Source of the DNA: Ricordea florida | Lineage: Eukaryota; Cnidaria; Anthozoa; Corallimorpharia; Ricordeidae | DNA: 64,000 bases | Direction of reading: 5' to 3' | NCBI GenBank assembly: GCA_949710005.1 | Contig: OX453287.1 | Coordinates: 16,804,060 to 16,868,059, forward strand | Part shown: piece after piece, positions 1 to 64,000 of the stretch | How positions within the stretch are numbered: the first letter of the stretch is position 1 | Layout: each line of letters opens with the position of its first letter | The notes under the pieces: model-generated | Told to the model about the DNA's origin: nothing | The model's input: the letters and a program-made list of their open reading frames with translations, nothing else | The model's database searches: none | Made by a program: the position numbers and the translations under genes

Positions 1-594
1 ACTGAATGTTTCCGTTTCTTAATTGTGATCCAAAAATCGGACGACAAATATCGCTTCGGACGGGGGTTATTGCGTGATACCCGTCCTCCGATTTTGTACC
101 ACGTGACTCAAAATAGCCAATAAAATTGCTCAAAAATTAATCGGTGGGTTATAATCACCGATAATCACGTCGCCTTCGGCGTATAATTGTTATATAATAC
201 AGATGATGCTTGTATTTAGGAAGTTTAAAATCATGCGCGTGTCTCACGCATAAGCTCAGGCTGATGCACACAGCTTTGCGTTTTATCACGGACGGGGCAA
301 AGTTACGGAATGCTGATTGGCTGAAACAGGGGGCATTTTTCCCTTAATCATGAGGGCTCTTTTTGTAATCAAGAGGGCATGATTACTTGATCCTGACTGG
401 TTAACAGTTGCTTAGTAAAGAAGCGTCATTGTTTAATTACTGTTGGCAGCAACGGTTTGGAACCGTGTTTGCTGTAATTTCAAGAATATAATGTTCATTA
501 AAGCAATTGGTCAGTTAAACGGACCTGCCTCAATAATTTTGCCCTCTATGAGCTAAACAGGTAATCGCAATGTGCTCTCGTGCAATTAAGAAGA

Positions 595-630
<36 letters not shown>

Positions 631-739
631 TTCGCCACTTCACGGATCGGGCATGACCTCGAGCCAAATATTTTCCAGTCCGGCCCTCCCACTTAGTCAG
701 TGAGCACATAATTTTTTGGCAATGTCACATGCAAACCCG
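1..739. other. host sequence, no gene recognised
   Basis: No coding exon could be supported. A short stretch ending at about 560 before GTAATC looks like an exon end but has no supporting acceptor or homology. Sequence near 160-200 (CGCCTTCGGCG and AT-rich flanks) resembles the inverted-repeat element at 23776-23890. Confidence 0.4.
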
Positions 740-832
740 AAAAAAACAAATCGGAGTTCTCCGAATAGGAGTCGAACCTTCGACCTTCCGATTGCTAGTT
801 TCTACGCTCTACGACTTAGCTTTATTGAATGT
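740..832 (-). repeat. tRNA-derived SINE-like fragment
   Basis: Read on the minus strand the segment has a GGTTCGACTCC box typical of an RNA polymerase III B box, preceded at tRNA-like spacing by a degenerate GTCGTAGAGCGTAG arm. It lacks a full tRNA cloverleaf that I can draw, so a tRNA-derived SINE remnant is more likely than a functional tRNA. Confidence 0.45.
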
Positions 833-1072
833 CAAAGTGAAAGGATTGTGAAGTAAAGAAGATGGTACATTTTGAGCCTGGAAAACTTGTGAAAGATGTA
901 CTTTTCGGCACATTTTTTGGTGTTTCAGTTTCCCACCAGCGCAACATCTGCACCGGTTTCATAAGAAACTAACCCCTGTACACTATTTTACTGCACAGCT
1001 CAGTTTGTTTTTGGGTATCATATATGGTCATTTTTGTATCTATAGTCTTGATTCGCCTGTTCTCTTCTTCAG

Positions 1073-1925
1073 ACCAAGCGTAAGTTTGACCCTCTTCCTC
1101 CTGGATGGTTCTACAATGGCTCCCATTATGTCAGTTTGACGGGCGAGAAGGACAGCAACCATCCCTGTATCCTTTACTGTTTTAGTCACTGAAATGAGTT
1201 AAGTAGTCTTCATTCGCTGTGACAAAGGGCTAACGCTGGAAACTTCAGCACCCCCTTCTTTTACCTTATCAATTTGTTTAACTATCCTAAGTAGCCCTCA
1301 GTCAAGTTATATCCTTTACTGTAATGGCCACTGAAAAGGGTTAAGTCATCGTTAGTCACGTTTGAGCGTTTTCACTTGACTGTTAAAAGTAATTACGCAA
1401 TTGCTTTGATTTTCCATTGTTACGTTTGACCAGCTCGTACGCGCTTGGTGCTAACGACATGTATTTTTAGTTCTGATTGGTTCATTGTACTGTGTGCATC
1501 TGTTCTGATTGGTTCATTGTACTGTGTGCATCTGTTCTGATTGGTTCATTGTATTGTGTGCATCTGTTCTGATTGGTTTATTTTACTGTGTGCATCTGTT
1601 CTGATTGGTTCATTGGACTGTGTGCATCTGTTCTGATTGGTTCATTGGACTGTATGCATCTTCTGTCACTAGTCGAAGCAACTGTTTCGCTTTTGATTTT
1701 ACAGCAGTTGTTGAAAACTGTTCTATTAGTTGCTTAGGCTTTGCTAGGTTACGATGGGTGATTTTTTTTTGCAACTGTTATCCTTAACCACCATCAGTTC
1801 TTGAAACGTTCATTGAGGCTTATCTACAAGAAGTCAATGAAGACATCAAGCGGCACAATATGAAAGTTGACTCTCAGAAAACTGTCGTTAGGGACATGTT
1901 TGAGAAACCGAGGGGCAATCCTTGA
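1073..1925 (+). CDS. last two exons of an unrecognised host gene
   Basis: Two exons, 1073-1166 and 1798-1925, join in phase. The first follows a TTCTTCAG acceptor and reads TKRKFDPLPPGWFYNG and onward to a histidine-proline pair, leaving one T before a GT donor at 1167. The second follows CCATCAG, restores a Phe codon and reads LETFIEAYLQEVNEDI and onward to a TGA at 1923-1925. The matched phase, splice signals and lack of stops make this a real coding end. The region is hydrophilic with a predicted helix. I do not recognise the family; the 5' exons must lie left of the window or undetected before 1073. The 631-bp intron carries a 32-bp minisatellite. Confidence 0.7.
1471..1662 (+). repeat. 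32-bp minisatellite, six copies
   Basis: TTCTGATTGG recurs at 1471, 1503, 1535, 1567, 1599 and 1631, an exact 32-bp step. Each unit continues with TTCATTG and TGTGTGCATCTG, with few substitutions. The unit core is the reverse complement of CCAATCAGAA, a CCAAT-box-like string. It lies in an intron. Confidence 0.9.
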
Positions 1926-2350
1926 CGAACCTAGCACTTATAATGAAGTTTAAAAAAAATCCATGCGAGATTAACTGCCACACATTTCTTTTCACTTGTT
2001 ATAAAAAGCTCAGTCATCACAGGTTTCTCAGGCTTCGTACTTTTTGCCATTTATTTTTGTGCGATGTTTGTCGATATTTTTTAAGTAACGTTTCACGCAT
2101 TCACTAACCATTTGTTTCACGAGGCAAACCTCAGATTACACTATACACGGTTTTAACCTTTGGAAGGTGTTCAGACCTCCAGCTGCCCTGATGAGTAGAG
2201 TGGGCAGGCTGGACAGGCGAGTTGATGTAAGAAAAGCTGAAGGGGATTAGAGAAAGAGCCGTGATAAGGAATTGGGCATCTCTTTTTTCCCTTCTCTCTT
2301 CCCCTTCTTTGTCGGTTAAATAGGCCATTTTACAGTTTTGACCTGAGGAA

Positions 2351-2508
2351 CCTGGCCTCTGAATAGAAGTGAGGCTGGAGGTGACCTTGCTTGGTTACAA
2401 ACCTCCCTGCCTTTCATGTGCAAATCATATTATTTACATATGAAGAACAGGACGGTTTGTAACAAAACGAGGTCACCTCCAGCCTCGCTTCTATTCAAAG
2501 GCCAGGGT
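2351..2508. repeat. MITE-like inverted repeat
   Basis: The left arm (CTGGCCTCTGAATAGAAG, then GAGGCTGGAGGTGACC) is matched in inverse by the right arm ending GGCCAGG. Arms are about 40 bp around a roughly 80-bp centre with no coding potential. Confidence 0.65.
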
Positions 2509-2728
2509 ACTAAGCACACAACTGTAGAATGGTCTATTGCTAGCTTTGTGTTTTTCACGCGTGTTTCGGGGCTACTTACCAAATGAGCGGGTGAAAAGTC
2601 AGAGTTAGCAGTCTTTTGTATTGTAAACATTGTTTGCAAAACTGTTTATACCGGTGTGAACAACATTGAACTGAAAGTACAGCACTTGCTTAGTGTTTTC
2701 CATTCATGTTTTCGTGATTACCCCATAC

Positions 2729-2880
2729 TTGTCCAATACTCTGACAAATTTATGCACAGCATTGTATTGAAATGCATTGTGTTGTATTGTGTCGTTCTAG
2801 AATGCATTGTTGAACTATTGTTATGGCCATATAATACAATACAATGCAATGCATAAATTTTTCGGAGTATTGGACAACCC
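2729..2880. repeat. MITE-like inverted repeat
   Basis: The left arm with TTGTCCAATACTC, TTTATGCA and CATTGTATTG is mirrored by CAATGCAATGCATAAA and GAGTATTGGACAA on the right. The long hairpin and lack of coding content suggest a MITE. Confidence 0.65.
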
Positions 2881-4440
2881 TCGTTTATGTACCGGTGCGA
2901 ACAACCTGGAGCTTAAAATGCCCATTCTAATGTGGCACACCTCGAATTATTTTCCGTAATATACTATTATTCTTTCAACGTCCTTTCTCTAAAGTGCCGA
3001 TAACGTTACCGGACCGGAGCTCCATTTATAAGTCGGAATCTATCAAATATTATTTCAATACTTAGCGTACAAATCAGCCTAACATGCGAGTTAACGTAGA
3101 GTTGTATTCCTTGACCTTCAAAGCAATAAAACTGTGATTCCCGTTGTAAATATTGCAACAATTAAGTCGCTTTCCAGGCTCGGTAAATTACCCGGCCTTT
3201 CGAGAAACGGATCCGGCCGGAGGTTCTTCTTTACGTTGCTATGGCTACTGAAATTAGGCTAATGTGCAAAGATTACAAAACTAATAATGTTGGGAGACTA
3301 TTCTTGCACTTCGGGCTCCTTGTTTGGGATACCTAACATTTGTAAGTTATTTTCTTTCATTTATCTTAAACTAACAGAAGAGGTGGCTTTTCTTAAATTA
3401 TCGTGTTACGTGCCATATTGCTAACCAGGGACCGCGTTACTCATTTACATATAATTGTCCCAATTACTCAGTTTTAAAGATAAGGTATTTGTATTCACTT
3501 ATTTTGGAAGAGTGTTGTTCTAAAAATTGATTAAGTTATGTAAAGAGTGAACATTTACTTAATTTATTGTAGAGGCGTCAAAGCCCTAATTGAAGAAAAT
3601 AAACCCGTTCGTTTTTAGTACTGTAACAGAGTGGTGTATTAGTAAAGGCATTTCCGAAACTGACCTTTTTCATGACCATGCAATTCTCAAAATCGAAATA
3701 AAGTACATTTTGGGACATTCTATAGAAGGCTTCACGGAGTACAGATGATAGAATTTTCAAAAATTTGACAACCTGTTATTGCCAGTTTGTCTGCAAGCAC
3801 TTTATTTTCGTCTTTTTAGCATGCAACTCTGAACGCACGAATTACAAGGAAATTTGCTCAGGTCGTGCTATTATTGACATTGTTTGTGAAGACCCTTAGT
3901 CGTCACTCCCTGCAAGGATGAGGCGTAACCGAGAGAAAGGACTATGTTAGTGGACGCGACTCATGAGGGTACTCAATTCCTGGCAAGAGATATGCGTTAT
4001 TGACCAAACGTGACGTCAACAAGGCTCGATATTGGCCGTGTTTTTTTTCGTTTGTGTTTTTGGAGGTCAATAATAAATGGGGCCGGTTGTTCGAAGGCTG
4101 ATTAGCGCTAACCTAATTTTAACCCGAGTTTCTTTTCCTCTTGTTAAAAGGCATTTTCTCCAATAACGTTCTGTAAATTTGTAAGAGCATACCATCATCA
4201 AATTGTATTCAAAAAGAATTATACTGAATGTGCTTTTTAAGCTCTCGTATCTGCATTAAAATTTCGCACTAACCCTGGGTTACCTTGACCCTGCTTCGAA
4301 CAACCCGGCCTGGGCCAATATCCAGCCATCTTCACCGAACAAGTTGGGTCAATAAAGGACTTATTATATGGCCACATTGCTTTGTTTTGTTTCGCGGAAC
4401 AACGCTGGAAATCCCGAACGGGTAAGATTGGCCACTATTG
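2881..4440. other. host sequence, no gene recognised
   Basis: AT-rich intergenic or intronic DNA. Open frames here are short, lack homology and have no paired splice signals that I could support. Confidence 0.4.
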
Positions 4441-4447
4441 CCTGCCC

Positions 4448-4890
4448 GGTTGGCCAATCAGAACTCAGGATTCGCCTCATCTTGTCCGCTCGAGTAGCCA
4501 ATCAGAACTCAGGATTCACCTCATTTCGCCCGCTCGTGTAGCCAATCAGAACTCAGGATTCGACTTATCTTGCCCGCTCGAGTAGCCAATCAGAACTCAG
4601 GGTTCGCCTCCTCTCGCCCGCTCGAGTAGCCAATCAGTACTCAGGATTCGCCTCATCTTGTCCGCTCGAGTAGCCAATCAGAACTCAGGATTCACCTCAT
4701 CTTGCCCGCTCGAGTAGCCAATCAGAACTCAGGATTCACCTCATCTCGCCTGCCCGGGTAGCCAATCAGAACTCAGGAACGACTCATCTTGTCCACTCGA
4801 GTAGCTAATCAGAACTCAGGATTCACCTCCTCTTGTCCGCTCGGGTAGCCAATCAGAACCGAGGATTCGACTCATCTTGCCCGCTCGCGG
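4448..4890 (+). repeat. 44-bp minisatellite, ten copies
   Basis: Ten units at about 44-bp spacing each carry AGCCAATCAGAACTCAGG followed by a variable ATTCRCCTCATCTTG and a CCGCTCGAG end. Units differ by substitutions, so the array is not brand new. A 67-codon open frame across it is only a by-product of the repeat. The core CCAATCAGAAC matches the inverse of the 1471-1662 array. Confidence 0.92.
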
Positions 4891-5633
4891 AACCAGCCAA
4901 ATAAGAATTGCTCTTTTCGTTAAGTGAAATAGCGCCTGTATATAGTTCTAACCTTAAGTGATCGTTAGGGTCCTGAAAATGACGCTTGTAATGAAAATGT
5001 CAGTCCCAGGAGTCAGTCCACTTTATAACAACTGTTTGAGGTTGCGCTCGCGGGTATTCTGTCCAAGGGAGCTAGCATGTTTGAGGTCAAGGTGGTAAAT
5101 AGCAGCTAAAAAGCTTGTTCTCGCTCTGACGAAGGGCTAACGCTCGAAACCTCGACTCCCCTTAAATCTTGCGGTGCTGAAACTCACTTTATTTTTAATG
5201 ATTGTGCCGCCATGGAAATGCCTGAGACCTATCCCAGGTCCTCTGTCGAGGCTGGTGAACTGTTTTCAAACATGGCTGACGTTCATTTTCCATGGGCGTC
5301 GCCATCTTGAATACGTTTGATAGCCTATTTTTTCTTCGTAAAAAGCTTGTCCACCAGGTTTTTTTTTGCTCCCGATCCTCATCTTTATTGCCTGTTGCAG
5401 GCTTTGAGGATACCTTCCTCCAAACCTTTGACTAACAATGCATTCCACCATTTAACTACGGCTTCAGTAAATAGATAAAATGTAACAACCGGATTCAAAC
5501 CATGTTCAGTTTTTGGTCCTGTGTTGCTGCCCAATCTATGAATGGAATCATGATGGTAATCATTCCCGAAAGAAACTAGCGTTGTCTGAATGTCCTGTAG
5601 CCTCTGGAGACTGCAAAACCGAAAGTTTTTCTC

Positions 5634-5907
5634 TTAACCATTTCACTCCTAGGGGATCTTAATTTGATGAGTAAAATCGTATGGCGTTAGACAGAGTAAA
5701 ATCTATAAAGTCACTCTTGGGAGTGAAAGGGTTAAGGGAGATAGCTTTTTAACTCTCTCACTCCCAAGGGGCTTAATTTGATGAGTGATGAAATCGTCTG
5801 GCGTTAGACAGAGTAAAATCCATAAAGTCACTCTCTGGAGTGGTTGTTTTTTAAGGGAGATAGTTTTTTTTAACCCTTTCACTCCCAAGGGGTCTCCATT
5901 TGACGAG
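5634..5907. repeat. host tandem repeat, about 110-bp unit, interrupted by E1
   Basis: Three successive units contain TTTGATGAGTAAAATCG or close variants, GGCGTTAGACAGAGTAAAATC, then GGAGTGAAAGGGTTAA. The third unit is cut at 5907 and resumes after element E1 at 21587 with ACGAGTAAAATCG and GGCGTTAGACAG, so E1 inserted inside it. Confidence 0.75.
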
Positions 5908-6283
5908 AGTAGATGTAAAAAGCGGTTTTTAGGACAAAAATGAAAAAAAAATGAAAAAATTTATCAGAGATTTATCAGAGATTTATCAGAGATTTATCAG
6001 AGATTTGCCAAGGATTTTTGCTAGCTAAAAACCAAGCCGATACAAAGCCGATACCAAGCCGATACAAAGCCGATACCAAGCCGATACCAAGCCGATACCA
6101 AGCCGATACCAAGCCGATACCAAGCCGATACCAAGCCGATACCAAGCCGATACCAAGCCGATACCAAGCCGATACAAAGCCGATACAAAGACTATATGAA
6201 ATTGGTGAAGCCGACACAAAGCCAACACAAAGCTGAAATGAAAATTTTACAGTTGTAGAGGTTTTCGAACTAGGGAGGCTGGG

Positions 6284-6324
<41 letters not shown>

Positions 6325-6444
6325 AATACTAGGACAAATAAAAAATTAAAAATAAATGTTATTTAAAAAAAGAAGAATTAATATACAAAATGGAGAATTT
6401 AGAAAGATTAAATGTGCCGCAATTAAAACAACTTGCTAGAGAGC
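5908..6444 (+). repeat. E1 left terminal inverted repeat
   Basis: Order inward: terminal AGTAGATGTAAAAAGCGG, A-rich spacer, 11-bp repeats of TTATCAGAGAT, about 15 copies of the 11-bp unit AAGCCGATACM, unique sequence, a 36-A run, an AT-rich promoter-like segment, then the first 55 nt of the polymerase gene. Identity to the right TIR stops just after codon 18. Confidence 0.93.
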
Positions 6445-9400
6445 AAGGTATACCGAGATATTATTGGCTACGTAGAGCTCAACTTATTGAAGTTCTTAAT
6501 AATATACCAAACCAACAACAAAGACCCGCTCCTGCCCCTATAAATAATATACTAAATCAACAACAAAGATACATTCTTGATGAACCAATACCTGAGATTA
6601 ATGTTCCCATTCTAGAACCTTCCAAACCAACATCTAAATCCACTTTGGTTGAAAATTTGGGAAGAAAAGTTATTAAAGCGAATAAAAAGTTTACAGATTG
6701 GATTCTATCTTTAATCCCAGAAAATATAAAAAAGACTGTAAAAGAAAGAGTAGAAAGACAGAAGGAAAAGTTTAACAGGATATTCAAAAGTTTAACCCCT
6801 AAAGAAAAACAAACAGCATTAAAGGGATATCTGAAAACCCACAGGATAGATGGGCAAAAAGGGTATGGCCCAAAAACATTTATTAATAAAATCAAACCAA
6901 AAGTTATTGATCTAATTAAAAAGCAAAAGAAACCGATAAAGATAAAATTTATATTTACATGTAAGTTCATAAAAAAGAATCCTGCTACAAGACAGACCGA
7001 TGAAAACTCAGGATACTTTCATTCAACCGTAGAAACGATTACTTCTTCAAGTGATTTATCTGAATTATTCGATACTATGACAAATGGGTTACTCGAAAAG
7101 GCTGAAAAGTTTCAAAATGAAGGTTCTGGATGGCAATTCAATCAAGTTGAATACTTTGATATCAACATCGACCCTTTTGAACCTTTTGTCGGAAGTTCAT
7201 ATATTAATTTGCCGCAAAAATTAGCAGTAAAAAAGGCGATTATTAATGTTAGGAATGAGAATGATCATGAGTGTTTTAAGTGGGCCGTAACATCAGCTGT
7301 ATATATACAAGATATTCATCCAGAGAGACAAAACAAAGAAATGATTGAAAATTCGAAGAACTTCAACTGGTCTGGAATAGAATTCCCCACTTCATTAAAA
7401 CAGATTGATAGGTTTGAAAAGCAAAACCCCAAATACACGATTAATGTCTATGGATATGATAATGATGATGTATACCCACTAAGAATAAGTAAAAAACAAA
7501 AAGGTGAACTAATTAACCTACTTTTAATATCAGAAGATGAAAATAATCATTATTGTTGGATAAAGAATATGAGTAGATTGTTAGCTTCAAAAGTTAGTAA
7601 ACATAAATCTAAGATGTACTTTTGCCCTAGATGCCTAAACGCATTCCAGTCAGAAAAATCATTGGAAAAACATTTAGAATACTGCGGCGCAAATAAAGAA
7701 GTCAAGATTGATATGCCAAAAGATGAAGATGGAAATCCAAAGTATATTAAATTCAATAATTATAATAGAAAAATGCGCGTACCATTTGTTGTATACGTGG
7801 ACTTTGAGTGTCATCCAGAGAAAATAGATACCTGCTCACCAAATGAAAGCGAAAGTTTTACTAATAAATATCAGAAACATAAAGCATCAGGATTCAGCTA
7901 TCTCATAAAGTCTTTTGATGATGAACTATTTCCACCAGAGCTTGTACAATATACCGCCGAATCCTCAGATGATGATATCCCACAGATATTTGTGGATAAT
8001 TTAGAGCAAGATATTAAGAAAATTTACAATAAGACAAAATACCACAAAAAAGCGGAGAATATATCAGAAACGGATAAAAAAGAATATGAAAATGCTACTC
8101 AATGTCATATATGTGAGAGAGAATTAGGAGAAGATAAGGTATTAGATCATTGTCATCTCACAGGAAAGTATAGAGGAGCAGCTCATAATGAATGTAACTT
8201 AAATTATAAGATTCCAAAATTCTTCCCCGTAATATTTCACAACTTATCTGGATATGACGCCCATCTTTTTATTAAGAATCTCAGCGCAACAGAAGGTAAA
8301 ATAAACTGCATCCCCAATAGCGAGGAAAAGTATATTTCTTTCACAAAACAGATTGTGGTTGATAAATTTATAAATAAAGAAGGTAAGCAGATTGATGTTA
8401 AGCGAGATATTAGATTTATAGATTCATTTAAATTTATGGCATCAAGTCTAGAAAAATTAGTAACTAATCTCCCAAAAGAATCTTTCAAAAACTTAAATAT
8501 TTTCTATAAAGGTGAAGAATTAAAGGTATTGTTTAGAAAGGGCGTATTTCCATATGATTGGTTTGATGGGTTTGATAAACTCAATGAAACCCAACTTCCA
8601 CCAAAGGATGCATTCTATTCAATACTAAACGATGAAAAAATAACAGAAGATGATTATAAACACGCACAAAAGGTATGGGAAACCTTCAATATGAAAACAA
8701 TGAGGGAATATCACGACTTATATCTTATGTCAGACGTACTACTTTTAGCGGATGTATTTGAGAACTTTAGGGATGTTTGTCAAACACATTATGGTTTAGA
8801 TCCAGCCCACTATTATACATCACCAGGACTAGCTTGGGATGCCGCATTAAAGATAACAAAAGTTAATTTGGAGTTGCTAACTGACATCGATATGCTGCTT
8901 ATGATTGAGAAAGGAATTAGGGGTGGTGTATCTATGATTTCTACTAGATATGGGAAAGCAAACAACCCACACATGAAAGAATATGATCCCAACCTACCCA
9001 AAACGTATATAGAATATCTTGACGCTAATAATTTATATGGTGGAGGAATGAGTGAACCATTACCTACTCACGGTTTTAAATGGATGACTGATAAAGATCT
9101 TTCAGACTGGGAAAATACCCCATGTATACTAGAGGTTGATTTAGAATACCCAACTCACCTTCATGATTTACACAATGATTATCCTATAGCTCCAGAAAGG
9201 ATTGTAGTTAATAAAGTGGAGAAATTAATCCCAAACCTTAACAATAAGGTAAAGTATGTTGTTCATCATAAAACACTAAAACTTTACCAATCATTTGGAT
9301 TAAAAATAACAAAGATTCATAGAGGAATTGCATTCAAAGAGTCTGATTGGTTGAAATCATACATTGAATTGAATACCAACCTAAGATCAAAAGCGAATAA

Positions 9401-10262
9401 CGACTTTGAAAAAGATTTTTTCAAGTTAATGAATAACTCCGTATTTGGGAAAACAATGGAAAACATTAGAAATAGGGTTGACATTAGATTAGTTACAAAC
9501 CAAAAAGATGCGAAAAAATTAATATCAAAACCTAACTATCAGCATCGCACTATCTTTTGTGAAAATCTTGTAGCCATCCACATGAAGAAAAAAAAGTTAG
9601 TATTCAATAAACCCGTTTACTTAGGTATGTGCATTCTGGATTTAAGTAAAACAATAATGTACAACTTTCATTATAATTATATCAAACCAAAGTATGGAGA
9701 AAAGGCTAAATTGCTTTTTACAGATACTGATAGTCTCGCATATTTGATAGAAACGGAAGATTTCTACAAGGACATTGCCCCAGATGTTATGGAAAGGTTT
9801 GACACTTCCAATTTTCCTGAAAACCATAAATCAGGTATTAAGACCGATAAAAACAAAAAAGTCATCAATAAGTTTAAGGATGAAGCTGGCGGTCAACAGA
9901 TAGCAGAATTTGTAGGTCTAAGAGCCAAGTTATACTCATACAGGATGGATGAAGGTGAAGAGATAAAAAAGGACAAAGGGGTAAAGACATCAGTAGTAAA
10001 AAAGACAATAAGCTTTAATGATTACAAAAATTGTCTATTCAATAAACAGCCACAAATGAGACAGATGAATGTAATCAGAAGTCATATGCATGATGTTTAT
10101 ACCGAAACTGTTAACAAAGTTGCATTGTCTTGCGATGATGACAAAAGAATAATTTGTGAAGATGGAATAAATACTTTTGCCTACGGCCATTATCGGGTGG
10201 AGCCCTCCCCAGCAGAGCTGGATCTTATCAAAATAGAATTAGGAGGCAACTCAGTATCATAG
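6390..10262 (+). CDS. polB: protein-primed-type DNA polymerase B with SAP and HNH modules
   Basis: This 1290-aa protein would copy the element's linear DNA in the nucleus or particle factory. In order: SAP-like motif (residues 3-38), linker, C2H2-like finger (C412, C415, H428, C432), ExoI core VDFE (470-473), HNH/endonuclease-VII-like cluster with CHIC and LDHCHLTGKYRGAAHNEC (572-602), ExoII NLSGYD (618-623), ExoIII YHDLYLMSD (774-782), palm motif A DANNLYG (878-884), motif B KLMNNSVFG (1012-1020), motif C FTDTDS (1110-1115) and a KLY motif (1180-1182). All catalytic motifs are present. The start is the ATG inside the TIR. The last 73 bp overlap the convergent integrase gene, and a 30-bp hairpin insertion there adds ten codons relative to E2. 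Confidence 0.97.
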   Translation: MENLERLNVPQLKQLAREQGIPRYYWLRRAQLIEVLNNIPNQQQRPAPAPINNILNQQQRYILDEPIPEINVPILEPSKPTSKSTLVENLGRKVIKANKKFTDWILSLIPENIKKTVKERVERQKEKFNRIFKSLTPKEKQTALKGYLKTHRIDGQKGYGPKTFINKIKPKVIDLIKKQKKPIKIKFIFTCKFIKKNPATRQTDENSGYFHSTVETITSSSDLSELFDTMTNGLLEKAEKFQNEGSGWQFNQVEYFDINIDPFEPFVGSSYINLPQKLAVKKAIINVRNENDHECFKWAVTSAVYIQDIHPERQNKEMIENSKNFNWSGIEFPTSLKQIDRFEKQNPKYTINVYGYDNDDVYPLRISKKQKGELINLLLISEDENNHYCWIKNMSRLLASKVSKHKSKMYFCPRCLNAFQSEKSLEKHLEYCGANKEVKIDMPKDEDGNPKYIKFNNYNRKMRVPFVVYVDFECHPEKIDTCSPNESESFTNKYQKHKASGFSYLIKSFDDELFPPELVQYTAESSDDDIPQIFVDNLEQDIKKIYNKTKYHKKAENISETDKKEYENATQCHICERELGEDKVLDHCHLTGKYRGAAHNECNLNYKIPKFFPVIFHNLSGYDAHLFIKNLSATEGKINCIPNSEEKYISFTKQIVVDKFINKEGKQIDVKRDIRFIDSFKFMASSLEKLVTNLPKESFKNLNIFYKGEELKVLFRKGVFPYDWFDGFDKLNETQLPPKDAFYSILNDEKITEDDYKHAQKVWETFNMKTMREYHDLYLMSDVLLLADVFENFRDVCQTHYGLDPAHYYTSPGLAWDAALKITKVNLELLTDIDMLLMIEKGIRGGVSMISTRYGKANNPHMKEYDPNLPKTYIEYLDANNLYGGGMSEPLPTHGFKWMTDKDLSDWENTPCILEVDLEYPTHLHDLHNDYPIAPERIVVNKVEKLIPNLNNKVKYVVHHKTLKLYQSFGLKITKIHRGIAFKESDWLKSYIELNTNLRSKANNDFEKDFFKLMNNSVFGKTMENIRNRVDIRLVTNQKDAKKLISKPNYQHRTIFCENLVAIHMKKKKLVFNKPVYLGMCILDLSKTIMYNFHYNYIKPKYGEKAKLLFTDTDSLAYLIETEDFYKDIAPDVMERFDTSNFPENHKSGIKTDKNKKVINKFKDEAGGQQIAEFVGLRAKLYSYRMDEGEEIKKDKGVKTSVVKKTISFNDYKNCLFNKQPQMRQMNVIRSHMHDVYTETVNKVALSCDDDKRIICEDGINTFAYGHYRVEPSPAELDLIKIELGGNSVS

Positions 10263-11230
10263 GGTATAACCTGAAGTTCTTCCCTCACAAAACCTCGTCT
10301 GGGACCATCCAGCAAATAATATAAAACCGGCTGATTAGGTGAAATTACACTTCTTGAAATATTATAAACTTTAATACTCCAAATAGGATCAGTAGCTCGT
10401 CTTTTTTCTCCACCCTCAAGTTCCCCCGGAGATAATAAATATCTAACTTTAACACCAGGAGGCAATTTAACCTCATAAAGCCCCACAACCCGCTGATAAT
10501 TTTTTGGTTCAATATCAACTTCTTTCTGTTTTATAGCCTCATCAGGTTCTTTACCAGTTATTTTCGTAGGTGTATTATTCAAAGTTTTCAAAATATCAGG
10601 TAGCCGTTTTACCCATACTCTTGATCTTTCATCACTAATCATTTCTTGTGCATATTGATGACTAAATAATCTTTCACCTAATATTCTATTTGCTCTTTCC
10701 ACAAATGCTTGAGCTCTATGGTTTCCAGCTTCACTTCTTTGAATTTTTACATTATGGTAATTCATAAGTTTTGTAACATCACCCATAAATTCTCTTCCTG
10801 GATCAACCATTAATGTTTTAGGATATTTTAACTTCGCTTCGCGGTCTATTTTTCTAGAATATATTTTTTCAAAAGCTTTTGATATCTCATGACTTTCTTT
10901 TGAAATTAATGGCTCTGCATCTTTATATCTTGAGGCAACATCAACCACAACTAACGCATATTTATATGTTTTTCTTCCAACTCTATCATGTGGTAAAAAT
11001 AATAAATCTGCCTGATGAATCTGATTAGGTTTATCCACAGTCCAGCGCGTTCTAGGAATATACTTTGGGACCGGTAGATATATTTGCCATATTGCCTGTT
11101 TTTCAAGCCATTTTTTAGCCTCATCTTCACTTACTTTTGCTATCTCAGCTAATTTAGGTATTGCTGAATATCCTTTCCAATATCCTAAAGTTGAATAATA
11201 TATTTTCGATAACATGCTTTCGTTACTCAT
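10190..11230 (-). CDS. retroviral-type DDE integrase
   Basis: The 346-aa product would join element ends to host DNA. A helical N-terminal part (about 1-60, possibly DNA-binding, no HHCC finger seen) precedes the RNase-H-fold core with D75 in HQADLLF, D143 in MVDPGREF and E178 in AFVERANR, the D-x-D(35)E spacing of the rve family. The C-terminal 100 residues end in RRGFVREELQVIP, resembling the SH3/chromo-like tail of Polinton integrases. The gene runs opposite to its neighbours, overlaps the polymerase tail by 73 bp and diverges from the capsid gene over a 34-bp gap. Relative to E2 it has a five-residue insertion IDREA, coded by a small CGC-GAA-GCG hairpin, and ten extra C-terminal residues. 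Confidence 0.95.
   Translation of the reverse strand: MSNESMLSKIYYSTLGYWKGYSAIPKLAEIAKVSEDEAKKWLEKQAIWQIYLPVPKYIPRTRWTVDKPNQIHQADLLFLPHDRVGRKTYKYALVVVDVASRYKDAEPLISKESHEISKAFEKIYSRKIDREAKLKYPKTLMVDPGREFMGDVTKLMNYHNVKIQRSEAGNHRAQAFVERANRILGERLFSHQYAQEMISDERSRVWVKRLPDILKTLNNTPTKITGKEPDEAIKQKEVDIEPKNYQRVVGLYEVKLPPGVKVRYLLSPGELEGGEKRRATDPIWSIKVYNISRSVISPNQPVLYYLLDGPRRGFVREELQVIPYDTELPPNSILIRSSSAGEGSTR
10195..10221 (-). repeat. 27-nt double-hairpin element in polB/integrase overlap
   Basis: On the minus strand: CCAGC pairs with GCTGG around TCT, spacer GGA, then GGGC pairs with ACCC (one G-T) around TCC. It forms most of a 30-bp insertion relative to E2 and is translated on both strands. Confidence 0.75.
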
Positions 11231-11237
11231 TTAAAGA
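11230..11237 (+). promoter_or_regulatory. TTTAAAGA box
   Basis: TTTAAAGA begins 35 bp before the capsid gene ATG and its first T is the last base of the integrase start codon complement, so the divergent pair shares this gap. Confidence 0.6.
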
Positions 11238-11264
11238 TTACTCTGCTCTTCCTTAAAATAAAAT

Positions 11265-12524
11265 ATGACAAACGTATCTGAAAAAATTAACCCAAACAGG
11301 ATTCCAAGAGATCCCCTAGGGTTGAAAGCGGAATCAACATTGAATAGAATTACACTTAACCCATCATCAGCCAATCCTGGAGAAACTCTATACATAAATA
11401 TTCCAAAACTTACTGATAATTTAGTTATTGTACCTGGAAGTGTATATCTAGTATTTAACTTGACTGTTGAGGGGCATGAAGATAACACCCTAGTGAATAA
11501 TGTAGGTAGTAACCTTGTATCAAGACTCAGGGTTATTTTTGGAGGTGAAACACTACAGGATACTCAAAGATACGATCTATTTCAAACCTACCACGACTTA
11601 TTCTTAACAGATGAAGAAAGAGAGGATGGATTAAGGCAAGGTATTTCTTCTGAAAACATGAGGAAACTCAGGACAAATGCAGGTGATAAGGTAGACACAG
11701 ATGCAAAGGAAGTAGCACTTGCAGTAGTACACAACACCAAGTACCATATCCCAATAAACCATCCTATTCTCAACGATCATGGGGTTTTCTACCCAAAGGC
11801 ATTTGATCATCAACTAATATTTGAGATTACACTGGCTCCAGTTAACGATATTGTTGTTTATTCTGATAATACCAAGACTCCAACTTATAAAATCACAAAC
11901 CTTGAGTTAGAATATTCTTGTATATCAAGCGAATACTTAGCTCGTGAGGCACAGGCAGCTTATCAGGTTGGTAAAGGATTCTTTTATGAGAATGTAACTC
12001 TACACAAAACTTTCACCATATCCAGACCTACAGACAGCGTTATAAATCAACATATTAATCTACCGAGAAGGTCAATTACAGGCATATTATGTTTGTTTAT
12101 ATTACCACACGTTGGAGGATCACGAGATTCTGAGAATTTTTTCAATCCAGGTATCGACTCAATCAATGTTGATGTTAATGGTGTACCAAATCGTTTCTAC
12201 TCTAAGGGAATGGTACCTTCAGACCTCTGGGAGTCGGTAAAGAAACGTTTCAGTGATTCTGCTCGATGGTCTGGTTCCTCCCGCTGGTCGGTAAAGGAAA
12301 AGGATTTTTATAGTAATAAGTTTGCCTTGTGGTTAGATTTGAGAACGCATCCAGATAATAGCATTCATGGAGGGGGCCTGGCCTTAAACAACGCGCAAGA
12401 TGGTATAAAAATAGAAATGAAAAGAAAAGTTGGAGGAACCGGTATTATGACCTGTTACATGTTTGTTGTAGCTGATGCGTTGATGGAGGTTATGAATTCA
12501 AACTTAAGATCAATCATGTACTAA
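11265..12524 (+). CDS. candidate major capsid protein (double jelly-roll type)
   Basis: The 419-aa protein is beta-rich without membrane segments. Residues 25-60 alternate like jelly-roll strands (GETLYINIPKL, VIVPGSVYLVFNL), followed by LVNNVGSNLVSRLRVIFGGE and a helical YDLFQTYHDLFLTDEER, a pattern I associate with hexon-like capsid proteins of Polintons and related viruses. Its position directly before the packaging ATPase fits. The assignment is inference from pattern and context; a structure prediction would decide. At 419 residues it is shorter than many Polinton hexons. About 80 percent of positions look shared with the E2 copy; a variable patch follows KKRF near residue 325. Confidence 0.62.
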   Translation: MTNVSEKINPNRIPRDPLGLKAESTLNRITLNPSSANPGETLYINIPKLTDNLVIVPGSVYLVFNLTVEGHEDNTLVNNVGSNLVSRLRVIFGGETLQDTQRYDLFQTYHDLFLTDEEREDGLRQGISSENMRKLRTNAGDKVDTDAKEVALAVVHNTKYHIPINHPILNDHGVFYPKAFDHQLIFEITLAPVNDIVVYSDNTKTPTYKITNLELEYSCISSEYLAREAQAAYQVGKGFFYENVTLHKTFTISRPTDSVINQHINLPRRSITGILCLFILPHVGGSRDSENFFNPGIDSINVDVNGVPNRFYSKGMVPSDLWESVKKRFSDSARWSGSSRWSVKEKDFYSNKFALWLDLRTHPDNSIHGGGLALNNAQDGIKIEMKRKVGGTGIMTCYMFVVADALMEVMNSNLRSIMY

Positions 12525-12534
12525 CTTAAAAATC

Positions 12535-13161
12535 ATGGAAGAATTACGAGATAAAATTCCTTTTCATTGCATTATAACAGGTCCAACAAATTGTGGAAAG
12601 ACAAAGTACATCATAGATCAACTCCGAGGTCCATTTCGAAAATTGTTTGAATTCATTGTTTTAATATGCCCAACTTATTCTAAAAATAAAACATATCATA
12701 ATTTTGCTCGAGGAGATAAACATTTCTATGTGTTATCGCCTGATTCAAGTAATATAGATGAGATTAATGAGTTATTAACTGATTGTCAAACTTTGTTCTC
12801 TGGTACAAATACACTAATAATTTTAGATGATTGTGCTGTTTCTAATGATCTGAAGAAAAGATCCAATAAATTTATTGATTTAGCATTTTCTGGAAGACAT
12901 CATGGTTTATCAGTGTGGGTTCTAACTCAGCAATTAACATCAATAGCAAAACCATTCCGTGAAAATGTGGCTTGCGTTGTTACTTTCCATAACCCATCAC
13001 AAAAAGGTATGAAGATGTTTTTCGAAGATTATGGTGGTGATTTAGACCCCGAAACTAGTAAAAAATTTGTAGAACTACTGAAAAAAGAAAAATATTCTAG
13101 AATCTGTTTGTGTTTACGTTATCCATTTAATTTCTATTTGGAAGTTCCAAACGGAGCGTAG
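12535..13161 (+). CDS. A32/FtsK-like genome-packaging ATPase
   Basis: The 208-aa ATPase would pump element DNA into capsids. Walker A is GPTNCGKT (16-23), Walker B is LIILDD (94-99), and SVWVLTQQ near residue 125 fits the following polar motif of the HerA/FtsK-type viral packaging ATPases. The size is typical of the short Polinton and A32 enzymes. It starts 10 bp after the capsid stop with no box of its own, so the two are probably co-transcribed. The C-terminal tail diverges from E2 where E1 carries about 75 extra bases with GC-rich palindromes just past the stop. Confidence 0.93.
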   Translation: MEELRDKIPFHCIITGPTNCGKTKYIIDQLRGPFRKLFEFIVLICPTYSKNKTYHNFARGDKHFYVLSPDSSNIDEINELLTDCQTLFSGTNTLIILDDCAVSNDLKKRSNKFIDLAFSGRHHGLSVWVLTQQLTSIAKPFRENVACVVTFHNPSQKGMKMFFEDYGGDLDPETSKKFVELLKKEKYSRICLCLRYPFNFYLEVPNGA

Positions 13162-13220
13162 CGAAGTGCGGAACTCAACAAAAGGGAGCAGCCTGAAGTT
13201 ATAAATTTCCACCTCGCGGG

Positions 13221-13232
13221 GCCCTAACGGGC
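13221..13232 (+). repeat. hairpin GCCC-TAAC-GGGC
   Basis: A perfect 4-bp stem with a TAAC loop abuts the following CTTAAAGA box. It sits in GC-rich material (13150-13232) absent from the same gap of E2, so it is likely inserted. Confidence 0.5.
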
Positions 13233-13239
13233 TTAAAGA
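13232..13239 (+). promoter_or_regulatory. CTTAAAGA box
   Basis: Begins 35 bp before the ATG of the 185-aa gene and is followed by an ACCT...AGGT dyad. Confidence 0.55.
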
Positions 13240-13266
13240 CCTGACTGTAGGTAAGAAAATTATAAA

Positions 13267-13824
13267 ATGGCAGAAGTTGAAGATTATATTGAAGAAGAAA
13301 AGACTGACCGACCGCAGGGAGGAATGGGGAAAGATGATGATGATAATGAACTTGAAATAAAACAAGAATCACTAGCTATTCTCGCAGCTCTTGGAACTAC
13401 AAAGGAATATTTAGGCGTTGATATGAGTCTTGGTGATATAAAAAAATTATCGGTAAAAGACATTGAAAAATATTATAATCGATATCAGGCAGTATTAGGT
13501 AAGAAAATTAACGGCGGATTGGTGGATTCGTCCCTACAATTAGTTTCTAAACTTATTTCATATTTAGTTCCAGTTGATGATATAGAATCTCTTTGCGATG
13601 ATTTGAAGAATGATGATTTGGTTAATCGCGAACTAACAAACATTGTAGGTCTCTTAGCATTGAAAGCAGGAAGATTGGCAGCACTTGCTAGCGGTATATT
13701 CCAGGTTGCTAAACACATCAAATTCAACAAAATTAAACAAGTTACAAGTACAATTACAGATGATTCTAACAAAACTGAACAGGATACTAAGCAAGATGCT
13801 AATGAGTATGATACTGTTTACTAA
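13267..13824 (+). CDS. conserved element protein, 185 aa, function unknown
   Basis: An acidic N-terminus (about 1-35, variable between elements) precedes a helical domain strongly conserved with the E2 copy, including EIKQESLAILAALGTTKEYL and KYYNRYQAVLGKKI. A moderately hydrophobic helix near 125-150 (LTNIVGLLALKAGRLAALAS) could be membrane-associated or amphipathic. The tail is polar and ends in TVY in both elements. I recall comparable proteins in other invertebrate Polinton-like elements but know no function. Its own upstream box and its place in the capsid block suggest a virion or morphogenesis role. Confidence 0.85.
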   Translation: MAEVEDYIEEEKTDRPQGGMGKDDDDNELEIKQESLAILAALGTTKEYLGVDMSLGDIKKLSVKDIEKYYNRYQAVLGKKINGGLVDSSLQLVSKLISYLVPVDDIESLCDDLKNDDLVNRELTNIVGLLALKAGRLAALASGIFQVAKHIKFNKIKQVTSTITDDSNKTEQDTKQDANEYDTVY

Positions 13825-13862
13825 GCATACTATTATTTTATTTACATATCATTCCTAAGCGG

Positions 13863-13870
13863 TCTAAAGA
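13863..13870 (+). promoter_or_regulatory. TCTAAAGA box
   Basis: Begins 30 bp before the chosen ATG at 13893; TTTCTTAATGATATGTAA follows, as in E2. Confidence 0.55.
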
Positions 13871-13892
13871 TTTCTTAATGATATGTAAAATA

Positions 13893-14357
13893 ATGTCTGA
13901 CCAAACTGAACAAATTGAAGGAGGAACAGAAGTTGAGCAAATTACTAGAGATCCCTACAAAGAGGAACAAAAAACAACAAGTAATGTTTCTAAAAAGAAA
14001 GACCCTAAAAAGGTTGCTGCTGGTAAGAAACTGGCGGAATATAATAAAAAAGCTAAAGAAGCATTAGCTAGGGAAATGAAACGTGAAAGGGAAAAAGCGG
14101 TGCAAAATGAAAATACAGAAAGTGAGTATAATCAAGAAAAGACAAATAATGAATTTAAAGCTTGGCTTCCAGAGCTATCTTTTACCACTGTTTTATCCAT
14201 TGTTGGAATAGGGTTTACAGCATTTGATATGTTTATGAGATACCGACAAAAGGAGGATAATAAAAATAGAATACCTGATTTATCGCAAGTTCCTCAATTA
14301 CCACAACCATCAAAAATACCACAGCAGCCAGATCGACCAAAAATTGGAATGATGTAA
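13893..14357 (+). CDS. small basic protein with one membrane segment, 154 aa
   Basis: The start is placed at the ATG of MSDQTEQ because an ATG at 13878 lies inside the conserved leader shared with E2 and other genes. A polar N-terminus leads to a lysine-rich stretch KKDPKKVAAGKKLAEYNKKA (about 40-60), then LSFTTVLSIVGIGFTAFDMF (about 100-120), a probable membrane helix, and a proline-rich tail ending IGMM. A basic DNA-contacting arm joined to a membrane helix would suit a virion membrane or core protein, but that is inference. The E2 copy keeps both modules. Confidence 0.85.
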   Translation: MSDQTEQIEGGTEVEQITRDPYKEEQKTTSNVSKKKDPKKVAAGKKLAEYNKKAKEALAREMKREREKAVQNENTESEYNQEKTNNEFKAWLPELSFTTVLSIVGIGFTAFDMFMRYRQKEDNKNRIPDLSQVPQLPQPSKIPQQPDRPKIGMM

Positions 14358-14376
14358 TGTAAACCATAAAGGTATT

Positions 14377-14399
14377 CAGCGTAGCTGGCCCTAAAGGGG
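14377..14399 (+). repeat. double-hairpin variant before the 72-aa gene
   Basis: CAGC-GTA-GCTG (14377-14387) is followed one base later by CCCT-AAA-GGGG (14389-14399). Two 4-3-4 hairpins in tandem resemble the 27-nt elements but in different sequence. It is absent from the E2 gap. Confidence 0.5.
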
Positions 14400-14407
14400 T
14401 CTAAAGA
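14400..14407 (+). promoter_or_regulatory. TCTAAAGA box
   Basis: Begins 33 bp before the ATG of the 72-aa gene. Confidence 0.55.
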
Positions 14408-14432
14408 TTTCTTAATGATACAGTAAAAAATT

Positions 14433-14651
14433 ATGTCAACTGAAAACAAACTTGTGAAAACTGTTACTGATTCAGCAGTCCTTATTGGATTGGCAGCTTT
14501 AGTTGGATATGTAGCTAAAAAGGCCATGAGAGAATCATTTATGAACGACCCCTCGTCAAGTATTACAAACTATGCTAAATGGGTGGTTGTATTGTCGGGT
14601 AGTATGTACCTAAAAACATATTTAGAGGATCAAAAGATTTTACCGACCTAA
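14433..14651 (+). CDS. small membrane protein, 72 aa
   Basis: Two hydrophobic stretches are visible: AVLIGLAALVGYVAKKA (about 14-30) and AKWVVVLSGSMYLKTYL (about 47-63), separated by a short polar loop with FMNDPSSSITNY. The E2 protein is the same length and differs at only about six positions, so it is under strong constraint despite its size. It may be a virion membrane protein or viroporin-like; neither can be shown. The next gene starts 26 bp after its stop without a clear box, so the two may be expressed together. Confidence 0.85.
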   Translation: MSTENKLVKTVTDSAVLIGLAALVGYVAKKAMRESFMNDPSSSITNYAKWVVVLSGSMYLKTYLEDQKILPT

Positions 14652-14677
14652 AGGAGAATAACCTCAAATTTAAAAAA

Positions 14678-15070
14678 ATGGCAACAATAGCAATGATGTT
14701 TGGAGGAGCTATTTTGAATGCAACAGCCTTTGTTGGGGGGTCATATCTTGCAAAATATCTCTCAGGTGATAAAACAGATACAGAAAAAATAAGACACGAT
14801 AAGGCATTAGAAAAATATCAAAAAGATTATGCTGCATATCAGGAAAATAGACAGAAACTAATTGATTGGAAAGTACAAAAAAAGGATGCAAAATACCAAG
14901 CTATAAAAAATATTTCGAATACAGATGAAGCTTTGAAATTGTATAGTGAGACACATGAACCAAAATTTGCTGATTATTATAGACCCAGCGAAAATCAAAA
15001 GATGGGTGAAATGGCATATGTAGGTGGTGGTATGTTGGCTTTGGGTTATATGGTAAGTAAATTCTTTTAG
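14678..15070 (+). CDS. conserved protein with N- and C-terminal hydrophobic segments, 130 aa
   Basis: Residues 2-27 are hydrophobic (MMFGGAILNATAFVGGSYLA), a charged helical stretch of about 60 residues rich in K, D and E follows, then a DYYRPSENQKMGE motif near 95-107 and a final hydrophobic VGGGMLALGYMVSKFF. I recall the D-Y/F-Y-x-P-S-x-x-Q-K-x-G-E motif in small proteins of other Polinton-like elements; no function is known to me. The E2 copy has a ten-codon in-frame insertion just before this motif, made by a double hairpin. Confidence 0.88.
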   Translation: MATIAMMFGGAILNATAFVGGSYLAKYLSGDKTDTEKIRHDKALEKYQKDYAAYQENRQKLIDWKVQKKDAKYQAIKNISNTDEALKLYSETHEPKFADYYRPSENQKMGEMAYVGGGMLALGYMVSKFF

Positions 15071-15107
15071 TTAATTGTGTGGTCAGTTTTCTTCGCGGCC
15101 TAAAGGG

Positions 15108-15115
15108 TCTAAAGG
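15108..15115 (+). promoter_or_regulatory. TCTAAAGG box
   Basis: Variant box beginning 33 bp before the ATG at 15141, with the TTACT...AGTAA dyad after it. Confidence 0.5.
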
Positions 15116-15140
15116 TTTCTTACTGATTAGTAAAAAAATC

Positions 15141-16358
15141 ATGGCAGAAGGAGGGGATATACCTAAAGAAATACCAGACTTTGAACCAACTGATCTAGAC
15201 GATGATATTGATAGAGAAAATATGGAAATGGATCCAATATCATCATCCACCCGTCTAATTAACCCTGATGATGATTATGAAGAAGAAACTTCATTTGGCG
15301 GTAGGAATTATGAGAAGGAGGGTGCTATACCTAAATTACCTAGTGATAAATATGATAATAGGATTGAAGCTTTGCAATACATAAAAAGGTTGTTTCCGGA
15401 TTTCAACCCTTTGGATTCTCCATTTACAGCAGAATGGGATAAGGAGGGTAATTTAAAAGTTACATTGAGCGGTAGGGAAAATGCTGTAGAACATATATTG
15501 ATTGATAAAGATGGAGTAATAAAACTTGATAAGGCGGGTAAAACAATCATAAAAGCTCTAGGTGCCGATTATGAATCCATGCTTATAAAAAATAATAATC
15601 TTTTATCACAATTGAATGAAGCTAATGAACAAAATATGGAATTACTTAATGTAGTACAAGGATTGGAAGCAACCACAAAAGTATATCCTATGGAGATTAG
15701 TCGATATGAAGAAAAAGAAAAAGAACTACGGCAATTCGCTGAGAAACAACAAGTGGAAAAAACGGAAATTAAAAGTCTTTTTGATGCAACTGTTAAACAA
15801 AATATAGAATTAAAAATACAGAAAGAGAAACTTTTGAATGAAGTAAAATTATACAAAGATGAAATAGATAAGTATAAGAAGGGACAGTCAAATTTAACAA
15901 TGTTAGAACGTGGTAATGAAAGATTACAATCTGAAGTTGATAAATTTAAAGAACTAGCAAGAAAGAGTATTATTTACAACCAAGAACAAAAAGCTGATCT
16001 GGAGAGTAAAAATGAAGAAATACTTAAAAATCTACCATTACGAGAGAGGGTAAAGTATATCTTCAAAAAGTATGGGTTTACAGTATTTGCGGTTGTGAGT
16101 GCTGTTGGTGTTGTTATTGGTGTTATCGTTTCTAATCTTTCAAAAGGTCTAACAACATTAGGAAAAGGTGTGGGAAATGGTTTTAAAGCTATTGGTAAGA
16201 AACTAGGTGAAATATTACCAGGGATGGTTGGAGCGATTGTAAGCTTTCTCTTCAAAACAGCGGGTGAGGTAATTGGATTTTTAGGTAGGAATGCTTGGCT
16301 TTTGATAATGGCTGTTGTTATATATTTTGTGGAACAATTTAAAAAGAAGAGAAAGTAG
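15141..16358 (+). CDS. coiled-coil protein with C-terminal membrane-active domain, 405 aa
   Basis: The start at 15141 (MAEGGDIPK) aligns with E2 and lies 33 bp after a box; the frame is open further up but not conserved. An acidic N-terminus is followed by a long coiled coil (about 155-310, rich in K, E, Q). The last 95 residues are well conserved with E2: RVKYIFKKYGFTVFAVVSAV, a glycine-rich amphipathic stretch, GEILPGMVGAIVSFLF and LLIMAVVIYFVE before KKKRK. I recall this C-terminal domain in many Polinton-like sequences. It may span or lyse membranes during entry or act as a structural anchor; this is inference. Confidence 0.9.
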   Translation: MAEGGDIPKEIPDFEPTDLDDDIDRENMEMDPISSSTRLINPDDDYEEETSFGGRNYEKEGAIPKLPSDKYDNRIEALQYIKRLFPDFNPLDSPFTAEWDKEGNLKVTLSGRENAVEHILIDKDGVIKLDKAGKTIIKALGADYESMLIKNNNLLSQLNEANEQNMELLNVVQGLEATTKVYPMEISRYEEKEKELRQFAEKQQVEKTEIKSLFDATVKQNIELKIQKEKLLNEVKLYKDEIDKYKKGQSNLTMLERGNERLQSEVDKFKELARKSIIYNQEQKADLESKNEEILKNLPLRERVKYIFKKYGFTVFAVVSAVGVVIGVIVSNLSKGLTTLGKGVGNGFKAIGKKLGEILPGMVGAIVSFLFKTAGEVIGFLGRNAWLLIMAVVIYFVEQFKKKRK

Positions 16359-16368
16359 ATTCAAAAAC

Positions 16369-16758
16369 ATGAATGATACAATATTTTTATCTATCACTAT
16401 GCTAAATAATGAAGCAAGAATTTACCTAGATCCGCCCCTAACCAATGTAAAAGAGATACAATTACAATATTTTTTCTTTCTTAAATCAAACTATGTAAAT
16501 CCTTTATACTTAATGTGTGATCTTATTGAGCCAAAGTCTTCATATACAGATTGTTGTAAAACCTCAAGTGAAACTATAAAACTTAAACCCTCTCAAGTAC
16601 TAGCTGTTATTCCAACATACCAAGAGCATAATTCTTTAAGAATTCCACAAACTAAAAATCCAGTCAACCACTTTACTTTATGGATTTTAGATGAAAATGG
16701 AAAAAAGCTCAATTTAAATAACCAACCTGTTCGAATTCATTTAAAGGTTAAATGTTGA
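16369..16758 (+). CDS. truncated paralogue of the minor capsid protein, 129 aa (E1 only)
   Basis: Starting at MNDTIF, the first 25 residues (LSITMLNNEARIYLDPPL, then NVKEIQL) match the start of the 211-aa minor capsid candidate in this element, and the last 75 residues match its C-terminal half (LYLMCDLIE, LKPSQVLAVIP, NHFTLWILDENGKKLN). About 80 residues between are missing, as if by internal deletion, yet the frame stays open. E2 has nothing here; its neighbouring genes are 38 bp apart. It starts 10 bp after the previous stop and ends 10 bp before the next start, so it is probably read from a shared transcript. It could be a functional short form or a decaying duplicate. Confidence 0.8.
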   Translation: MNDTIFLSITMLNNEARIYLDPPLTNVKEIQLQYFFFLKSNYVNPLYLMCDLIEPKSSYTDCCKTSSETIKLKPSQVLAVIPTYQEHNSLRIPQTKNPVNHFTLWILDENGKKLNLNNQPVRIHLKVKC

Positions 16759-16768
16759 GTAGTAAAAA

Positions 16769-17374
16769 ATGGATGAGTACAATAGAATTTATCCACAAAT
16801 TTCCGGGCGATTAACTAATAATACAGACCCAAATAATTTCAGACTACAAAAGTCATGCGAAGTACTACAAAATATTGAGAAGGAAATTAAACATTACGAG
16901 GATGTTAGGAAAAAGTATAATCGAGCTAGAGGTATATTTACAAAAATCAGTGTTTGTAGTGGTGTTCTTTCAGTTATTCTATCTGCAAGTGGGCTTGGAA
17001 CTTCCCTTACTGGATTTGGTGCTGTTGTCGGTATTCCATTAGGAGCTGTGGGAGGTATTTGTGGTGGAATATCGGTTGGATTCAGTTCAGCTTCTAAACG
17101 ACTTTCCCATAAAGTTAGTAAACATGAACAGACAGTTTCTATAGCAAAAGCAAAAGTAAACACCATTCACGACTTGGTTTCAAAGGCTCTAAAAGATAAC
17201 GCAATATCTGACCAAGAATTTTCGTTAATTTTATCAGAGGTGGATAAGTTTGAAAAACTAAAACTAGAAATCCGCCAAAAAACTCGAAAAGATACAGAAA
17301 AAAACTTAAATATGAATCAGATAAGGAGAGAAGTTCGAGAGGAAATATTAAAAGAACTAACCGGTCCGGCATAG
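16769..17374 (+). CDS. membrane protein with glycine-rich hydrophobic core, 201 aa
   Basis: A charged N-terminal helix (EKEIKHYEDVRKKYNRARGI) is followed by a hydrophobic glycine- and serine-rich region of about 60 residues (VLSVILSASGLGTSLTGFG to ISVGFSSASKRL) that could form two membrane helices, then a helical C-terminal half with KHEQTVSIAKAKVNTI, DNAISDQEF and a basic tail. I recall similar proteins in other invertebrate Polinton-like elements without known function. The stop codon lies in the first loop of a double-hairpin element conserved in E2. Confidence 0.88.
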   Translation: MDEYNRIYPQISGRLTNNTDPNNFRLQKSCEVLQNIEKEIKHYEDVRKKYNRARGIFTKISVCSGVLSVILSASGLGTSLTGFGAVVGIPLGAVGGICGGISVGFSSASKRLSHKVSKHEQTVSIAKAKVNTIHDLVSKALKDNAISDQEFSLILSEVDKFEKLKLEIRQKTRKDTEKNLNMNQIRREVREEILKELTGPA

Positions 17375-17392
17375 CTGGGGAGGGCTCCGCCC
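17366..17392 (+). repeat. 27-nt double-hairpin element at the 3' end of the 201-aa gene
   Basis: Stem one pairs CCGGC with GCTGG around ATA (17366-17378), GGA is the spacer, stem two pairs GGGC with GCCC around TCC (17382-17392). The TAG stop overlaps loop one. E2 has an element at the same place with changed bases. Confidence 0.75.
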
Positions 17393-17507
17393 GATCCCAC
17401 ACATTAAAAATTTCATATGAGAGAACTGATGTGGGTTGTAATTGTTTTGCGGGGATTAGAAAAGAACTTAATTGACTTTACATCTTATTCTAGATAGGCT
17501 TTGCTTA
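17393..17507 (+). other. conserved non-coding block with possible micro-ORF
   Basis: This gap and the E2 gap 53659-53765 share a string of near-identical segments, including TCATATGAGAGAACTGATG. CCCACA (17395-17400) can pair with TGTGGG (17428-17433). A 26-codon frame from ATG 17417 reads MRELMWVVIVL; E2 shares that start but changes later are non-synonymous. An RNA structure or leader is as likely as a peptide. Confidence 0.45.
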
Positions 17508-17515
17508 TTTAAAGA
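17508..17515 (+). promoter_or_regulatory. TTTAAAGA box
   Basis: Begins 36 bp before the ATG of the 516-aa gene; the leader GAAACACAAAGAATAAG before that ATG is also conserved in E2. Confidence 0.6.
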
Positions 17516-17543
17516 CCATATTATCTGAAACACAAAGAATAAG

Positions 17544-19094
17544 ATGTTATTAGACGATTTCAAAACCCGATACCCAAACGCCGACCTTGATAAATTTACA
17601 TTTGTGAATGATTCATATGGGGGATATATTAAGTGGAAAGTTAATGGAACAACAATAATGACAAATGATGATACAACTGGAAAAACATGGACTGATGATC
17701 TTTCTCCTAATTTGAAAACGTTGTTATGGGAAGATTTAGGGTTGGATGATTCTGAATTGAGTTCATTCCCAAAGAGTTTAACTATGACTAATCGATCTTA
17801 TCCAATACCAGCAATTGATTTTGATGCCTTTACAAGTGACATAACAAAAATGCTGACCTTTCTGGATATATACGTTTCAAATACAAAGAAATTCACAGCA
17901 AAGATGCGTGATGTTTTTACCAATCAAGTTGTGACTTTCAAATTTGGTAAACAAAGTAGAAAATGGTTGAATGCGCCTGATATGAATTATTGGCCTCAAC
18001 AACTTAACTTTGCAGTTTGGTGTGCAACATCTGGTTGTGGGATAAGTCCTTTTGAAAGTCTAAATTATCCTAAAGTAATAAATAGCTTTATCAAGTTTCA
18101 TTTGTATTTCACAATAAGGCGAATATTATATGAATTAAGTCTTCCCTTACCTGATGAGCAACCTTTTATAATAAATAATAATCCATATAGTAAAGTTGCA
18201 TATAATCGATTGTGTGCTGAATTTGGAATTGCTAATAATTCCGATTTTAGATGGAAAGGCGGTAGAAATGGAGGATTAGGCGATATATTCCTTGATTATG
18301 GTGCAGGATACCGCGGAAAAGGCGGTGGATATCAAAATGTACATATTGTACGGAATTATGATGTTGAAGCGGATCAATGGCCGGGTGAAGGTAATAAATT
18401 CTCTGATGAAGGCGGTAAGAAAGAAAAAGGTAATCTCATTTCATTTATCCGTAACGATGACTTTGCCGATTTCAAATATGCTTGGTTTATCCCAACAAGA
18501 GGACATGGACTCACTAAAGCCGGACTTGGTAGATTGAATCGATCCGCTGAAGCTTTTGTTTACTGCATATTGGGCGCACAAGTTAACACTAGAAACTCGA
18601 TTTACGGTAATGGCGGTGGCGCAATCGAAACACAACAAGAATTCTTAGCTTTATTTGAAAGTAGTGTGATCGAGAATGACATTTCAAGTTCGATTCAAAG
18701 ATATCAATTAGCTGTACAAGAAGCGAAATTACGGCTTGATTTAGCTATTGCTCCCGGTGTATGGTTGATGCCGAGTAATATGATAATCAATACTGAAAGC
18801 GTGACAGGTTTTAACAACAAACTTATGAAAGCGAGTAATGATATGAATTTTGGTATGAATAATTCCCTAAACACTGAATCAAAACATGTTGGAATAAGCC
18901 ATAACTTAGGATCTTCAAAGTTAAAGTTACCTCATATTCGCCTGGAGGATAAAACTGAAACGAAGGAACCAAAAACCTCAACGAAAACAGACTCTATGAA
19001 ACAGGAAAATTATATTGACTCAACGCAGCATGAAAAGAATATATTAGCATTTATAGTTGTCGCTGGTGGATTAGCGTGGTATCTATTTCGGTAG
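17544..19094 (+). CDS. large conserved element protein with C-terminal membrane anchor, 516 aa
   Basis: This is the largest gene of the right half and one of the best conserved between the elements. Notable stretches are FVNDSYGGYIKWK near the start, FGKQSRKWLNAPDMNYWPQQ and LNFAVWCATSGCGISPFE (about 135-170), a glycine-rich NGGLGDIFLDYGAGYRGKG, and SSSIQRYQLAVQEAKLRLDL (about 375-400). A variable polar region (about 430-495) precedes a single hydrophobic C-terminus ILAFIVVAGGLAWYLF plus Arg, typical of a tail anchor. I recall homologues in cnidarian genomes without a known role. It may be a spike or membrane-anchored structural protein; a second jelly-roll capsid protein cannot be excluded. 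Confidence 0.9.
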   Translation: MLLDDFKTRYPNADLDKFTFVNDSYGGYIKWKVNGTTIMTNDDTTGKTWTDDLSPNLKTLLWEDLGLDDSELSSFPKSLTMTNRSYPIPAIDFDAFTSDITKMLTFLDIYVSNTKKFTAKMRDVFTNQVVTFKFGKQSRKWLNAPDMNYWPQQLNFAVWCATSGCGISPFESLNYPKVINSFIKFHLYFTIRRILYELSLPLPDEQPFIINNNPYSKVAYNRLCAEFGIANNSDFRWKGGRNGGLGDIFLDYGAGYRGKGGGYQNVHIVRNYDVEADQWPGEGNKFSDEGGKKEKGNLISFIRNDDFADFKYAWFIPTRGHGLTKAGLGRLNRSAEAFVYCILGAQVNTRNSIYGNGGGAIETQQEFLALFESSVIENDISSSIQRYQLAVQEAKLRLDLAIAPGVWLMPSNMIINTESVTGFNNKLMKASNDMNFGMNNSLNTESKHVGISHNLGSSKLKLPHIRLEDKTETKEPKTSTKTDSMKQENYIDSTQHEKNILAFIVVAGGLAWYLFR

Positions 19095-19155
19095 ATGACT
19101 GGATTTTTCGGCTTACGCGTAAGTCGATTTTTATCACATACGGTGATTATATAAA

Positions 19156-19163
19156 TTTAAAGA
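19156..19163 (+). promoter_or_regulatory. TTTAAAGA box (distal)
   Basis: First of two boxes before the minor capsid gene, 55 bp before its ATG. The TTTAAAGATTAATATTG string resembles the single E2 box of this gene, so this may be the ancestral one. Confidence 0.5.
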
Positions 19164-19182
19164 TTAATATTGTGTAATCAGA

Positions 19183-19202
19183 TCTAAAGACCAGCTTCGC
19201 TG
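19183..19202 (+). promoter_or_regulatory. TCTAAAGA box with small hairpin
   Basis: TCTAAAGA begins 28 bp before the ATG at 19211 and is followed by CAGC-TTC-GCTG (19192-19202). The hairpin resembles a single arm of the 27-nt element and is absent from E2, so a second box may have arrived with it. Confidence 0.5.
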
Positions 19203-19210
19203 AAAACAAA

Positions 19211-19846
19211 ATGTTAAGCATAACAATGTATGAGTCAGAAACTAGAATTTATTTAGATCCTCCGCTGAAAAATCTTCGGGAGATACAACTCCTGGATTGT
19301 AATATACAAACTAAAAGATTGATTAATTTCAAGGATAAACAGATAATATACAATGATAAGAATCAGGGCTTCATAATAATTCAACCCGGAACATATTCTC
19401 TTCGTAATATTCAATCAATCTTTCTTAATGATCCTGATGGGGAAAAGATAACAATAATTGAGACTGATACTGTTGACTATCTATATTCAAATAAGAACTT
19501 CAAAATTAAACTTACGAGAGGGTTGGGGTTTGGTTTAGGAGTTCCTGAAGTCATAAATCCGGGTAAATTATACCCCATAAATATTCAGATTAAGGAACCT
19601 CTGAGACTTATGTGTAGTATAGTGGATAATAAGTTTTCATATATGAATAAAAACAAAAATGGAGAACTTGTAAAACTCTCACCATCTCACCTACTTGCAA
19701 ACATCCCCTCAAAGGATTATCCAACAATTCCAGTTCGAAAATATGATTCTCTAATAAACCACTTTGATTTAACCATATTAGACAATGAATGGAAACAACT
19801 TAATCTTAAGGGATCTACCATAACTTTTAGTTTAAGATTTAGATAA
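19211..19846 (+). CDS. candidate minor capsid (penton-like, single jelly-roll) protein, 211 aa
   Basis: The N-terminus LSITMYESETRIYLDPPL leads into REIQLLDCNI, followed by strands such as FIIIQPGTYSLRNIQSIF and, in the C-terminal half, LMCSIVDNK, LLANIPSK and HFDLTILDNEWKQLNLKG. This order, beta-strand 'what the object looks like' residues, the paired gap and C-terminal 'N-x-x-D-x-T-I-x-D-x-x-x-x-x-L-N-L-K-G' pattern resemble penton-like proteins of Polintons and related viruses. The function would be closing capsid vertices. This is inference from pattern and gene neighbourhood. The E2 copy is the same length. E1 has a second, internally deleted copy at 16369-16758. Confidence 0.7.
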   Translation: MLSITMYESETRIYLDPPLKNLREIQLLDCNIQTKRLINFKDKQIIYNDKNQGFIIIQPGTYSLRNIQSIFLNDPDGEKITIIETDTVDYLYSNKNFKIKLTRGLGFGLGVPEVINPGKLYPINIQIKEPLRLMCSIVDNKFSYMNKNKNGELVKLSPSHLLANIPSKDYPTIPVRKYDSLINHFDLTILDNEWKQLNLKGSTITFSLRFR

Positions 19847-19895
19847 ATTTTTGTTATATAACCAGTAATTAGGTTATATAACATAATTTTTTTAA

Positions 19896-20516
19896 CTAAT
19901 CTTCATCACCCCATAACTCTTCTAAAAACTTTAATTCCTCAACATCAATACACCAATCTAAATACCTACTTGGATGCCATGCTACTTTCATTAGTTCATC
20001 ATGCAAGTCCTTGTAAAATGTTTCTTTGTGCTCAATCTTATATTCATTTAAATAAACACTTACACTTAATTCTTTAATAAAAAAAATTTTATCAAAGGTA
20101 TCAATTCGGCATTCCTCATCGTGGTAAGCAAGATAAACACCATTTTCATAAAAATAATTAAGCGCCTCTCCGTTTGCTACAAACCAACCACAGCAAGGGG
20201 AAAAATCGTATTCACTTTTATACTCAAAAAATTCATAATTAGCAGCTTTTAAAATTTTTTTTACAAACTTTTCAACACATATACCATTAACACCAAAACC
20301 TATGTTTGTTTCAAAATTAATACAATGAGTAAAATCATAATTTTTATTATAATATTTTACATCAAAATTTATGTAATTAGGTAAAACATGGTCATATGTC
20401 AGCTTATCAAGAAAATATTGTCTATTTTTTGATAAATTTTTAAAGAGGTCTTCTTTTATTTCTTCTATAAAATCACAAATACCAAGCTTTTTATCATTTT
20501 CATATTTAATTTCCAT
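19896..20516 (-). CDS. 'AWHP'-motif protein, 206 aa
   Basis: The N-terminal part contains CDFIEEIKEDLFKNLSKNR and the C-terminus carries FYKDLHDELMKVAWHPSRYL followed by DWCIDVEE. The latter string resembles short C-terminal motifs (AWHP or TWHP then a D-x-C-x-D-x-E) that I recall in giant-virus and algal virus proteins of unknown function. The E2 homologue keeps both ends but the middle is diverged, so only the ends look constrained. It is transcribed leftward, behind the zinc-knuckle gene, with its own box. The last 15 residues are acidic. Confidence 0.82.
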   Translation of the reverse strand: MEIKYENDKKLGICDFIEEIKEDLFKNLSKNRQYFLDKLTYDHVLPNYINFDVKYYNKNYDFTHCINFETNIGFGVNGICVEKFVKKILKAANYEFFEYKSEYDFSPCCGWFVANGEALNYFYENGVYLAYHDEECRIDTFDKIFFIKELSVSVYLNEYKIEHKETFYKDLHDELMKVAWHPSRYLDWCIDVEELKFLEELWGDED

Positions 20517-20536
20517 ATTTTATTTTATATTTTATA

Positions 20537-20544
20537 TCTTTAAG
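20537..20544 (-). promoter_or_regulatory. CTTAAAGA box, minus strand
   Basis: On the minus strand the box begins 28 bp before the ATG at 20516, directly after the stop of the zinc-knuckle gene, and is followed by an AT-only leader. Confidence 0.55.
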
Positions 20545-21111
20545 TCATAATTTTAATTTTAATTTTTTTCGACATTCCTTACAAGAAGATTTTTGTTTAC
20601 CATGTTCACATATTTGTGATCCCCCGCATTCTTTACATTGTTGTTTTTGCTTGCCGTGTTCACACATTTGTGATCCTCCACATTCTTTACAGATTGACTT
20701 ATAACTTTTATGTTTACATATTTGTGATCCTCCGCATTCTTTACAAGAAGATTTTTGTTTATCATGTTCACATATTTGTGATCCCCCGCATTCTTTACAT
20801 TGTTGTTTTTGCTTGCTGTGTTCACACATTTGTGATCCTCCACATTTCATACAATAATATTTTCGCTTACCATGTTCGCATATTTCAGATCCTCCACACT
20901 CTTTACAACGATATTTACTCTTTCCGTGAATACAAAAATAATTATAATTAATTATAGTATCTTTTAGTATTAATTTAACAATTTCCTCATCTTGAATTTT
21001 TTTAAAAACATTAATAAAATCTTCTTTTCGCAATTTAGATCGCCCTTTAATTTTAAGCTCTCTAGCAAGTTGTTTTAATTGCGGCACATTTAATCTTTCT
21101 AAATTCTCCAT
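20545..21111 (-). CDS. SAP plus zinc-knuckle repeat protein, 188 aa
   Basis: Residues 1-18 are identical to the polymerase start because they lie in the TIR; with the next 20 residues they form a SAP-like motif, a DNA-binding helix pair. From about residue 57 there are about seven units of the form C-x-x-C-G-G-S-x-x-C-x-H-x-x-x-K, for example CKECGGSQICEHGKQK, which should bind zinc as C2-H-C knuckles. Such repeats are widespread in giant viruses, polinton-like viruses and algae; no function is established that I know. Leftward transcription from the right TIR mirrors the polymerase, which suggests joint early expression. Confidence 0.88.
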   Translation of the reverse strand: MENLERLNVPQLKQLARELKIKGRSKLRKEDFINVFKKIQDEEIVKLILKDTIINYNYFCIHGKSKYRCKECGGSEICEHGKRKYYCMKCGGSQMCEHSKQKQQCKECGGSQICEHDKQKSSCKECGGSQICKHKSYKSICKECGGSQMCEHGKQKQQCKECGGSQICEHGKQKSSCKECRKKLKLKL

Positions 21112-21176
21112 TTTGTATATTAATTCTTCTTTTTTTAAATAACATTTATTTTTAATTTTTTATTTGTCCTAGTATT

Positions 21177-21210
<34 letters not shown>

Positions 21211-21586
21211 CCCAGCCTCCCTAGTTCGAAAACCTCTACAACTGTAAAATTTTCATTTCAGCTTTGTGTTGGCTTTGTGTCGGCTTCACCAATTTCATAT
21301 AGTCTTTGTATCGGCTTTGTATCGGCTTGGTATCGGCTTGGTATCGGCTTGGTATCGGCTTGGTATCGGCTTGGTATCGGCTTGGTATCGGCTTGGTATC
21401 GGCTTGGTATCGGCTTTGTATCGGCTTGGTATCGGCTTTGTATCGGCTTGGTTTTTAGCTAGCAAAAATCCTTGGCAAATCTCTGATAAATCTCTGATAA
21501 ATCTCTGATAAATCTCTGATAAATCTCTGATAAATTTTTTCATTTTTTTTTCATTTTTGTCCTAAAAACCGCTTTTTACATCTACT
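21057..21586 (-). repeat. E1 right terminal inverted repeat
   Basis: This is the inverse of 5908-6444, ending at CATCTACT. It includes the first 55 nt of the zinc-knuckle gene, a 29-T run and the 11-bp arrays. Apart from the homopolymer length I saw no difference in array length from the left copy. Confidence 0.93.
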
Positions 21587-21590
<4 letters not shown>

Positions 21591-21628
<38 letters not shown>

Positions 21629-23010
21629 AGGATTAATCAAGCGACTGCTATACGTACAAATTTAATTTGAAGAACTTGGTGTCAGATCAATTCATAATAT
21701 CTAAGTTGATCATTTCTGTGATTCTTGTTAACAGTTAGCCATACATTTTACTGTTCTAGTATGGAGAAGTTCCATGCTGATCACTTCTGGAACTGAAAGG
21801 GTTAATAACTCATCTTATTACATGGCTGTGTCTCAGAAGGACTGGGAACTAACGAATTCACGAATTTGATTGGCTGAAATCGATATTAACCGCGGTCTAG
21901 ATTTTCCCATCTAGACCAGCATCGGTAGACCGGTTTTATTTTGCGTTGAAAAAGTAGCAAACCAAAATGCAAAAATGTTCACCATTTTCTTTTATTTTCG
22001 TCTCAATCATTTATGGAAGTGCCTAAAAGCCTGATGACAAAAAAAAAGAAAAGAGGACGGACAAATTTCGGCAGGTTCAAGTTAAGCTCATCGCCGTTCG
22101 CAAGCAAAATGTCAGCAAGCCAGTTACATTAAACGAGTTAAAGTTTCCTTCTTTGCCATATAATAAACATCTTATTAACCGAGCTAAGTCGGTCTGTATG
22201 GGAGAATCTTGACCTCGGTCTGTACTCACGACCTCGGTCAAGATTGGAAAAAGTTATTGGCATCGTGGAGAATCATGGAACCATCATCTGTGGTTCATCC
22301 CACAACACTTTGCGGTCCTTCTGGTCGTGGACGCCATCTTAGGGTTCATGTGCAGTAGTTTGTTGAGAAATATTTAGATAATAGCAACACGTTAAAGAGC
22401 AGCGATGCCAGTGAGCGTGTCCCCTGCTATTCGGGTATGAAGATGTCATAGTCTGTGTCTCTTCGGGCCTGAAATTTTTTTACGCACACTAAAGATAAAT
22501 TACTTCATTGCTGTTGCAAAGTCCACAATTAACCATTTTACGTAACTGACAGTTTTCCAGATATGCTGCTCTCTTTCTTGGGTTAGCTTACGGATATAAA
22601 CGAAACGGTAAGTGTACGGGAGTAATAAACCATTATCATATCTTTGGTAGAAACCTTTACTTGGTTGTTGTTATAATCTTTTAAAGGTTTCCTTGTGATC
22701 CCCGTGCACCCTTGACAATACACATGCTGCAGCCGTGTTGTCAAGGGTAACACACGTGAAAAAGTTGTAAATGAAAACAGTTCAGCAACAGAATGTATCA
22801 CGAAGTTTAGTGTGAAGGGCTAGATTTCTGTATCACCCCATGCTTCATTGTGCACACTTGACCTGCACTTCTTTAAAAGGTGTTGCTAATGACAAGTGAA
22901 GATAGACGTTGGTTAATAAGTTGCCATTGTCATGGTTCAATGAAGCATAAGTGTTATTGATATGCCAAGCTTCTTAGCAAAGTATTGTATGGTACATGTA
23001 GCAGGGATTA
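21591..23010. other. host flank right of E1, no gene recognised
   Basis: The start continues the interrupted tandem unit (GGCGTTAGACAGAGTAAAATC). No exon with paired splice signals could be supported. Confidence 0.4.
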
Positions 23011-23013
23011 GGG

Positions 23014-23110
23014 TAAGATTTCCTCACAGGTCCCTACTTCATTATGCATGCTGTAGCCGTACGGTTTCATTCTCAGAAATGTTTGCACACGCACTTCCCA
23101 AGATAATTCA
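23014..23110. repeat. partial copy of the 23383 inverted-repeat family
   Basis: It shares TAAGATTTCCTCACAGGTCC and CTACTTCATTATGCATGC with the complete inverted-repeat copy at 23383-23523, and has the CTGTAGCCGTACGG and CACTTCCCAAGA strings in the order expected for the same family. Confidence 0.6.
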
Positions 23111-23112
23111 TT

Positions 23113-23236
23113 AGGTTCCGGTTCAAACGTCAAACTTTACATGTGCTGAATCTAATGCAAATGAGAGAAAACAATAGATTTTTCTCATTTGCATAAGATC
23201 TGGCACATGTGAAGTTTGACGTTTGAACCGGGCCTT
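23113..23236. repeat. MITE-like inverted repeat
   Basis: CCGGTTCAAACGTCAAAC and the following arm to CAAATGAGA are mirrored by TCTCATTTGCAT, CACATGTGAAG and GTTTGACGTTTGAACCGG. Arms are about 50 bp. Confidence 0.75.
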
Positions 23237-23382
23237 ATTGGTTATAATGCAAAAACTACCCCGTCCAATTGGATGGTTGGTTTGCTACCCGTGTTCATTT
23301 CCATGCTTACCATGACAGAGTTTTCCTTTTTTGAAACAACTCTGCTTTTTGTGTTCTTTTAAGCTGGTAGGAGAAAGATGGG

Positions 23383-23523
23383 TAAGATTTCCTCACAGGT
23401 CCCTACTTCATTATGCATGCTGTAGTTGAATTGTCTTGGGAAGTGTGCGTGTAAATATTTCTGAGAACTAAACTGTACGGCTACAGCATGCATAATGAAG
23501 TAGGGACCAGTGAGGAAATCTTA
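23383..23523. repeat. MITE-like inverted repeat
   Basis: TAAGATTTCCTCACAGGTCC, then ACTTCATTATGCATGC at the left is matched by GCATGCATAATGAAGT and GAGGAAATCTTA at the right. Confidence 0.75.
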
Positions 23524-23775
23524 TGCTTTGTCTGTCTGGTGTGTTCCTGCTTACAATCATTGCAAGGGATAGAGTTAATGGTGTTAGTTTTTTGTTCCTA
23601 TGGTACAGGACCATTAGGCTTGGTTAACATATTGCACAACTTAAAGAAAATAATGTTTTTGGTTAACCTTGACATTCTGACTATCTACTCAAAATGCTTT
23701 TTGTAAGTTTTTCGACTCCGTGGAAGGTTAAAAGCTTATTGACACGTAGATATCCATATCCCAAGTGGGGTCTAA

Positions 23776-23890
23776 TTAACAATTATTCGCCGAAGGCAAA
23801 GTGATTCTCGGTGAATATTTACCGAGACGAAGTCGAGGTGAATATTCAGCGAGAATCACTGAGCCTGAGGCAAATAATTGTTTTAGTATA
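23776..23890. repeat. MITE-like inverted repeat
   Basis: AACAATTATTCGCCGAAGGC, GTGATTCTCGGTGAATATT on the left are mirrored by GAATATTCAGCGAGAATCAC and GCAAATAATTGTT on the right. Confidence 0.65.
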
Positions 23891-24124
23891 AATACACAGA
23901 TGATTATTTCAAAAAAGAAAAGAAAAGCATTGAACAACACGGGAAAATTTATTTCACCACAAGCGCGCGAACGACTGGCAGCCATTTTGTTCGTCAAGGT
24001 GATTATCGGCTGATAATCCGAGATAGCGAACCAATCAGAGTGCGCGATTTTGTATAATCACTTGAGTATTTATACTAAAAGATTATATCAGAAAGTGGGA
24101 ACTTGACTTGTCTTTTATGTGACA

Positions 24125-24238
24125 GAATACCTGAAGCCTATAGGACAAGAGGAACGAGAAATAGAAGCTCTTAGAGCAAAGGAAAAAGCTGAACTTGAAG
24201 CAATTAGAAAAGCAGAAGCTGCTAAGAGTGAGTGATAC
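24125..24238 (+). CDS. exon resembling ATP synthase subunit e
   Basis: After a TTTTATGTGACAG acceptor the frame reads EYLKPIGQEEREIEALRAKE and on through a charged helix to EAEAAKSE and TGA at 24236-24238; a GT at 24233 (AAGAGTGAGT) could alternatively be a donor. The Y-L-K-P start followed by a Glu/Arg/Lys/Ala-rich helix matches the C-terminal half of mitochondrial F1Fo-ATP synthase subunit e (ATP5ME), a small inner-membrane subunit that helps dimerise the enzyme. The membrane-helix exon expected upstream was not found. Short charged helices are easily mistaken, so this is tentative. Confidence 0.4.
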
Positions 24239-24340
24239 ACAAATTCCCTTTACAATAGACTGCATGTTGTACCAGTTACAACTATGATAGCAGCATCACC
24301 TCCATGGGTGAAGAAATCTATGAAACTTCAACGCACATAG

Positions 24341-24884
24341 CAGTGTTGCATCCAGAGCGTGTCATTGCATCCTGGGATGCAATATTTCGCTTTTGGACCC
24401 CCTAAAATACTAAGAAGGGGTCCCTGTGGACGCACAAATATCATGCTTGAAATATATGCACGTTCCTTCCACTTGTATCAACGCAAAGAAAAACAATCCG
24501 CTTGCCATGTGCGGAACAACGAACTTCCGAAGATGAACACTGGAGCGTCATGCCTTCTGATGCACAATTGCCACCAATGACGGATTTTCACGTCCATTCG
24601 CTCCGCGTTTTTTGAGTTCTGACTTCTCATAAAAGCTTTTCAGTTTGAGAGACCCGTAGCATTAGGCAGAGGTGAACAAAGAAACATTTACTCGGCCCAG
24701 TAATCACAGTTTTCAAAATGGTGGACACCGACAATGCGATTTTTCACTCGTCTTCATCATCAAATTAAGAGGTGATTGAAATCAATATTTATGATAGGAC
24801 CCCCAAGATTCGGGTCTGGACCCCCAAATATTTGTCCAAGGGGTCCAGAGGACCCCTACCCAGTAAAACCTGGATGCAACACTG
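24341..24884. mobile_element. non-autonomous hAT-like DNA transposon
   Basis: Termini are CAGTGTTGCATCCAG and its inverse CTGGATGCAACACTG, flanked by the direct repeat CACATAG (24334-24340 and 24885-24891), with an eighth base shared if the terminal G is counted. The CAGTGTTG start and a 7-8-bp duplication fit the hAT superfamily. Subterminal GGACCCC strings recur. No transposase is encoded. Confidence 0.75.
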
Positions 24885-24891
24885 CACATAG

Positions 24892-26150
24892 GTTTTGTAA
24901 GGTGCATGCTTTTTGTGCTCACTCATTTCAGTGATCATGTTCATTAGAACATGATGGATTGAATGCTCTCATAGGTTCCTAGTCTTACTGCAGCAACTGA
25001 GTGTTCTTGTTCATATTGTTTTGTGGCTGAAAGAATTGATATGCATTTAAGGTATATTTAGACTGATATGTTCGCTTAAAGTTGATGATTTTGAGTTTGA
25101 CTGTGAAAGTTAAGCTGTTCCTAACTACTACAAAACACCCAAATTCACCCAGTTCCAAACACAAATACTGTAATGTATGCTACACACATATATTTTTTTT
25201 CTGAAGTCTGCTTGCAGGAGACTAATTTGATAGTAAGGCTATATTTTACAGACCTCCAGTTTCAAAGAATTTCTGAAAGTTTGTGTTATTATGAGCAGAA
25301 CATCTCTGATCATTGACAAAGTTTTTCAAAATAATATAATTGATGTTAAATCAACTCAAGCAATGACCCTGCTGGCTATTGATCTCACAAGTATAACTGT
25401 TAACATCCTTTTCATTGAGTGACCATATTTTGCTTTTTTCCACAGTTCCTTTATTTTAGATTGATCATTGCTTGTCTGCTGTGAAGATGGTTATTCTTTG
25501 ATGGGAAATTCCTATTTTCATCTGACAACAGTCAGATGATGGGCTGTTCTCAAATTTCAGTAATGATTGTTTTGTTCTCTCTGGTGAAATAAAGTTTTGT
25601 ACATACACATCCACATGACACTGTGCATGCACTGTATTAAGGCGTACAAGAACTTGTGTGCAATCTTTCTACAGTTCTAATCATTTTATAGTGAATCTCC
25701 AACAATGTTTATTCTGTCACATTTTATATACTCAGTGTCAAATGCTGTTTCTTGTGTTGTGAAACATTTCAGTGCTTTGCTAATGCCCAATAAAAGATAC
25801 AGTGTAAAATGCCAGCAATGGTGTAAACAGTAGATACAACACTGCCATAAGCACAGGAGAATACGAATGTAATTCAGCTCTTGGAGGATTTGTATTCTTC
25901 ATTTAAAATGCCACAGGTTTTGATTAAGGTTATTATTCCTGGCTGCTGTAAGAGCTGAAGCAGCCTCTACTACAGGTATTACTTAACTGTCCTTCTTTTT
26001 GTCCTATAGTACTAAATAGCATGATAGGGAAATACACTGTGTAATTCCACTTTTGGAGAATTGCAAGATCATTCATTCAAAACTCAGCAGTGATACTGCA
26101 TTACTAAAAATAAATATCATCTGCCACAGGAAGAGCAAATGCAGCCACTG
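24892..26150. other. host sequence, no gene recognised
   Basis: AT-rich DNA without supported exons. Confidence 0.4.
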
Positions 26151-26154
26151 TTCC

Positions 26155-26355
26155 CATACTCCAGGGTTTTCAATAAGAATTGTAGCAGCAGGAAAATTGT
26201 GTAAAGTAACAGGAGAATATTCTGAAAGCACTCCATGTCTGAATTTAAAACTTGCTCAGGCCATCTATATTTGACCGGAAAATTCATTGTAATCACCGAA
26301 GAGTTCTTTGTAGTAGCCGGAGAATTCTCTGATCTCCGATACCAAATGAACACCA
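26155..26355. repeat. dispersed repeat, inverse copy of 33180-33425
   Basis: AGGGTTTTCAATAAGAAT, GTAACAGGAGAATATTCTGA, GGAGAATTCTCTGATCTCCG recur in inverse order and strand at 33180-33425. Both copies end near a TCGGAGATCAGAGAATTC edge. Confidence 0.7.
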
Positions 26356-29300
26356 AGATACTCTGTTATTTTGTCTGCAGCAAATAGTTACCCAACAGTA
26401 TACAAAAACATAAATTTGGAGTTATGTTGCTTAACTAAAATTAATGTGTATTGTTCAGGGAACGAAACACTTGATTGAATATCACAAGGACTCTTCAAAT
26501 CTACTTAGATGTGAAGTTGGCCCGTTACAAGTTGAGAGGTTTTCTAATCCCAACTCTTAATCGATCTTTGGGTTAATTACAACAGTGGGGAACTGTAAAT
26601 CACTGAACACAATTTATACAAAAAGTAGTTCTTGGAAGCAGCAACGGGGAAAACTTGCTTGCTTGAAGCCCCCCAGGCACTGCATTTGGTTTTTAGAAAT
26701 CGAAACATGGCAGTACAGTCAAAGTTTGAAACCCAGACTATCTGAACCCACCTATCCGCAAAGTTTGAGTGCAGTACATCAAATTTGTTTGGCTTTCCTG
26801 CAATGAGTTTAGAATCTGGTGCAATGGTAGGCTTTAAGAGTGATGTAACATTCAGTTACTAGAGGGCAACATTGCAACTGCAAAATTTGAAAACTCATTA
26901 CTTTTGGGTTGGTGGCAAACCAAGACAGTACCATAACCACTATATTAAAATAGATTGAACATTTGGTGGTTACACAAGAGGGGTGAAGTTCATTTGCAAG
27001 TTCTCTTGAAGTTCCAGATAACTTTGCAGTCTGGAGCTCTGTTTTTAAGTCAGAGTCCATTGCATATTTGTGTAGTTCTTGACACACAGACCAGCCTAAG
27101 GTGCAAGTTAACTTTGAATTGCCAGGCTTAAACTTAGAATCAAACTCATGTTACAAATACTTCAATCGCAAGACAGCCTTCCAAGTCTTTTTGAGAAACG
27201 GGTCAAAATGTCGCTAGGAAAGACAGAGAAATCCAATGTACTAACTGTAAATTTAAATAATTTATACAAACTGAAGTATAACTGTTCCTCTCACTGTGTC
27301 ATTCTTAGGGCAACATAAAAAAAAACATACAATTTAACTATAAACGAGTCTATCAAATTTGACAAGTTCTTTTCTATAGAAACCTTAGCCTGCAGGTTCT
27401 TACAATTTAGGTTTTTTAATACAGGATTGTTTGGTTTTTAATACAGGCTTTTCTGGTTTTCAATGTAGGCTTTTCACTTTGTACAGTAGGAGGTAGAATA
27501 CGCAAGACAACATAATTATTCACTAATTTGTTGGATTCAGTCTCAAAGATGGTGGGGGGTACTCAGGATTAAAATGTGGAGGAGGTGCAAAGGACGTCTG
27601 GGTGTTTGAAACCTGTTGTTCCAGGATATGGGGGAATGAGAGAATTGTTGATAAATTTTCGGTGGTAGTCGTGTTTTACTCAGTTGTCATGTCTGCAAAC
27701 AAAGACTACCAAAGACAGAAGATCCATGGTGGTAAATGCACAACAGATAATTATATGGTAGTAAATATGTACACATTGGTTGTTTTAGGAAGAAATATGC
27801 AGTTGTTGTTAGTCTAGGAGCTTTTTTGGATTTAATTTTTAATGAGGGGATCTTGATTGGTTCTGATTTAAATCAGAGGGATTACTTGCCATTTTGAGCA
27901 ATGACCTAATTCACAACTCCCTGACATTTTAGACCCAGAGTATGTCCCCCACCCCCACCCCTTGGGATTTTTCATTACAAACAAGCCAGGCTCGCATATT
28001 ATAGCTAGTGAATGCAATTACTCTCACATACAGTACAAAAAATTGTTTGGGAAAAGAAGCAAAAGTAGTTTTGATGGTTTTCAAAATAATGAGAAACATA
28101 CAAGCATACTACCAGCCCCTTGGCACTATAAAATAGGTGACCTTGAGCTGCCTGTGACTAGCCTAGTGCTATGGATATAACTCAACACATGCAATAACCT
28201 TGCAAATATTAGTAGATATGCTCATGTGATGGTACATGTGAGTTAATAAATGCATGATAATTAACTAGATTTTAACCATAAGAATTCAGTAGCAGTAGAG
28301 AACATTTTAAGTAGCTGTACTGCTACTGAATCAAAGATTAAAACTTTTTCATTCCCAAGATCTAAGTGACTGCAGTAATTCTTGGTGAGTACTGCACTGT
28401 AAATGTTTTGGTTCAATGTTATCCTTGATTCAAAATTTATTTTCCTTTGTTTCAAACTCATTATCATTAAATTACCACAACCAAAACCAAACCAAACCAA
28501 ATATGAACAAAGGATAAAATTCAACCACTTCCTTATACAAGTTACAAGGTGAAAGACATTTTTGAATGTTAAATGTTTGGATGTTATTTAATCTTACATT
28601 TTAATTTGCTGTAGTTCCCATGCATTATTAAAATCAAAGAGAAATTTTCCTGAAACCAAAGGGGAAAGAACGGTTTCCGAATAACTGATAATTATTACAT
28701 TCCTAATTTTGCACAATACATACATATGTTGCTGTTTCTAATCATAAAATTTAAAGGGTGGGCAGTATTTAACTTATTGCGTACAGCGTCAAACTAACCA
28801 ATAACCAGGGCAAACTATTCTTCTATTAACTGTTACTAGAAACAAGCTTGTATTTTATCATAAATCCTGCAGTCTGATTGACTATTGTACTCCCTATCTT
28901 TTCTGTGTTAGAAAGTAGTGAAAACAGCTGCAGTTTAAAAGGGAACAATGTACTTTAAGTTCAAAAATCAGTAAAATTAATATTGGTATAAAATCAAGTG
29001 CAGCATTTAATAGTTGATATCTACAATTAGACTAATCATTCTCGTTTTCTACAAGTAAAATAGTAAACCTGGTGCTTTGTCACTTGTCGACAATAATTAT
29101 TGACTTGTAGAAAACTCAAATTTATAGTCTTATCGTTAAATATCCTGTAACCTACATTTATATTGATATAAAGTTATATCAAACCAGTAGACAGCACTTT
29201 CCAGATGCCCTGATTTACTGTCTGAACTTTAATAGTGTGGTCATGTTCAACTATGTACCCAATAAGAGAACAAGGTGGGCCTTTTCTCAAGGAAAAAATA

Positions 29301-29454
29301 ACTACTTGCACCAAACTGTAATGAATAATTTCAATTACTCATGGTCATCTAATCAAGATGGTAGAAGGGCTGCTGATAACTAAGTGCTGAAATTCTTTTT
29401 GGATAACTTTTTCAAAGTCAGACAAAATAGTGAAGATTTCTAGTAACATTAATA
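26356..29454. other. host sequence, no gene recognised
   Basis: AT-rich intergenic or 3' flank of the YKT6 gene. No exon supported; open frames are short and unrelated to known families. A (TAA)n stretch follows at 29455-29500. Confidence 0.4.
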
Positions 29455-29570
29455 TTAATAATAATAATAATAATATTACTTAATAATAATATATTTAATA
29501 TCAATATGAATTTTTCTGGGCTTAAATTCCATTCAACTCATCGATACTGAGGTGAATAGTTGGTTTAGTT

Positions 29571-30124
29571 TATACTAAAACAGTGAGATAATGTACACCA
29601 GAAAAAGAAAATGCCATGGAAAATGGAGGACTGCTCAACTGACAATCCATCGCAGCTCGGATCGTCATACGGGATTTTTTGTTGTAATGACTGCCGTACG
29701 TCATGTTTTCTCGCTGACAGAAAAAAAATTGTTTAGTTTCTAGTGGCGACATTTCTTCAAATGAAGTTACCAACTCTTTCTATATTTGAAACCATTCTGT
29801 AAAAAATTTAATTCAACTTTGGTTCTCAAGTGAACAAGTGATATCAAATTTGGTTACGCAAGATGAATTTGCATTTGTAAACAAAACATTTCTTGTTGGT
29901 TTTTATTGCTAAACTCCTGGTTAAAAACATAAGCCATTACTTCTGAACATGGCCAAGCCAAATTTAGTCGCTTTCTTGGAGTTTTCAGGGACTGCTTCGT
30001 TGTTAATTTGGATTATTTCTTCACTTGTCACGGATGCAAACTGGGACGCCATATTCAAGCAGTGGAGCGGAGTTTGACTAGCCAATCAGAACGCACCTCC
30101 AACCCTATCCACTGTTTTAGTATA
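29571..30124. mobile_element. non-autonomous TIR element
   Basis: TATACTAAAACAGTG at the left is exactly inverted as CACTGTTTTAGTATA at the right, 554 bp apart. GCCAATCAGAACGCACCTCC lies just inside the right end. No transposase frame is present. Confidence 0.6.
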
Positions 30125-30428
30125 TACTATAATTATCGACCTTTACTTTGATGAGTTATATTTTTTATACTGGTTCTATTGCATGGGTAAAAAAAAAACA
30201 CTTTATTTATCAAGGATCAATGTCTAGGGATAACATCATAATAGTAATAACATAATAATTGTTATTATTGACTTCAATTCTTTCGCTGTCGTTCTGAAAC
30301 AACCCTTTAGTAGTTACATGTACATGATATTGCACAACTTCCGTTTAAATTTTTTACTTAGTTTGCCTGTGAACAAAATTTCTGTACAAAAATAACTGTC
30401 CCTTGGTATTATAGCAAGGCTAAATAGT

Positions 30429-33400
30429 TTATTGAATACAGCAACAGGAATTTGTTTTCCTTGCCTGCAAGGAGCAAAAAGACAAAGACAATGTTAGCAA
30501 ATAGAAGGCTATTATAATGCTTTTTCTTTCCATCCAATTCTACCGTTAATTGATCACTTTTATCAATCAATCAATCAATGTTTTATTTGCCACATTATGA
30601 AATGACATAAACTTTAAAACAGACATTGGGTGGCAAGAAGACCTCTAAAAAACCACAAGGCATAAAAATGGGAGGACTCCTTGGTGACACATGAACAAGA
30701 AATCAATTACAGCAAAAGGTGAGCGTAGCAACAAATGCATTTTTGTAATGTCTTCATTAGATGAAACTTCAGCTATCTGTATCTCACTATTTATAGTTGG
30801 GATGCACATCAATTTTAATTTTCATTGTTGTCTTAAAATTCTTCAGTCTATATCTAGATTTAAAAATATATTAGTTCTTTATACAGCATTAGCAGTACGT
30901 TTTTTGTAACAGTGGTGACAGGCTATAGCATGCACTAAGCCAGAAGTGGACTATACAGAATGAGACAGTAGTAAGTCCATAATTTTATCACATAGTTCAT
31001 AATTACTTTTATTAGTCATTAAAGTAAGATGACATCCATACTGGGGAAACCCGGATTGCATCTTTATATATAAAACCAAAAGGTGTGCTCCTCAGAAACT
31101 TGTATAAAAAATAATTAAAAAATATTACATAAGCCTGCATGAAAGGCGGAAATACTGGGCCAATCATATAAAGCTTTTACAAGAGAATTTAGAAATGTAG
31201 CTATTGCTTTTGAGTTTGAAATCAATGGTACAATTGTAATTTACACTTGTGAAAGTTGAACTCAATTGACCCCTAGTGAACTGCATTTCAACGATCCAGT
31301 AATATTGAATGTAAATATACAAAAGTTTCATATAATAATGTGCAATACAGTAGAAAGATATACCAAAGATATATCAAAGGTATAAGATATAAAAAAATAT
31401 ATTTCTACTGAAGTGCACCTATATGAAATTTTCATATATTTACATTCATTTCTTCATCCTCTACAGTACAGTACGAACTCACAAATGACCAGCTCCCAGT
31501 TGGTTTGATAGCTCAGTTGGTCAAAGCTTTGCACTGGAATTGCAAGGTCATGGGTTTGCAGGTCTTGTCTTTGTAACTGGCTATGTTGCTTACATAACTG
31601 TGAGGATCCTTCATTTATACCAGTGATATTTCGTGATACAATTCCTTAATTGTGTAGGTAACAGCTATTAGATAAACTGAAGTATACAAACTAAAACTCC
31701 AAGTAGAGCAAACATGTGCTATGCAGAACAGAAGGGAGATATTGCATTGTATTGCATTGATTCTTCAGTTATAACTTACAGTCTTGTAGAATGCTTTGGA
31801 TTGTAGTGTGAGTCCTTCTGATTTCTCCACTAGATCATCAAGTTTCTCTCCTCGTTGAAGGACTGCTTCTATTGTACTATGCTACAAGGGAAGACAATGA
31901 TAACTATTGGTAACAGGGAGCAGGGTTGGCACAGTGGTGAGAGCGCTTGCCTTCCACCAATGTGGCCCGGGTTCGATTCCTAGCCCCGGCATCATATGTG
32001 GGCTGAGTTTGTTGGTTCTCTACTTTGCTCCGAGAGGTTTTTCTCCAGGTACTCCGGTTTTCCCCTCTCCACAAAAACCAACATTTGGTTTGATTTGATT
32101 TGATTTCATTTGTGCTTTAGTGTCCCCAATTAGTACATCAGTGCTAAACACAGTTGACACTCAAATACAGGTCATTAACACCAGTGAATGTCAAAGACGT
32201 TGCACTTATCTTTCTGTGCATTGCATTGTAATTTGTTTACTGTAGACATTGTGCATCTGCTGTCATTGTTAATTAAATTAAAGGTTCAGTTGCAGGCAAG
32301 CTAGCATTTGTCATCATAATACCTTTATTTGTACATGTGCAGGTAGAGGACATGTGAGAACAAACAAGATACTCTAAACACTCAGAAAATTATGAACAAA
32401 AAGAATATTTAAATAAACTTACACCAAGTTCTCTAAACTAATTTAAAGGAAAGTATAACATTCTCTTCAGAGAATTACTACTCAGATCTTCATAAAGACA
32501 GGAATACCGGTACAAACATTGCTGAAGTGTGTGGTTATGTAAAAAAAACTATGTTGTAGGTTAAAATGAATTTCAGGTCAAAATGGTTCCAAACTAGTTT
32601 GATTTATTTTTTCCTTTGTTTCAGATTATTGAAGGACCATGGAAATCAATCTGAAAAATAGGAAAAAAGAAATCAAACTCATTTGGAACCATTCTGACCT
32701 GAAATTCACTTTGACCAACAACAGCTGAAATCAATCAAGTAATGTAAAATTTGGAATTATAAATGAAAAATTAATTACAATATAATAAAACATAAGTACG
32801 TGAGACTGATTATAAACTTACTAAAACTATTTTAGTTTCATCAAGTTCTGACTGCACTTTTGTCATGGCATCTGCTTCTCTTGGATTCTGAAACAGGATC
32901 AAAGCAGACCTCAAAAATGAATGCATTGATTACATGCACTCAAATTACTGTTGCCTCAATCCTCCATTCTTAATAGAAGAACTCTTGGTGAAAATGTCTG
33001 CTTGAATGTTAGAATTTTGAAATGTTTATAATTGAGGAAGAAAGAAATCCAGAGAAAAACCTTTTGAGCAAAGGCAAGAGAAAACAAACAAACCTGATAA
33101 TCTTGCAGGTATTTCTCACACTCAGGCCAAGTAATGGTGCTGAAATCAAAGATGCATGAACAAACATTACATCAGGGTGTTCATTAGGTATCGGAGATCA
33201 GAGAATTCTCCAGCTACTATGAAGAAATCTCCGGTTACTACGAAGAAATTTCCGGCTACTACGAAGAAATCTCTGGCTACTACAAAGAATTCTCTGGCCA
33301 AATTTAGGTGGGCTGAGCTAGTGTTAAATTAAAATTTAATTTAGACGTGGAGCGCATTCAGAATATCCTCCTGTTACTTTACACAATTCTCCTGCTACTA

Positions 33401-36400
33401 AAATTCTTATTGAAAGCCCTGTATGTCAATTCCAAATAAGTGGGAAGCTAAAAATTATTAATTCAGACAAGTTTGAGCAAGGAATCATACACTGCATATT
33501 TGTGCATAATACTGTAAATATACACATGAATCTTTATGTACAACGAGAAAGATAAAGATTTTGACTTGTACAGTACTTACTTAGGTTCCGCTGTTTTCCA
33601 TACTGATGTCGATATTTTTTGGAAAAAATCCTCCAGAACCTTTTTTAAGATAGAAAAAAATGATTAATATTGAGAAGAAGTAAGCTTGATAGCAATCAAA
33701 TAACGTTCTTTATGTTCTTATTTACATAAATTGTATTATTACAATTACATGTATTACTGTTGATAACTTCACTGCACTGCTACATGTATGCATATGTTAC
33801 AGGTTAAATTTTATTTCTGGTCAAATAGATTTATCTTAGGTTGGTTTGCAATTTTTTTGTGTCTGGTATTCATTATCCTAAATACAGATGAAAACATTAC
33901 ATACCAACTTAGGTTAAATCATTTTGACGAGAAATAAAATTCAACCTGTAACAGATATATTATAAATAATTCACATCTACGATTTTATTTTTATTAGCAT
34001 TGTTTATGGTTATTCAAGCTATGATTGAGGACAACATGGCATAACCCTGAGTGTCATTTGGTTTTCTAGTTTGTGTATTTAAGTACAAAACAAGGGAAAT
34101 GCTCAAAATTTGTCACCTTATTTAAAAGGGTAAAGGCCACTCTCTGAGGATATTCATGATCAGCGACCAGAACACCTCCTAAAGTGTCTGATCTGACAAA
34201 CACATGGCAGATGTATTCTGAAAAAAAAAAATGTTTACATTATATTGAATATGTTACAGGTTGAATTTGATTTAAACTAGGTTGGTTTGTAATTTCTTTA
34301 TGTCTGGTATTCATCATCACAAATATAGACAAGGAAATTACAAACCAACCTAGGTAAAATCAACTTTAACCTGAAATCAAATTTATTTTAACCTGTCACA
34401 AATACAATGTCAGTGATACTTTATGGCATGAAAGAAGTATTGTGGTTTAGCGCCTTACTCATGGTGCAACTTCTCTTCGGTGAACTTGCTAATGACACAA
34501 GATGAAAATGCCATCTCAGAAAAATATGGAAAGACTGTGTAAAGGAGGATCAAAATGCATTCAGATTTACCTGCAATTGCTAATTAGTTTTTACCTTGTT
34601 CTTTGACAGATGCTCTTTCATTTGGTCTTGTTCTTTCCACAAGGATTTGACTTGTAAACTGCATAAATTCTTTTACACTGCAAAGTTTTAAATTGTAATA
34701 CTAATGATTATAAATGCTATGTAGTGTACAGAAGGTGAGACAAAAAACCTAACAAAAACAATATGTACATGTATGTATACCAATGGAATGCATTGTGTAA
34801 GATTATTTGGTATGATCCAGACTTACATTATGAACCAAGTTCACTTAGACTATGGAGCATCAAAGGAACCTTTGATGTGCCATGATCCATGTGATCTCGG
34901 ATAACAAATTCAAATCCAGATCATACCAAAGAAATGCAGCCAAAGTGAGTATCTTGGCCAATGAGATAGCAGGATCCTGGTATCTCACTGAATTTGAAAG
35001 CTATTACTTTAATAAAACTAATCAGACACTATGCCTCACTTTGAAAGACATCTGGATAGTGGTATTAAGTTGGTAGTGGTATTAACTGCATAAATTCTTT
35101 TACACTGCAAAGTTTTAAATTGTAATACTAGTGATTATAAATGCTATGTAGTGTACAGAAGGTGAGACAAAAAAACCTACCCATACACAATATGTACATG
35201 TATGTATACCAATGGAATGCAATGTGTAAGATTATTTGGTATGATCCAGACTTACATTATGAACCAAGTTCACTTAGACTATGGAGCATCAAAGGAACCT
35301 TTGATGTGCCATGATCCATGTGATCTCAGATCACAAATTCAAATCCAGATCACACCAAAGGAATGCAGCCAAAGTGAGTATCTTGGCCAATGAGATAGCA
35401 GGATCCTGGTATCTCACTGAATTTGAAAGCTATTACTTATAGAACTAATCACACACTATACCTCACTTTGAAAGACATCTGGATAGTGGTATTAAGTTCA
35501 GAGTGTCTTTACTAAACTGTCTCAAACTCATTAATTATTCATGAGGTTATCAGCCAGTAAAGGGAAAGTATTTTGTCACATGCATGAATCTAGATACCCA
35601 GTAAAAACGTATATCCATATCACTACAATCTAGATATCCAATAAAAGTGCATATCCAGATCACTAGTGATTTGGATAGAGATATTCAAACTGGATAGAGA
35701 TTGGTTAGAGATATCTCTCTTTCGTGAAGAAAATTTCTTTTTTATATAAACTGTCACACAACCTAACAGATCTTTCTGTAACTCACTTGAAACCAAATTA
35801 TGAGAGAAGAACCCGTGGGAGTCACGATTTTAAATTTGTAGTCCCCAGGGCAAGAACAGATATTTTTAAATTTTCTTTTTTTCCCCGCATGTTAAGTGCA
35901 TGGAACTTTCTCCGTAAAGACATAGTTTATGCGCAATCAGTAGATAGTTTTAAATTTAAATTAATTAGTAGTTTTAATATTTTTATTATAGATTATTGTT
36001 GTTTTAAAGTTGGTGTGGTATCTAAGATTTTTACCGACTCAATAAAATGTAGATGTAGATGAAATGATTGAAAGAAGCTGTGACAATGCTGGAGGATGTG
36101 CCTGAATATCTTACTAGTGAGAACCTAACAGAAATGGAAAATGACCTTTGAAAGGTTCTTTCTAATATTCAGTCCACCTTGGTTGGTCGAAAACTAAACG
36201 CATCAGTACAAAGCAAAGTCACAGACTTTTTCTAATGATTCCATTGTCATGTTTCAATGATTGTAAGTTTTCTCTAAGATGAACATCTTACAGTCACGTA
36301 CATTTTCTGGTAGAAATGTCTGTTTTAGTCTTAATATGGATAAAAATGTGTGTATGTAACGTTTTTCTTTCGCAAAGCCTGCTTATTACGGACTCTGTGA

Positions 36401-37173
36401 CTTGTCCCCTTGGTGTTCACATTAACCGGGTTCTACTATACAGTACATTACACAAGTTGGGTTCTACTGTGTTGGAGTTAAAATCAACTGATCCCTAATC
36501 AAATTCTCGTGACTATAAAGATCCAAAGAAACTTGTTGAGATCTATTGAAGGAATTAAAATTGTTTGAGGCAGTCAAACAACCGATGTAAAGCAAGTTCT
36601 AACATTATTCTGGTTAATCCTGGTTAATTTTAAAACTTGGACTTGAACATAACTACGATCAAAATACTAGCCTGGACTGATATCAGAAATAGACAGTAAC
36701 AGAAATGATAACGCCAGAACAATAGTATCAGTGAAAACCGAAATGAAGTTACGCTACAATTTATTGTCGATTTCAATTGCTTATATTATTCAAAACATAA
36801 ACGATTTAACAAAATCTTCTATATCTCATGATCAACTGTGTACATGTGACTTTTCACTGAAAAGCGAAGAGATTTGTAGTAACGTTTGGTGGGAAATATA
36901 TATTCAGAGCAAATCTAATGAAAAGAACAAAGGATACGTATCTAAACGCTATTTTCCGATTCCAATATTGCACCTCTTAAAATTTAGTAAATGTAATTCA
37001 TTCTTCTATATTAAATTTACAAAACCACCAATGCATATTCTTCGCTAAAACAAGTTCGCATACGAGTATTACCTTGATCTTTGGAAATAACCGAACGATT
37101 GCAAATCGTGTGCCGCAACCAATGTCTTTGCTTTAATGTCTTTCCTGAGGATACTTAAAGCGTATAATTTCAT
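30429..37173 (-). CDS. YKT6: YKT6, prenylated R-SNARE, eight exons
   Basis: Exons 37073-37173, 34595-34677, 34117-34217, 33581-33639, 33094-33139, 32822-32887, 31780-31881 and 30429-30464 all have GT/AG borders and join in frame to 197 codons plus TAA, the usual YKT6 length. YKT6 drives membrane fusion in ER-Golgi, endosomal and autophagic traffic. The longin domain starts [17 protein letters not shown] and includes [26 protein letters not shown] and [11 protein letters not shown]; the SNARE motif runs from [15 protein letters not shown] through [18 protein letters not shown] with its central Arg. The end SCCCIQ gives a CaaX-type CCIQ box for farnesylation with adjacent palmitoylatable Cys. 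Introns carry MITEs, a SINE, a non-LTR fragment and a tandem duplication. Confidence 0.95.
31498..31590 (+). repeat. tRNA-like SINE head
   Basis: GATAGCTCAGTTGGTCAAAG resembles a tRNA D-arm/A box and GGTCATGGGTTTGCAGG a degenerate B box, at SINE-like spacing. It sits in the YKT6 3' intron. Confidence 0.5.
31911..32112 (+). repeat. tRNA-derived SINE with TTTGATTTGATTT tail
   Basis: TGGCACAGTGGTGAGAGC (A box) and GGGTTCGATTCC (B box) about 35 bp apart head a 200-bp unit ending in a pentanucleotide-like TTTGATTTGATTTGATTT run. This is the standard layout of a SINE. Confidence 0.75.
32561..32716. repeat. MITE in YKT6 intron
   Basis: TTAAAATGAATTTCAGGTCA and GGTTCCAAACTAGTTTGATT on the left are mirrored by AATCAAACTCATTTGGAACC and TGACCTGAAATTCA on the right. 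Confidence 0.75.
33180..33425. repeat. dispersed repeat with internal 24-27-bp units
   Basis: It is the inverse of 26155-26355 with an added run of four imperfect units CTACTACGAAGAAATYTC. It lies in a YKT6 intron. Confidence 0.7.
33796..33952. repeat. MITE in YKT6 intron
   Basis: GTTACAGGTTAAATTTTATT and its inverse AATAAAATTCAACCTGTAAC bound a 157-bp hairpin that also pairs TTAGGTTGGTTTG-like inner strings. Confidence 0.8.
34253..34399. repeat. MITE in YKT6 intron, same family as 33796
   Basis: It starts GTTACAGGTTGAATTTGATT and ends AACCTGTCAC, with CTAGGTTGGTTTGTAATTTC inverted inside. Confidence 0.8.
34657..35498. repeat. direct tandem duplication, 427-bp step, covering a YKT6 splice acceptor
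   Basis: AACTGCATAAATTCTTTTAC begins copies at 34657 and 35084. The copies share long near-identical runs to a common end TGGTATTAAGTT. The duplicated part contains the first 21 bases of YKT6 exon 2 and its acceptor; only the 34657 copy continues into the full exon. Confidence 0.88.
35724..36062 (+). pseudogene. 5'-truncated non-LTR retrotransposon (CR1/L2-like reverse transcriptase tail)
   Basis: A 112-codon frame ends in the tail typical of CR1-like reverse transcriptase proteins: [32 protein letters not shown] and [12 protein letters not shown] followed by S-V-D-S-F-K. Just downstream the sequence ends in the short repeat TGTAGATGTAGATG, as 3' ends of this clade do. The catalytic part is missing, so this is a dead fragment, antisense in YKT6 intron 1. 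Confidence 0.75.
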
Positions 37174-37803
37174 CTTGGATTTATATTACGAGAACTATGA
37201 ACGATCCAATTCAGCTCTTTTGTAAATTTCACTGCTCTCGGCTTTGTAGCCTCTCCTTCTTGCGGTAACGTCACCCTAACACTGTTGGCTAAGGCTATTT
37301 TTAGACAGTGAGGCATTTTTCTGTATTTGAGGAAGAGTGAACATGTAAAGGGAGCGAGCGGAAATGAGAACGACAGTCACAAAACAAAATTGTCGAGAAA
37401 TCATCGCTTTTATTGTACGTACTCGAGGGAAAATAACTTCGTAACTTACAATATATTCTGTAGACAACGGTTCCAAACAGGAACAAAATATCATTACCTT
37501 GGGAAATAGATCGTCTTATTACTAGATGTTTTTACAATAATTGGTTAGATTATCATAGTTAAATAACTATACTTAGCAATTCTCTGGTCTTTGCTTGCTC
37601 TAGTAGCTGTTATCTGGCTTCATGTATCTCTGATCTTGAGCAGTTTGATACAATTCACAACAAATTCCCAAAGGAAACATAGTTCTCTTTTCTTTCTTTA
37701 ACTTCGATTGTGATGATTGCGCCTGCGCACTAGGTTGCTCGTAACATGTGTTCTTCAGCATGTTTTACGGACACCTGTCCTTGAATCTTCGACACGTCTG
37801 ACT

Positions 37804-40800
37804 TCATGCAGTTTGAGCTATAAGATGCGCAAGGTCTCGCTTGAACAGAAGCAGTTCGCCACCGAAGTCTTTCATAATGACGTAATTTCTCACATCAGAA
37901 ACGACTGCATCTTCGGAATCGCTAGGGTTGCGATCGGTCTCATCCTCGTGATTTTCTTTATTTGACTCGCCGAAAATTTCCTGTTGAGAACACGAAAAAA
38001 AAATTTGTAAGTTAAAGCATCTTGGAAAAACGTATGCAACAGCTAATCTGCTAAATGTCCCAAATCACCCTAGTGATTGTTTTCCGGTTCTCAAAGGACC
38101 CACCCCTCCCCTGCCATCACACTTTCGATTGCTTGGGATACTTCAAGTTGTATTTCATGTTCTCAATTATGTGCTGCATTCTTGAATTATTGTAAAATTA
38201 CCCAATTACTTTTCTCCTAATTCCTTGAATGAGAAATTCGCTGTAAAGCCAGCAAGCTCACCAAGAACTGTCTTGTATCATTATCAAGCCTTTCTCTCAA
38301 GTCACGCAGTCCTTCTGGGGCGTAAGGAGAAATTCTGTTTTCTTGAAGCTAAGAAAAACACAGAAAAAAGGGCAGGGTCATGTCACTTGTACTGAATCAG
38401 ATATCCAAACAACGACAACTTTGTTAATGACAGCAGCCTATAACCTGGAGTGAACAACTGTACTATACATGTTGTAGTTCAATTTTTTCCTTGGTTCAAA
38501 TTTTATTTTCCTTTGTTTTCTGGTATGGTAATGTATGATAATGACTTTGAAACAAAGGAAAATAAAATTTGAACCAAGGAAAATTAAAGGCACTCAGTGA
38601 GTGCGTGTGGTTACTCCAAAATGTTAAGGATAAATGGAAACTCGTTTTTTAAAAGCCCTTTTCATAGTGAAAAAATACAGGTACTACTTTAACATCAAGA
38701 GTCAGGTGAACATTGGCTATATGCAATGCATGCAGATCTTATTTTCTTTTATGTTTCGAATGTTCAGTGGAAAAATTAAGCATCTATATATTCATATTGC
38801 TTGATAACACGGATTTCCGTGCTTGTGAGTGAAGAAGCGCGAGAGTTTGTCTAGACAAAGTTGCATAGTTCACATAATTTGTTTGGAAGTGAACTGTCGC
38901 AGCGAAACACGTTAATTAAAGTGAAAATATTTTGGCACTTAAATTTTATCAGCAGTCCAAAGCATGGGATATTTGCGAAATCTTGTTTTAATCAGTTTAC
39001 GATCCCAAGGTTTCCCACGGAAGAAAGCGAAATTTCATTCAGGAAGATTTTGGTCACGTGCTAGGCAACAGGTAGTCGCGGAAAGTGTGAGAACATTACT
39101 AGTATTGACAGCCGGTAAAATATGAGCCTTGAAAATAAAAAGCCGACAAATTTAGGCCAGATCCGAAATTTTATTTTGAACCCTGATTCATATTATGCGT
39201 TTCAAATTTTTGTAGAAGTGAATGTCGATGTTTTTTTTATTCGCGTTCGTCGTTCTGTTGTTTTCTAAACTCTAAAATTCAAGAAATAAATTCTCGGGTA
39301 TAATTTAATATATTGAATCTTTATTAGATTACCTACTAAAAGTAGGGATTATGCCAGACTTTTGTAATATCTTTTATATAATATCTCTTGGTTTCAGAAC
39401 TGTTTTCACGTGTCTGTAAAAATCTGAAAAATAATTTTTCTCTTCAATTACCCGGCAGAAGAAACCTGAAATAGGATTTCCTTAATCGATTAAGTTTTTA
39501 AGAAATAACGATCTAAAAGGACATACAAATGCATTTATTTCCACGCACCGACCTTGGCCTTAAGCCAGAGACATCATCCTATTGTGACGTCACATTCTAT
39601 TGTTACGGACGGACTCGCATAGCGCCATGACAAAGTGGTACTCCGTAGGACGGAGCAGGGCTCAAAGTTAACGACCAACTGGTCGCATATGCGACTGGAT
39701 TTTTGGCTGTGCGCCTAAAAAATTATGTGCGGTCGCACCACCGCGCCTTAGAAACCAAAGTACAGAGCGACTTTTCTAGTGCTTACTCACCTGACTATCT
39801 AACGTACTCCGATTGATAAATTTAAATATAGGTAGAAACATAGATATAACACAACCAGGCACCAAGTAATAAAGTTGCACCATTTTCCTTTCATCGCTGT
39901 GTGTTCTATTCGTGATCTTTAAGCCTATTTTCCCAGTGGATTCTCCGAACTCGAACGTTCATTTTTTTTCCCACGTTCTGTGTTGTAAACAACTCCGCTG
40001 ACCCGCTGACACAGGCAAATGAAGGAATGGAAGGAATGAAGCACGTGCTTCTCGCGCAATCGATGATCAGGTCAAAAAGAGAAATGTGTGGAACTTTTCT
40101 GTTATCTTGAATGATGATAACACGTAATAATTTCTGAAAGTGGGAAGTCGAGTTGATGTAAAAAAAAAAACAATAGTATTTTCGCTATCTTTTGGTTCAA
40201 CGTAAAGGTGAGCTAAAGGTGACTAATAAATGTCTTTAAGCTATTGCTTTCTGTTTTTACTGGGGCTTCCGTTAAGCTTGTCCGAGTCAGAAATGCAGGC
40301 CGTTAGTTTTCTTGGTCACCAAATGGGGGTCACAGTGGCAGGCGTTCCTTGCGGAGATCGGAAAACTAGAAGTGAGAATTAAATCGTTTGCTCGTTCTTC
40401 GCGCACAACAGTTACAGAATGCTGCGTTTTGTAAAGAAAGCTTCAGCTAGCCAAATGAGCAAAGTTCGTGCTAGTTCTCACGAATACCTAGCCTCCTGTG
40501 CAGACGTCCTTACGCCCTAAGGACGTCTGCATAGGAGGCTAACGAATACCCAGATGTTGAAAAATTAAGAATCTTTCAGTCGTGAACAAAATTTCAAAGG
40601 TGAGGCAAACAACAAGCAATCGGATAGAGAGGATACTTCTGTTCAATCATTAGTTAATATCAAAGCTTAACTCTTGTGTGAAATATCCTGATTTTTTTTA
40701 TTTGTTTTTGTTGTTTTCAGTACCTCTAGCAGGCCCATATTGCAATACGAAGCCCGCGTCGCTCGTTTTGGAGCGTTAAGTATTCTTTTGGAGTAGGTGC

Positions 40801-43800
40801 TCCCGGTATTTGATGCTGTGCGCCTAAAATTTTTAACTGTGCGCCCAAAATTTCGGCAGTGCGCCTAAAAACTTACACCTGGTCGCACAAGTGCTCCCAA
40901 AGCCAAAAATAAACTTTGAGCCCTGCGGAGTAACCACAAAAATTGAACTACAACATATACATTTTTGAGTGAGCATTTCTGTTCTCAAACTTTATTATAT
41001 GTAATCAAAAGTTCTCGTCTTAGACTTTGAATTAGAATTTATTTCGAATTTTCAATTAATTGTTGCGCACACATAACACGGTCAAGTTTATGACCGCAGA
41101 TGTCGACAAACAAGTTTCTTTTTTAAAAATAACTGTCTTTGGAAATGCTCTACCAGAGGGTAAGTATGGAAGTCGCTCCCCCCCGGTTAATGAGGTCCTC
41201 ATATTGATTATTTTCAAAACAATCATCCTGTCAATCATATATTTAACAAGAGCGCTTCATGGGCTGCGGATTTAACTAAAATCCTAACATTTAAAGCTCC
41301 TAATTTAATTCTTATGAAAGCGGAAGGTGGTTATTGCTTTGGCTTTCAGAGTAGTTTGGATTTTTAAGCGAAATAGACCATGGGTAGCACCCTTATTTTT
41401 TCTTAGTCCACAACCCATGAAATAGAAATAGAGATTCATGTACCCCTCCCCCAACGCCACTACATGACGCCTCCCCCCTGCACCCAGCGCACAAGAGTGT
41501 AGGCTTCAACTTACCACTTTTGTCATCAAACTCGTTATATTTGACAGGACAGAGCCCAGCTGGCTGCTTAGCTTTTGTTCCTCTCCTTCCGTGCTCTGTG
41601 TTACCAGTGATATTGCCGCTTTGTATCTTAAGAACTTTTGGCGGTCATCATTTACAATTCCTCCTTCTGTTGACTGGGTAAAGAGGAAAAAAAAGGTTAA
41701 AAGGTTAAACTTGACCACGTGTAGGATGTATGGTTACAACAAAGCCAGTTTGAGACACTACTGGAACACCATTGTGCCAAATTCCTTTTGCCGCTATAAA
41801 ATTCATTTTCTTTCAACTCTCCACTCGTTCCGTATCCTTCTAAACTTGTAAGAGGCCTTCGTGAGGGTCGGACAACCCGAAATAAACTACAATATGAATC
41901 TACCCATGTGCCACCAGGCACGAGGAGGACCGGTCAGGTAACATGAAACTTAAGCCAGATACGCGGTTACTATTCATGAAATGAATGAAAATATTAACAG
42001 AGAAATTGAAACTTGTGACGGCGAAGAATTCACAACTGTAACCAAGAACGGAAGGCAACGTTCATAACTCATTGTGCTTTTAAACAGGAGTCTATAACGC
42101 GCTTAGTAGTTGTAAAACGCCGATTCTGGCGCACCGTTTAATTTTTAGTGCGAAAAAAAGTTAATCAAAAATTATCAGAAAATTAAACAGAGATTTTACC
42201 AAGCCGACGCCAAGCCGACACCAAGCCTATACCAAACCGACACCAAGCCGACACCAAACCGACGCCAAGCCTATACCAAGCCTATACCAAGCCTATACCA
42301 AACCGACGCCAAGCCGACACCAAGCCTATACCAAACCGACACCAAGCCGACACCAAACCGACGCCAAGCCTATACCAAGCCTATACCAAGCCTATACCAA
42401 GCCTATACCAAGCCAAGCCGGCACCAAGCCTATACCAAGCCTATACCAAGCCGACACCAAGCCGACACCAAGCCGACGCCGGAACTAAATCAATCCAATA
42501 AAATAAAAAAAAAAAAATGTGATTTAAAAAGAAGAATAATGAAATATCAAATGGAGAATTTAGAGATATTACATGTGCCGCAATTGAGAAATATTGCTAG
42601 AGAACATAATGTTCCCAATTATTTCAGGCTGCGCAAATATGAACTTATTGATGCTATTAATAATATTAATCCACCAAGAAATAATACACAAAACCGATTT
42701 CAAAGATTAAATGTTCAACAACTGAAAGATCTTGCTAGAGAACGGGACATTCCCCGCTATTATAGGCTGCGTAAACAAGAACTTATTACTGCTCTTAATA
42801 CTATTGAAAATACAACAAACCAACAACAAAGGCCCAATCCAGCCCCCAGAAATGATATACAAAACCCACCACAAACATTTAATGCAGAAACACCGCCACC
42901 AGGTTCGCCGGATAGATCTTGGGTAAAAGAACCCCCAGGCTCACCCCCACCCAGAAAAAATATTACAAAAAGAAAACTTGCGCCTACTTTTATAAAACCG
43001 AAAAAACCATCAAACAAAACTTTTAATTGGGGAAATTATTCATTTAAGGTTATGGATAACAACGAGTTTGTCAAAAAGCTTGCAGATTTAACCAATGAAA
43101 ATATAATAAAACTTACTAATGATAGGCCACCAAAACCACAAAGGCGGGTAAATATATCTGATAGTGTGAGAGATGAATTGAATGAAGAAAAGAAAGAATT
43201 CAATATAAAAGAACAAAAAACAGCATTAAAAGGGTATTTGAAAACATATAGAATAGATGGAAAGAAAGGATATGATGAACAAACATTTATCAATAAAATA
43301 AAACCAAAAGTTATAGATCTAATTAATAAACAAAAGAAGCCACTAAAGTTAAAATTTATACTTTGCAGCAGATTTTTTAAAACTAGTTTGAAAGATGGGG
43401 GTATGTTTTCTGAAAAGATTGAAGCAGAAGCAATATTTCATAGCAAAAAACCGGAGGTTGTAACAGAGGCTACAGATTTATCAAACTTATTTGACGTGAT
43501 GAGCGAACATATACTTAGTCTTTCTGAAAATTTTGCAAACAACGGCAGCGGTTGGAGATTTGATAGTGTGATATACTTTGATATCAACATAGACCCCTTT
43601 GAACCTCTTTCTGGAAGCTCCTATATTGAACTACCATCAAAATTAGCAGAAAAAAAAGCCATTATAAACGTTAAGAATCTGTATGATCAAGAGTGTTTCA
43701 AGTGGGCAGTTACTTCCGCCGCGTTTCCTAAAGAGAAAGATCCACAAAGACTAAATAAACAAATGAGGGAGAACTCAGAGAAGTTTGACTGGGCTGGAAT

Positions 43801-46800
43801 TGTGTTCCCAACTTCACTAAAAAATATTGACAAGTTTGAAAAGCAAAATCCTTATTATATTAACGTCCATGGATTTGATAAAGATAAAGGTGAAGTATAC
43901 CCTTTGAGAATAAGTAAGAAACAAAGCGGTTATTTGATTGAACTACTTCTAATATCGAATGATGAAGGAAATCAACATTATTGTTGGATAAAGAATTTTA
44001 GTAGACTTGTATCATCGCAAGTAAATAATAATCAACACAAACGAGAAACTTGCTCTAGATGTTATAACACATTTCCCACAGAAAAATCTTTAGAAAAACA
44101 TCTTGAATATTGCGCTACAAATGAAGAAGTAAAGATTGTTATGCCTATGGATAAAGATGGAAATCCTAAGTTTATTAATTTTAAGAACTTCAATAGAAAA
44201 ATGCGAGTACCCTTTGTTGTATATGCAGACTTTGAGTGTTATCCAGAGAAAATATACACCTGCTCGCCAGATGAAAGTGAAAGTTTTACTAATCAATACC
44301 AAAAACACAAACCATCAGGATTCAGTTATCTCATAAAATCTTTTGATGATAAAATATTTCCACCTGAGCTTGCACAATACACCGCCGAATCCCCAGATGA
44401 TGATATCCCACAGATATTTGTAGATAATTTGGAGCAGGATATTAAAAAAATTTACAATAAGACAAAATACCATAAGAAGGTGGGGTATATGACAGAAATG
44501 GATAAAAAAGAATATGAAAATGCTACTCACTGCCATATCTGTGAGAAAGAATTGGAAGAAGATAAGGTATTAGATCACTGTCATCTTACAGGAAAGTATA
44601 GAGGAGCAGCTCATAATGAATGCAACTTAAATTACAAGATTCCAAAGTTCTTCCCAGTAATATTTCACAACCTATCTGGATATGACGCGCATCTTTTTAT
44701 CAAGAATCTTGGTAAAACAAAAGGAAATATAAACTGCATACCTAATAATGAAGAAAAGTATATTTCTTTTACAAAACAGATTGTAGTTGATACATTTACA
44801 AATAAAGAAGGCAAGCGTGTTGAGGTAAAACGAGATATTAGATTCATAGATTCATTTAAATTTATGCAAACAAGTCTGGATAAATTAGTAACTAATCTAC
44901 CAAAAGAATCTTTCAAAAACTTAAATATTTTCTATGAAGGCGTGAAATTAAATTCATTGTTGAGAAAAGGCGTTTTTCCATATGATTGGTTCGATAGCTT
45001 CGATAAACTCAACTCAACTCAACTTCCACCTAAAGAAGAGTTCTACTCAAAACTCAAAGATGAAGATATAACAGAAGATAACTACCAGCATGCTAAAAAG
45101 GTGTGGGAAACCTTCAATATGAAAACAATGAGGGAATATCACGACCTATATCTTGTGTCGGATGTATTACTTTTAGCAGATGTATTTGAGAACTTTAGAG
45201 ATGTTTGTAGTAAAAACTATGGATTGGATCCCGCCTGGTATTATACAGCACCAGGACTAGCTTGGGATGCAACATTAAAGATAACAAAGGTTAATTTAGA
45301 GTTGCTGGCCGACATTGACATGCTACTTATGATTGAAAAAGGTGTACGGGGTGGGGTATCCATGATATCTACTAGATATGGGAAAGCTAACAACCCCTAC
45401 ATGAATGAATATGATCCAAAACTGCAAACAAAGTATATTACATATCTCGACGCAAACAATCTATATGGTGGGGGAATGAGCGAAAAACTACCTACGCGTG
45501 GTTTTAGATGGATGAGTGAAGAAGATCTTAAAAACTGGAAAAATATCCCCTGTATAATAGAGGCTGATTTGGAATACCCAACTAACCTTCATGATTTGCA
45601 TAATGATTACCCCCTCGCTCCAGAGAGACTTATCATTAATAAGGTTGAGAAATTGATTCCAAACCTAAACAATAAGGTAAAGTATGTTGTTCATCATGAA
45701 ACACTAAAACTTTACGAAAGTCTTGGATTAAAAGTTACAAAAATTCATAGAGGCATTACATTCAAAGAGTCGGCTTGGCTAAAACCATACATTGACTTGA
45801 ATACAAACCTCAGAGCTAAAGCAAATAATGATTTTGAGAAAGATTTCTTCAAACTTATGAATAACTCCGTATTTGGTAAAACAATGGAAAACATTAGAAA
45901 AAGGGTGGATGTGCGATTAGTTACGAATGAAAAAGATTCGAAAAAATTAATATCAAAACCTAACTATAATCATCGTACTATCTTTTGTGAAAATCTTGTG
46001 GCTATCCACATGAAGAAAACAAAGCTAGTATTCAATAAACCTGTTTACTTGGGTATGTGCATTCTGGATCTAAGTAAAACAATAATGTACAAATTTCACT
46101 ATAATTATATTAAACCTAAATATGGAGAAAAAGCAAAATTGTTGTTTACAGATACGGACAGCCTTGCATATGAAATAGAAACAGAAGATTTATATAAAGA
46201 TATTAGCCCCGATGTGAGAAAAATGTTCGATACCAGCAATTTTCCTAAAGACCATCCGTCTGGTATTGAGACTGGTGTGAATAAGAAAGTTGTTAATATG
46301 TTTAAAGATGAGACCGGCGGTAGGCAGATAACTGAATTTGTAGGACTACGAGCAAAGCTTTACTCCTACAAGATGGATGAAGGTGAAGAAGAAAAGAAAT
46401 GTAAGGGAGTAAAGAAGGCAATCGTGAAAAAAAGCATAAGATTTAATGATTATAAGGATTGCCTTTTCAATAAAAAGCCACAGATGAGACGGATGAATGT
46501 ATTAAGAAGTCATAAGCACGACGTTTTTTCAGAAACAATTAATAAAGTTGCACTGTCTTGTGATGATGATAAGAGAGAAATTTGTGAAGATAATATAAAT
46601 ACTTTTGCCTACGGACATTATCTTTGCAAAACAGAATTAGGAGGCAACTCAGTATCATGAGGTATAACCTGTAATTCTTCTCTAACAAACCCACGTCTTG
46701 GCCCATCCGCCAAATAATATAAAACTGGTTGATTTGATGAAACGACACTACGCTTAATATCATAAACTTTGATACTCCAAATAGGATCTGTAGCTCGTCT

Positions 46801-49800
46801 TTTTTCACCACCCTCGAGTTCACCAGGAGATAATAAATATCTAACTTTAACACTAAGAGGTAATCTAACCTCATCAAGACCCACAACTCGTTGATAATTT
46901 TTAGGACTAATATCAACCTCTTTCATTTTTATAGCTTTATCAGGTTCTTTACCGGTTATTCTCGTCGGTGTATTGTTCAAAGTTTTCAAAATATCAGGTA
47001 ATCGTTTTACCCATACTCTAGATCGATCATCACTTACCATTTCTTGTGCATATTGATGACTAAATAATTTTTCACTTAATGTCCTATTTGCTCTTTCTAC
47101 AAATGCTTGTGCTCTATGATTTCCAGCTTCACTTCTTTGTATTTTCACATTATGGTAATTCATAAGTTTTGAAACCTCGCCCATAAATTCTTTTCCAGGA
47201 TCAACCATTAATGTTTTGGGATATTTTAACTTTCTAGAATAAATTTTTTCAAAAGCTTTGGATATCTCATGACTTTCTTTTGAGGTTAATGCTTCAGCAT
47301 CTTTGTATCTACTTGCCACATCAACCACAACTAATGCATATTTAAATGTTTTTCTTCCAACTCTATCATGTGGTAAAAATAATAAATCTGCTTGATGAAT
47401 CTGATTAGGTTTTTCTACAGTCCAGTGTGGTCTTGGTATATACTTGGGAGCTGGAAGATAAATTTGCCATATTGCTTGTTTCTCTAACCATTGTTTTGCT
47501 TCATCTTCACTTACTTTCGCCTTCTCAGCTAATTTAGGAATTGCAGAATATCCTTTCCAATATCCTTCAGTTGAATAATATATTTTTGATATCTTTTCGT
47601 TACTCATTTAAAGATTAACCAAAGCATCTTATAAATTAAAATGGAGGAAGAAATCGAGCAAAGCTCTCCCCAGCAAAGCTGGACAAAAATAAATTTTAGC
47701 GAATACCAAATTAATATGATGAAAAAAATTATAATTTCAAAAATTCACAATATGGAAGATGGCGATGAACTTTTTAATCTTATGCTTGTAATTGAAGGAG
47801 TAAGAGAAAGTTTAGTAAAATATATTGAAGAATTAGATAATAAAAAATACCAATTCAGATGCCTATGAGGTTTAAAGATTAACCAAAGTATCTTATAAAT
47901 TATACAATGACGTCTGAAAAAATTAATCCAAACAGAATTCCTAGAGAGCCATTTGGTTTGAAAGCAGAATCAACAATGAATCGAATTACTCTCAATCCAT
48001 CCTCAGCTAGCCCTGGAGAAACATTATATATAAATATTCCAAAACTTTCTGAGAATTTAGTGATTGTACCAGGAAGTGTATCTCTACTATTTGATTTAGA
48101 TGTAGATGGGCATGCTAATAACACACTCGTGAATAATGTAGGTAGTAATCTTGTATCTAGACTTAGAGTTCTTTTTGGTGGTGAAACATTACAGGATACT
48201 CAAAGATATGATCTTTTTCAAACCTATCATGACTTATTCTTAACAGATGAAGAACGCGAAGATAGATTAAAACAAGGTATTTCTTCTGAAAACATGAGAA
48301 AGCTAAGGACAAATGCGGGTGATAAGAAAACACAAGATGTTAAGGCAGTGACTCTTGCATCAGTACATAACACCAAGTATCGTATACCACTAAACCATCC
48401 TATTCTAAACGATCATGGAGTTTTTTACCCAAAAGCTCTAGATCATCATCTAATATTTGAGATTACACTTGCTCCAATTAATGATATTGTTGTTTATTCT
48501 GACACTACTAAGACTCCATCTTATTCAATCAAAAACCTTGAGTTAGAATATTCTTCCATTTCAAGTGAATACTTGGCTCGTGAGGCACAAGCAGCTTATC
48601 AAGTCGGCAAAGGGTTTTTTTATGAAAATGTTACTCTACACAAAACTTTTACATTTTCTATAGGCGGTGATAGTGTTATAAATCAGCATATTAATCTACC
48701 CAGAAGATCAATGACAGGGATATTATGTTTGTTTACATTACCAATTGCAGCAGGAGCACGTAACTCTGAGAATTTTTACAATCCAGGTATAACCTCGATC
48801 AATATAGATGTTGATGGCGTGCCAAATCGTTTATATTCTAAAGGAATGATACCATCGGATCTATGGGAGTCAGTAAAGAAACGTTTTGGACTGACCGAAG
48901 GGAGGCATTCAGGTTCCTCCCGCTGGTCGGTAAAGGAAAAGGATTTTTATGCTGATAAGTTTGCTCTTTGGGTTGATATGAGAACTCACCCAGATAATGG
49001 TATTCATGGAGGTGGTCTAGCATTAAACAATACACAAGATGGTGTAAAACTAGAAATTAAAAGAAAACAAAGTGGATCTGGCACTATAACCTGTCATATG
49101 TTTGTTGTAGCTGATGCAATGATGGAGATTATGAATTCAGGTTTACGCTCCATTAAGTACTAAATTTAAAAAAATATTATGTTATGATACAAAAAAAAAT
49201 CATGGAAGAACTACGAGAAAAAATACCATTCCATTGTATCATAACCGGCCCAACAAATTGTGGAAAAACAAAGTACCTCATCAATCAGCTAAGAGGACCA
49301 TTCCGAAAAATTTTTGATTACATTGTTTTAATATGTCCAACTTATTCTAAGAATAAAACTTATCATAATTTTGCTCGAGGAGATAAACGTTTCTTTGTAT
49401 TATCACCAGATGCTAGTAACATTGATGAGATTAATGAGTTATTAACTGATTGTCAAACTTTATTCTCTGGAACAAATACATTAATAATTTTAGATGATTG
49501 TGCTGTTTCGGGTGATCTGAAGAAAAGATCTAACAAGTTTATAGATTTAGCATTCTCTGGAAGACATCACGGATTATCAGTTTGGGTTCTCACTCAGCAA
49601 TTAACATCCATAGCAAAACCATTCCGTGAAAATGTAGCTTGTGTTGTTTCATTCCATAATCCATCACAGAAGGGTATGAAGATGCTTTTCGAAGATTATG
49701 GGGGTGATTTAGACTCTGAAACTAGTAAAAAGTTTGTACAACTCCTGAAAACTGAAAAATATTCTAGACTTTGTTTATCTTTACGTCACCCATTTAATTG

Positions 49801-52800
49801 CTATTTGGAGATTCCTTCAGAGCTCTAACGAGTTTAAAGACCTGACCTTAGGTAAGAAAATTGCAAGATGACAGAAATTGAAGATTATATCCGCCTGGAA
49901 GGCGAGCCCGGCTCCGCCGATATAGAAGAAAAGACTGTAGGAAAGACAGAGGTAAAAGATAATGAACTTGAAATCAAACAAGAATCACTAGCCATTCTCG
50001 CAGCTCTTGGAACCACAAAGGAATATTTGGGAGTTGATATGAGTTTGGGGGATATAAAAAAATTATCAGTAAAAGACATTGAAAAATATTATAATCGATA
50101 TCAGGCAGTATTAGGTAAGAAAATTAATGGTGGGTTAGTAGATTCATCTCTTCAATTAATTTCTAAAGTTATTTCTTACATGGTTCCTGTAGATGATATA
50201 GAAGCTCTTTGTGATGACTTGAAGAATGATGATTTGGTTAATCGTGAACTAACAAACATTGTAGGGCTATTAGCATTGAAAGCAGGAAGATTGGCAGCAC
50301 TTGCTAGCGGGCTATTCCAGGTTGCTAAACACGTTAAATTCAACAAAATACAAGAAGTTTCAAGGACAATTACAGATAATGCTAACACAACTGAGCAGGA
50401 TACTAAGCAAGATGCTAACGGTACTGATACTGTTTACTAAGCATTATGTGATTGATTTAAAGATTTCTTAATGATATGTAAAATAATGTCTGAAGAAGTT
50501 GTTGAGCAAATTACAAGAGATCCTCCAAAAGAAGAGGAAAAAACTACAGGAAAAAAAGCAAAAAATCCTAAAAAAGTAGAAGCTGGTAAGAAATTAGCTG
50601 AATATCATAAAAAAGCAAAAGAAGCATTAGCTAGGGAAATTAAACGTGAAAAGGAACAAGAGGAGATTAAAAATGGAGAAGAAAATTACAATGGAGAAGA
50701 AAATGGAAAAGCATGGATTCCAGAGCTATCTTTTACTACTGTTTTATCCATTATTGGAATAGGGTTTACAGCATTTGACATGTTTATGAGATATTATAAA
50801 AATAGAATACCTGATTTATCACAAGTTCCTACTAAAGTTTCACCCTCAAATATTCCTGTGTCACAATCACCAACAACACAGATTCCGAAAATAGGAATGT
50901 TATAAGTAGAAAGTAGTTTAAAGATTTCTTACTGTTTAGTAAAAAATCATGTCAAGCGAAAATAAACTTGTGAAAACTGTTACTGATTCTGCAGTCCTTA
51001 TCGGATTAGCAGCTGGAGTTGGTTATGTAGCCAAAAAGATGATGAAAGAATCATTTATGAACGACCCATCCTCAAGTATTACAAATTATGCAAAATGGGT
51101 TGCTGTATTATCGGGTAGTATGTACCTAAAAACATATTTAGAGGATCAAAAGATTTTACCAAATTAAAGAATAATAATGGCATTTGTTTCAATAGCAATG
51201 ATGGTTGGAGGAGCAGTATTAAACTCAACAGCATTTGTTGGTGGGTCATATCTCGCAAAATATTTATCAGGAAATAAAACTGATGCAGAAAAAATAAGAC
51301 ACGATAAAGCAATGGAAAAATATCAAAAAGATTATGAAGAATATCAGGAAAAAAGACAAAAACTAATGGATTGGAAAATGAAGAAAAAAGATGAAAAATA
51401 TCAAGCATCAAAAAATATTTCAAAAACAAATGAACAATTTGCATTATATAACCAAATGCAACCGACGGAGCTGGGGAGAGCTTCGCTCGAAGAACCTAAA
51501 TTTTCAGATTATTATAGACCTAGTGACAATCAAAAGATGGGCGAAATGGTATATGTAGGCGGTGGTATGATGGCATTGGGGTATGCAGCTAGTAAATTTT
51601 TATAGATACTTCACTGTGTTCGATTTAAAGATTTCTTACTGTTGAGTAAAAAATCATGGCAGAAGCAGGAGATTTAGATCCAACTGAACTAAATGATCCA
51701 AAAGATGATGATGATGGAGGTAATAATGATACAATTTATTTGACGCCAACTAGAACATCCACCTCTATTGATAAAGATTATGCTGGTTATGATGAATATA
51801 ACCGATCGAAGGTAGGAATAGATGAAGAAGTAAGGAGCCGGGCTGTATGGGACAAACCGGCTGAAGCTAGGAACCTGAGTGATGTTTTGAAAGAAAGAGA
51901 TGAGGAATATGATAGAAGGCGAGAAGCTGGTCAAGAACTCAAACGTTATTTACCAACTTACAATCCTAATGATGTGACATTTAATGTAACATATGGGAAA
52001 GATGGTAGTATAATGGTAGAATTTAGTAATAGGGAGAATTCTGTACCGCATATCGTGCTTACTAAAGATAAAGTTCTTATGCTTGAAGATTTACCAAAAA
52101 CAATGAGAAAAGCTCTAGGTGCTGATTATGTAACAATGATTGAAAGATATAATAATACCATATCACAATTAAATGAAGAAAAAGAAAAAAATATAGAATT
52201 AGAAAAAATTGCGGATGGATTGATGGTGGAAATAAATGTACATCCGCAGGAGATTAGTAGATATGAAGAAAAAGAAAAAGAACTACGTCAATTCATTGAG
52301 AGACAACAGGTAGAAAAATCAGAAAATAAAATTCTTTTTGATGAAACTGTTAAACAGAATATAGAATTAAAAATACAAGGCGAAAAACTTTTGAATGAAA
52401 CAAAATTATACAAAGAGGAAATAGATAAATATAAGAAGGATAAATTAAATTCATCAAAGTTAAAACAAAGTAATGAACGATTAAAATCTGAGATTGTTTC
52501 ATTAAATGAACAATTAAGAAATAAAACAATTTCTATCGAAGAACAAAGATCTGATATTCAGGGTAGAAAAGAAGAAATACTTAAAAATCTACCATTACGT
52601 GAGCGGATAAAGTATATATTCAAAAAGTATGGGTTTACAGTCTTTTCTGTTTTAAGTGCAGTAGGTGTAATCATTGGTGTTATAGTTTCTAATCTTTCTA
52701 AAGGCCTATCCAAATTGGGTAAAGGTGTTGGTAATGGTTTGAAAACTCTTGGTAAAAAACTGGGTGAAATATTACCAGGATTGGTTGGAGCTATCGTGAG

Positions 52801-55800
52801 CTTTCTATTTAAAACAGCCGGTGAGGTTATTGGATTTTTAGGTAAGAATGCTTGGTTATTGATAATGGCTGTGGTTCTATATTTTGTGGAAAGTATAAAA
52901 AAGAAGAGAAAGTAACAAATTTAAAGATATCATACCGTTCAGTAAAATACAATATGGAAGACTACAATAGAATTTACGGCGTATCGACCGAAGGTCTCCC
53001 GGGCTTCGCCCGAGCCGGTCCCGAGCAAATTCGGGCAGAGCCCTCCCCACAAAGCGGAAGCTCGATTTATCCTAGATTACCTAATAATTCAGATCCAGTC
53101 AATTTCAGACTACAAAAATCGAGTGAAGTATTACAAAATCTCGAGAGAGAAATTAAACATTATGAAGATGTAAGGAAAAAATATAATAGAGCAAGAGGAA
53201 TATTTACAAAAATCAGTGTTTGTAGTGGAATGCTTTCTGTTATTCTATCTGCAAGTGGACTTGGAACTTCTCTTACCGGTTTTGGAGTCATGATTGGCGT
53301 TCCGTTGGGTGTTGTCGGTGGAATTTGTGGCGGAGTATCTGTTGGATTTGGTGCGGCTTCAAAAAGACTTTCAAATAAAGTTAGCAAACATGAACAGACT
53401 GTTTCCATAGCAAAATCAAAATTAAACACCATTAACGACTTGGTTTCAAAGGCATTGAAAGATAATGTTATATCCGATCAAGAATTTTCTATAATTTTAG
53501 CAGAGTTGGAAAAGTTTCAAAAACTAAAACTGGAAATCCGTCAAAAATTTAGGAGAGATACAGAAAAAAACTTAAACATGTCTCAGATAAGGAGAGAAGT
53601 TCGTGCAGATCTATTAAAAGAGTTAACCGGTCCAGCTTAGCCGGGGAGGGCTTTGCCCGATCCCACACGTTGAAAATTTCATATGAGAGAACTGATGTGG
53701 GTTGTAATTGTTTTGCAGGTATTAGAAAAGAAATTAATTGATAATAATTTACATCTTATTCTAGATCTAAAGACCAGACTCATTGAAACACAAAGAATAA
53801 GATGTTATTCGATAATTTCAAAAATAGATACCCAAAAGCTAGTCTTGATAAATTTACATTTGTGAATGATTCATATGGTGGCTATATTAGGTGGAAATAT
53901 AATGAGATGACTGTCATGTCTAATGATGATCCTACTGGAAAAACATGGACTGATGATCTTTCTCCTAATTTGAAAACATTGTTATGGGAAGATTTAGGGT
54001 TAAGTTTACCGGAAGTAGTTTCATCTTTTCCAAAGAGTTTATCCATAACCAATCGAACTTACCCAATACCAGCTATTAACTTTGATGACTTTACAACTGA
54101 TGTAACAAAAATGCTAACCTTTCTAGATATATACGTTTCAAATACGAAGAAATTCACAGCAAAAATGAGAAACATATTTACATCACAAGTTGTAACATTC
54201 AAGTTTGGTAAACAAAGTAGAAAATGGTTGAATGCCCCAGATATGAATTATTGGCCGCAACAACTTAACTTTGCAGTATGGTGTGCAACATCTGGTTGTG
54301 GTATAAGTCCTTTCGAGAGTCTAAATTATCCTAAAGTAATTAGTAGTTTTATAAAGTTTCATATATATTTCACAATAAGGCGAATATTGTATGAATTGAA
54401 ACTGCCTTTGCCAGATGAACAACCTTTTGTGATAAATAATAATCCATATAATAAAGTTGCATATCAACGATTGTGTGCTGAATTTGGGGTTAGTAATAAT
54501 TCTGATTTTAGATGGAAAGGTGGAAGAAACGGGGGTTTAGGGGATATATTCCTTGATTATGGTTCTGGATTCCATGGAAGAGGTGGAGGATATCAAAATG
54601 TACATGTAGTAAGAAATTACGATCATGAAGCAGACCAATGGCCCGGTGAAGGCGGTAAATTCGCCGATGAAGGTGGTAAGAAAGAAAAGGGTAATCTAAT
54701 ATCATTTATCCGTAATGATGACTTTGCTGATTTCAAATATGCTTGGTTTATTCCTACAAATGGACATGGACTCACTAAAGCTGGACTCGGTAGATTGAAT
54801 CGATCCGCTGAAGCTTTTGTTTACTGTATATTGGGAGCACAAGTTAACACTAGAAACTCGATTTATGGTAATGGTGGTGGAGCAATCGAGACACAACAAG
54901 AATTCTTAGCTTTATTTGAAAGTAGTGTGATTGAGAATGACATTTCTAGCTCTATCCAAAGATATCAATTAGCTGTACAAGAAGCGAAATTACGGCTTGA
55001 TTTAGCTATTGCTCCAGGTTTGTGGTTGATGCCAAGTAATATGATCATAAACACAGAGAGCGTGGTTGGATATAATAACAAACTTATGAAAGCAACTGGT
55101 GATATGAAATTTGGGGTTAATAATTCGCTAAACACGGAATCAAAACCGGTCGGAATAAGTCATAACATGGGATCTTCAAAGGTAAAGTTACCTCATATAG
55201 CTGAGACAAATCCAAAACCTTTACTGATCGAAGGGAAACCAAAGGAAAACCCCGTAGGGAAACCAAAATCCACAACTCTGAATGAAAAGTCCGGCTCTGC
55301 CGGGGAGAGCTTCGCTCGATCGGACGTGACCACGCAACATGAAGATAATATATTAGCAATTATAATTGCGACTGGCGTATTTGCGTGGTATCTATTTCGG
55401 TAGTTCATGACCATTTCACGTGATTATCATTGTTTATGAATTATCTTTCACGTGTAGAACAATAGATTGCATACTTTTACGACATAGCAACAAGCAAAAT
55501 GTAAAGTGGATTTGAAATCGAAAAGTAGATTTTATGTTTACTTTAAAAAGGTCGGTTTCTAACGTCGCTCAGGAATGTGATTACGTCAATGCAAATTTTT
55601 GTTATTGTTTTGATTATAGAAATTACGGCATAGCAAAGCTCGATTTAAAGATGAATATGATGTAATCAAAACAAAATGTTGAGTATTACCATGTATGATT
55701 CAGAAACTAGGATTTATTTAGACCCTCCACTGAAAAATCTTCGAGAGATACAGCTACTAGATTGTAATATACAAAACAAAAGATTGATTAATTTCAAGGA

Positions 55801-58513
55801 TCAACAGATAATATTAAATGAAAGGAATCTGGGGTTAATAATAATTCAACCCGGTACATATTCGTTGCGTGATATTCAATCGATCTTTCTTAATGATACT
55901 GATAAGGCAAAGATAACAATAATTGAGACTGATACTGTTGTCTATCTATATTCAAATAAGAACTTCAACATTAAATTTACGAGAGGGTTAGCTGTTGGAT
56001 TGGGGGTGCCTGAAGTTATAAATCCTGGTAAATTATACCCTATAAATATACAGATTAGGGAGCCACTGAGACTTATGTGTAGCATAGTGGATAATAAGTC
56101 GTCATATATGAATAACACTAAATATGGAGAACTTGTGAAACTCTCACCATCACACCTACTTGCAAACATACCCTCAAAGGATTACCCAACAATTCCAGTT
56201 CGAAAATATGATAGCCTAATAAACCACTTTGATTTAAGCATCTTAGACAATGAATGGAAAAAACTTGATATGAAGGGTTCTCCCATAACTTTTAGTTTAA
56301 GATTTAGGTAAATTTTTTTTTGTTATGTAACCATTTTTGGGTTATATAACATAATTATATTCTATTATTCGTCAGGTAAAGAATTAAAAATTTCTTGCTC
56401 CTCAATATCATAACACCAATCCACAACTCTTTTGGGGTGCCATGCTACAACCAATAAATCATTATGTAAATCTTTGTAAAATTTATCTTTATGTTCTATT
56501 TGATAAGTATCCGCTGGTATAATTACATTTAAATATTTAACAGTAAATTTTTCATTAAATTTATTAATACTACATTTTGAATTATAATACCCCGAATAAT
56601 TTTTATTAATTTCTTTTTTATCTAAATACATTTCATTAGCACAATCTAATAATTCTTTTACAAACTTATTTGTGTTTATTCCCTTCAAACCAAATTTTTT
56701 ACTTTTTCTAAAAATAATATCATAAAGATATTTACCGCGCCCGTAATAATCAACCTCAAAACAAATTTCACTAATCATAAAATCATATCTATTTTTAATA
56801 AAACCGCGATTTTTAGATAAATTTTTTAATAAATCTTCTTTAATTGACTCTATAAAATCACAAAAATCGCGGTTTTTACTATTAAAATATTTTAACCTAA
56901 GTCTTTTATTAACAAAATCTATTTCTTTTACCATTTCTTCCATCTTTTTTTTTATATTTATTTTATATCTTTAAATCATAATTCATTTTTAATTTTTTAT
57001 TCTACATTCCTTACAAGAAGCTTTTTGTTTACCATGCTCGCATATTTGTGACCCTCCGCATTCTTTACATTGTTGTTTTTGTTTCCCGTGAGCGCATATT
57101 CCTTTACCCCCACATTCTTTACACCTATACTTTTGTTTCCCATGTTCGCATATTTGAGATCCGCCACATTCTTTGCACCGATACTTATTTTTATTGTGTT
57201 TACATAATTGGGATCCCCCACATTCTTTACAAAAATACTTACACTTTCCATGAACACAAATATATTTATCATTAATAATGACATTTAAGATTATCTTAAT
57301 ACTCTTTTCATCTGTAAATTTTTCAATCTCTTTGATTAATTTTTCTTTATTGATTATATAATAACCTTTAATTTTTAGTTCTCTAGCAATATTTCTCAAT
57401 TGCGGCACATGTAATATCTCTAAATTCTCCATTTGATATTTCATTATTCTTCTTTTTAAATCACATTTTTTTTATTTTATTTTATTGGATTGATTTAGTT
57501 CCGGCGTCGGCTTGGTGTCGGCTTGGTGTCGGCTTGGTATAGGCTTGGTATAGGCTTGGTGCCGGCTTGGCTTGGTATAGGCTTGGTATAGGCTTGGTAT
57601 AGGCTTGGTATAGGCTTGGCGTCGGTTTGGTGTCGGCTTGGTGTCGGTTTGCTATAGGCTTGGTGTCGGCTTGGCGTCGGTTTGGTATAGGCTTGGTATA
57701 GGCTTGGTATAGGCTTGGCGTCGGTTTGGTGTCGGCTTGGTGTCGGTTTGGTATAGGCTTGGTGTCGGCTTGGCGTCGGCTTGGTAAAATCTCTGTTTAA
57801 TTTTCTGATAATTTTTGATTAACTTTTTTTCGCACTAAAAATTAAACGGTGCGCCAGAATCGGCGTTTTACAACTACTCGCTTAAATAAACCATATCGGT
57901 GGGTGACTTGTTTCGAGAAATAATTTTTCTGGGAATCTGGATATTTCATCGGGAATCGGGAGGTTCTGGGAATTGTTTGGGAAACACGATATAAAGTTTT
58001 TTTTACGAGAATGTCTGCGATAAAATTGAGAGGAAATTCCAAATTTTAAGGATTACTTTCAGTTTCACATTGTTGTGCTCAAGCAGCGTTGGTTAGACTT
58101 GTCAACCCTCGTATTCATAAAAAGAAAGCTTACTCACTCTATCAACATAGGACTTGTTAAGCTCCTGGAACTCTAGTAAGTCTATGTTGTTGAGTACTGG
58201 AGGGGGAACGGCAGATTCCTGCAAAATAAAAATAAATTAACATTAAAATCCAAACATTTCTTCAAAACGCATCACTTTTCCAAAATCGAGCTGAGATCAA
58301 ATGGTTGCTTCTTCGGATTTCCTCCCGCTCAAAATTTAACTCCAATCGGAAACAGTTTAAAAATAATGTATCTCTAAGTGACCCTCATTCTCTTACCATC
58401 GTTCCATAAAGAAAAGCTTGACTCTTTTCCTGTAGCCTGTCCAACCTTTGCAATAAAATGCGAAGATCTTGTTGTTCTTCTCGGGTCAAACGAAGGTGGC
58501 TTGCGTCTCTCAT
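37804..58513 (-). CDS. unrecognised 206-aa protein, five exons, hosting E2 in intron 2
   Basis: Exons 58397-58513, 58138-58218, 41515-41673, 38262-38348 and 37804-37980 each have GT/AG borders and contain whole codons (39, 27, 53, 29 and 59 with stop), so all introns are phase 0. The protein starts MRDASHLRLTREEQQDLRIL and has a leucine-heptad helix, then LLEFQELNKSYVDR, a helical exon 3 with two STEG repeats, LQENRISPYAPEGLRDLRER, and an acidic stretch before a C-terminal FGGELLLFKRDLAHLIAQTA. It looks like a small coiled-coil adaptor; I do not recognise the family. Element E2 makes intron 2 about 16.5 kb. The stop lies 631 bp upstream of YKT6 on the same strand. Confidence 0.82.
38481..38585. 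repeat. MITE in host intron
   Basis: TTTTCCTTGGTTCAAATTTT on the left is mirrored by AAAATTTGAACCAAGGAAAA on the right. Confidence 0.75.
39656..40925. mobile_element. non-autonomous TIR transposon, 1.27 kb
   Basis: CAGGGCTCAAAGTT at the left and AACTTTGAGCCCTG at the right are inverse, and GGTCGCA and TGTGCGCCTAAAA strings recur near both ends. CGGAG flanks both sides (39651-39655, 40926-40930). No transposase is present. Confidence 0.7.
40489..40541. repeat. 53-bp palindrome with 9-bp flanking duplication
   Basis: TAGCCTCCTGTGCAGACGTC is mirrored by GACGTCTGCATAGGAGGCTA. ACGAATACC flanks it at 40480-40488 and 40542-40550, so the hairpin inserted as a unit. Confidence 0.8.
42105..42605 (+). 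repeat. E2 left terminal inverted repeat
   Basis: After the terminal 75 bp comes an array of 11-bp units in three versions, AAGCCTATACC, AAGCCGACACC and AAGCCGACGCC, in mixed order, then an AT-rich leader and the start of the polymerase gene. Confidence 0.93.
42551..46660 (+). CDS. polB: protein-primed-type DNA polymerase B, two SAP motifs
   Basis: The start MENLEIL is chosen to match E1; an ATG 12 bp upstream is also in frame and inside the TIR. The 1369-aa protein has two SAP-like motifs in tandem (about 3-38 and 45-82, second FQRLNVQQLKDLARERDIPR) where E1 has one, a proline-rich linker, the C-x2-C...H-x3-C finger, ExoI YADFEC, HNH cluster LDHCHLTGKYRGAAHNEC, ExoII NLSGYD, ExoIII YHDLYLVSD, motif A DANNLYG (about 967), motif B KLMNNSVFG (about 1101) and motif C FTDTDS (about 1199). 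The frame is intact. The last 43 bp overlap the integrase gene. Confidence 0.97.
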   Translation: MENLEILHVPQLRNIAREHNVPNYFRLRKYELIDAINNINPPRNNTQNRFQRLNVQQLKDLARERDIPRYYRLRKQELITALNTIENTTNQQQRPNPAPRNDIQNPPQTFNAETPPPGSPDRSWVKEPPGSPPPRKNITKRKLAPTFIKPKKPSNKTFNWGNYSFKVMDNNEFVKKLADLTNENIIKLTNDRPPKPQRRVNISDSVRDELNEEKKEFNIKEQKTALKGYLKTYRIDGKKGYDEQTFINKIKPKVIDLINKQKKPLKLKFILCSRFFKTSLKDGGMFSEKIEAEAIFHSKKPEVVTEATDLSNLFDVMSEHILSLSENFANNGSGWRFDSVIYFDINIDPFEPLSGSSYIELPSKLAEKKAIINVKNLYDQECFKWAVTSAAFPKEKDPQRLNKQMRENSEKFDWAGIVFPTSLKNIDKFEKQNPYYINVHGFDKDKGEVYPLRISKKQSGYLIELLLISNDEGNQHYCWIKNFSRLVSSQVNNNQHKRETCSRCYNTFPTEKSLEKHLEYCATNEEVKIVMPMDKDGNPKFINFKNFNRKMRVPFVVYADFECYPEKIYTCSPDESESFTNQYQKHKPSGFSYLIKSFDDKIFPPELAQYTAESPDDDIPQIFVDNLEQDIKKIYNKTKYHKKVGYMTEMDKKEYENATHCHICEKELEEDKVLDHCHLTGKYRGAAHNECNLNYKIPKFFPVIFHNLSGYDAHLFIKNLGKTKGNINCIPNNEEKYISFTKQIVVDTFTNKEGKRVEVKRDIRFIDSFKFMQTSLDKLVTNLPKESFKNLNIFYEGVKLNSLLRKGVFPYDWFDSFDKLNSTQLPPKEEFYSKLKDEDITEDNYQHAKKVWETFNMKTMREYHDLYLVSDVLLLADVFENFRDVCSKNYGLDPAWYYTAPGLAWDATLKITKVNLELLADIDMLLMIEKGVRGGVSMISTRYGKANNPYMNEYDPKLQTKYITYLDANNLYGGGMSEKLPTRGFRWMSEEDLKNWKNIPCIIEADLEYPTNLHDLHNDYPLAPERLIINKVEKLIPNLNNKVKYVVHHETLKLYESLGLKVTKIHRGITFKESAWLKPYIDLNTNLRAKANNDFEKDFFKLMNNSVFGKTMENIRKRVDVRLVTNEKDSKKLISKPNYNHRTIFCENLVAIHMKKTKLVFNKPVYLGMCILDLSKTIMYKFHYNYIKPKYGEKAKLLFTDTDSLAYEIETEDLYKDISPDVRKMFDTSNFPKDHPSGIETGVNKKVVNMFKDETGGRQITEFVGLRAKLYSYKMDEGEEEKKCKGVKKAIVKKSIRFNDYKDCLFNKKPQMRRMNVLRSHKHDVFSETINKVALSCDDDKREICEDNINTFAYGHYLCKTELGGNSVS
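46618..47607 (-). CDS. retroviral-type DDE integrase
   Basis: The 329-aa enzyme has D74, D136 and E171 in the same contexts as E1 (HQADLLF, MVDPGKEF, AFVERANR), again with D35E spacing. The N-terminal helical part and the C-terminal RRGFVREELQVIP barrel-like tail are conserved. It lacks the E1-only IDREA segment and the last ten residues, which shows the hairpin-coded insertions are dispensable. It faces the polymerase and diverges from the 75-aa gene. Confidence 0.95.
   Translation of the reverse strand: MSNEKISKIYYSTEGYWKGYSAIPKLAEKAKVSEDEAKQWLEKQAIWQIYLPAPKYIPRPHWTVEKPNQIHQADLLFLPHDRVGRKTFKYALVVVDVASRYKDAEALTSKESHEISKAFEKIYSRKLKYPKTLMVDPGKEFMGEVSKLMNYHNVKIQRSEAGNHRAQAFVERANRTLSEKLFSHQYAQEMVSDDRSRVWVKRLPDILKTLNNTPTRITGKEPDKAIKMKEVDISPKNYQRVVGLDEVRLPLSVKVRYLLSPGELEGGEKRRATDPIWSIKVYDIKRSVVSSNQPVLYYLADGPRRGFVREELQVIPHDTELPPNSVLQR
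47607..47614 (+). promoter_or_regulatory. TTTAAAGA box
   Basis: Begins 34 bp before the ATG of the 75-aa gene. The string TTTAAAGATTAACCAAAG and the rest of the leader are repeated before the capsid gene, so this is one of two duplicated promoters. Confidence 0.6.
47641..47868 (+). CDS. E2-only small acidic protein, 75 aa
   Basis: No similar gene lies between integrase and capsid gene in E1. The protein is helical and charged, with INMMKKIIISKIHNMEDGDE and LMLVIEGVRESLVKYIEELD, and no membrane segment. Residues 6-14 are encoded by a 27-nt double hairpin. The gene has its own box, which duplicates that of the capsid gene. I do not recognise it; a recent gain or a loss from E1 are both possible. 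Confidence 0.65.
   Translation: MEEEIEQSSPQQSWTKINFSEYQINMMKKIIISKIHNMEDGDELFNLMLVIEGVRESLVKYIEELDNKKYQFRCL
47656..47682 (-). repeat. 27-nt double-hairpin element in 75-aa gene
   Basis: On the minus strand: CCAGC pairs with GCTGG around TTT, spacer GGA, GAGC pairs with GCTC around TTT. Both stems are perfect. Confidence 0.78.
47871..47878 (+). promoter_or_regulatory. TTTAAAGA box
   Basis: Begins 36 bp before the capsid gene ATG and immediately follows the stop of the 75-aa gene. Confidence 0.6.
47907..49163 (+). CDS. candidate major capsid protein (double jelly-roll type)
   Basis: The 418-aa homologue of the E1 protein keeps GETLYINIPKL, VIVPGSVSLLFDLDVDGHAN, LVNNVGSNLVSRLRVLFGGE and the YDLFQTYHDLFLTDEER helix, and lacks membrane segments. 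The region after KKRF carries TEGRHSG, which differs from E1 in sequence and length and contains GACTGACCGAAGGGAGG, a string with variants in other variable spots of both elements. The capsid role is inferred from strand pattern and position before the ATPase. Confidence 0.62.
   Translation: MTSEKINPNRIPREPFGLKAESTMNRITLNPSSASPGETLYINIPKLSENLVIVPGSVSLLFDLDVDGHANNTLVNNVGSNLVSRLRVLFGGETLQDTQRYDLFQTYHDLFLTDEEREDRLKQGISSENMRKLRTNAGDKKTQDVKAVTLASVHNTKYRIPLNHPILNDHGVFYPKALDHHLIFEITLAPINDIVVYSDTTKTPSYSIKNLELEYSSISSEYLAREAQAAYQVGKGFFYENVTLHKTFTFSIGGDSVINQHINLPRRSMTGILCLFTLPIAAGARNSENFYNPGITSINIDVDGVPNRLYSKGMIPSDLWESVKKRFGLTEGRHSGSSRWSVKEKDFYADKFALWVDMRTHPDNGIHGGGLALNNTQDGVKLEIKRKQSGSGTITCHMFVVADAMMEIMNSGLRSIKY
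49202..49828 (+). CDS. A32/FtsK-like genome-packaging ATPase
   Basis: The start MEELREK equals E1; an ATG 18 bp upstream is not conserved. Walker A GPTNCGKT (16-23), Walker B LIILDD (94-99) and SVWVLTQQ are unchanged. The C-terminus ends PSEL, beyond which the gap to the next gene is only 39 bp, compared with 105 bp in E1. No separate box is seen, so it probably shares the capsid transcript. Confidence 0.93.
   Translation: MEELREKIPFHCIITGPTNCGKTKYLINQLRGPFRKIFDYIVLICPTYSKNKTYHNFARGDKRFFVLSPDASNIDEINELLTDCQTLFSGTNTLIILDDCAVSGDLKKRSNKFIDLAFSGRHHGLSVWVLTQQLTSIAKPFRENVACVVSFHNPSQKGMKMLFEDYGGDLDSETSKKFVQLLKTEKYSRLCLSLRHPFNCYLEIPSEL
49833..49840 (+). promoter_or_regulatory. TTTAAAGA box
   Basis: Begins 35 bp before the ATG at 49868; the ACCT...AGGT dyad follows as in E1. 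Confidence 0.6.
49868..50440 (+). CDS. conserved element protein, 190 aa, function unknown
   Basis: It is the counterpart of the E1 185-aa protein; from ELEIKQESLAILAALGTTKE onward the two are nearly identical, while the first 35 residues are unrelated. In E2 this N-terminal segment (RLEGEPGSAD) is encoded by a GC-rich double hairpin. The conserved hydrophobic helix GLLALKAGRLAALASG and the TVY end are kept. Role unknown, probably particle-related. Confidence 0.85.
   Translation: MTEIEDYIRLEGEPGSADIEEKTVGKTEVKDNELEIKQESLAILAALGTTKEYLGVDMSLGDIKKLSVKDIEKYYNRYQAVLGKKINGGLVDSSLQLISKVISYMVPVDDIEALCDDLKNDDLVNRELTNIVGLLALKAGRLAALASGLFQVAKHVKFNKIQEVSRTITDNANTTEQDTKQDANGTDTVY
49892..49919 (+). repeat. 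double-hairpin variant in 190-aa gene
   Basis: CGCCT pairs with AGGCG around GGA (49892-49904); CGGC pairs with GCCG around TCC (49909-49919). The layout copies the 27-nt element with a 4-base spacer and other stems. Confidence 0.55.
50456..50463 (+). promoter_or_regulatory. TTTAAAGA box
   Basis: Begins 30 bp before the ATG at 50486. Confidence 0.6.
50486..50905 (+). CDS. small basic protein with one membrane segment, 139 aa
   Basis: The start MSEEVVEQ matches the E1 choice. The lysine-rich stretch KKAKNPKKVEAGKKLAEYHK and the probable membrane helix LSFTTVLSIIGIGFTAFDMF are conserved, while the linker between them and the proline/serine-rich tail vary in length. Ends IGML. A basic arm and a membrane helix suggest a virion membrane or DNA-contacting protein; not proven. 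Confidence 0.85.
   Translation: MSEEVVEQITRDPPKEEEKTTGKKAKNPKKVEAGKKLAEYHKKAKEALAREIKREKEQEEIKNGEENYNGEENGKAWIPELSFTTVLSIIGIGFTAFDMFMRYYKNRIPDLSQVPTKVSPSNIPVSQSPTTQIPKIGML
50917..50924 (+). promoter_or_regulatory. TTTAAAGA box
   Basis: Begins 32 bp before the ATG of the 72-aa gene; TTACT...AGTAA dyad follows. Confidence 0.6.
50949..51167 (+). CDS. small membrane protein, 72 aa
   Basis: It equals the E1 protein in length, with hydrophobic stretches AVLIGLAAGVGYVAKKM and AKWVAVLSGSMYLKTYL and the same loop. The next gene begins 9 bp after its stop, which supports a shared transcript. Strong conservation for so short a protein points to an essential structural role. Confidence 0.86.
   Translation: MSSENKLVKTVTDSAVLIGLAAGVGYVAKKMMKESFMNDPSSSITNYAKWVAVLSGSMYLKTYLEDQKILPN
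51177..51605 (+). CDS. conserved protein with terminal hydrophobic segments, 142 aa
   Basis: The order is N-terminal hydrophobic segment (MMVGGAVLNSTAFVGGSYLA), charged helix, the motif DYYRPSDNQKMGE and C-terminal GGGMMALGYAASKFL. Compared with E1 it has ten extra residues (around PTELGRASLEEP) encoded by a double hairpin placed exactly between the helix and the motif. Confidence 0.88.
   Translation: MAFVSIAMMVGGAVLNSTAFVGGSYLAKYLSGNKTDAEKIRHDKAMEKYQKDYEEYQEKRQKLMDWKMKKKDEKYQASKNISKTNEQFALYNQMQPTELGRASLEEPKFSDYYRPSDNQKMGEMVYVGGGMMALGYAASKFL
51462..51488 (+). repeat. 27-nt double-hairpin element in 142-aa gene
   Basis: First stem CCGAC/GCTGG has one mismatch and one G-T around GGA; spacer GGA; second stem GAGC/GCTC is perfect around TTC. 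It accounts for the ten-codon insertion relative to E1. Confidence 0.68.
51624..51631 (+). promoter_or_regulatory. TTTAAAGA box
   Basis: Begins 32 bp before the ATG at 51656; TTACT...AGTAA dyad follows. Confidence 0.6.
51656..52915 (+). CDS. coiled-coil protein with C-terminal membrane-active domain, 419 aa
   Basis: The acidic N-terminal 100 residues are unrelated to E1 in detail; the coiled coil (about 170-325) is partly conserved, and the final 95 residues, beginning RIKYIFKKYGFTVFSVLSAV, are nearly identical in pattern, including GEILPGLVGAIVSFLF and LLIMAVVLYFVE before KKKRK. The strong C-terminal conservation indicates that the hydrophobic, amphipathic part carries the function, perhaps membrane penetration or anchoring. 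Confidence 0.9.
   Translation: MAEAGDLDPTELNDPKDDDDGGNNDTIYLTPTRTSTSIDKDYAGYDEYNRSKVGIDEEVRSRAVWDKPAEARNLSDVLKERDEEYDRRREAGQELKRYLPTYNPNDVTFNVTYGKDGSIMVEFSNRENSVPHIVLTKDKVLMLEDLPKTMRKALGADYVTMIERYNNTISQLNEEKEKNIELEKIADGLMVEINVHPQEISRYEEKEKELRQFIERQQVEKSENKILFDETVKQNIELKIQGEKLLNETKLYKEEIDKYKKDKLNSSKLKQSNERLKSEIVSLNEQLRNKTISIEEQRSDIQGRKEEILKNLPLRERIKYIFKKYGFTVFSVLSAVGVIIGVIVSNLSKGLSKLGKGVGNGLKTLGKKLGEILPGLVGAIVSFLFKTAGEVIGFLGKNAWLLIMAVVLYFVESIKKKRK
52920..52927 (+). promoter_or_regulatory. TTTAAAGA box
   Basis: Begins 34 bp before the ATG at 52954. E1 has no box at this gene because the truncated capsid paralogue occupies the site. Confidence 0.58.
52954..53640 (+). CDS. membrane protein with glycine-rich hydrophobic core, 228 aa
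   Basis: The start MEDYNRIY matches E1 and follows a box. Residues about 9-40 (GVSTEGLPGFARAGPEQI and following) are an E2-only insertion encoded by two GC-rich palindromes. After it come the charged helix EREIKHYEDVRKKYNRARGI, the glycine-rich hydrophobic core (VILSASGLGTSLTGFGVMIG and on) and the helical basic tail. The stop lies in loop one of a conserved double hairpin. Confidence 0.88.
   Translation: MEDYNRIYGVSTEGLPGFARAGPEQIRAEPSPQSGSSIYPRLPNNSDPVNFRLQKSSEVLQNLEREIKHYEDVRKKYNRARGIFTKISVCSGMLSVILSASGLGTSLTGFGVMIGVPLGVVGGICGGVSVGFGAASKRLSNKVSKHEQTVSIAKSKLNTINDLVSKALKDNVISDQEFSIILAELEKFQKLKLEIRQKFRRDTEKNLNMSQIRREVRADLLKELTGPA
53000..53057. repeat. two palindromic inserts in 228-aa gene
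   Basis: CGGGC pairs with GCCCG around TTC (53000-53012). On the minus strand CCGC pairs with GTGG around TTT, then GGA, then GGGC with GCCC around TCT (53033-53057), a slightly short version of the 27-nt element. Confidence 0.62.
53632..53658 (+). repeat. 27-nt double-hairpin element at the 3' end of the 228-aa gene
   Basis: CCAGC pairs with GCCGG (one mismatch) around TTA, spacer GGA, GGGC with GCCC around TTT. Same position as 17366-17392 of E1, with a changed base in each stem or loop. Confidence 0.75.
53766..53773 (+). promoter_or_regulatory. TCTAAAGA box
   Basis: Begins 36 bp before the ATG at 53802. Confidence 0.58.
53802..55403 (+). CDS. large conserved element protein with C-terminal membrane anchor, 533 aa
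   Basis: The first 430 residues follow E1 closely, with FVNDSYGGYIRWK, FGKQSRKWLNAPDMNYWPQQ, LNFAVWCATSGCGISPFE, NGGLGDIFLDYGSG and SSSIQRYQLAVQEAKLRLDL. The polar region before the anchor is longer than in E1 and contains SGSAGESFA from a double hairpin. The C-terminal ILAIIIATGVFAWYLF plus Arg is a probable tail anchor. Function unknown; membrane-anchored structural or spike-like role is a guess. Confidence 0.9.
   Translation: MLFDNFKNRYPKASLDKFTFVNDSYGGYIRWKYNEMTVMSNDDPTGKTWTDDLSPNLKTLLWEDLGLSLPEVVSSFPKSLSITNRTYPIPAINFDDFTTDVTKMLTFLDIYVSNTKKFTAKMRNIFTSQVVTFKFGKQSRKWLNAPDMNYWPQQLNFAVWCATSGCGISPFESLNYPKVISSFIKFHIYFTIRRILYELKLPLPDEQPFVINNNPYNKVAYQRLCAEFGVSNNSDFRWKGGRNGGLGDIFLDYGSGFHGRGGGYQNVHVVRNYDHEADQWPGEGGKFADEGGKKEKGNLISFIRNDDFADFKYAWFIPTNGHGLTKAGLGRLNRSAEAFVYCILGAQVNTRNSIYGNGGGAIETQQEFLALFESSVIENDISSSIQRYQLAVQEAKLRLDLAIAPGLWLMPSNMIINTESVVGYNNKLMKATGDMKFGVNNSLNTESKPVGISHNMGSSKVKLPHIAETNPKPLLIEGKPKENPVGKPKSTTLNEKSGSAGESFARSDVTTQHEDNILAIIIATGVFAWYLFR
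55291..55317 (+). repeat. 27-nt double-hairpin element in 533-aa gene
   Basis: CCGGC pairs with GCCGG around TCT, spacer GGA, GAGC pairs with GCTC around TTC; both stems are perfect. It lies in the variable linker, in frame. Confidence 0.8.
55404..55643. other. E2 intergenic gap
   Basis: A 240-bp gap with CACGTG twice (near 55417 and 55449) and no coding frame; E1 has 115 bp here with its own CGGCTTAC/GTAAGTCG hairpin. The gap is not conserved. Confidence 0.5.
55644..55651 (+). promoter_or_regulatory. TTTAAAGA box
   Basis: Begins 32 bp before the minor capsid ATG at 55676. Confidence 0.6.
55676..56311 (+). CDS. candidate minor capsid (penton-like, single jelly-roll) protein, 211 aa
   Basis: It is collinear with the E1 211-aa protein without gaps: LSITMYDSETRIYLDPPL, REIQLLDCNI, IIIQPGTYSLRDIQSIF, EPLRLMCSIVDNK, LSPSHLLANIPSKDYPTIPV and HFDLSILDNEWKKLDMKG. 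The gapless match over the whole length indicates a rigid fold. Vertex capsid function is inferred from resemblance to Polinton minor capsid proteins. Confidence 0.7.
   Translation: MLSITMYDSETRIYLDPPLKNLREIQLLDCNIQNKRLINFKDQQIILNERNLGLIIIQPGTYSLRDIQSIFLNDTDKAKITIIETDTVVYLYSNKNFNIKFTRGLAVGLGVPEVINPGKLYPINIQIREPLRLMCSIVDNKSSYMNNTKYGELVKLSPSHLLANIPSKDYPTIPVRKYDSLINHFDLSILDNEWKKLDMKGSPITFSLRFR
56365..56943 (-). CDS. 'AWHP'-motif protein, 192 aa
   Basis: It shares CDFIESIKEDLLKNLSKNRG and the end FYKDLHNDLLVVAWHPKRVV, DWCYDIEE with the E1 206-aa protein; the middle is largely different. This pattern of conserved ends and a free middle suggests a variable recognition part between fixed parts, or loose constraint. 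The giant-virus-like C-terminal motif has no function known to me. Confidence 0.82.
   Translation of the reverse strand: MEEMVKEIDFVNKRLRLKYFNSKNRDFCDFIESIKEDLLKNLSKNRGFIKNRYDFMISEICFEVDYYGRGKYLYDIIFRKSKKFGLKGINTNKFVKELLDCANEMYLDKKEINKNYSGYYNSKCSINKFNEKFTVKYLNVIIPADTYQIEHKDKFYKDLHNDLLVVAWHPKRVVDWCYDIEEQEIFNSLPDE
56968..56975 (-). promoter_or_regulatory. TTTAAAGA box, minus strand
   Basis: On the minus strand it begins 32 bp before the ATG at 56943 and ATAAAATAAATATA follows. Confidence 0.58.
56989..57432 (-). CDS. SAP plus zinc-knuckle repeat protein, 147 aa
   Basis: The start MENLEIL mirrors the polymerase start of E2 because both lie in the TIRs. A SAP-like motif (about 3-38) is followed by about five C-x-x-C-G-G-x-x-x-C-x-H-x-x-x-K units (CKECGGSQICEHGKQK and variants such as CGGKGICAHGKQK). 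E1 has about two more units, so repeat number changes between lineages. Zinc binding is expected from the regular Cys/His spacing. Confidence 0.88.
   Translation of the reverse strand: MENLEILHVPQLRNIARELKIKGYYIINKEKLIKEIEKFTDEKSIKIILNVIINDKYICVHGKCKYFCKECGGSQLCKHNKNKYRCKECGGSQICEHGKQKYRCKECGGKGICAHGKQKQQCKECGGSQICEHGKQKASCKECRIKN
57378..57878 (-). repeat. E2 right terminal inverted repeat
   Basis: The inverse of 42105-42605, same length. The only difference I noticed is one C/G change in an 11-bp unit (right copy TTTGCTATAGG near 57648). Confidence 0.92.
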
Positions 58514-58639
58514 GTTTGACTACTTGTTTACTCTTTCTAGATGTTGTTTTGCAATGGGTCAAACATATCGCCAATCGAGTTTATAAAGCCTATTGCACTT
58601 GTCTGGGAAAACCCCTTTGATCCAGTATGTAAGTCACAT

Positions 58640-59340
58640 GCTTGATAAATAATTTATTTTTACATGACCAAGCCCCTGACTGGAACGGGGAAAACGAAAG
58701 AGTCGCGGTCGAAGGGAAACTCCCATTCCACTTCGCGGGTGATTTTCATTAGGACGTTCGATACGTGCAACCAGTTACTTCGGTTATTTTCTTTCCCATG
58801 GATTTTTATTTTAATACTAAAAATTTCGTCAATCTTACCAAAATGATAGCTTGAAAGAAGGTAAATATACCAGTTTATCGAGAAGAAGAGTATGTAGAGT
58901 TTATTTACAATTCATTTTCCCGTCTTTCCGAGAAAGCGATTGCATTATGTTGCGTGACATAATCGAATATGAAGATGTAACTGTAGATGACCATTTTAGG
59001 TTTCATAAAACATGACATCATAGTTTCCCAAAATACAAAATTACCGTCTCAAGAACGAAAAACAGGATGGAACGCAAATAAGTAATGGATATAGGCTACG
59101 CTGCCAAGAGAGAGACGGGAGAGAGATGCTGTTCTAAATTTAACCTTCAAAATTTAATTGTGATGCCGAAAGTCAGTGATCAGAAAAAGTTAAAAATTAT
59201 TGCAAAGAAGCCAAGCATAGCGAGACTGATCGATGGAAAGCTTAAAGCTCCAGTTTTATCCACAAGATATCATATAGCTGATTTTAAAAACCACAAGAAA
59301 TTGGGTAAATCAAACGAATTGATTTAGTAAGTTTATACCA
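58640..59340. other. host sequence upstream of the 206-aa gene
   Basis: This should contain the promoter of the minus-strand gene starting at 58513, but I could not define a core promoter or exon. Confidence 0.35.
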
Positions 59341-59346
59341 CCGTAA

Positions 59347-59430
59347 GGTAAAGAGGGAGGTGCTGACGTTTCGAGCGTTAACCCTTCGTCGGAGGGCTAA
59401 CGCTCGAAACGTCAGCACCTCCCTTTTACC
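59347..59430. repeat. inverted repeat of a dispersed host family
   Basis: GAGGGAGGTGCTGACGTTTC is mirrored by GAAACGTCAGCACCTCCC around CCCTTCGTCGGAGGG. Relatives with GGGCTAACGCT lie at about 1230, 5130 and 61690-61765. Confidence 0.75.
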
Positions 59431-60252
59431 AATTCGTTTGATTATCCCAGTTTCTTGTGATATTAAAAACCCTTGTCTGAATTCGGTGTACTACAAGTTT
59501 AAGGTAGTCCTGGAGGAGAAGCAATCGAAAGCTTTCGTTTTCAGAGATAAACAGAATGCAGACAGAATGCAAATTTTGATGGTTCAAATTCTACGCTCAT
59601 TCAGTTACTCTAAATATAGTGAATTGCGATCAGTTTTAGAAGGTGTTTCTCAGGCTGGTCCACTTTCAATTGCAAGGCGTTCAAGAAGAACAGGAAGAAA
59701 GAGTGAAACTAATTGTTTCTTCCTCACTGAAATACATCCTGTTGGATCGAACACAGCCCGTGTTAACGTCACTTTCCATGTCACGCTTAGTAGGTCATGA
59801 CGTCAGCAGCGAACTTCACTGGGAGCACCCTGACCCAGGAACTTGATAAATGGTACAAGAAACGCGATCATTTTCGCTCGATTCCATTATCACATCATCT
59901 GAAAGCCTGGGATAGACAAGATCACAGAGAGCGAACGAAGAACCGAAACATTTTCGGACGAGGGAAATTTATAAATGTGCACTTTGCAATTTCTTTTACG
60001 ATGTTTAACAATGAAAGCGCTATTAACGCTTGGCAGGTCAGCTTATTTACATTTCATTACCGTTGTCAGTGAAAAAGCATTACAAACTAACTTCCGAACC
60101 TACGTCTCCGTTTCTTTTTTCTCGTTCAGTTTTGAAAACTGCATATCACAAACTTACAATTTTGATTAAATTAGAATCGGCCAACTGCTTGTCCTTCTGA
60201 AAGAGGACCAACTTTGTAACCAGTTTTCATGCAGAAATTGAAAAAATGAAAT

Positions 60253-60785
60253 ACCGTAATGATCGATTTAGCGCCCTCCTTCCAATAAGCGCCCCCTTCC
60301 GAATAAGCGCCCCCCTTCGAATGTGTTTTTGTCAGTAAGCGCCCCTATTCCAATAAGCGCCCCCATTCTAATAAGCGCCCCATTCTTACAAGCGCCCCTA
60401 TTCTAATAAGGGTCCCTATTCTAATAAGCGTCCCTATTCTCATAAGCGCCCCGATCCGATTTGTTACTGTTACAGGTTCTGTTATTGTTAGTTACCGTAG
60501 ATAAACTCACGAACATTCACCGTACCGTACATGTATATATTTACTGCTAAAATGAACAGTTCTTTGAAAAGTAACTGAACTTTTATCAATTTGTTACTGT
60601 TACAGTTTCTGTTGTTGCTAGTTATTTTAATATTTATTAAAGTTTTGTTTTGAATATTAGGTTGTTTCTCAAAAAATTAAATAAACGCCCTGTCCCGAAT
60701 AAGCGCCCTGTCTCGAATAAGCGCCCTGTCTTGGGGTGCTAAAAGTAAATAAGCGCCCCGGGCGCTAAATCGAATCATTACGGTA
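60253..60785. mobile_element. MITE with TACCGTAATGAT termini and AATAAGCGCCC repeats
   Basis: TACCGTAATGATCGATTTAG at the left is mirrored by CTAAATCGAATCATTACGGTA at the right with one extra base. Inside, TAATAAGCGCCCC-like units recur near both ends. No protein is encoded. Confidence 0.78.
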
Positions 60786-61269
60786 ACTGAATACAAAAAA
60801 ATGAAAATAAAGTTTCAGGCGGCTAAATGAATTCTCAAGGAACAGATTACATTGAGGATACGAATTGTATGATACCGCTGTTGTAAATAGCAATATATAT
60901 CTTATTAGAAAATGAAAAACTTTATTTAAAAAAGCGTTTCAGGTAGTCAAAAATTCTTATGATCCTGAATTTACAATAGTAAAAAATTCTGCAGTTGTCG
61001 CGATACCCGATGGTGACATTTTTGTTGTGACAGCAACTTGGGTCATGGTAATACACTAACAATCATGGTAAGACATCTTTCATTACTCCACGCATGTCGC
61101 GTGATTATGACAATACTTATAGATTCGTTGAAATTCTGAGAAGGCAAACCGACATGAGTTGACTCACTCGCGACTCTCTCCGTATTCTACTTTTAAAGTA
61201 AAACATAAAACGTCACAACAACCATACTGCTGTCATCAAGAAAATGAAAACAGTAAAAGAATGAATGTA

Positions 61270-62050
61270 AAAATTACTAATTTAAAGGAATTTGAAGGGA
61301 ATTTTATGGATTCGGACTATATATGGTGATTATAAATTCTACAATCAAGCTGTTGTATTGACACATCATGCCAAAAGTGATAAGGTGAAATCAAAAAAAG
61401 GTCAAACTGACATTTTAAGAAGTTTAAGGAACTTTTAGGATTCGGACTACATATGCATATGGTGAATATAAATTCTACAACCAAACTGTTGCCAAAAATA
61501 ATAAGGTATGATTAAACAAGTGAAAGCTGTCATTTAAGGACTTTTAAGGGAGCTCTTAGGATTTGGACTACATACGATGAATACAGATTACACAGCCAAA
61601 TTTTCATTGTACGAAGTCATCATGCCAAAAATGATTGTAAGATTAAGGTGCGATTGAAAAAAGGGAAAACTGACATTTTATAGGAACACAAGAAATTGGG
61701 ATAATCCTCAAACGAATTGATAAAGTAAGTTAAACGACCGCAAGGTAAAAGGGAGGTGCTGACATTTTAGGAAGTTTGAGTAACTTAAGTGGTGAAAAAA
61801 TTATACCCCCAAAATGACTAACGAGTCGTCAGGCAAGAATTGAAATGGAAACGTCTATTGAAAAAAAAAAAGGAAAAATGAAACCTTTTCTGAGAAAGTT
61901 AAATAGTTTCAGGTTCCAGCCTATATATGGTGAATGTAAATTTTACAACAGAACTGTTGCCTGATAAGCCATCTTGCGAGGAAATGGAAAGGTGAAATTT
62001 AAAAACGGAAAAGCCTATCATTTTAAGCAGTTGAGGAAATTTTAGTTTTT
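61270..62050 (+). repeat. diverged tandem repeat, about 120-180-bp unit
   Basis: GGATTCGGACTAYATATG, GGTGAATATAAATTCTACAA, CCAAAAATGAT and GACATTTTAAG return in the same order four or more times with many changes. Confidence 0.55.
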
Positions 62051-62401
62051 ATGTTGTATTTGCATGCGTTATTGACCACAAATCATGAAGTCAAGTAGGC
62101 CATTGATACTGGCCTTTTTTGTGTTCTTATTGACCGAGATCTCGGAAACGGCTGCAAAGCAAGAATTGACGCCGGCCAGGTTTTTACTTCGAAAAACTGT
62201 CTCACTCAGCCACTGACTGAAGGATTTCCCTGAACCACGAGGTGAATATCACGAGATAGTGAGCCAATCAGATTGTTCAAAATACCAAGGTTGCTGAGTT
62301 GGTATATACTAGAGTTTTTTATAACCTCGTATGTTACTTTCCGTTGGTACATCGGCCTGGATATTTCGACTCTTTTGTTCATGTCTCTTGCCAGCCAGTT
62401 A

Positions 62402-62652
62402 TCAGTTTGTAGCTTCTTTGATACTTTCAACTCTTATCAGTCTTCTTTCTTGCATTCCCGATAACCCATCATATTCATCAAACCACCACAAATAGTCAAC
62501 AATTTGTATCATTTTCTCTGGGGCTTTCCTCCACTTGTTCATTACAACCGACGAATTTCTGTACGTTGAATAAGGATTTTTGCTTTCAATTCGGCTCGGA
62601 TTTCTTTGATGGTCTTCGATCCACTTTTCCACTTTGATTGGCCAATCGAAAC
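62402..62652 (-). CDS. C-terminal exon of a carbohydrate sulfotransferase
   Basis: After a TTTGCAG acceptor the frame reads FDWPIKVEKWIEDHQRNP, then NPYSTYRNSSVVMNKWRKAP and MIQIVDYLWWFDEYDG to a stop. A W-I, then PYST-RNS, then W-R order near the end is typical of Golgi carbohydrate 6-O-sulfotransferases (CHST family), which sulfate sugars with PAPS. It belongs with 63093-63587. Confidence 0.6.
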
Positions 62653-62862
62653 CTGCAAATGAATGAAGTTGAAAAGCCGTGTCTGTTATATTCGATACAA
62701 AATCTTCATACCGGATGAATTTGAATCAGCCCCTAAGCCATTCAGAGGACAAACCCAGGCGTAAGTTCCTTTCTATTGGTTTACATATGTTGTAAACATG
62801 AAGGCGAAATCCTGGGTCGGTGTAGTTTTTCCAATTTCTCACCCATTTTAAGTTATATATAC

Positions 62863-62889
62863 GGCTCTAGGATCCCGTATCAAGTTTAT
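62863..62889 (-). pseudogene. sulfotransferase 3'-phosphate-binding motif, frame uncertain
   Basis: The minus strand reads INLIRDPRA, the classic motif of this enzyme family. The adjoining frame LESFRDLVENENGYELK is offset by one base from it and a stop follows soon after. Either very short exons or a frameshifted gene would explain this. Confidence 0.45.
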
Positions 62890-63092
62890 AACTTTAACTC
62901 ATAACCGTTTTCATTTTCTACCAGATCTCGAAAGCTTTCTAGTGTTTTGTTTGACGTGGGATCTACAAGCTTTGTTGATTAGCAGTTTCGATAGAGAACT
63001 AAATAGTCTAAATACGTCGCTGGCGCGGAGAGCTTCGCTGCGTAGCAGAAACCGACTCGAGAAAATCGCTGGTAAAAGCAAGCTAACCTTAC

Positions 63093-63587
63093 TGAAATTA
63101 CATTTGAAGAAACTGTCCAGTATATTGTAACAAAAGTTTCTATAGTTAGCTGATGTCGCCCGCTCGCATTCCAGTATTGCTTTGAAATGCTCAACGGCTC
63201 AAACACATACATAACATCTGGATTGTTGTCACAAATTTCTCCGAGCAGTGATGATCCGCTTCGTCCCTGACTTAATATGAACACATTTGTTCGTGTTGAA
63301 GGTAGTTGTTGTTGGCTGTTTTCACCATTTTTTTCATGTGTAATCTCTGTTTGCATTGGTAGTAAGCTGTGTTTTTTTACAATTTCTTGAACGGAGCCGT
63401 TGGTTTTCTTTGGTTCTTCCTTAACTAAGTGTGAACAAATTTGTTCGTGTTGAAGATTGTGGTTGTTGTTGTTGGCGGTTTTTGCTGTTATTTGCTGTAA
63501 TCTGTGTTTGAAAGTACGCTGTTGATGATTTCTTAAACGGCGCCTGGTTTTGTTCATTTCCTCCGGCCTGACTTGATATGAACACAT
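63093..63587 (-). CDS. N-terminal exon of a carbohydrate sulfotransferase
   Basis: The frame includes TNVFILSQGRSGSSLLGEIC, the 5'-phosphosulfate-binding loop of PAPS-dependent sulfotransferases, followed by NNPDVMYVFEPL as in the CHST1-7 group, and a GTAAGG donor at 63092. Upstream, Gln/Asn/Lys-rich sequence comes from three tandem units of about 150 bp, each a frame-shifted echo of the ST-RTNVFIL-SQGR segment, so the true start is uncertain. No clear membrane anchor is visible. Together with the off-frame motif at 62863-62889 the gene may be broken. Confidence 0.6.
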
Positions 63588-63740
63588 TTGCTGCTGTTGA
63601 AGATCGATGTTGTTAGCTGCTGTTGAAGATCGATGTTGTTAGCTGCTGTTTTCGCCATTTTTCGGTGTAACCTCTGTTTGGAAGTACGCTGTCGTTCTTG
63701 AAGACAAAAACAACGCGGCACTTGGTTTTGTTTGGTGTTA
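63277..63740. repeat. three tandem units of about 150 bp
   Basis: ATGAACACATTTG or GTGAACAAATTTG begins units at about 63277, 63431 and 63578, each followed by GTTGAAG, TGTTGTT-rich sequence, GTAATCTSTGTTTG and a GGTTTTSTTTG end. Confidence 0.7.
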
Positions 63741-64000
63741 ACTGAATGCTCTTTTATCAAAGTAGTTTGTTTGACTTGTTGAGATTGCGAACTCCACATC
63801 TGTCCTCCGTTGTTCTCAGATTTGCTAAGAAAACGAAATGTCTCTTTTCCGTTGCATGGTGGTTGATTCTTGACATGAGCCGTTTCTGTCGTTTAAAGTA
63901 CGATGCTGATGAAAACTACAAAGAGTATGACTCAAGCGCGTAAGAAAACAAAGTTGATTTTCACTGCCTTGTTCATGAGTATCCTCAGAGCGAACAAATG

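What the first reader, a model, noticed from the sequence alone, without database searches (positions are those of the whole stretch)
10195..55317. Scattered 27-nt double-hairpin element with covarying stems
Six sites (10195, 17366, 47656, 51462, 53632, 55291) share one architecture: a 5-bp stem with 3-nt loop, the spacer GGA, then a 4-bp stem with 3-nt loop. Stems switch between CCAGC/GCTGG and CCGGC/GCCGG, and between GGGC/GCCC and GAGC/GCTC, while loops are free. Change on both sides of a stem means structure is kept. Variants lie at 14377, 49892, 53000 and 53033. Five of these sites are occupied in only one of the two elements. The length is a multiple of three, and in coding regions the insertions keep frame. 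This recalls Rickettsia palindromic elements or mitochondrial double-hairpin elements, but I know of no such family in Polintons.
Basis: partly seen in the sequence, partly recalled or inferred. Interest (0 to 1): 0.85.

Follow-up and report, generated by a model that had tools for sequence, protein, structure and literature searches.

The report
Mobile double-hairpin inserts in Polintons
A 30-letter DNA snippet that folds into two small hairpins has repeatedly jumped into the virus-like Polinton elements of one animal-size genome, mostly without breaking their genes, and all the copies whose surroundings were checked lie in Polintons.

Summary
The unit is 30 nt, not 27: T^[hairpin 1]-GGA-[hairpin 2]-GAT. 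The window's two Polintons hold eight copies: the six named sites plus the "variants" at 53000 and 53033. Those at 14377 and 49892 are double hairpins of another kind. The core pattern occurs 540 times in the 538-Mb host genome (reversed control 0); all 40 loci sampled from that list lie in Polintons. Comparing Polinton copies gives 33 insertion sites, 21 with an empty allele. T precedes 32 of 33. Ten lie inside an older GC hairpin (random T positions: 12 of 3013), including copies nested in copies. At shared sites stems, spacer and GAT vary less than loops or flanks, and stems covary. Sites in long reading frames keep length divisible by three (21 of 22; others 5 of 11). Best reading: a non-autonomous hairpin element spreading on single-stranded or cruciform Polinton DNA, moved in trans by an unidentified factor. 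It resembles Rickettsia palindromic elements, mitochondrial double-hairpin elements and bacterial REPs, but each comparison fails or leaves untested a defining feature. Mobility is strongly supported; enzyme and mechanism are inferred. One genome only.

The parts
5908..21586 (.). Polinton A (between terminal inverted repeats with 11-nt tandem arrays)
   Evidence: inverted repeats I2, I3, I8, I22; ORF order as Polinton B
42105..57878 (.). Polinton B, same orientation, 81-89% identical to A over the listed paired segments
   Evidence: 501-nt inverted repeat I1 and direct repeats D6-D20; rve integrase, Capsid_N (just below cut-off), A32 ATPase; TDTDS polymerase motif in the translation
10192..10221 (-). 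type I element (T^hairpin-GGA-hairpin-GAT), Polinton A only, in the overlap of the 3' ends of polymerase (+) and integrase (-); read in both; integrase stop codon straddles its 3' end
   Evidence: 30-nt gap in B; CM 44.3 bits; translation
17366..17395 (+). type I element, shared site; its loop supplies the TAG stop of ORF 16769-17374
   Evidence: empty allele in L083, L084
47653..47682 (-). type I element between integrase (-) and capsid gene (+), Polinton B only
   Evidence: CM 49.5 bits; no empty allele at the strict threshold, five with looser flanks
51462..51491 (+). type I element with degraded first stem, in frame inside ORF 51177-51605 (peptide ..PTELGRASLEE..)
   Evidence: 30-nt gap in A; CM 37.3 bits; missed by the flexible scan
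52983..53012 (-). type I element with unrelated stems CGGGC/GCCCG and GACC/GGTC, inserted in the loop of another hairpin
   Evidence: CM 44.6 bits; empty alleles L015, L025, 26 of 28 bases; loop CGGC T^AC GCCG
53030..53057 (-). 28-nt type I variant, in a compound insertion near the 5' end of ORF 52852-53640
   Evidence: CM 28.6 bits, not in training; no empty allele found
53632..53661 (+). type I element, orthologous to 17366; TAG stop of ORF 52852-53640 at 53638-53640
55291..55320 (+). type I element in frame in ORF 53802-55403 (peptide SGSAGESFAR)
   Evidence: empty alleles L083, L084, 25 of 28 bases
14377..14400 (.). other double hairpin (no GGA spacer), not type I
   Evidence: CM E 5.2; 29-nt indel between copies
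49892..49919 (.). other double hairpin, in frame near the start of ORF 49868-50440, not type I
   Evidence: CM E 9.2, partial
42539..46660 (+). DNA polymerase ORF with an embedded Endonuclease_7-like domain (candidate branch or hairpin nuclease)
   Evidence: Pfam Endonuclease_7 26.1 bits vs cut-off 23.6; same in 6390-10262, 25.5 bits
46618..47607 (-). rve integrase
   Evidence: Pfam rve 39.2 bits
47907..49163 (+). major capsid protein; other copies carry type I inserts in its 3' part
   Evidence: Capsid_N 23.9 bits, cut-off 24; L028, L032, L038, L046, L033
49184..49828 (+). packaging ATPase (A32-like)
   Evidence: Pox_A32 50.2 bits

Best explanation
This is a family of very short, non-autonomous mobile DNA elements of Polintons. 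Each unit is T^[hairpin 1: 4-5 bp]-GGA-[hairpin 2: 4-5 bp]-GAT, usually 30 nt. SHOWN: it inserts cleanly after a T into many Polinton sites, on both strands, in genes and between them, and into older hairpins including copies of itself. All 40 loci sampled from the genome-wide list lie in Polintons. After insertion the stems, spacer and GAT change less than loops and flanks (one site excepted). Nearly all sites in long reading frames keep a length divisible by three. INFERRED: it moves as folded single-stranded (or cruciform) Polinton DNA during Polinton replication. A nuclease or transposase supplied in trans would recognise the two hairpins by shape plus the short unpaired tags, cut after T at the donor ends (..T^ and GAT^) and join the unit after a T, preferably in a hairpin. 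The polymerase of such elements displaces long single strands (recalled), and its ORF carries an endonuclease-VII-like domain, a candidate for cutting such structures. Elements that keep reading frames survive; their structure is kept by selection for continued mobility or by homogenisation.
For: 540 exact-pattern places, reversed control 0. 40 of 40 sampled loci in Polintons. 33 sites, 21 with an empty allele (at least 19 of 28 junction bases identical, at most one gap); best match 28 of 28 at seven of them. Nested copies: L035, L034, L052. T at -1 in 77 of 78 copies and 32 of 33 sites; GAT end in 73 of 78; length 30 in 69 of 78, with both 5+4 and 4+5 stem splits. Insertion inside a GC hairpin 10 of 33 (7 in the loop, 3 in a stem) vs 12 of 3013 random T. 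Covariation: 5 of 9 pairs with double changes, 0 of 500 shuffles reach the score. Variable columns over the seven site groups with four or more copies: flanks 187/547, stem+spacer+GAT 20/166, loops 15/44 (Fisher 9e-9 and 0.001). Lengths divisible by 3: 21 of 22 coding sites vs 5 of 11 others, p 0.0025. Truncated remnants are imprecise (7-12 nt left), so the empty alleles are not deletions of that kind. G.T and A.C pairs equal on the element strand, 9 and 9, which argues for DNA rather than one-strand RNA structure.
Against: No moving enzyme found: no Pfam match to Y1 or HUH transposases in 18 Polinton ORFs, 9 of them searched only to E 0.01. The Endonuclease_7 link is circumstantial. 12 of 33 sites have no empty allele in hand; three of the 21 (sites 6, 7, 20) have a gap at the junction, site 20 only 20 of 28 bases. 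Structural constraint after insertion is not expected of a purely selfish element, and at site 14+32 stems vary as much as flanks (12/22 vs 38/74). Stem switches at site 0 go with loop haplotypes (CCAGC-TTA vs CCGGC-ATA), so they may be replaced or re-inserted copies rather than compensatory mutation; the flank tree forces at least two gains or losses of the A-T stem, but only 2 of its 8 inner branches are well supported. One genome only. The preference for hairpins may partly be tolerance of insertions in dispensable sequence.
Confidence: 0.6

Rival explanations
1. The hairpins are functional signals of the Polinton (transcript ends, processing, packaging or replication), conserved because they work, not mobile elements.
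For: Stems, spacer and GAT are constrained at shared sites; several copies lie at gene ends, one supplies a stop codon.
Against: Empty alleles at 21 of 33 sites, nested copies, both strands, copies near gene starts, between divergent genes and inside a capsid gene; no Rfam family matches window 5800-58000 at its gathering score.
Confidence: 0.15
2. Templated mutation: a replicating polymerase folds back and makes or perfects short palindromes, so stems stay paired and covary without selection or transposition.
For: Covariation through G.T and A.C intermediates within one site; deletions inside elements; insertion in existing hairpins.
Against: Does not predict a usual 30-nt unit, the conserved GGA and GAT, the T before it, or the same sequence at unrelated sites. 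May still contribute to keeping stems perfect.
Confidence: 0.12
3. Spread within sites by recombination or biased gene conversion between Polinton copies, with few true transpositions long ago.
For: Element sequences cluster by site; several copies per site; Polintons are numerous.
Against: At least 32 different sites, nested copies, and two different element sequences at the same place (L044 vs L047) need repeated insertion.
Confidence: 0.1
4. Ordinary miniature inverted-repeat transposon moved by the Polinton rve integrase.
For: The integrase is present.
Against: No terminal inverted repeats of the unit, no target duplication longer than possibly one T; 30 nt is shorter than any such element I can recall.
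Confidence: 0.03

Closest known systems
Rickettsia palindromic elements (RPE)
   Same: short palindromic repeats confined to one kind of genome, many inserted in frame in unrelated genes
   Different: RPEs are about 150 bp, each with an ORF for a conserved peptide (PMC10969869, passages); here 30 nt, two hairpins, used in several frames and both strands
Mitochondrial double-hairpin and repetitive hairpin-forming elements (Allomyces DHE, sponge RHE)
   Same: adjacent short hairpins, stems conserved while loops differ, lack of flanking duplications noted for Allomyces, some insertions in genes (PMC2800124, passages)
   Different: there in mitochondrial DNA; here in integrated dsDNA virus-like elements, with conserved GGA and GAT tags and a T target
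GC clusters of yeast mitochondrial DNA
   Same: short GC-rich, partly palindromic insertions (PMC5558958, passages)
   Different: different sequences; targets not compared here; mechanism of both unproven as far as I know
Bacterial REP elements with TnpA-REP (HUH) and IS200/IS605
   Same: 20-50-nt palindrome beside a short unpaired tag, cut at a CT step next to the hairpin, single-strand recognition (PMC8266576, passages)
   Different: GTAG tag and a tnpA gene not found here; bacterial; REPs are mostly intergenic
Submariner MITEs of Pandoravirus
   Same: small inverted-repeat elements in a large DNA virus, at least one in a protein gene (PMC5799277, passages)
   Different: true MITEs of a transposon family; no such parent seen here

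Membership tests
Rickettsia palindromic elements | palindromic repeat inserted in frame in protein genes | tested here: met
Rickettsia palindromic elements | about 150-bp unit with an ORF for a conserved peptide, in Rickettsia | tested here: not met
   30-nt unit, several frames and both strands; full pattern has no hit in prokaryote genome contigs
Double-hairpin elements (DHE/RHE) | two adjacent hairpins, dispersed, optional at orthologous sites, without flanking duplication | tested here: met
   a one-base (T) duplication cannot be excluded
Double-hairpin elements (DHE/RHE) | located in mitochondrial DNA | tested here: not met
   40 of 40 sampled loci are Polintons on two contigs of 48-49 Mb; relation by sequence to published DHE or RHE not tested
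REP/TnpA-REP | tetranucleotide tag (mostly GTAG) beside the hairpin | tested here: not met
   constant tags are GGA and GAT
REP/TnpA-REP | HUH tyrosine transposase acting on the repeat | tested here: inconclusive
   no Pfam match in 18 Polinton ORFs, 9 of them searched only to E 0.01; rest of the host genome not searched
MITE | terminal inverted repeats of an autonomous transposon and target duplication | tested here: not met
   asymmetric unit, no duplication beyond one T
Viral hairpin transcript-end signals | hairpin at 3' ends of genes | tested here: not met
   some sites at gene ends, others near gene starts, within genes or between divergent genes; no transcripts seen
Any Rfam family | gathering score | tested here: not met
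   0 matches in window 5800-58000

The most novel reading that the evidence does not exclude
Polintons have their own hairpin-recognising, single-strand transposition system, to my knowledge the first in a eukaryotic DNA virus lineage. It moves a 30-nt satellite of a virus-like element by shape rather than sequence, into hairpin loops, and continually supplies these proviruses with new in-frame peptides and stop codons.
Probability: 0.4. Interest if true: 0.92.

Novelty: new variant of a known kind. Interest (0 to 1): 0.8.

Why it matters
How tiny palindromic repeats (RPE, mitochondrial hairpin elements, GC clusters) move is, as far as I know, still open, because copies are few and genomes hard to compare. 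Here one genome offers hundreds of copies, many sites, empty alleles, nested copies and a single kind of replicon to which they appear confined, so target rule, strand, frame and enzyme can be tested. It would also show that Polintons carry parasites or satellites of their own that reshape their proteins.

Tried and rejected
Chance: rejected for the shared sequence, though bare architecture in the window is at chance level. Ordinary conserved coding sequence: rejected by empty alleles. RNA structure of one strand: not supported, G.T and A.C are equal, 9 and 9. Hairpin terminators: positions do not fit. Relatives elsewhere: 0 in IMG/VR and 0 in prokaryote contigs for the full pattern; the capsid protein found no relative in IMG/VR. 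Element peptide in homologous proteins: 0 of the 120 capsid proteins listed of 1100 found, 1 of the 120 integrases listed of 3885 found (P0123); the organisms of those proteins are unknown. Literature: (listings of 25, 20, 15, 12, 12 and 12 rows) show no title or abstract start on such repeats in Polintons; most subscription papers are not held. Planned and not obtained: genome-wide counts of stem types and of a free spacer, and a GFP-family test for a cnidarian host (genome search did not complete). Rows dropped before counts: L001-L008 (the same places as L009-L016), L049 (a contig end) and L050 (the window itself) were left out of the scans; point-mutated or truncated copies are not among the 78, four of the point-mutated ones were offered.
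Full report
WHAT THE WINDOW IS. The 64-kb window lies in contig C16 of an unnamed 538-Mb genome. It holds two Polintons in the same orientation, A (about 5.9-21.6 kb) and B (about 42.1-57.9 kb), with terminal inverted repeats built on 11-nt tandem arrays and 81-89% identity over the listed paired segments. Polinton B encodes an rve integrase, a capsid protein (Capsid_N, 23.9 bits against a cut-off of 24) and an A32-type ATPase, and a polymerase ORF whose translation shows the motif TDTDS (the motif's meaning is recalled).

THE ELEMENT. I call it type I. All six named sites are real. A covariance model built from 22 copies finds them at 37-51 bits, plus 52983-53013(-) and, not in training, 53030-53058(-) at 28.6 bits; 14377 and 49892 score only E 5 and 9, and nothing outside the Polintons is better than E 1.9. 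The unit includes GAT and is usually 30 nt, as shown by comparing filled and empty alleles. Two short hairpins of any sequence are not remarkable in the window: 8 such places against 3 to 8 per shuffle. What stands out is the shared sequence around and in the hairpins. A scan that leaves stem sequence free but requires GGA and the G-starting end found 78 copies in 234,822 nt of Polinton DNA, none in 32,300 nt of the window outside Polintons and none in three shuffles. This scan missed 51462, whose first stem has two imperfect pairs. T precedes 77 of 78, GAT ends 73 of 78, and 69 of 78 are exactly 30 nt, whether the stems are 5+4 bp (CCRGC/GCYGG and GRGC/GCYC) or 4+5 bp (CCGC/GCGG and GGCCC/GGGCC or GGGGC/GCCCC). 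Forty of the 77 sequences were chosen by the pattern itself, so density must be taken from the rest: 17 copies in 29 ATPase-chosen loci (13 of 29 occupied), 3 in six downstream loci, 7 in the window. Of these 27, only 9 fit the exact genome pattern, so 540 undercounts.

WHERE IT IS. Forty loci around listed places (the first 20 of contig 1, 20 of contig 2) were fetched; 40 of 40 carry Polinton genes beside the element by tblastn. The other places of the 540 were not looked at. An ATPase search scored the best 150 of 5042 first-look candidates, 142 of them without an internal stop. No match to the full pattern was found in IMG/VR or prokaryote contigs. Among homologues, 0 of 120 listed capsid proteins and 1 of 120 listed integrases carry the element's peptide.

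INSERTION. Clustering by flanks gives 33 sites (14 and 32 are probably one). For 21 of 33 another Polinton has the flanks directly joined, by a threshold of 19 of 28 junction bases and at most one gap; the best match is 28 of 28 at seven sites (0, 8, 9, 14, 15, 29, 32), while three (6, 7, 20) have a gap. For 12 of 33 no such allele was in hand. T precedes 32 of 33 sites, with weaker leanings to G at -3 (16), T at -2 (16) and C at +1 (19). Because the unit ends in T, it can be read as 30 nt placed after T or 29 nt with a one-base duplication. Copies sit inside other copies (L035, L034, L052). Ten of 33 sites lie within an older GC hairpin, seven in its loop, against 12 of 3013 random T positions by the same criterion. 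Shortened remnants of 7-12 nt occur at four places (L052, L065, L009, L054) and point-mutated copies in L015, L044, L065 and L067; the remnants are imprecise, unlike the empty alleles.

STRUCTURE IS KEPT. Among 22 distinct copies, 5 of 9 pairs show changes on both sides; 0 of 500 shuffles reach the covariation score (relatedness is not controlled). Over the seven site groups with four or more copies, variable columns are 187/547 in flanks, 20/166 in stem+spacer+GAT and 15/44 in loops. Site 8, in the first codons of the gene after the ATPase, has 0/24 stem changes against 42/73 in flanks; site 14+32 is the exception, with 12/22 against 38/74, partly because it holds two different element sequences (L044 and the rest). 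Within that site stems go GGGG/CCCC, GGGG/CCTC, GAGG/CCTC; within the 17366/53632 site all four combinations of CCRGC/GCYGG occur. On the flank tree of the latter site the A-T stem must have been gained or lost at least twice, but only 2 of 8 inner branches are well supported and loops go with stems, so replacement by another copy is as possible as compensatory mutation. Over 52 distinct copies 36 have perfect stems; G.T and A.C pairs are equally common in the rest, 9 and 9.

EFFECT ON GENES. With a long-frame criterion (150 codons without a stop), 21 of 22 coding sites have lengths divisible by three against 5 of 11 others, p 0.0025; the exception is the 28-nt copy at 53030, inside a compound insertion. 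In the window the element gives ORF 53802-55403 the peptide SGSAGESFAR, puts a TAG stop at the end of ORFs 16769-17374 and 52852-53640, and at 10192-10221 is read both in the polymerase and, on the other strand, at the end of the integrase.

MECHANISM. Shown: repeated insertion, T target, hairpin preference, confinement in the sample, structural constraint, frame filter. Inferred: movement as folded single-stranded or cruciform DNA in replicating Polintons by a factor in trans. Polintons are thought to replicate with a protein-primed polymerase that displaces strands (recalled); both polymerase ORFs carry an Endonuclease_7-like domain (25.5 and 26.1 bits, cut-off 23.6). That enzyme class cuts branched DNA (recalled), which makes it a candidate, no more. 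No Y1 or HUH protein was seen in the Pfam scans of 18 ORFs, 9 of them searched only to E 0.01. Rivals are a functional signal, templated mutation and gene conversion; the last two may contribute.

COMPARISON. The look is that of Allomyces and sponge mitochondrial hairpin elements (PMC2800124, passages), the in-frame habit that of Rickettsia palindromic elements (PMC10969869, passages), the tag-hairpin-cut plan that of REP and TnpA-REP (PMC8266576, passages). Each family fails or leaves open a defining feature (see membership test), so I file it as a new variant of a known kind. Searches (listings) showed no report of such repeats in Polintons; the library lacks most subscription papers.

Noticed in passing
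49892-49919; L015:403, L055:3511, L060:3442, L075:141, L013:1690, L025:637, L045:878: Other double hairpins without the GGA spacer, 10 of 13 preceded by T: 13 in 234.8 kb of Polinton DNA (one of them, in L067, is a type I copy with a mutated end) against 0 in two shuffles.
   Followed up: partly
capsid gene 3' part near 48906-48925 and L020, L024, L029, L033, L034, L079: Indels between Polinton copies peak at 18 nt as well as 30; several carry GGTTCCTCCC..GGTC or its complement, sometimes in tandem.
   Followed up: no
6390-10262 and 42539-46660: An Endonuclease_7-like domain (DHCH..HNECN) sits inside the Polinton polymerase ORF, with Rho_N-like matches at its N-terminus.
   Followed up: partly
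20545-21111 and 56989-57444 (minus strand): ORFs made of tandem zinc-ribbon-like repeats (CKECGGSQICEHGKQK), a 54-nt repeat that differs in copy number between the two Polintons; Rho_N match at the N-terminus of the first.
   Followed up: no
genome G000: Polintons are very numerous and fresh: of the best 150 ATPase matches (5042 first-look candidates) 142 have no internal stop, at 94-100% identity.
   Followed up: no
4391-4908: 44-nt tandem array outside the Polintons.
   Followed up: no
protein P0149: An integrase from an unnamed contig has an internal extra peptide (RPEGGSGFADL) that the others printed lack, possibly a further hairpin insert.
   Followed up: no
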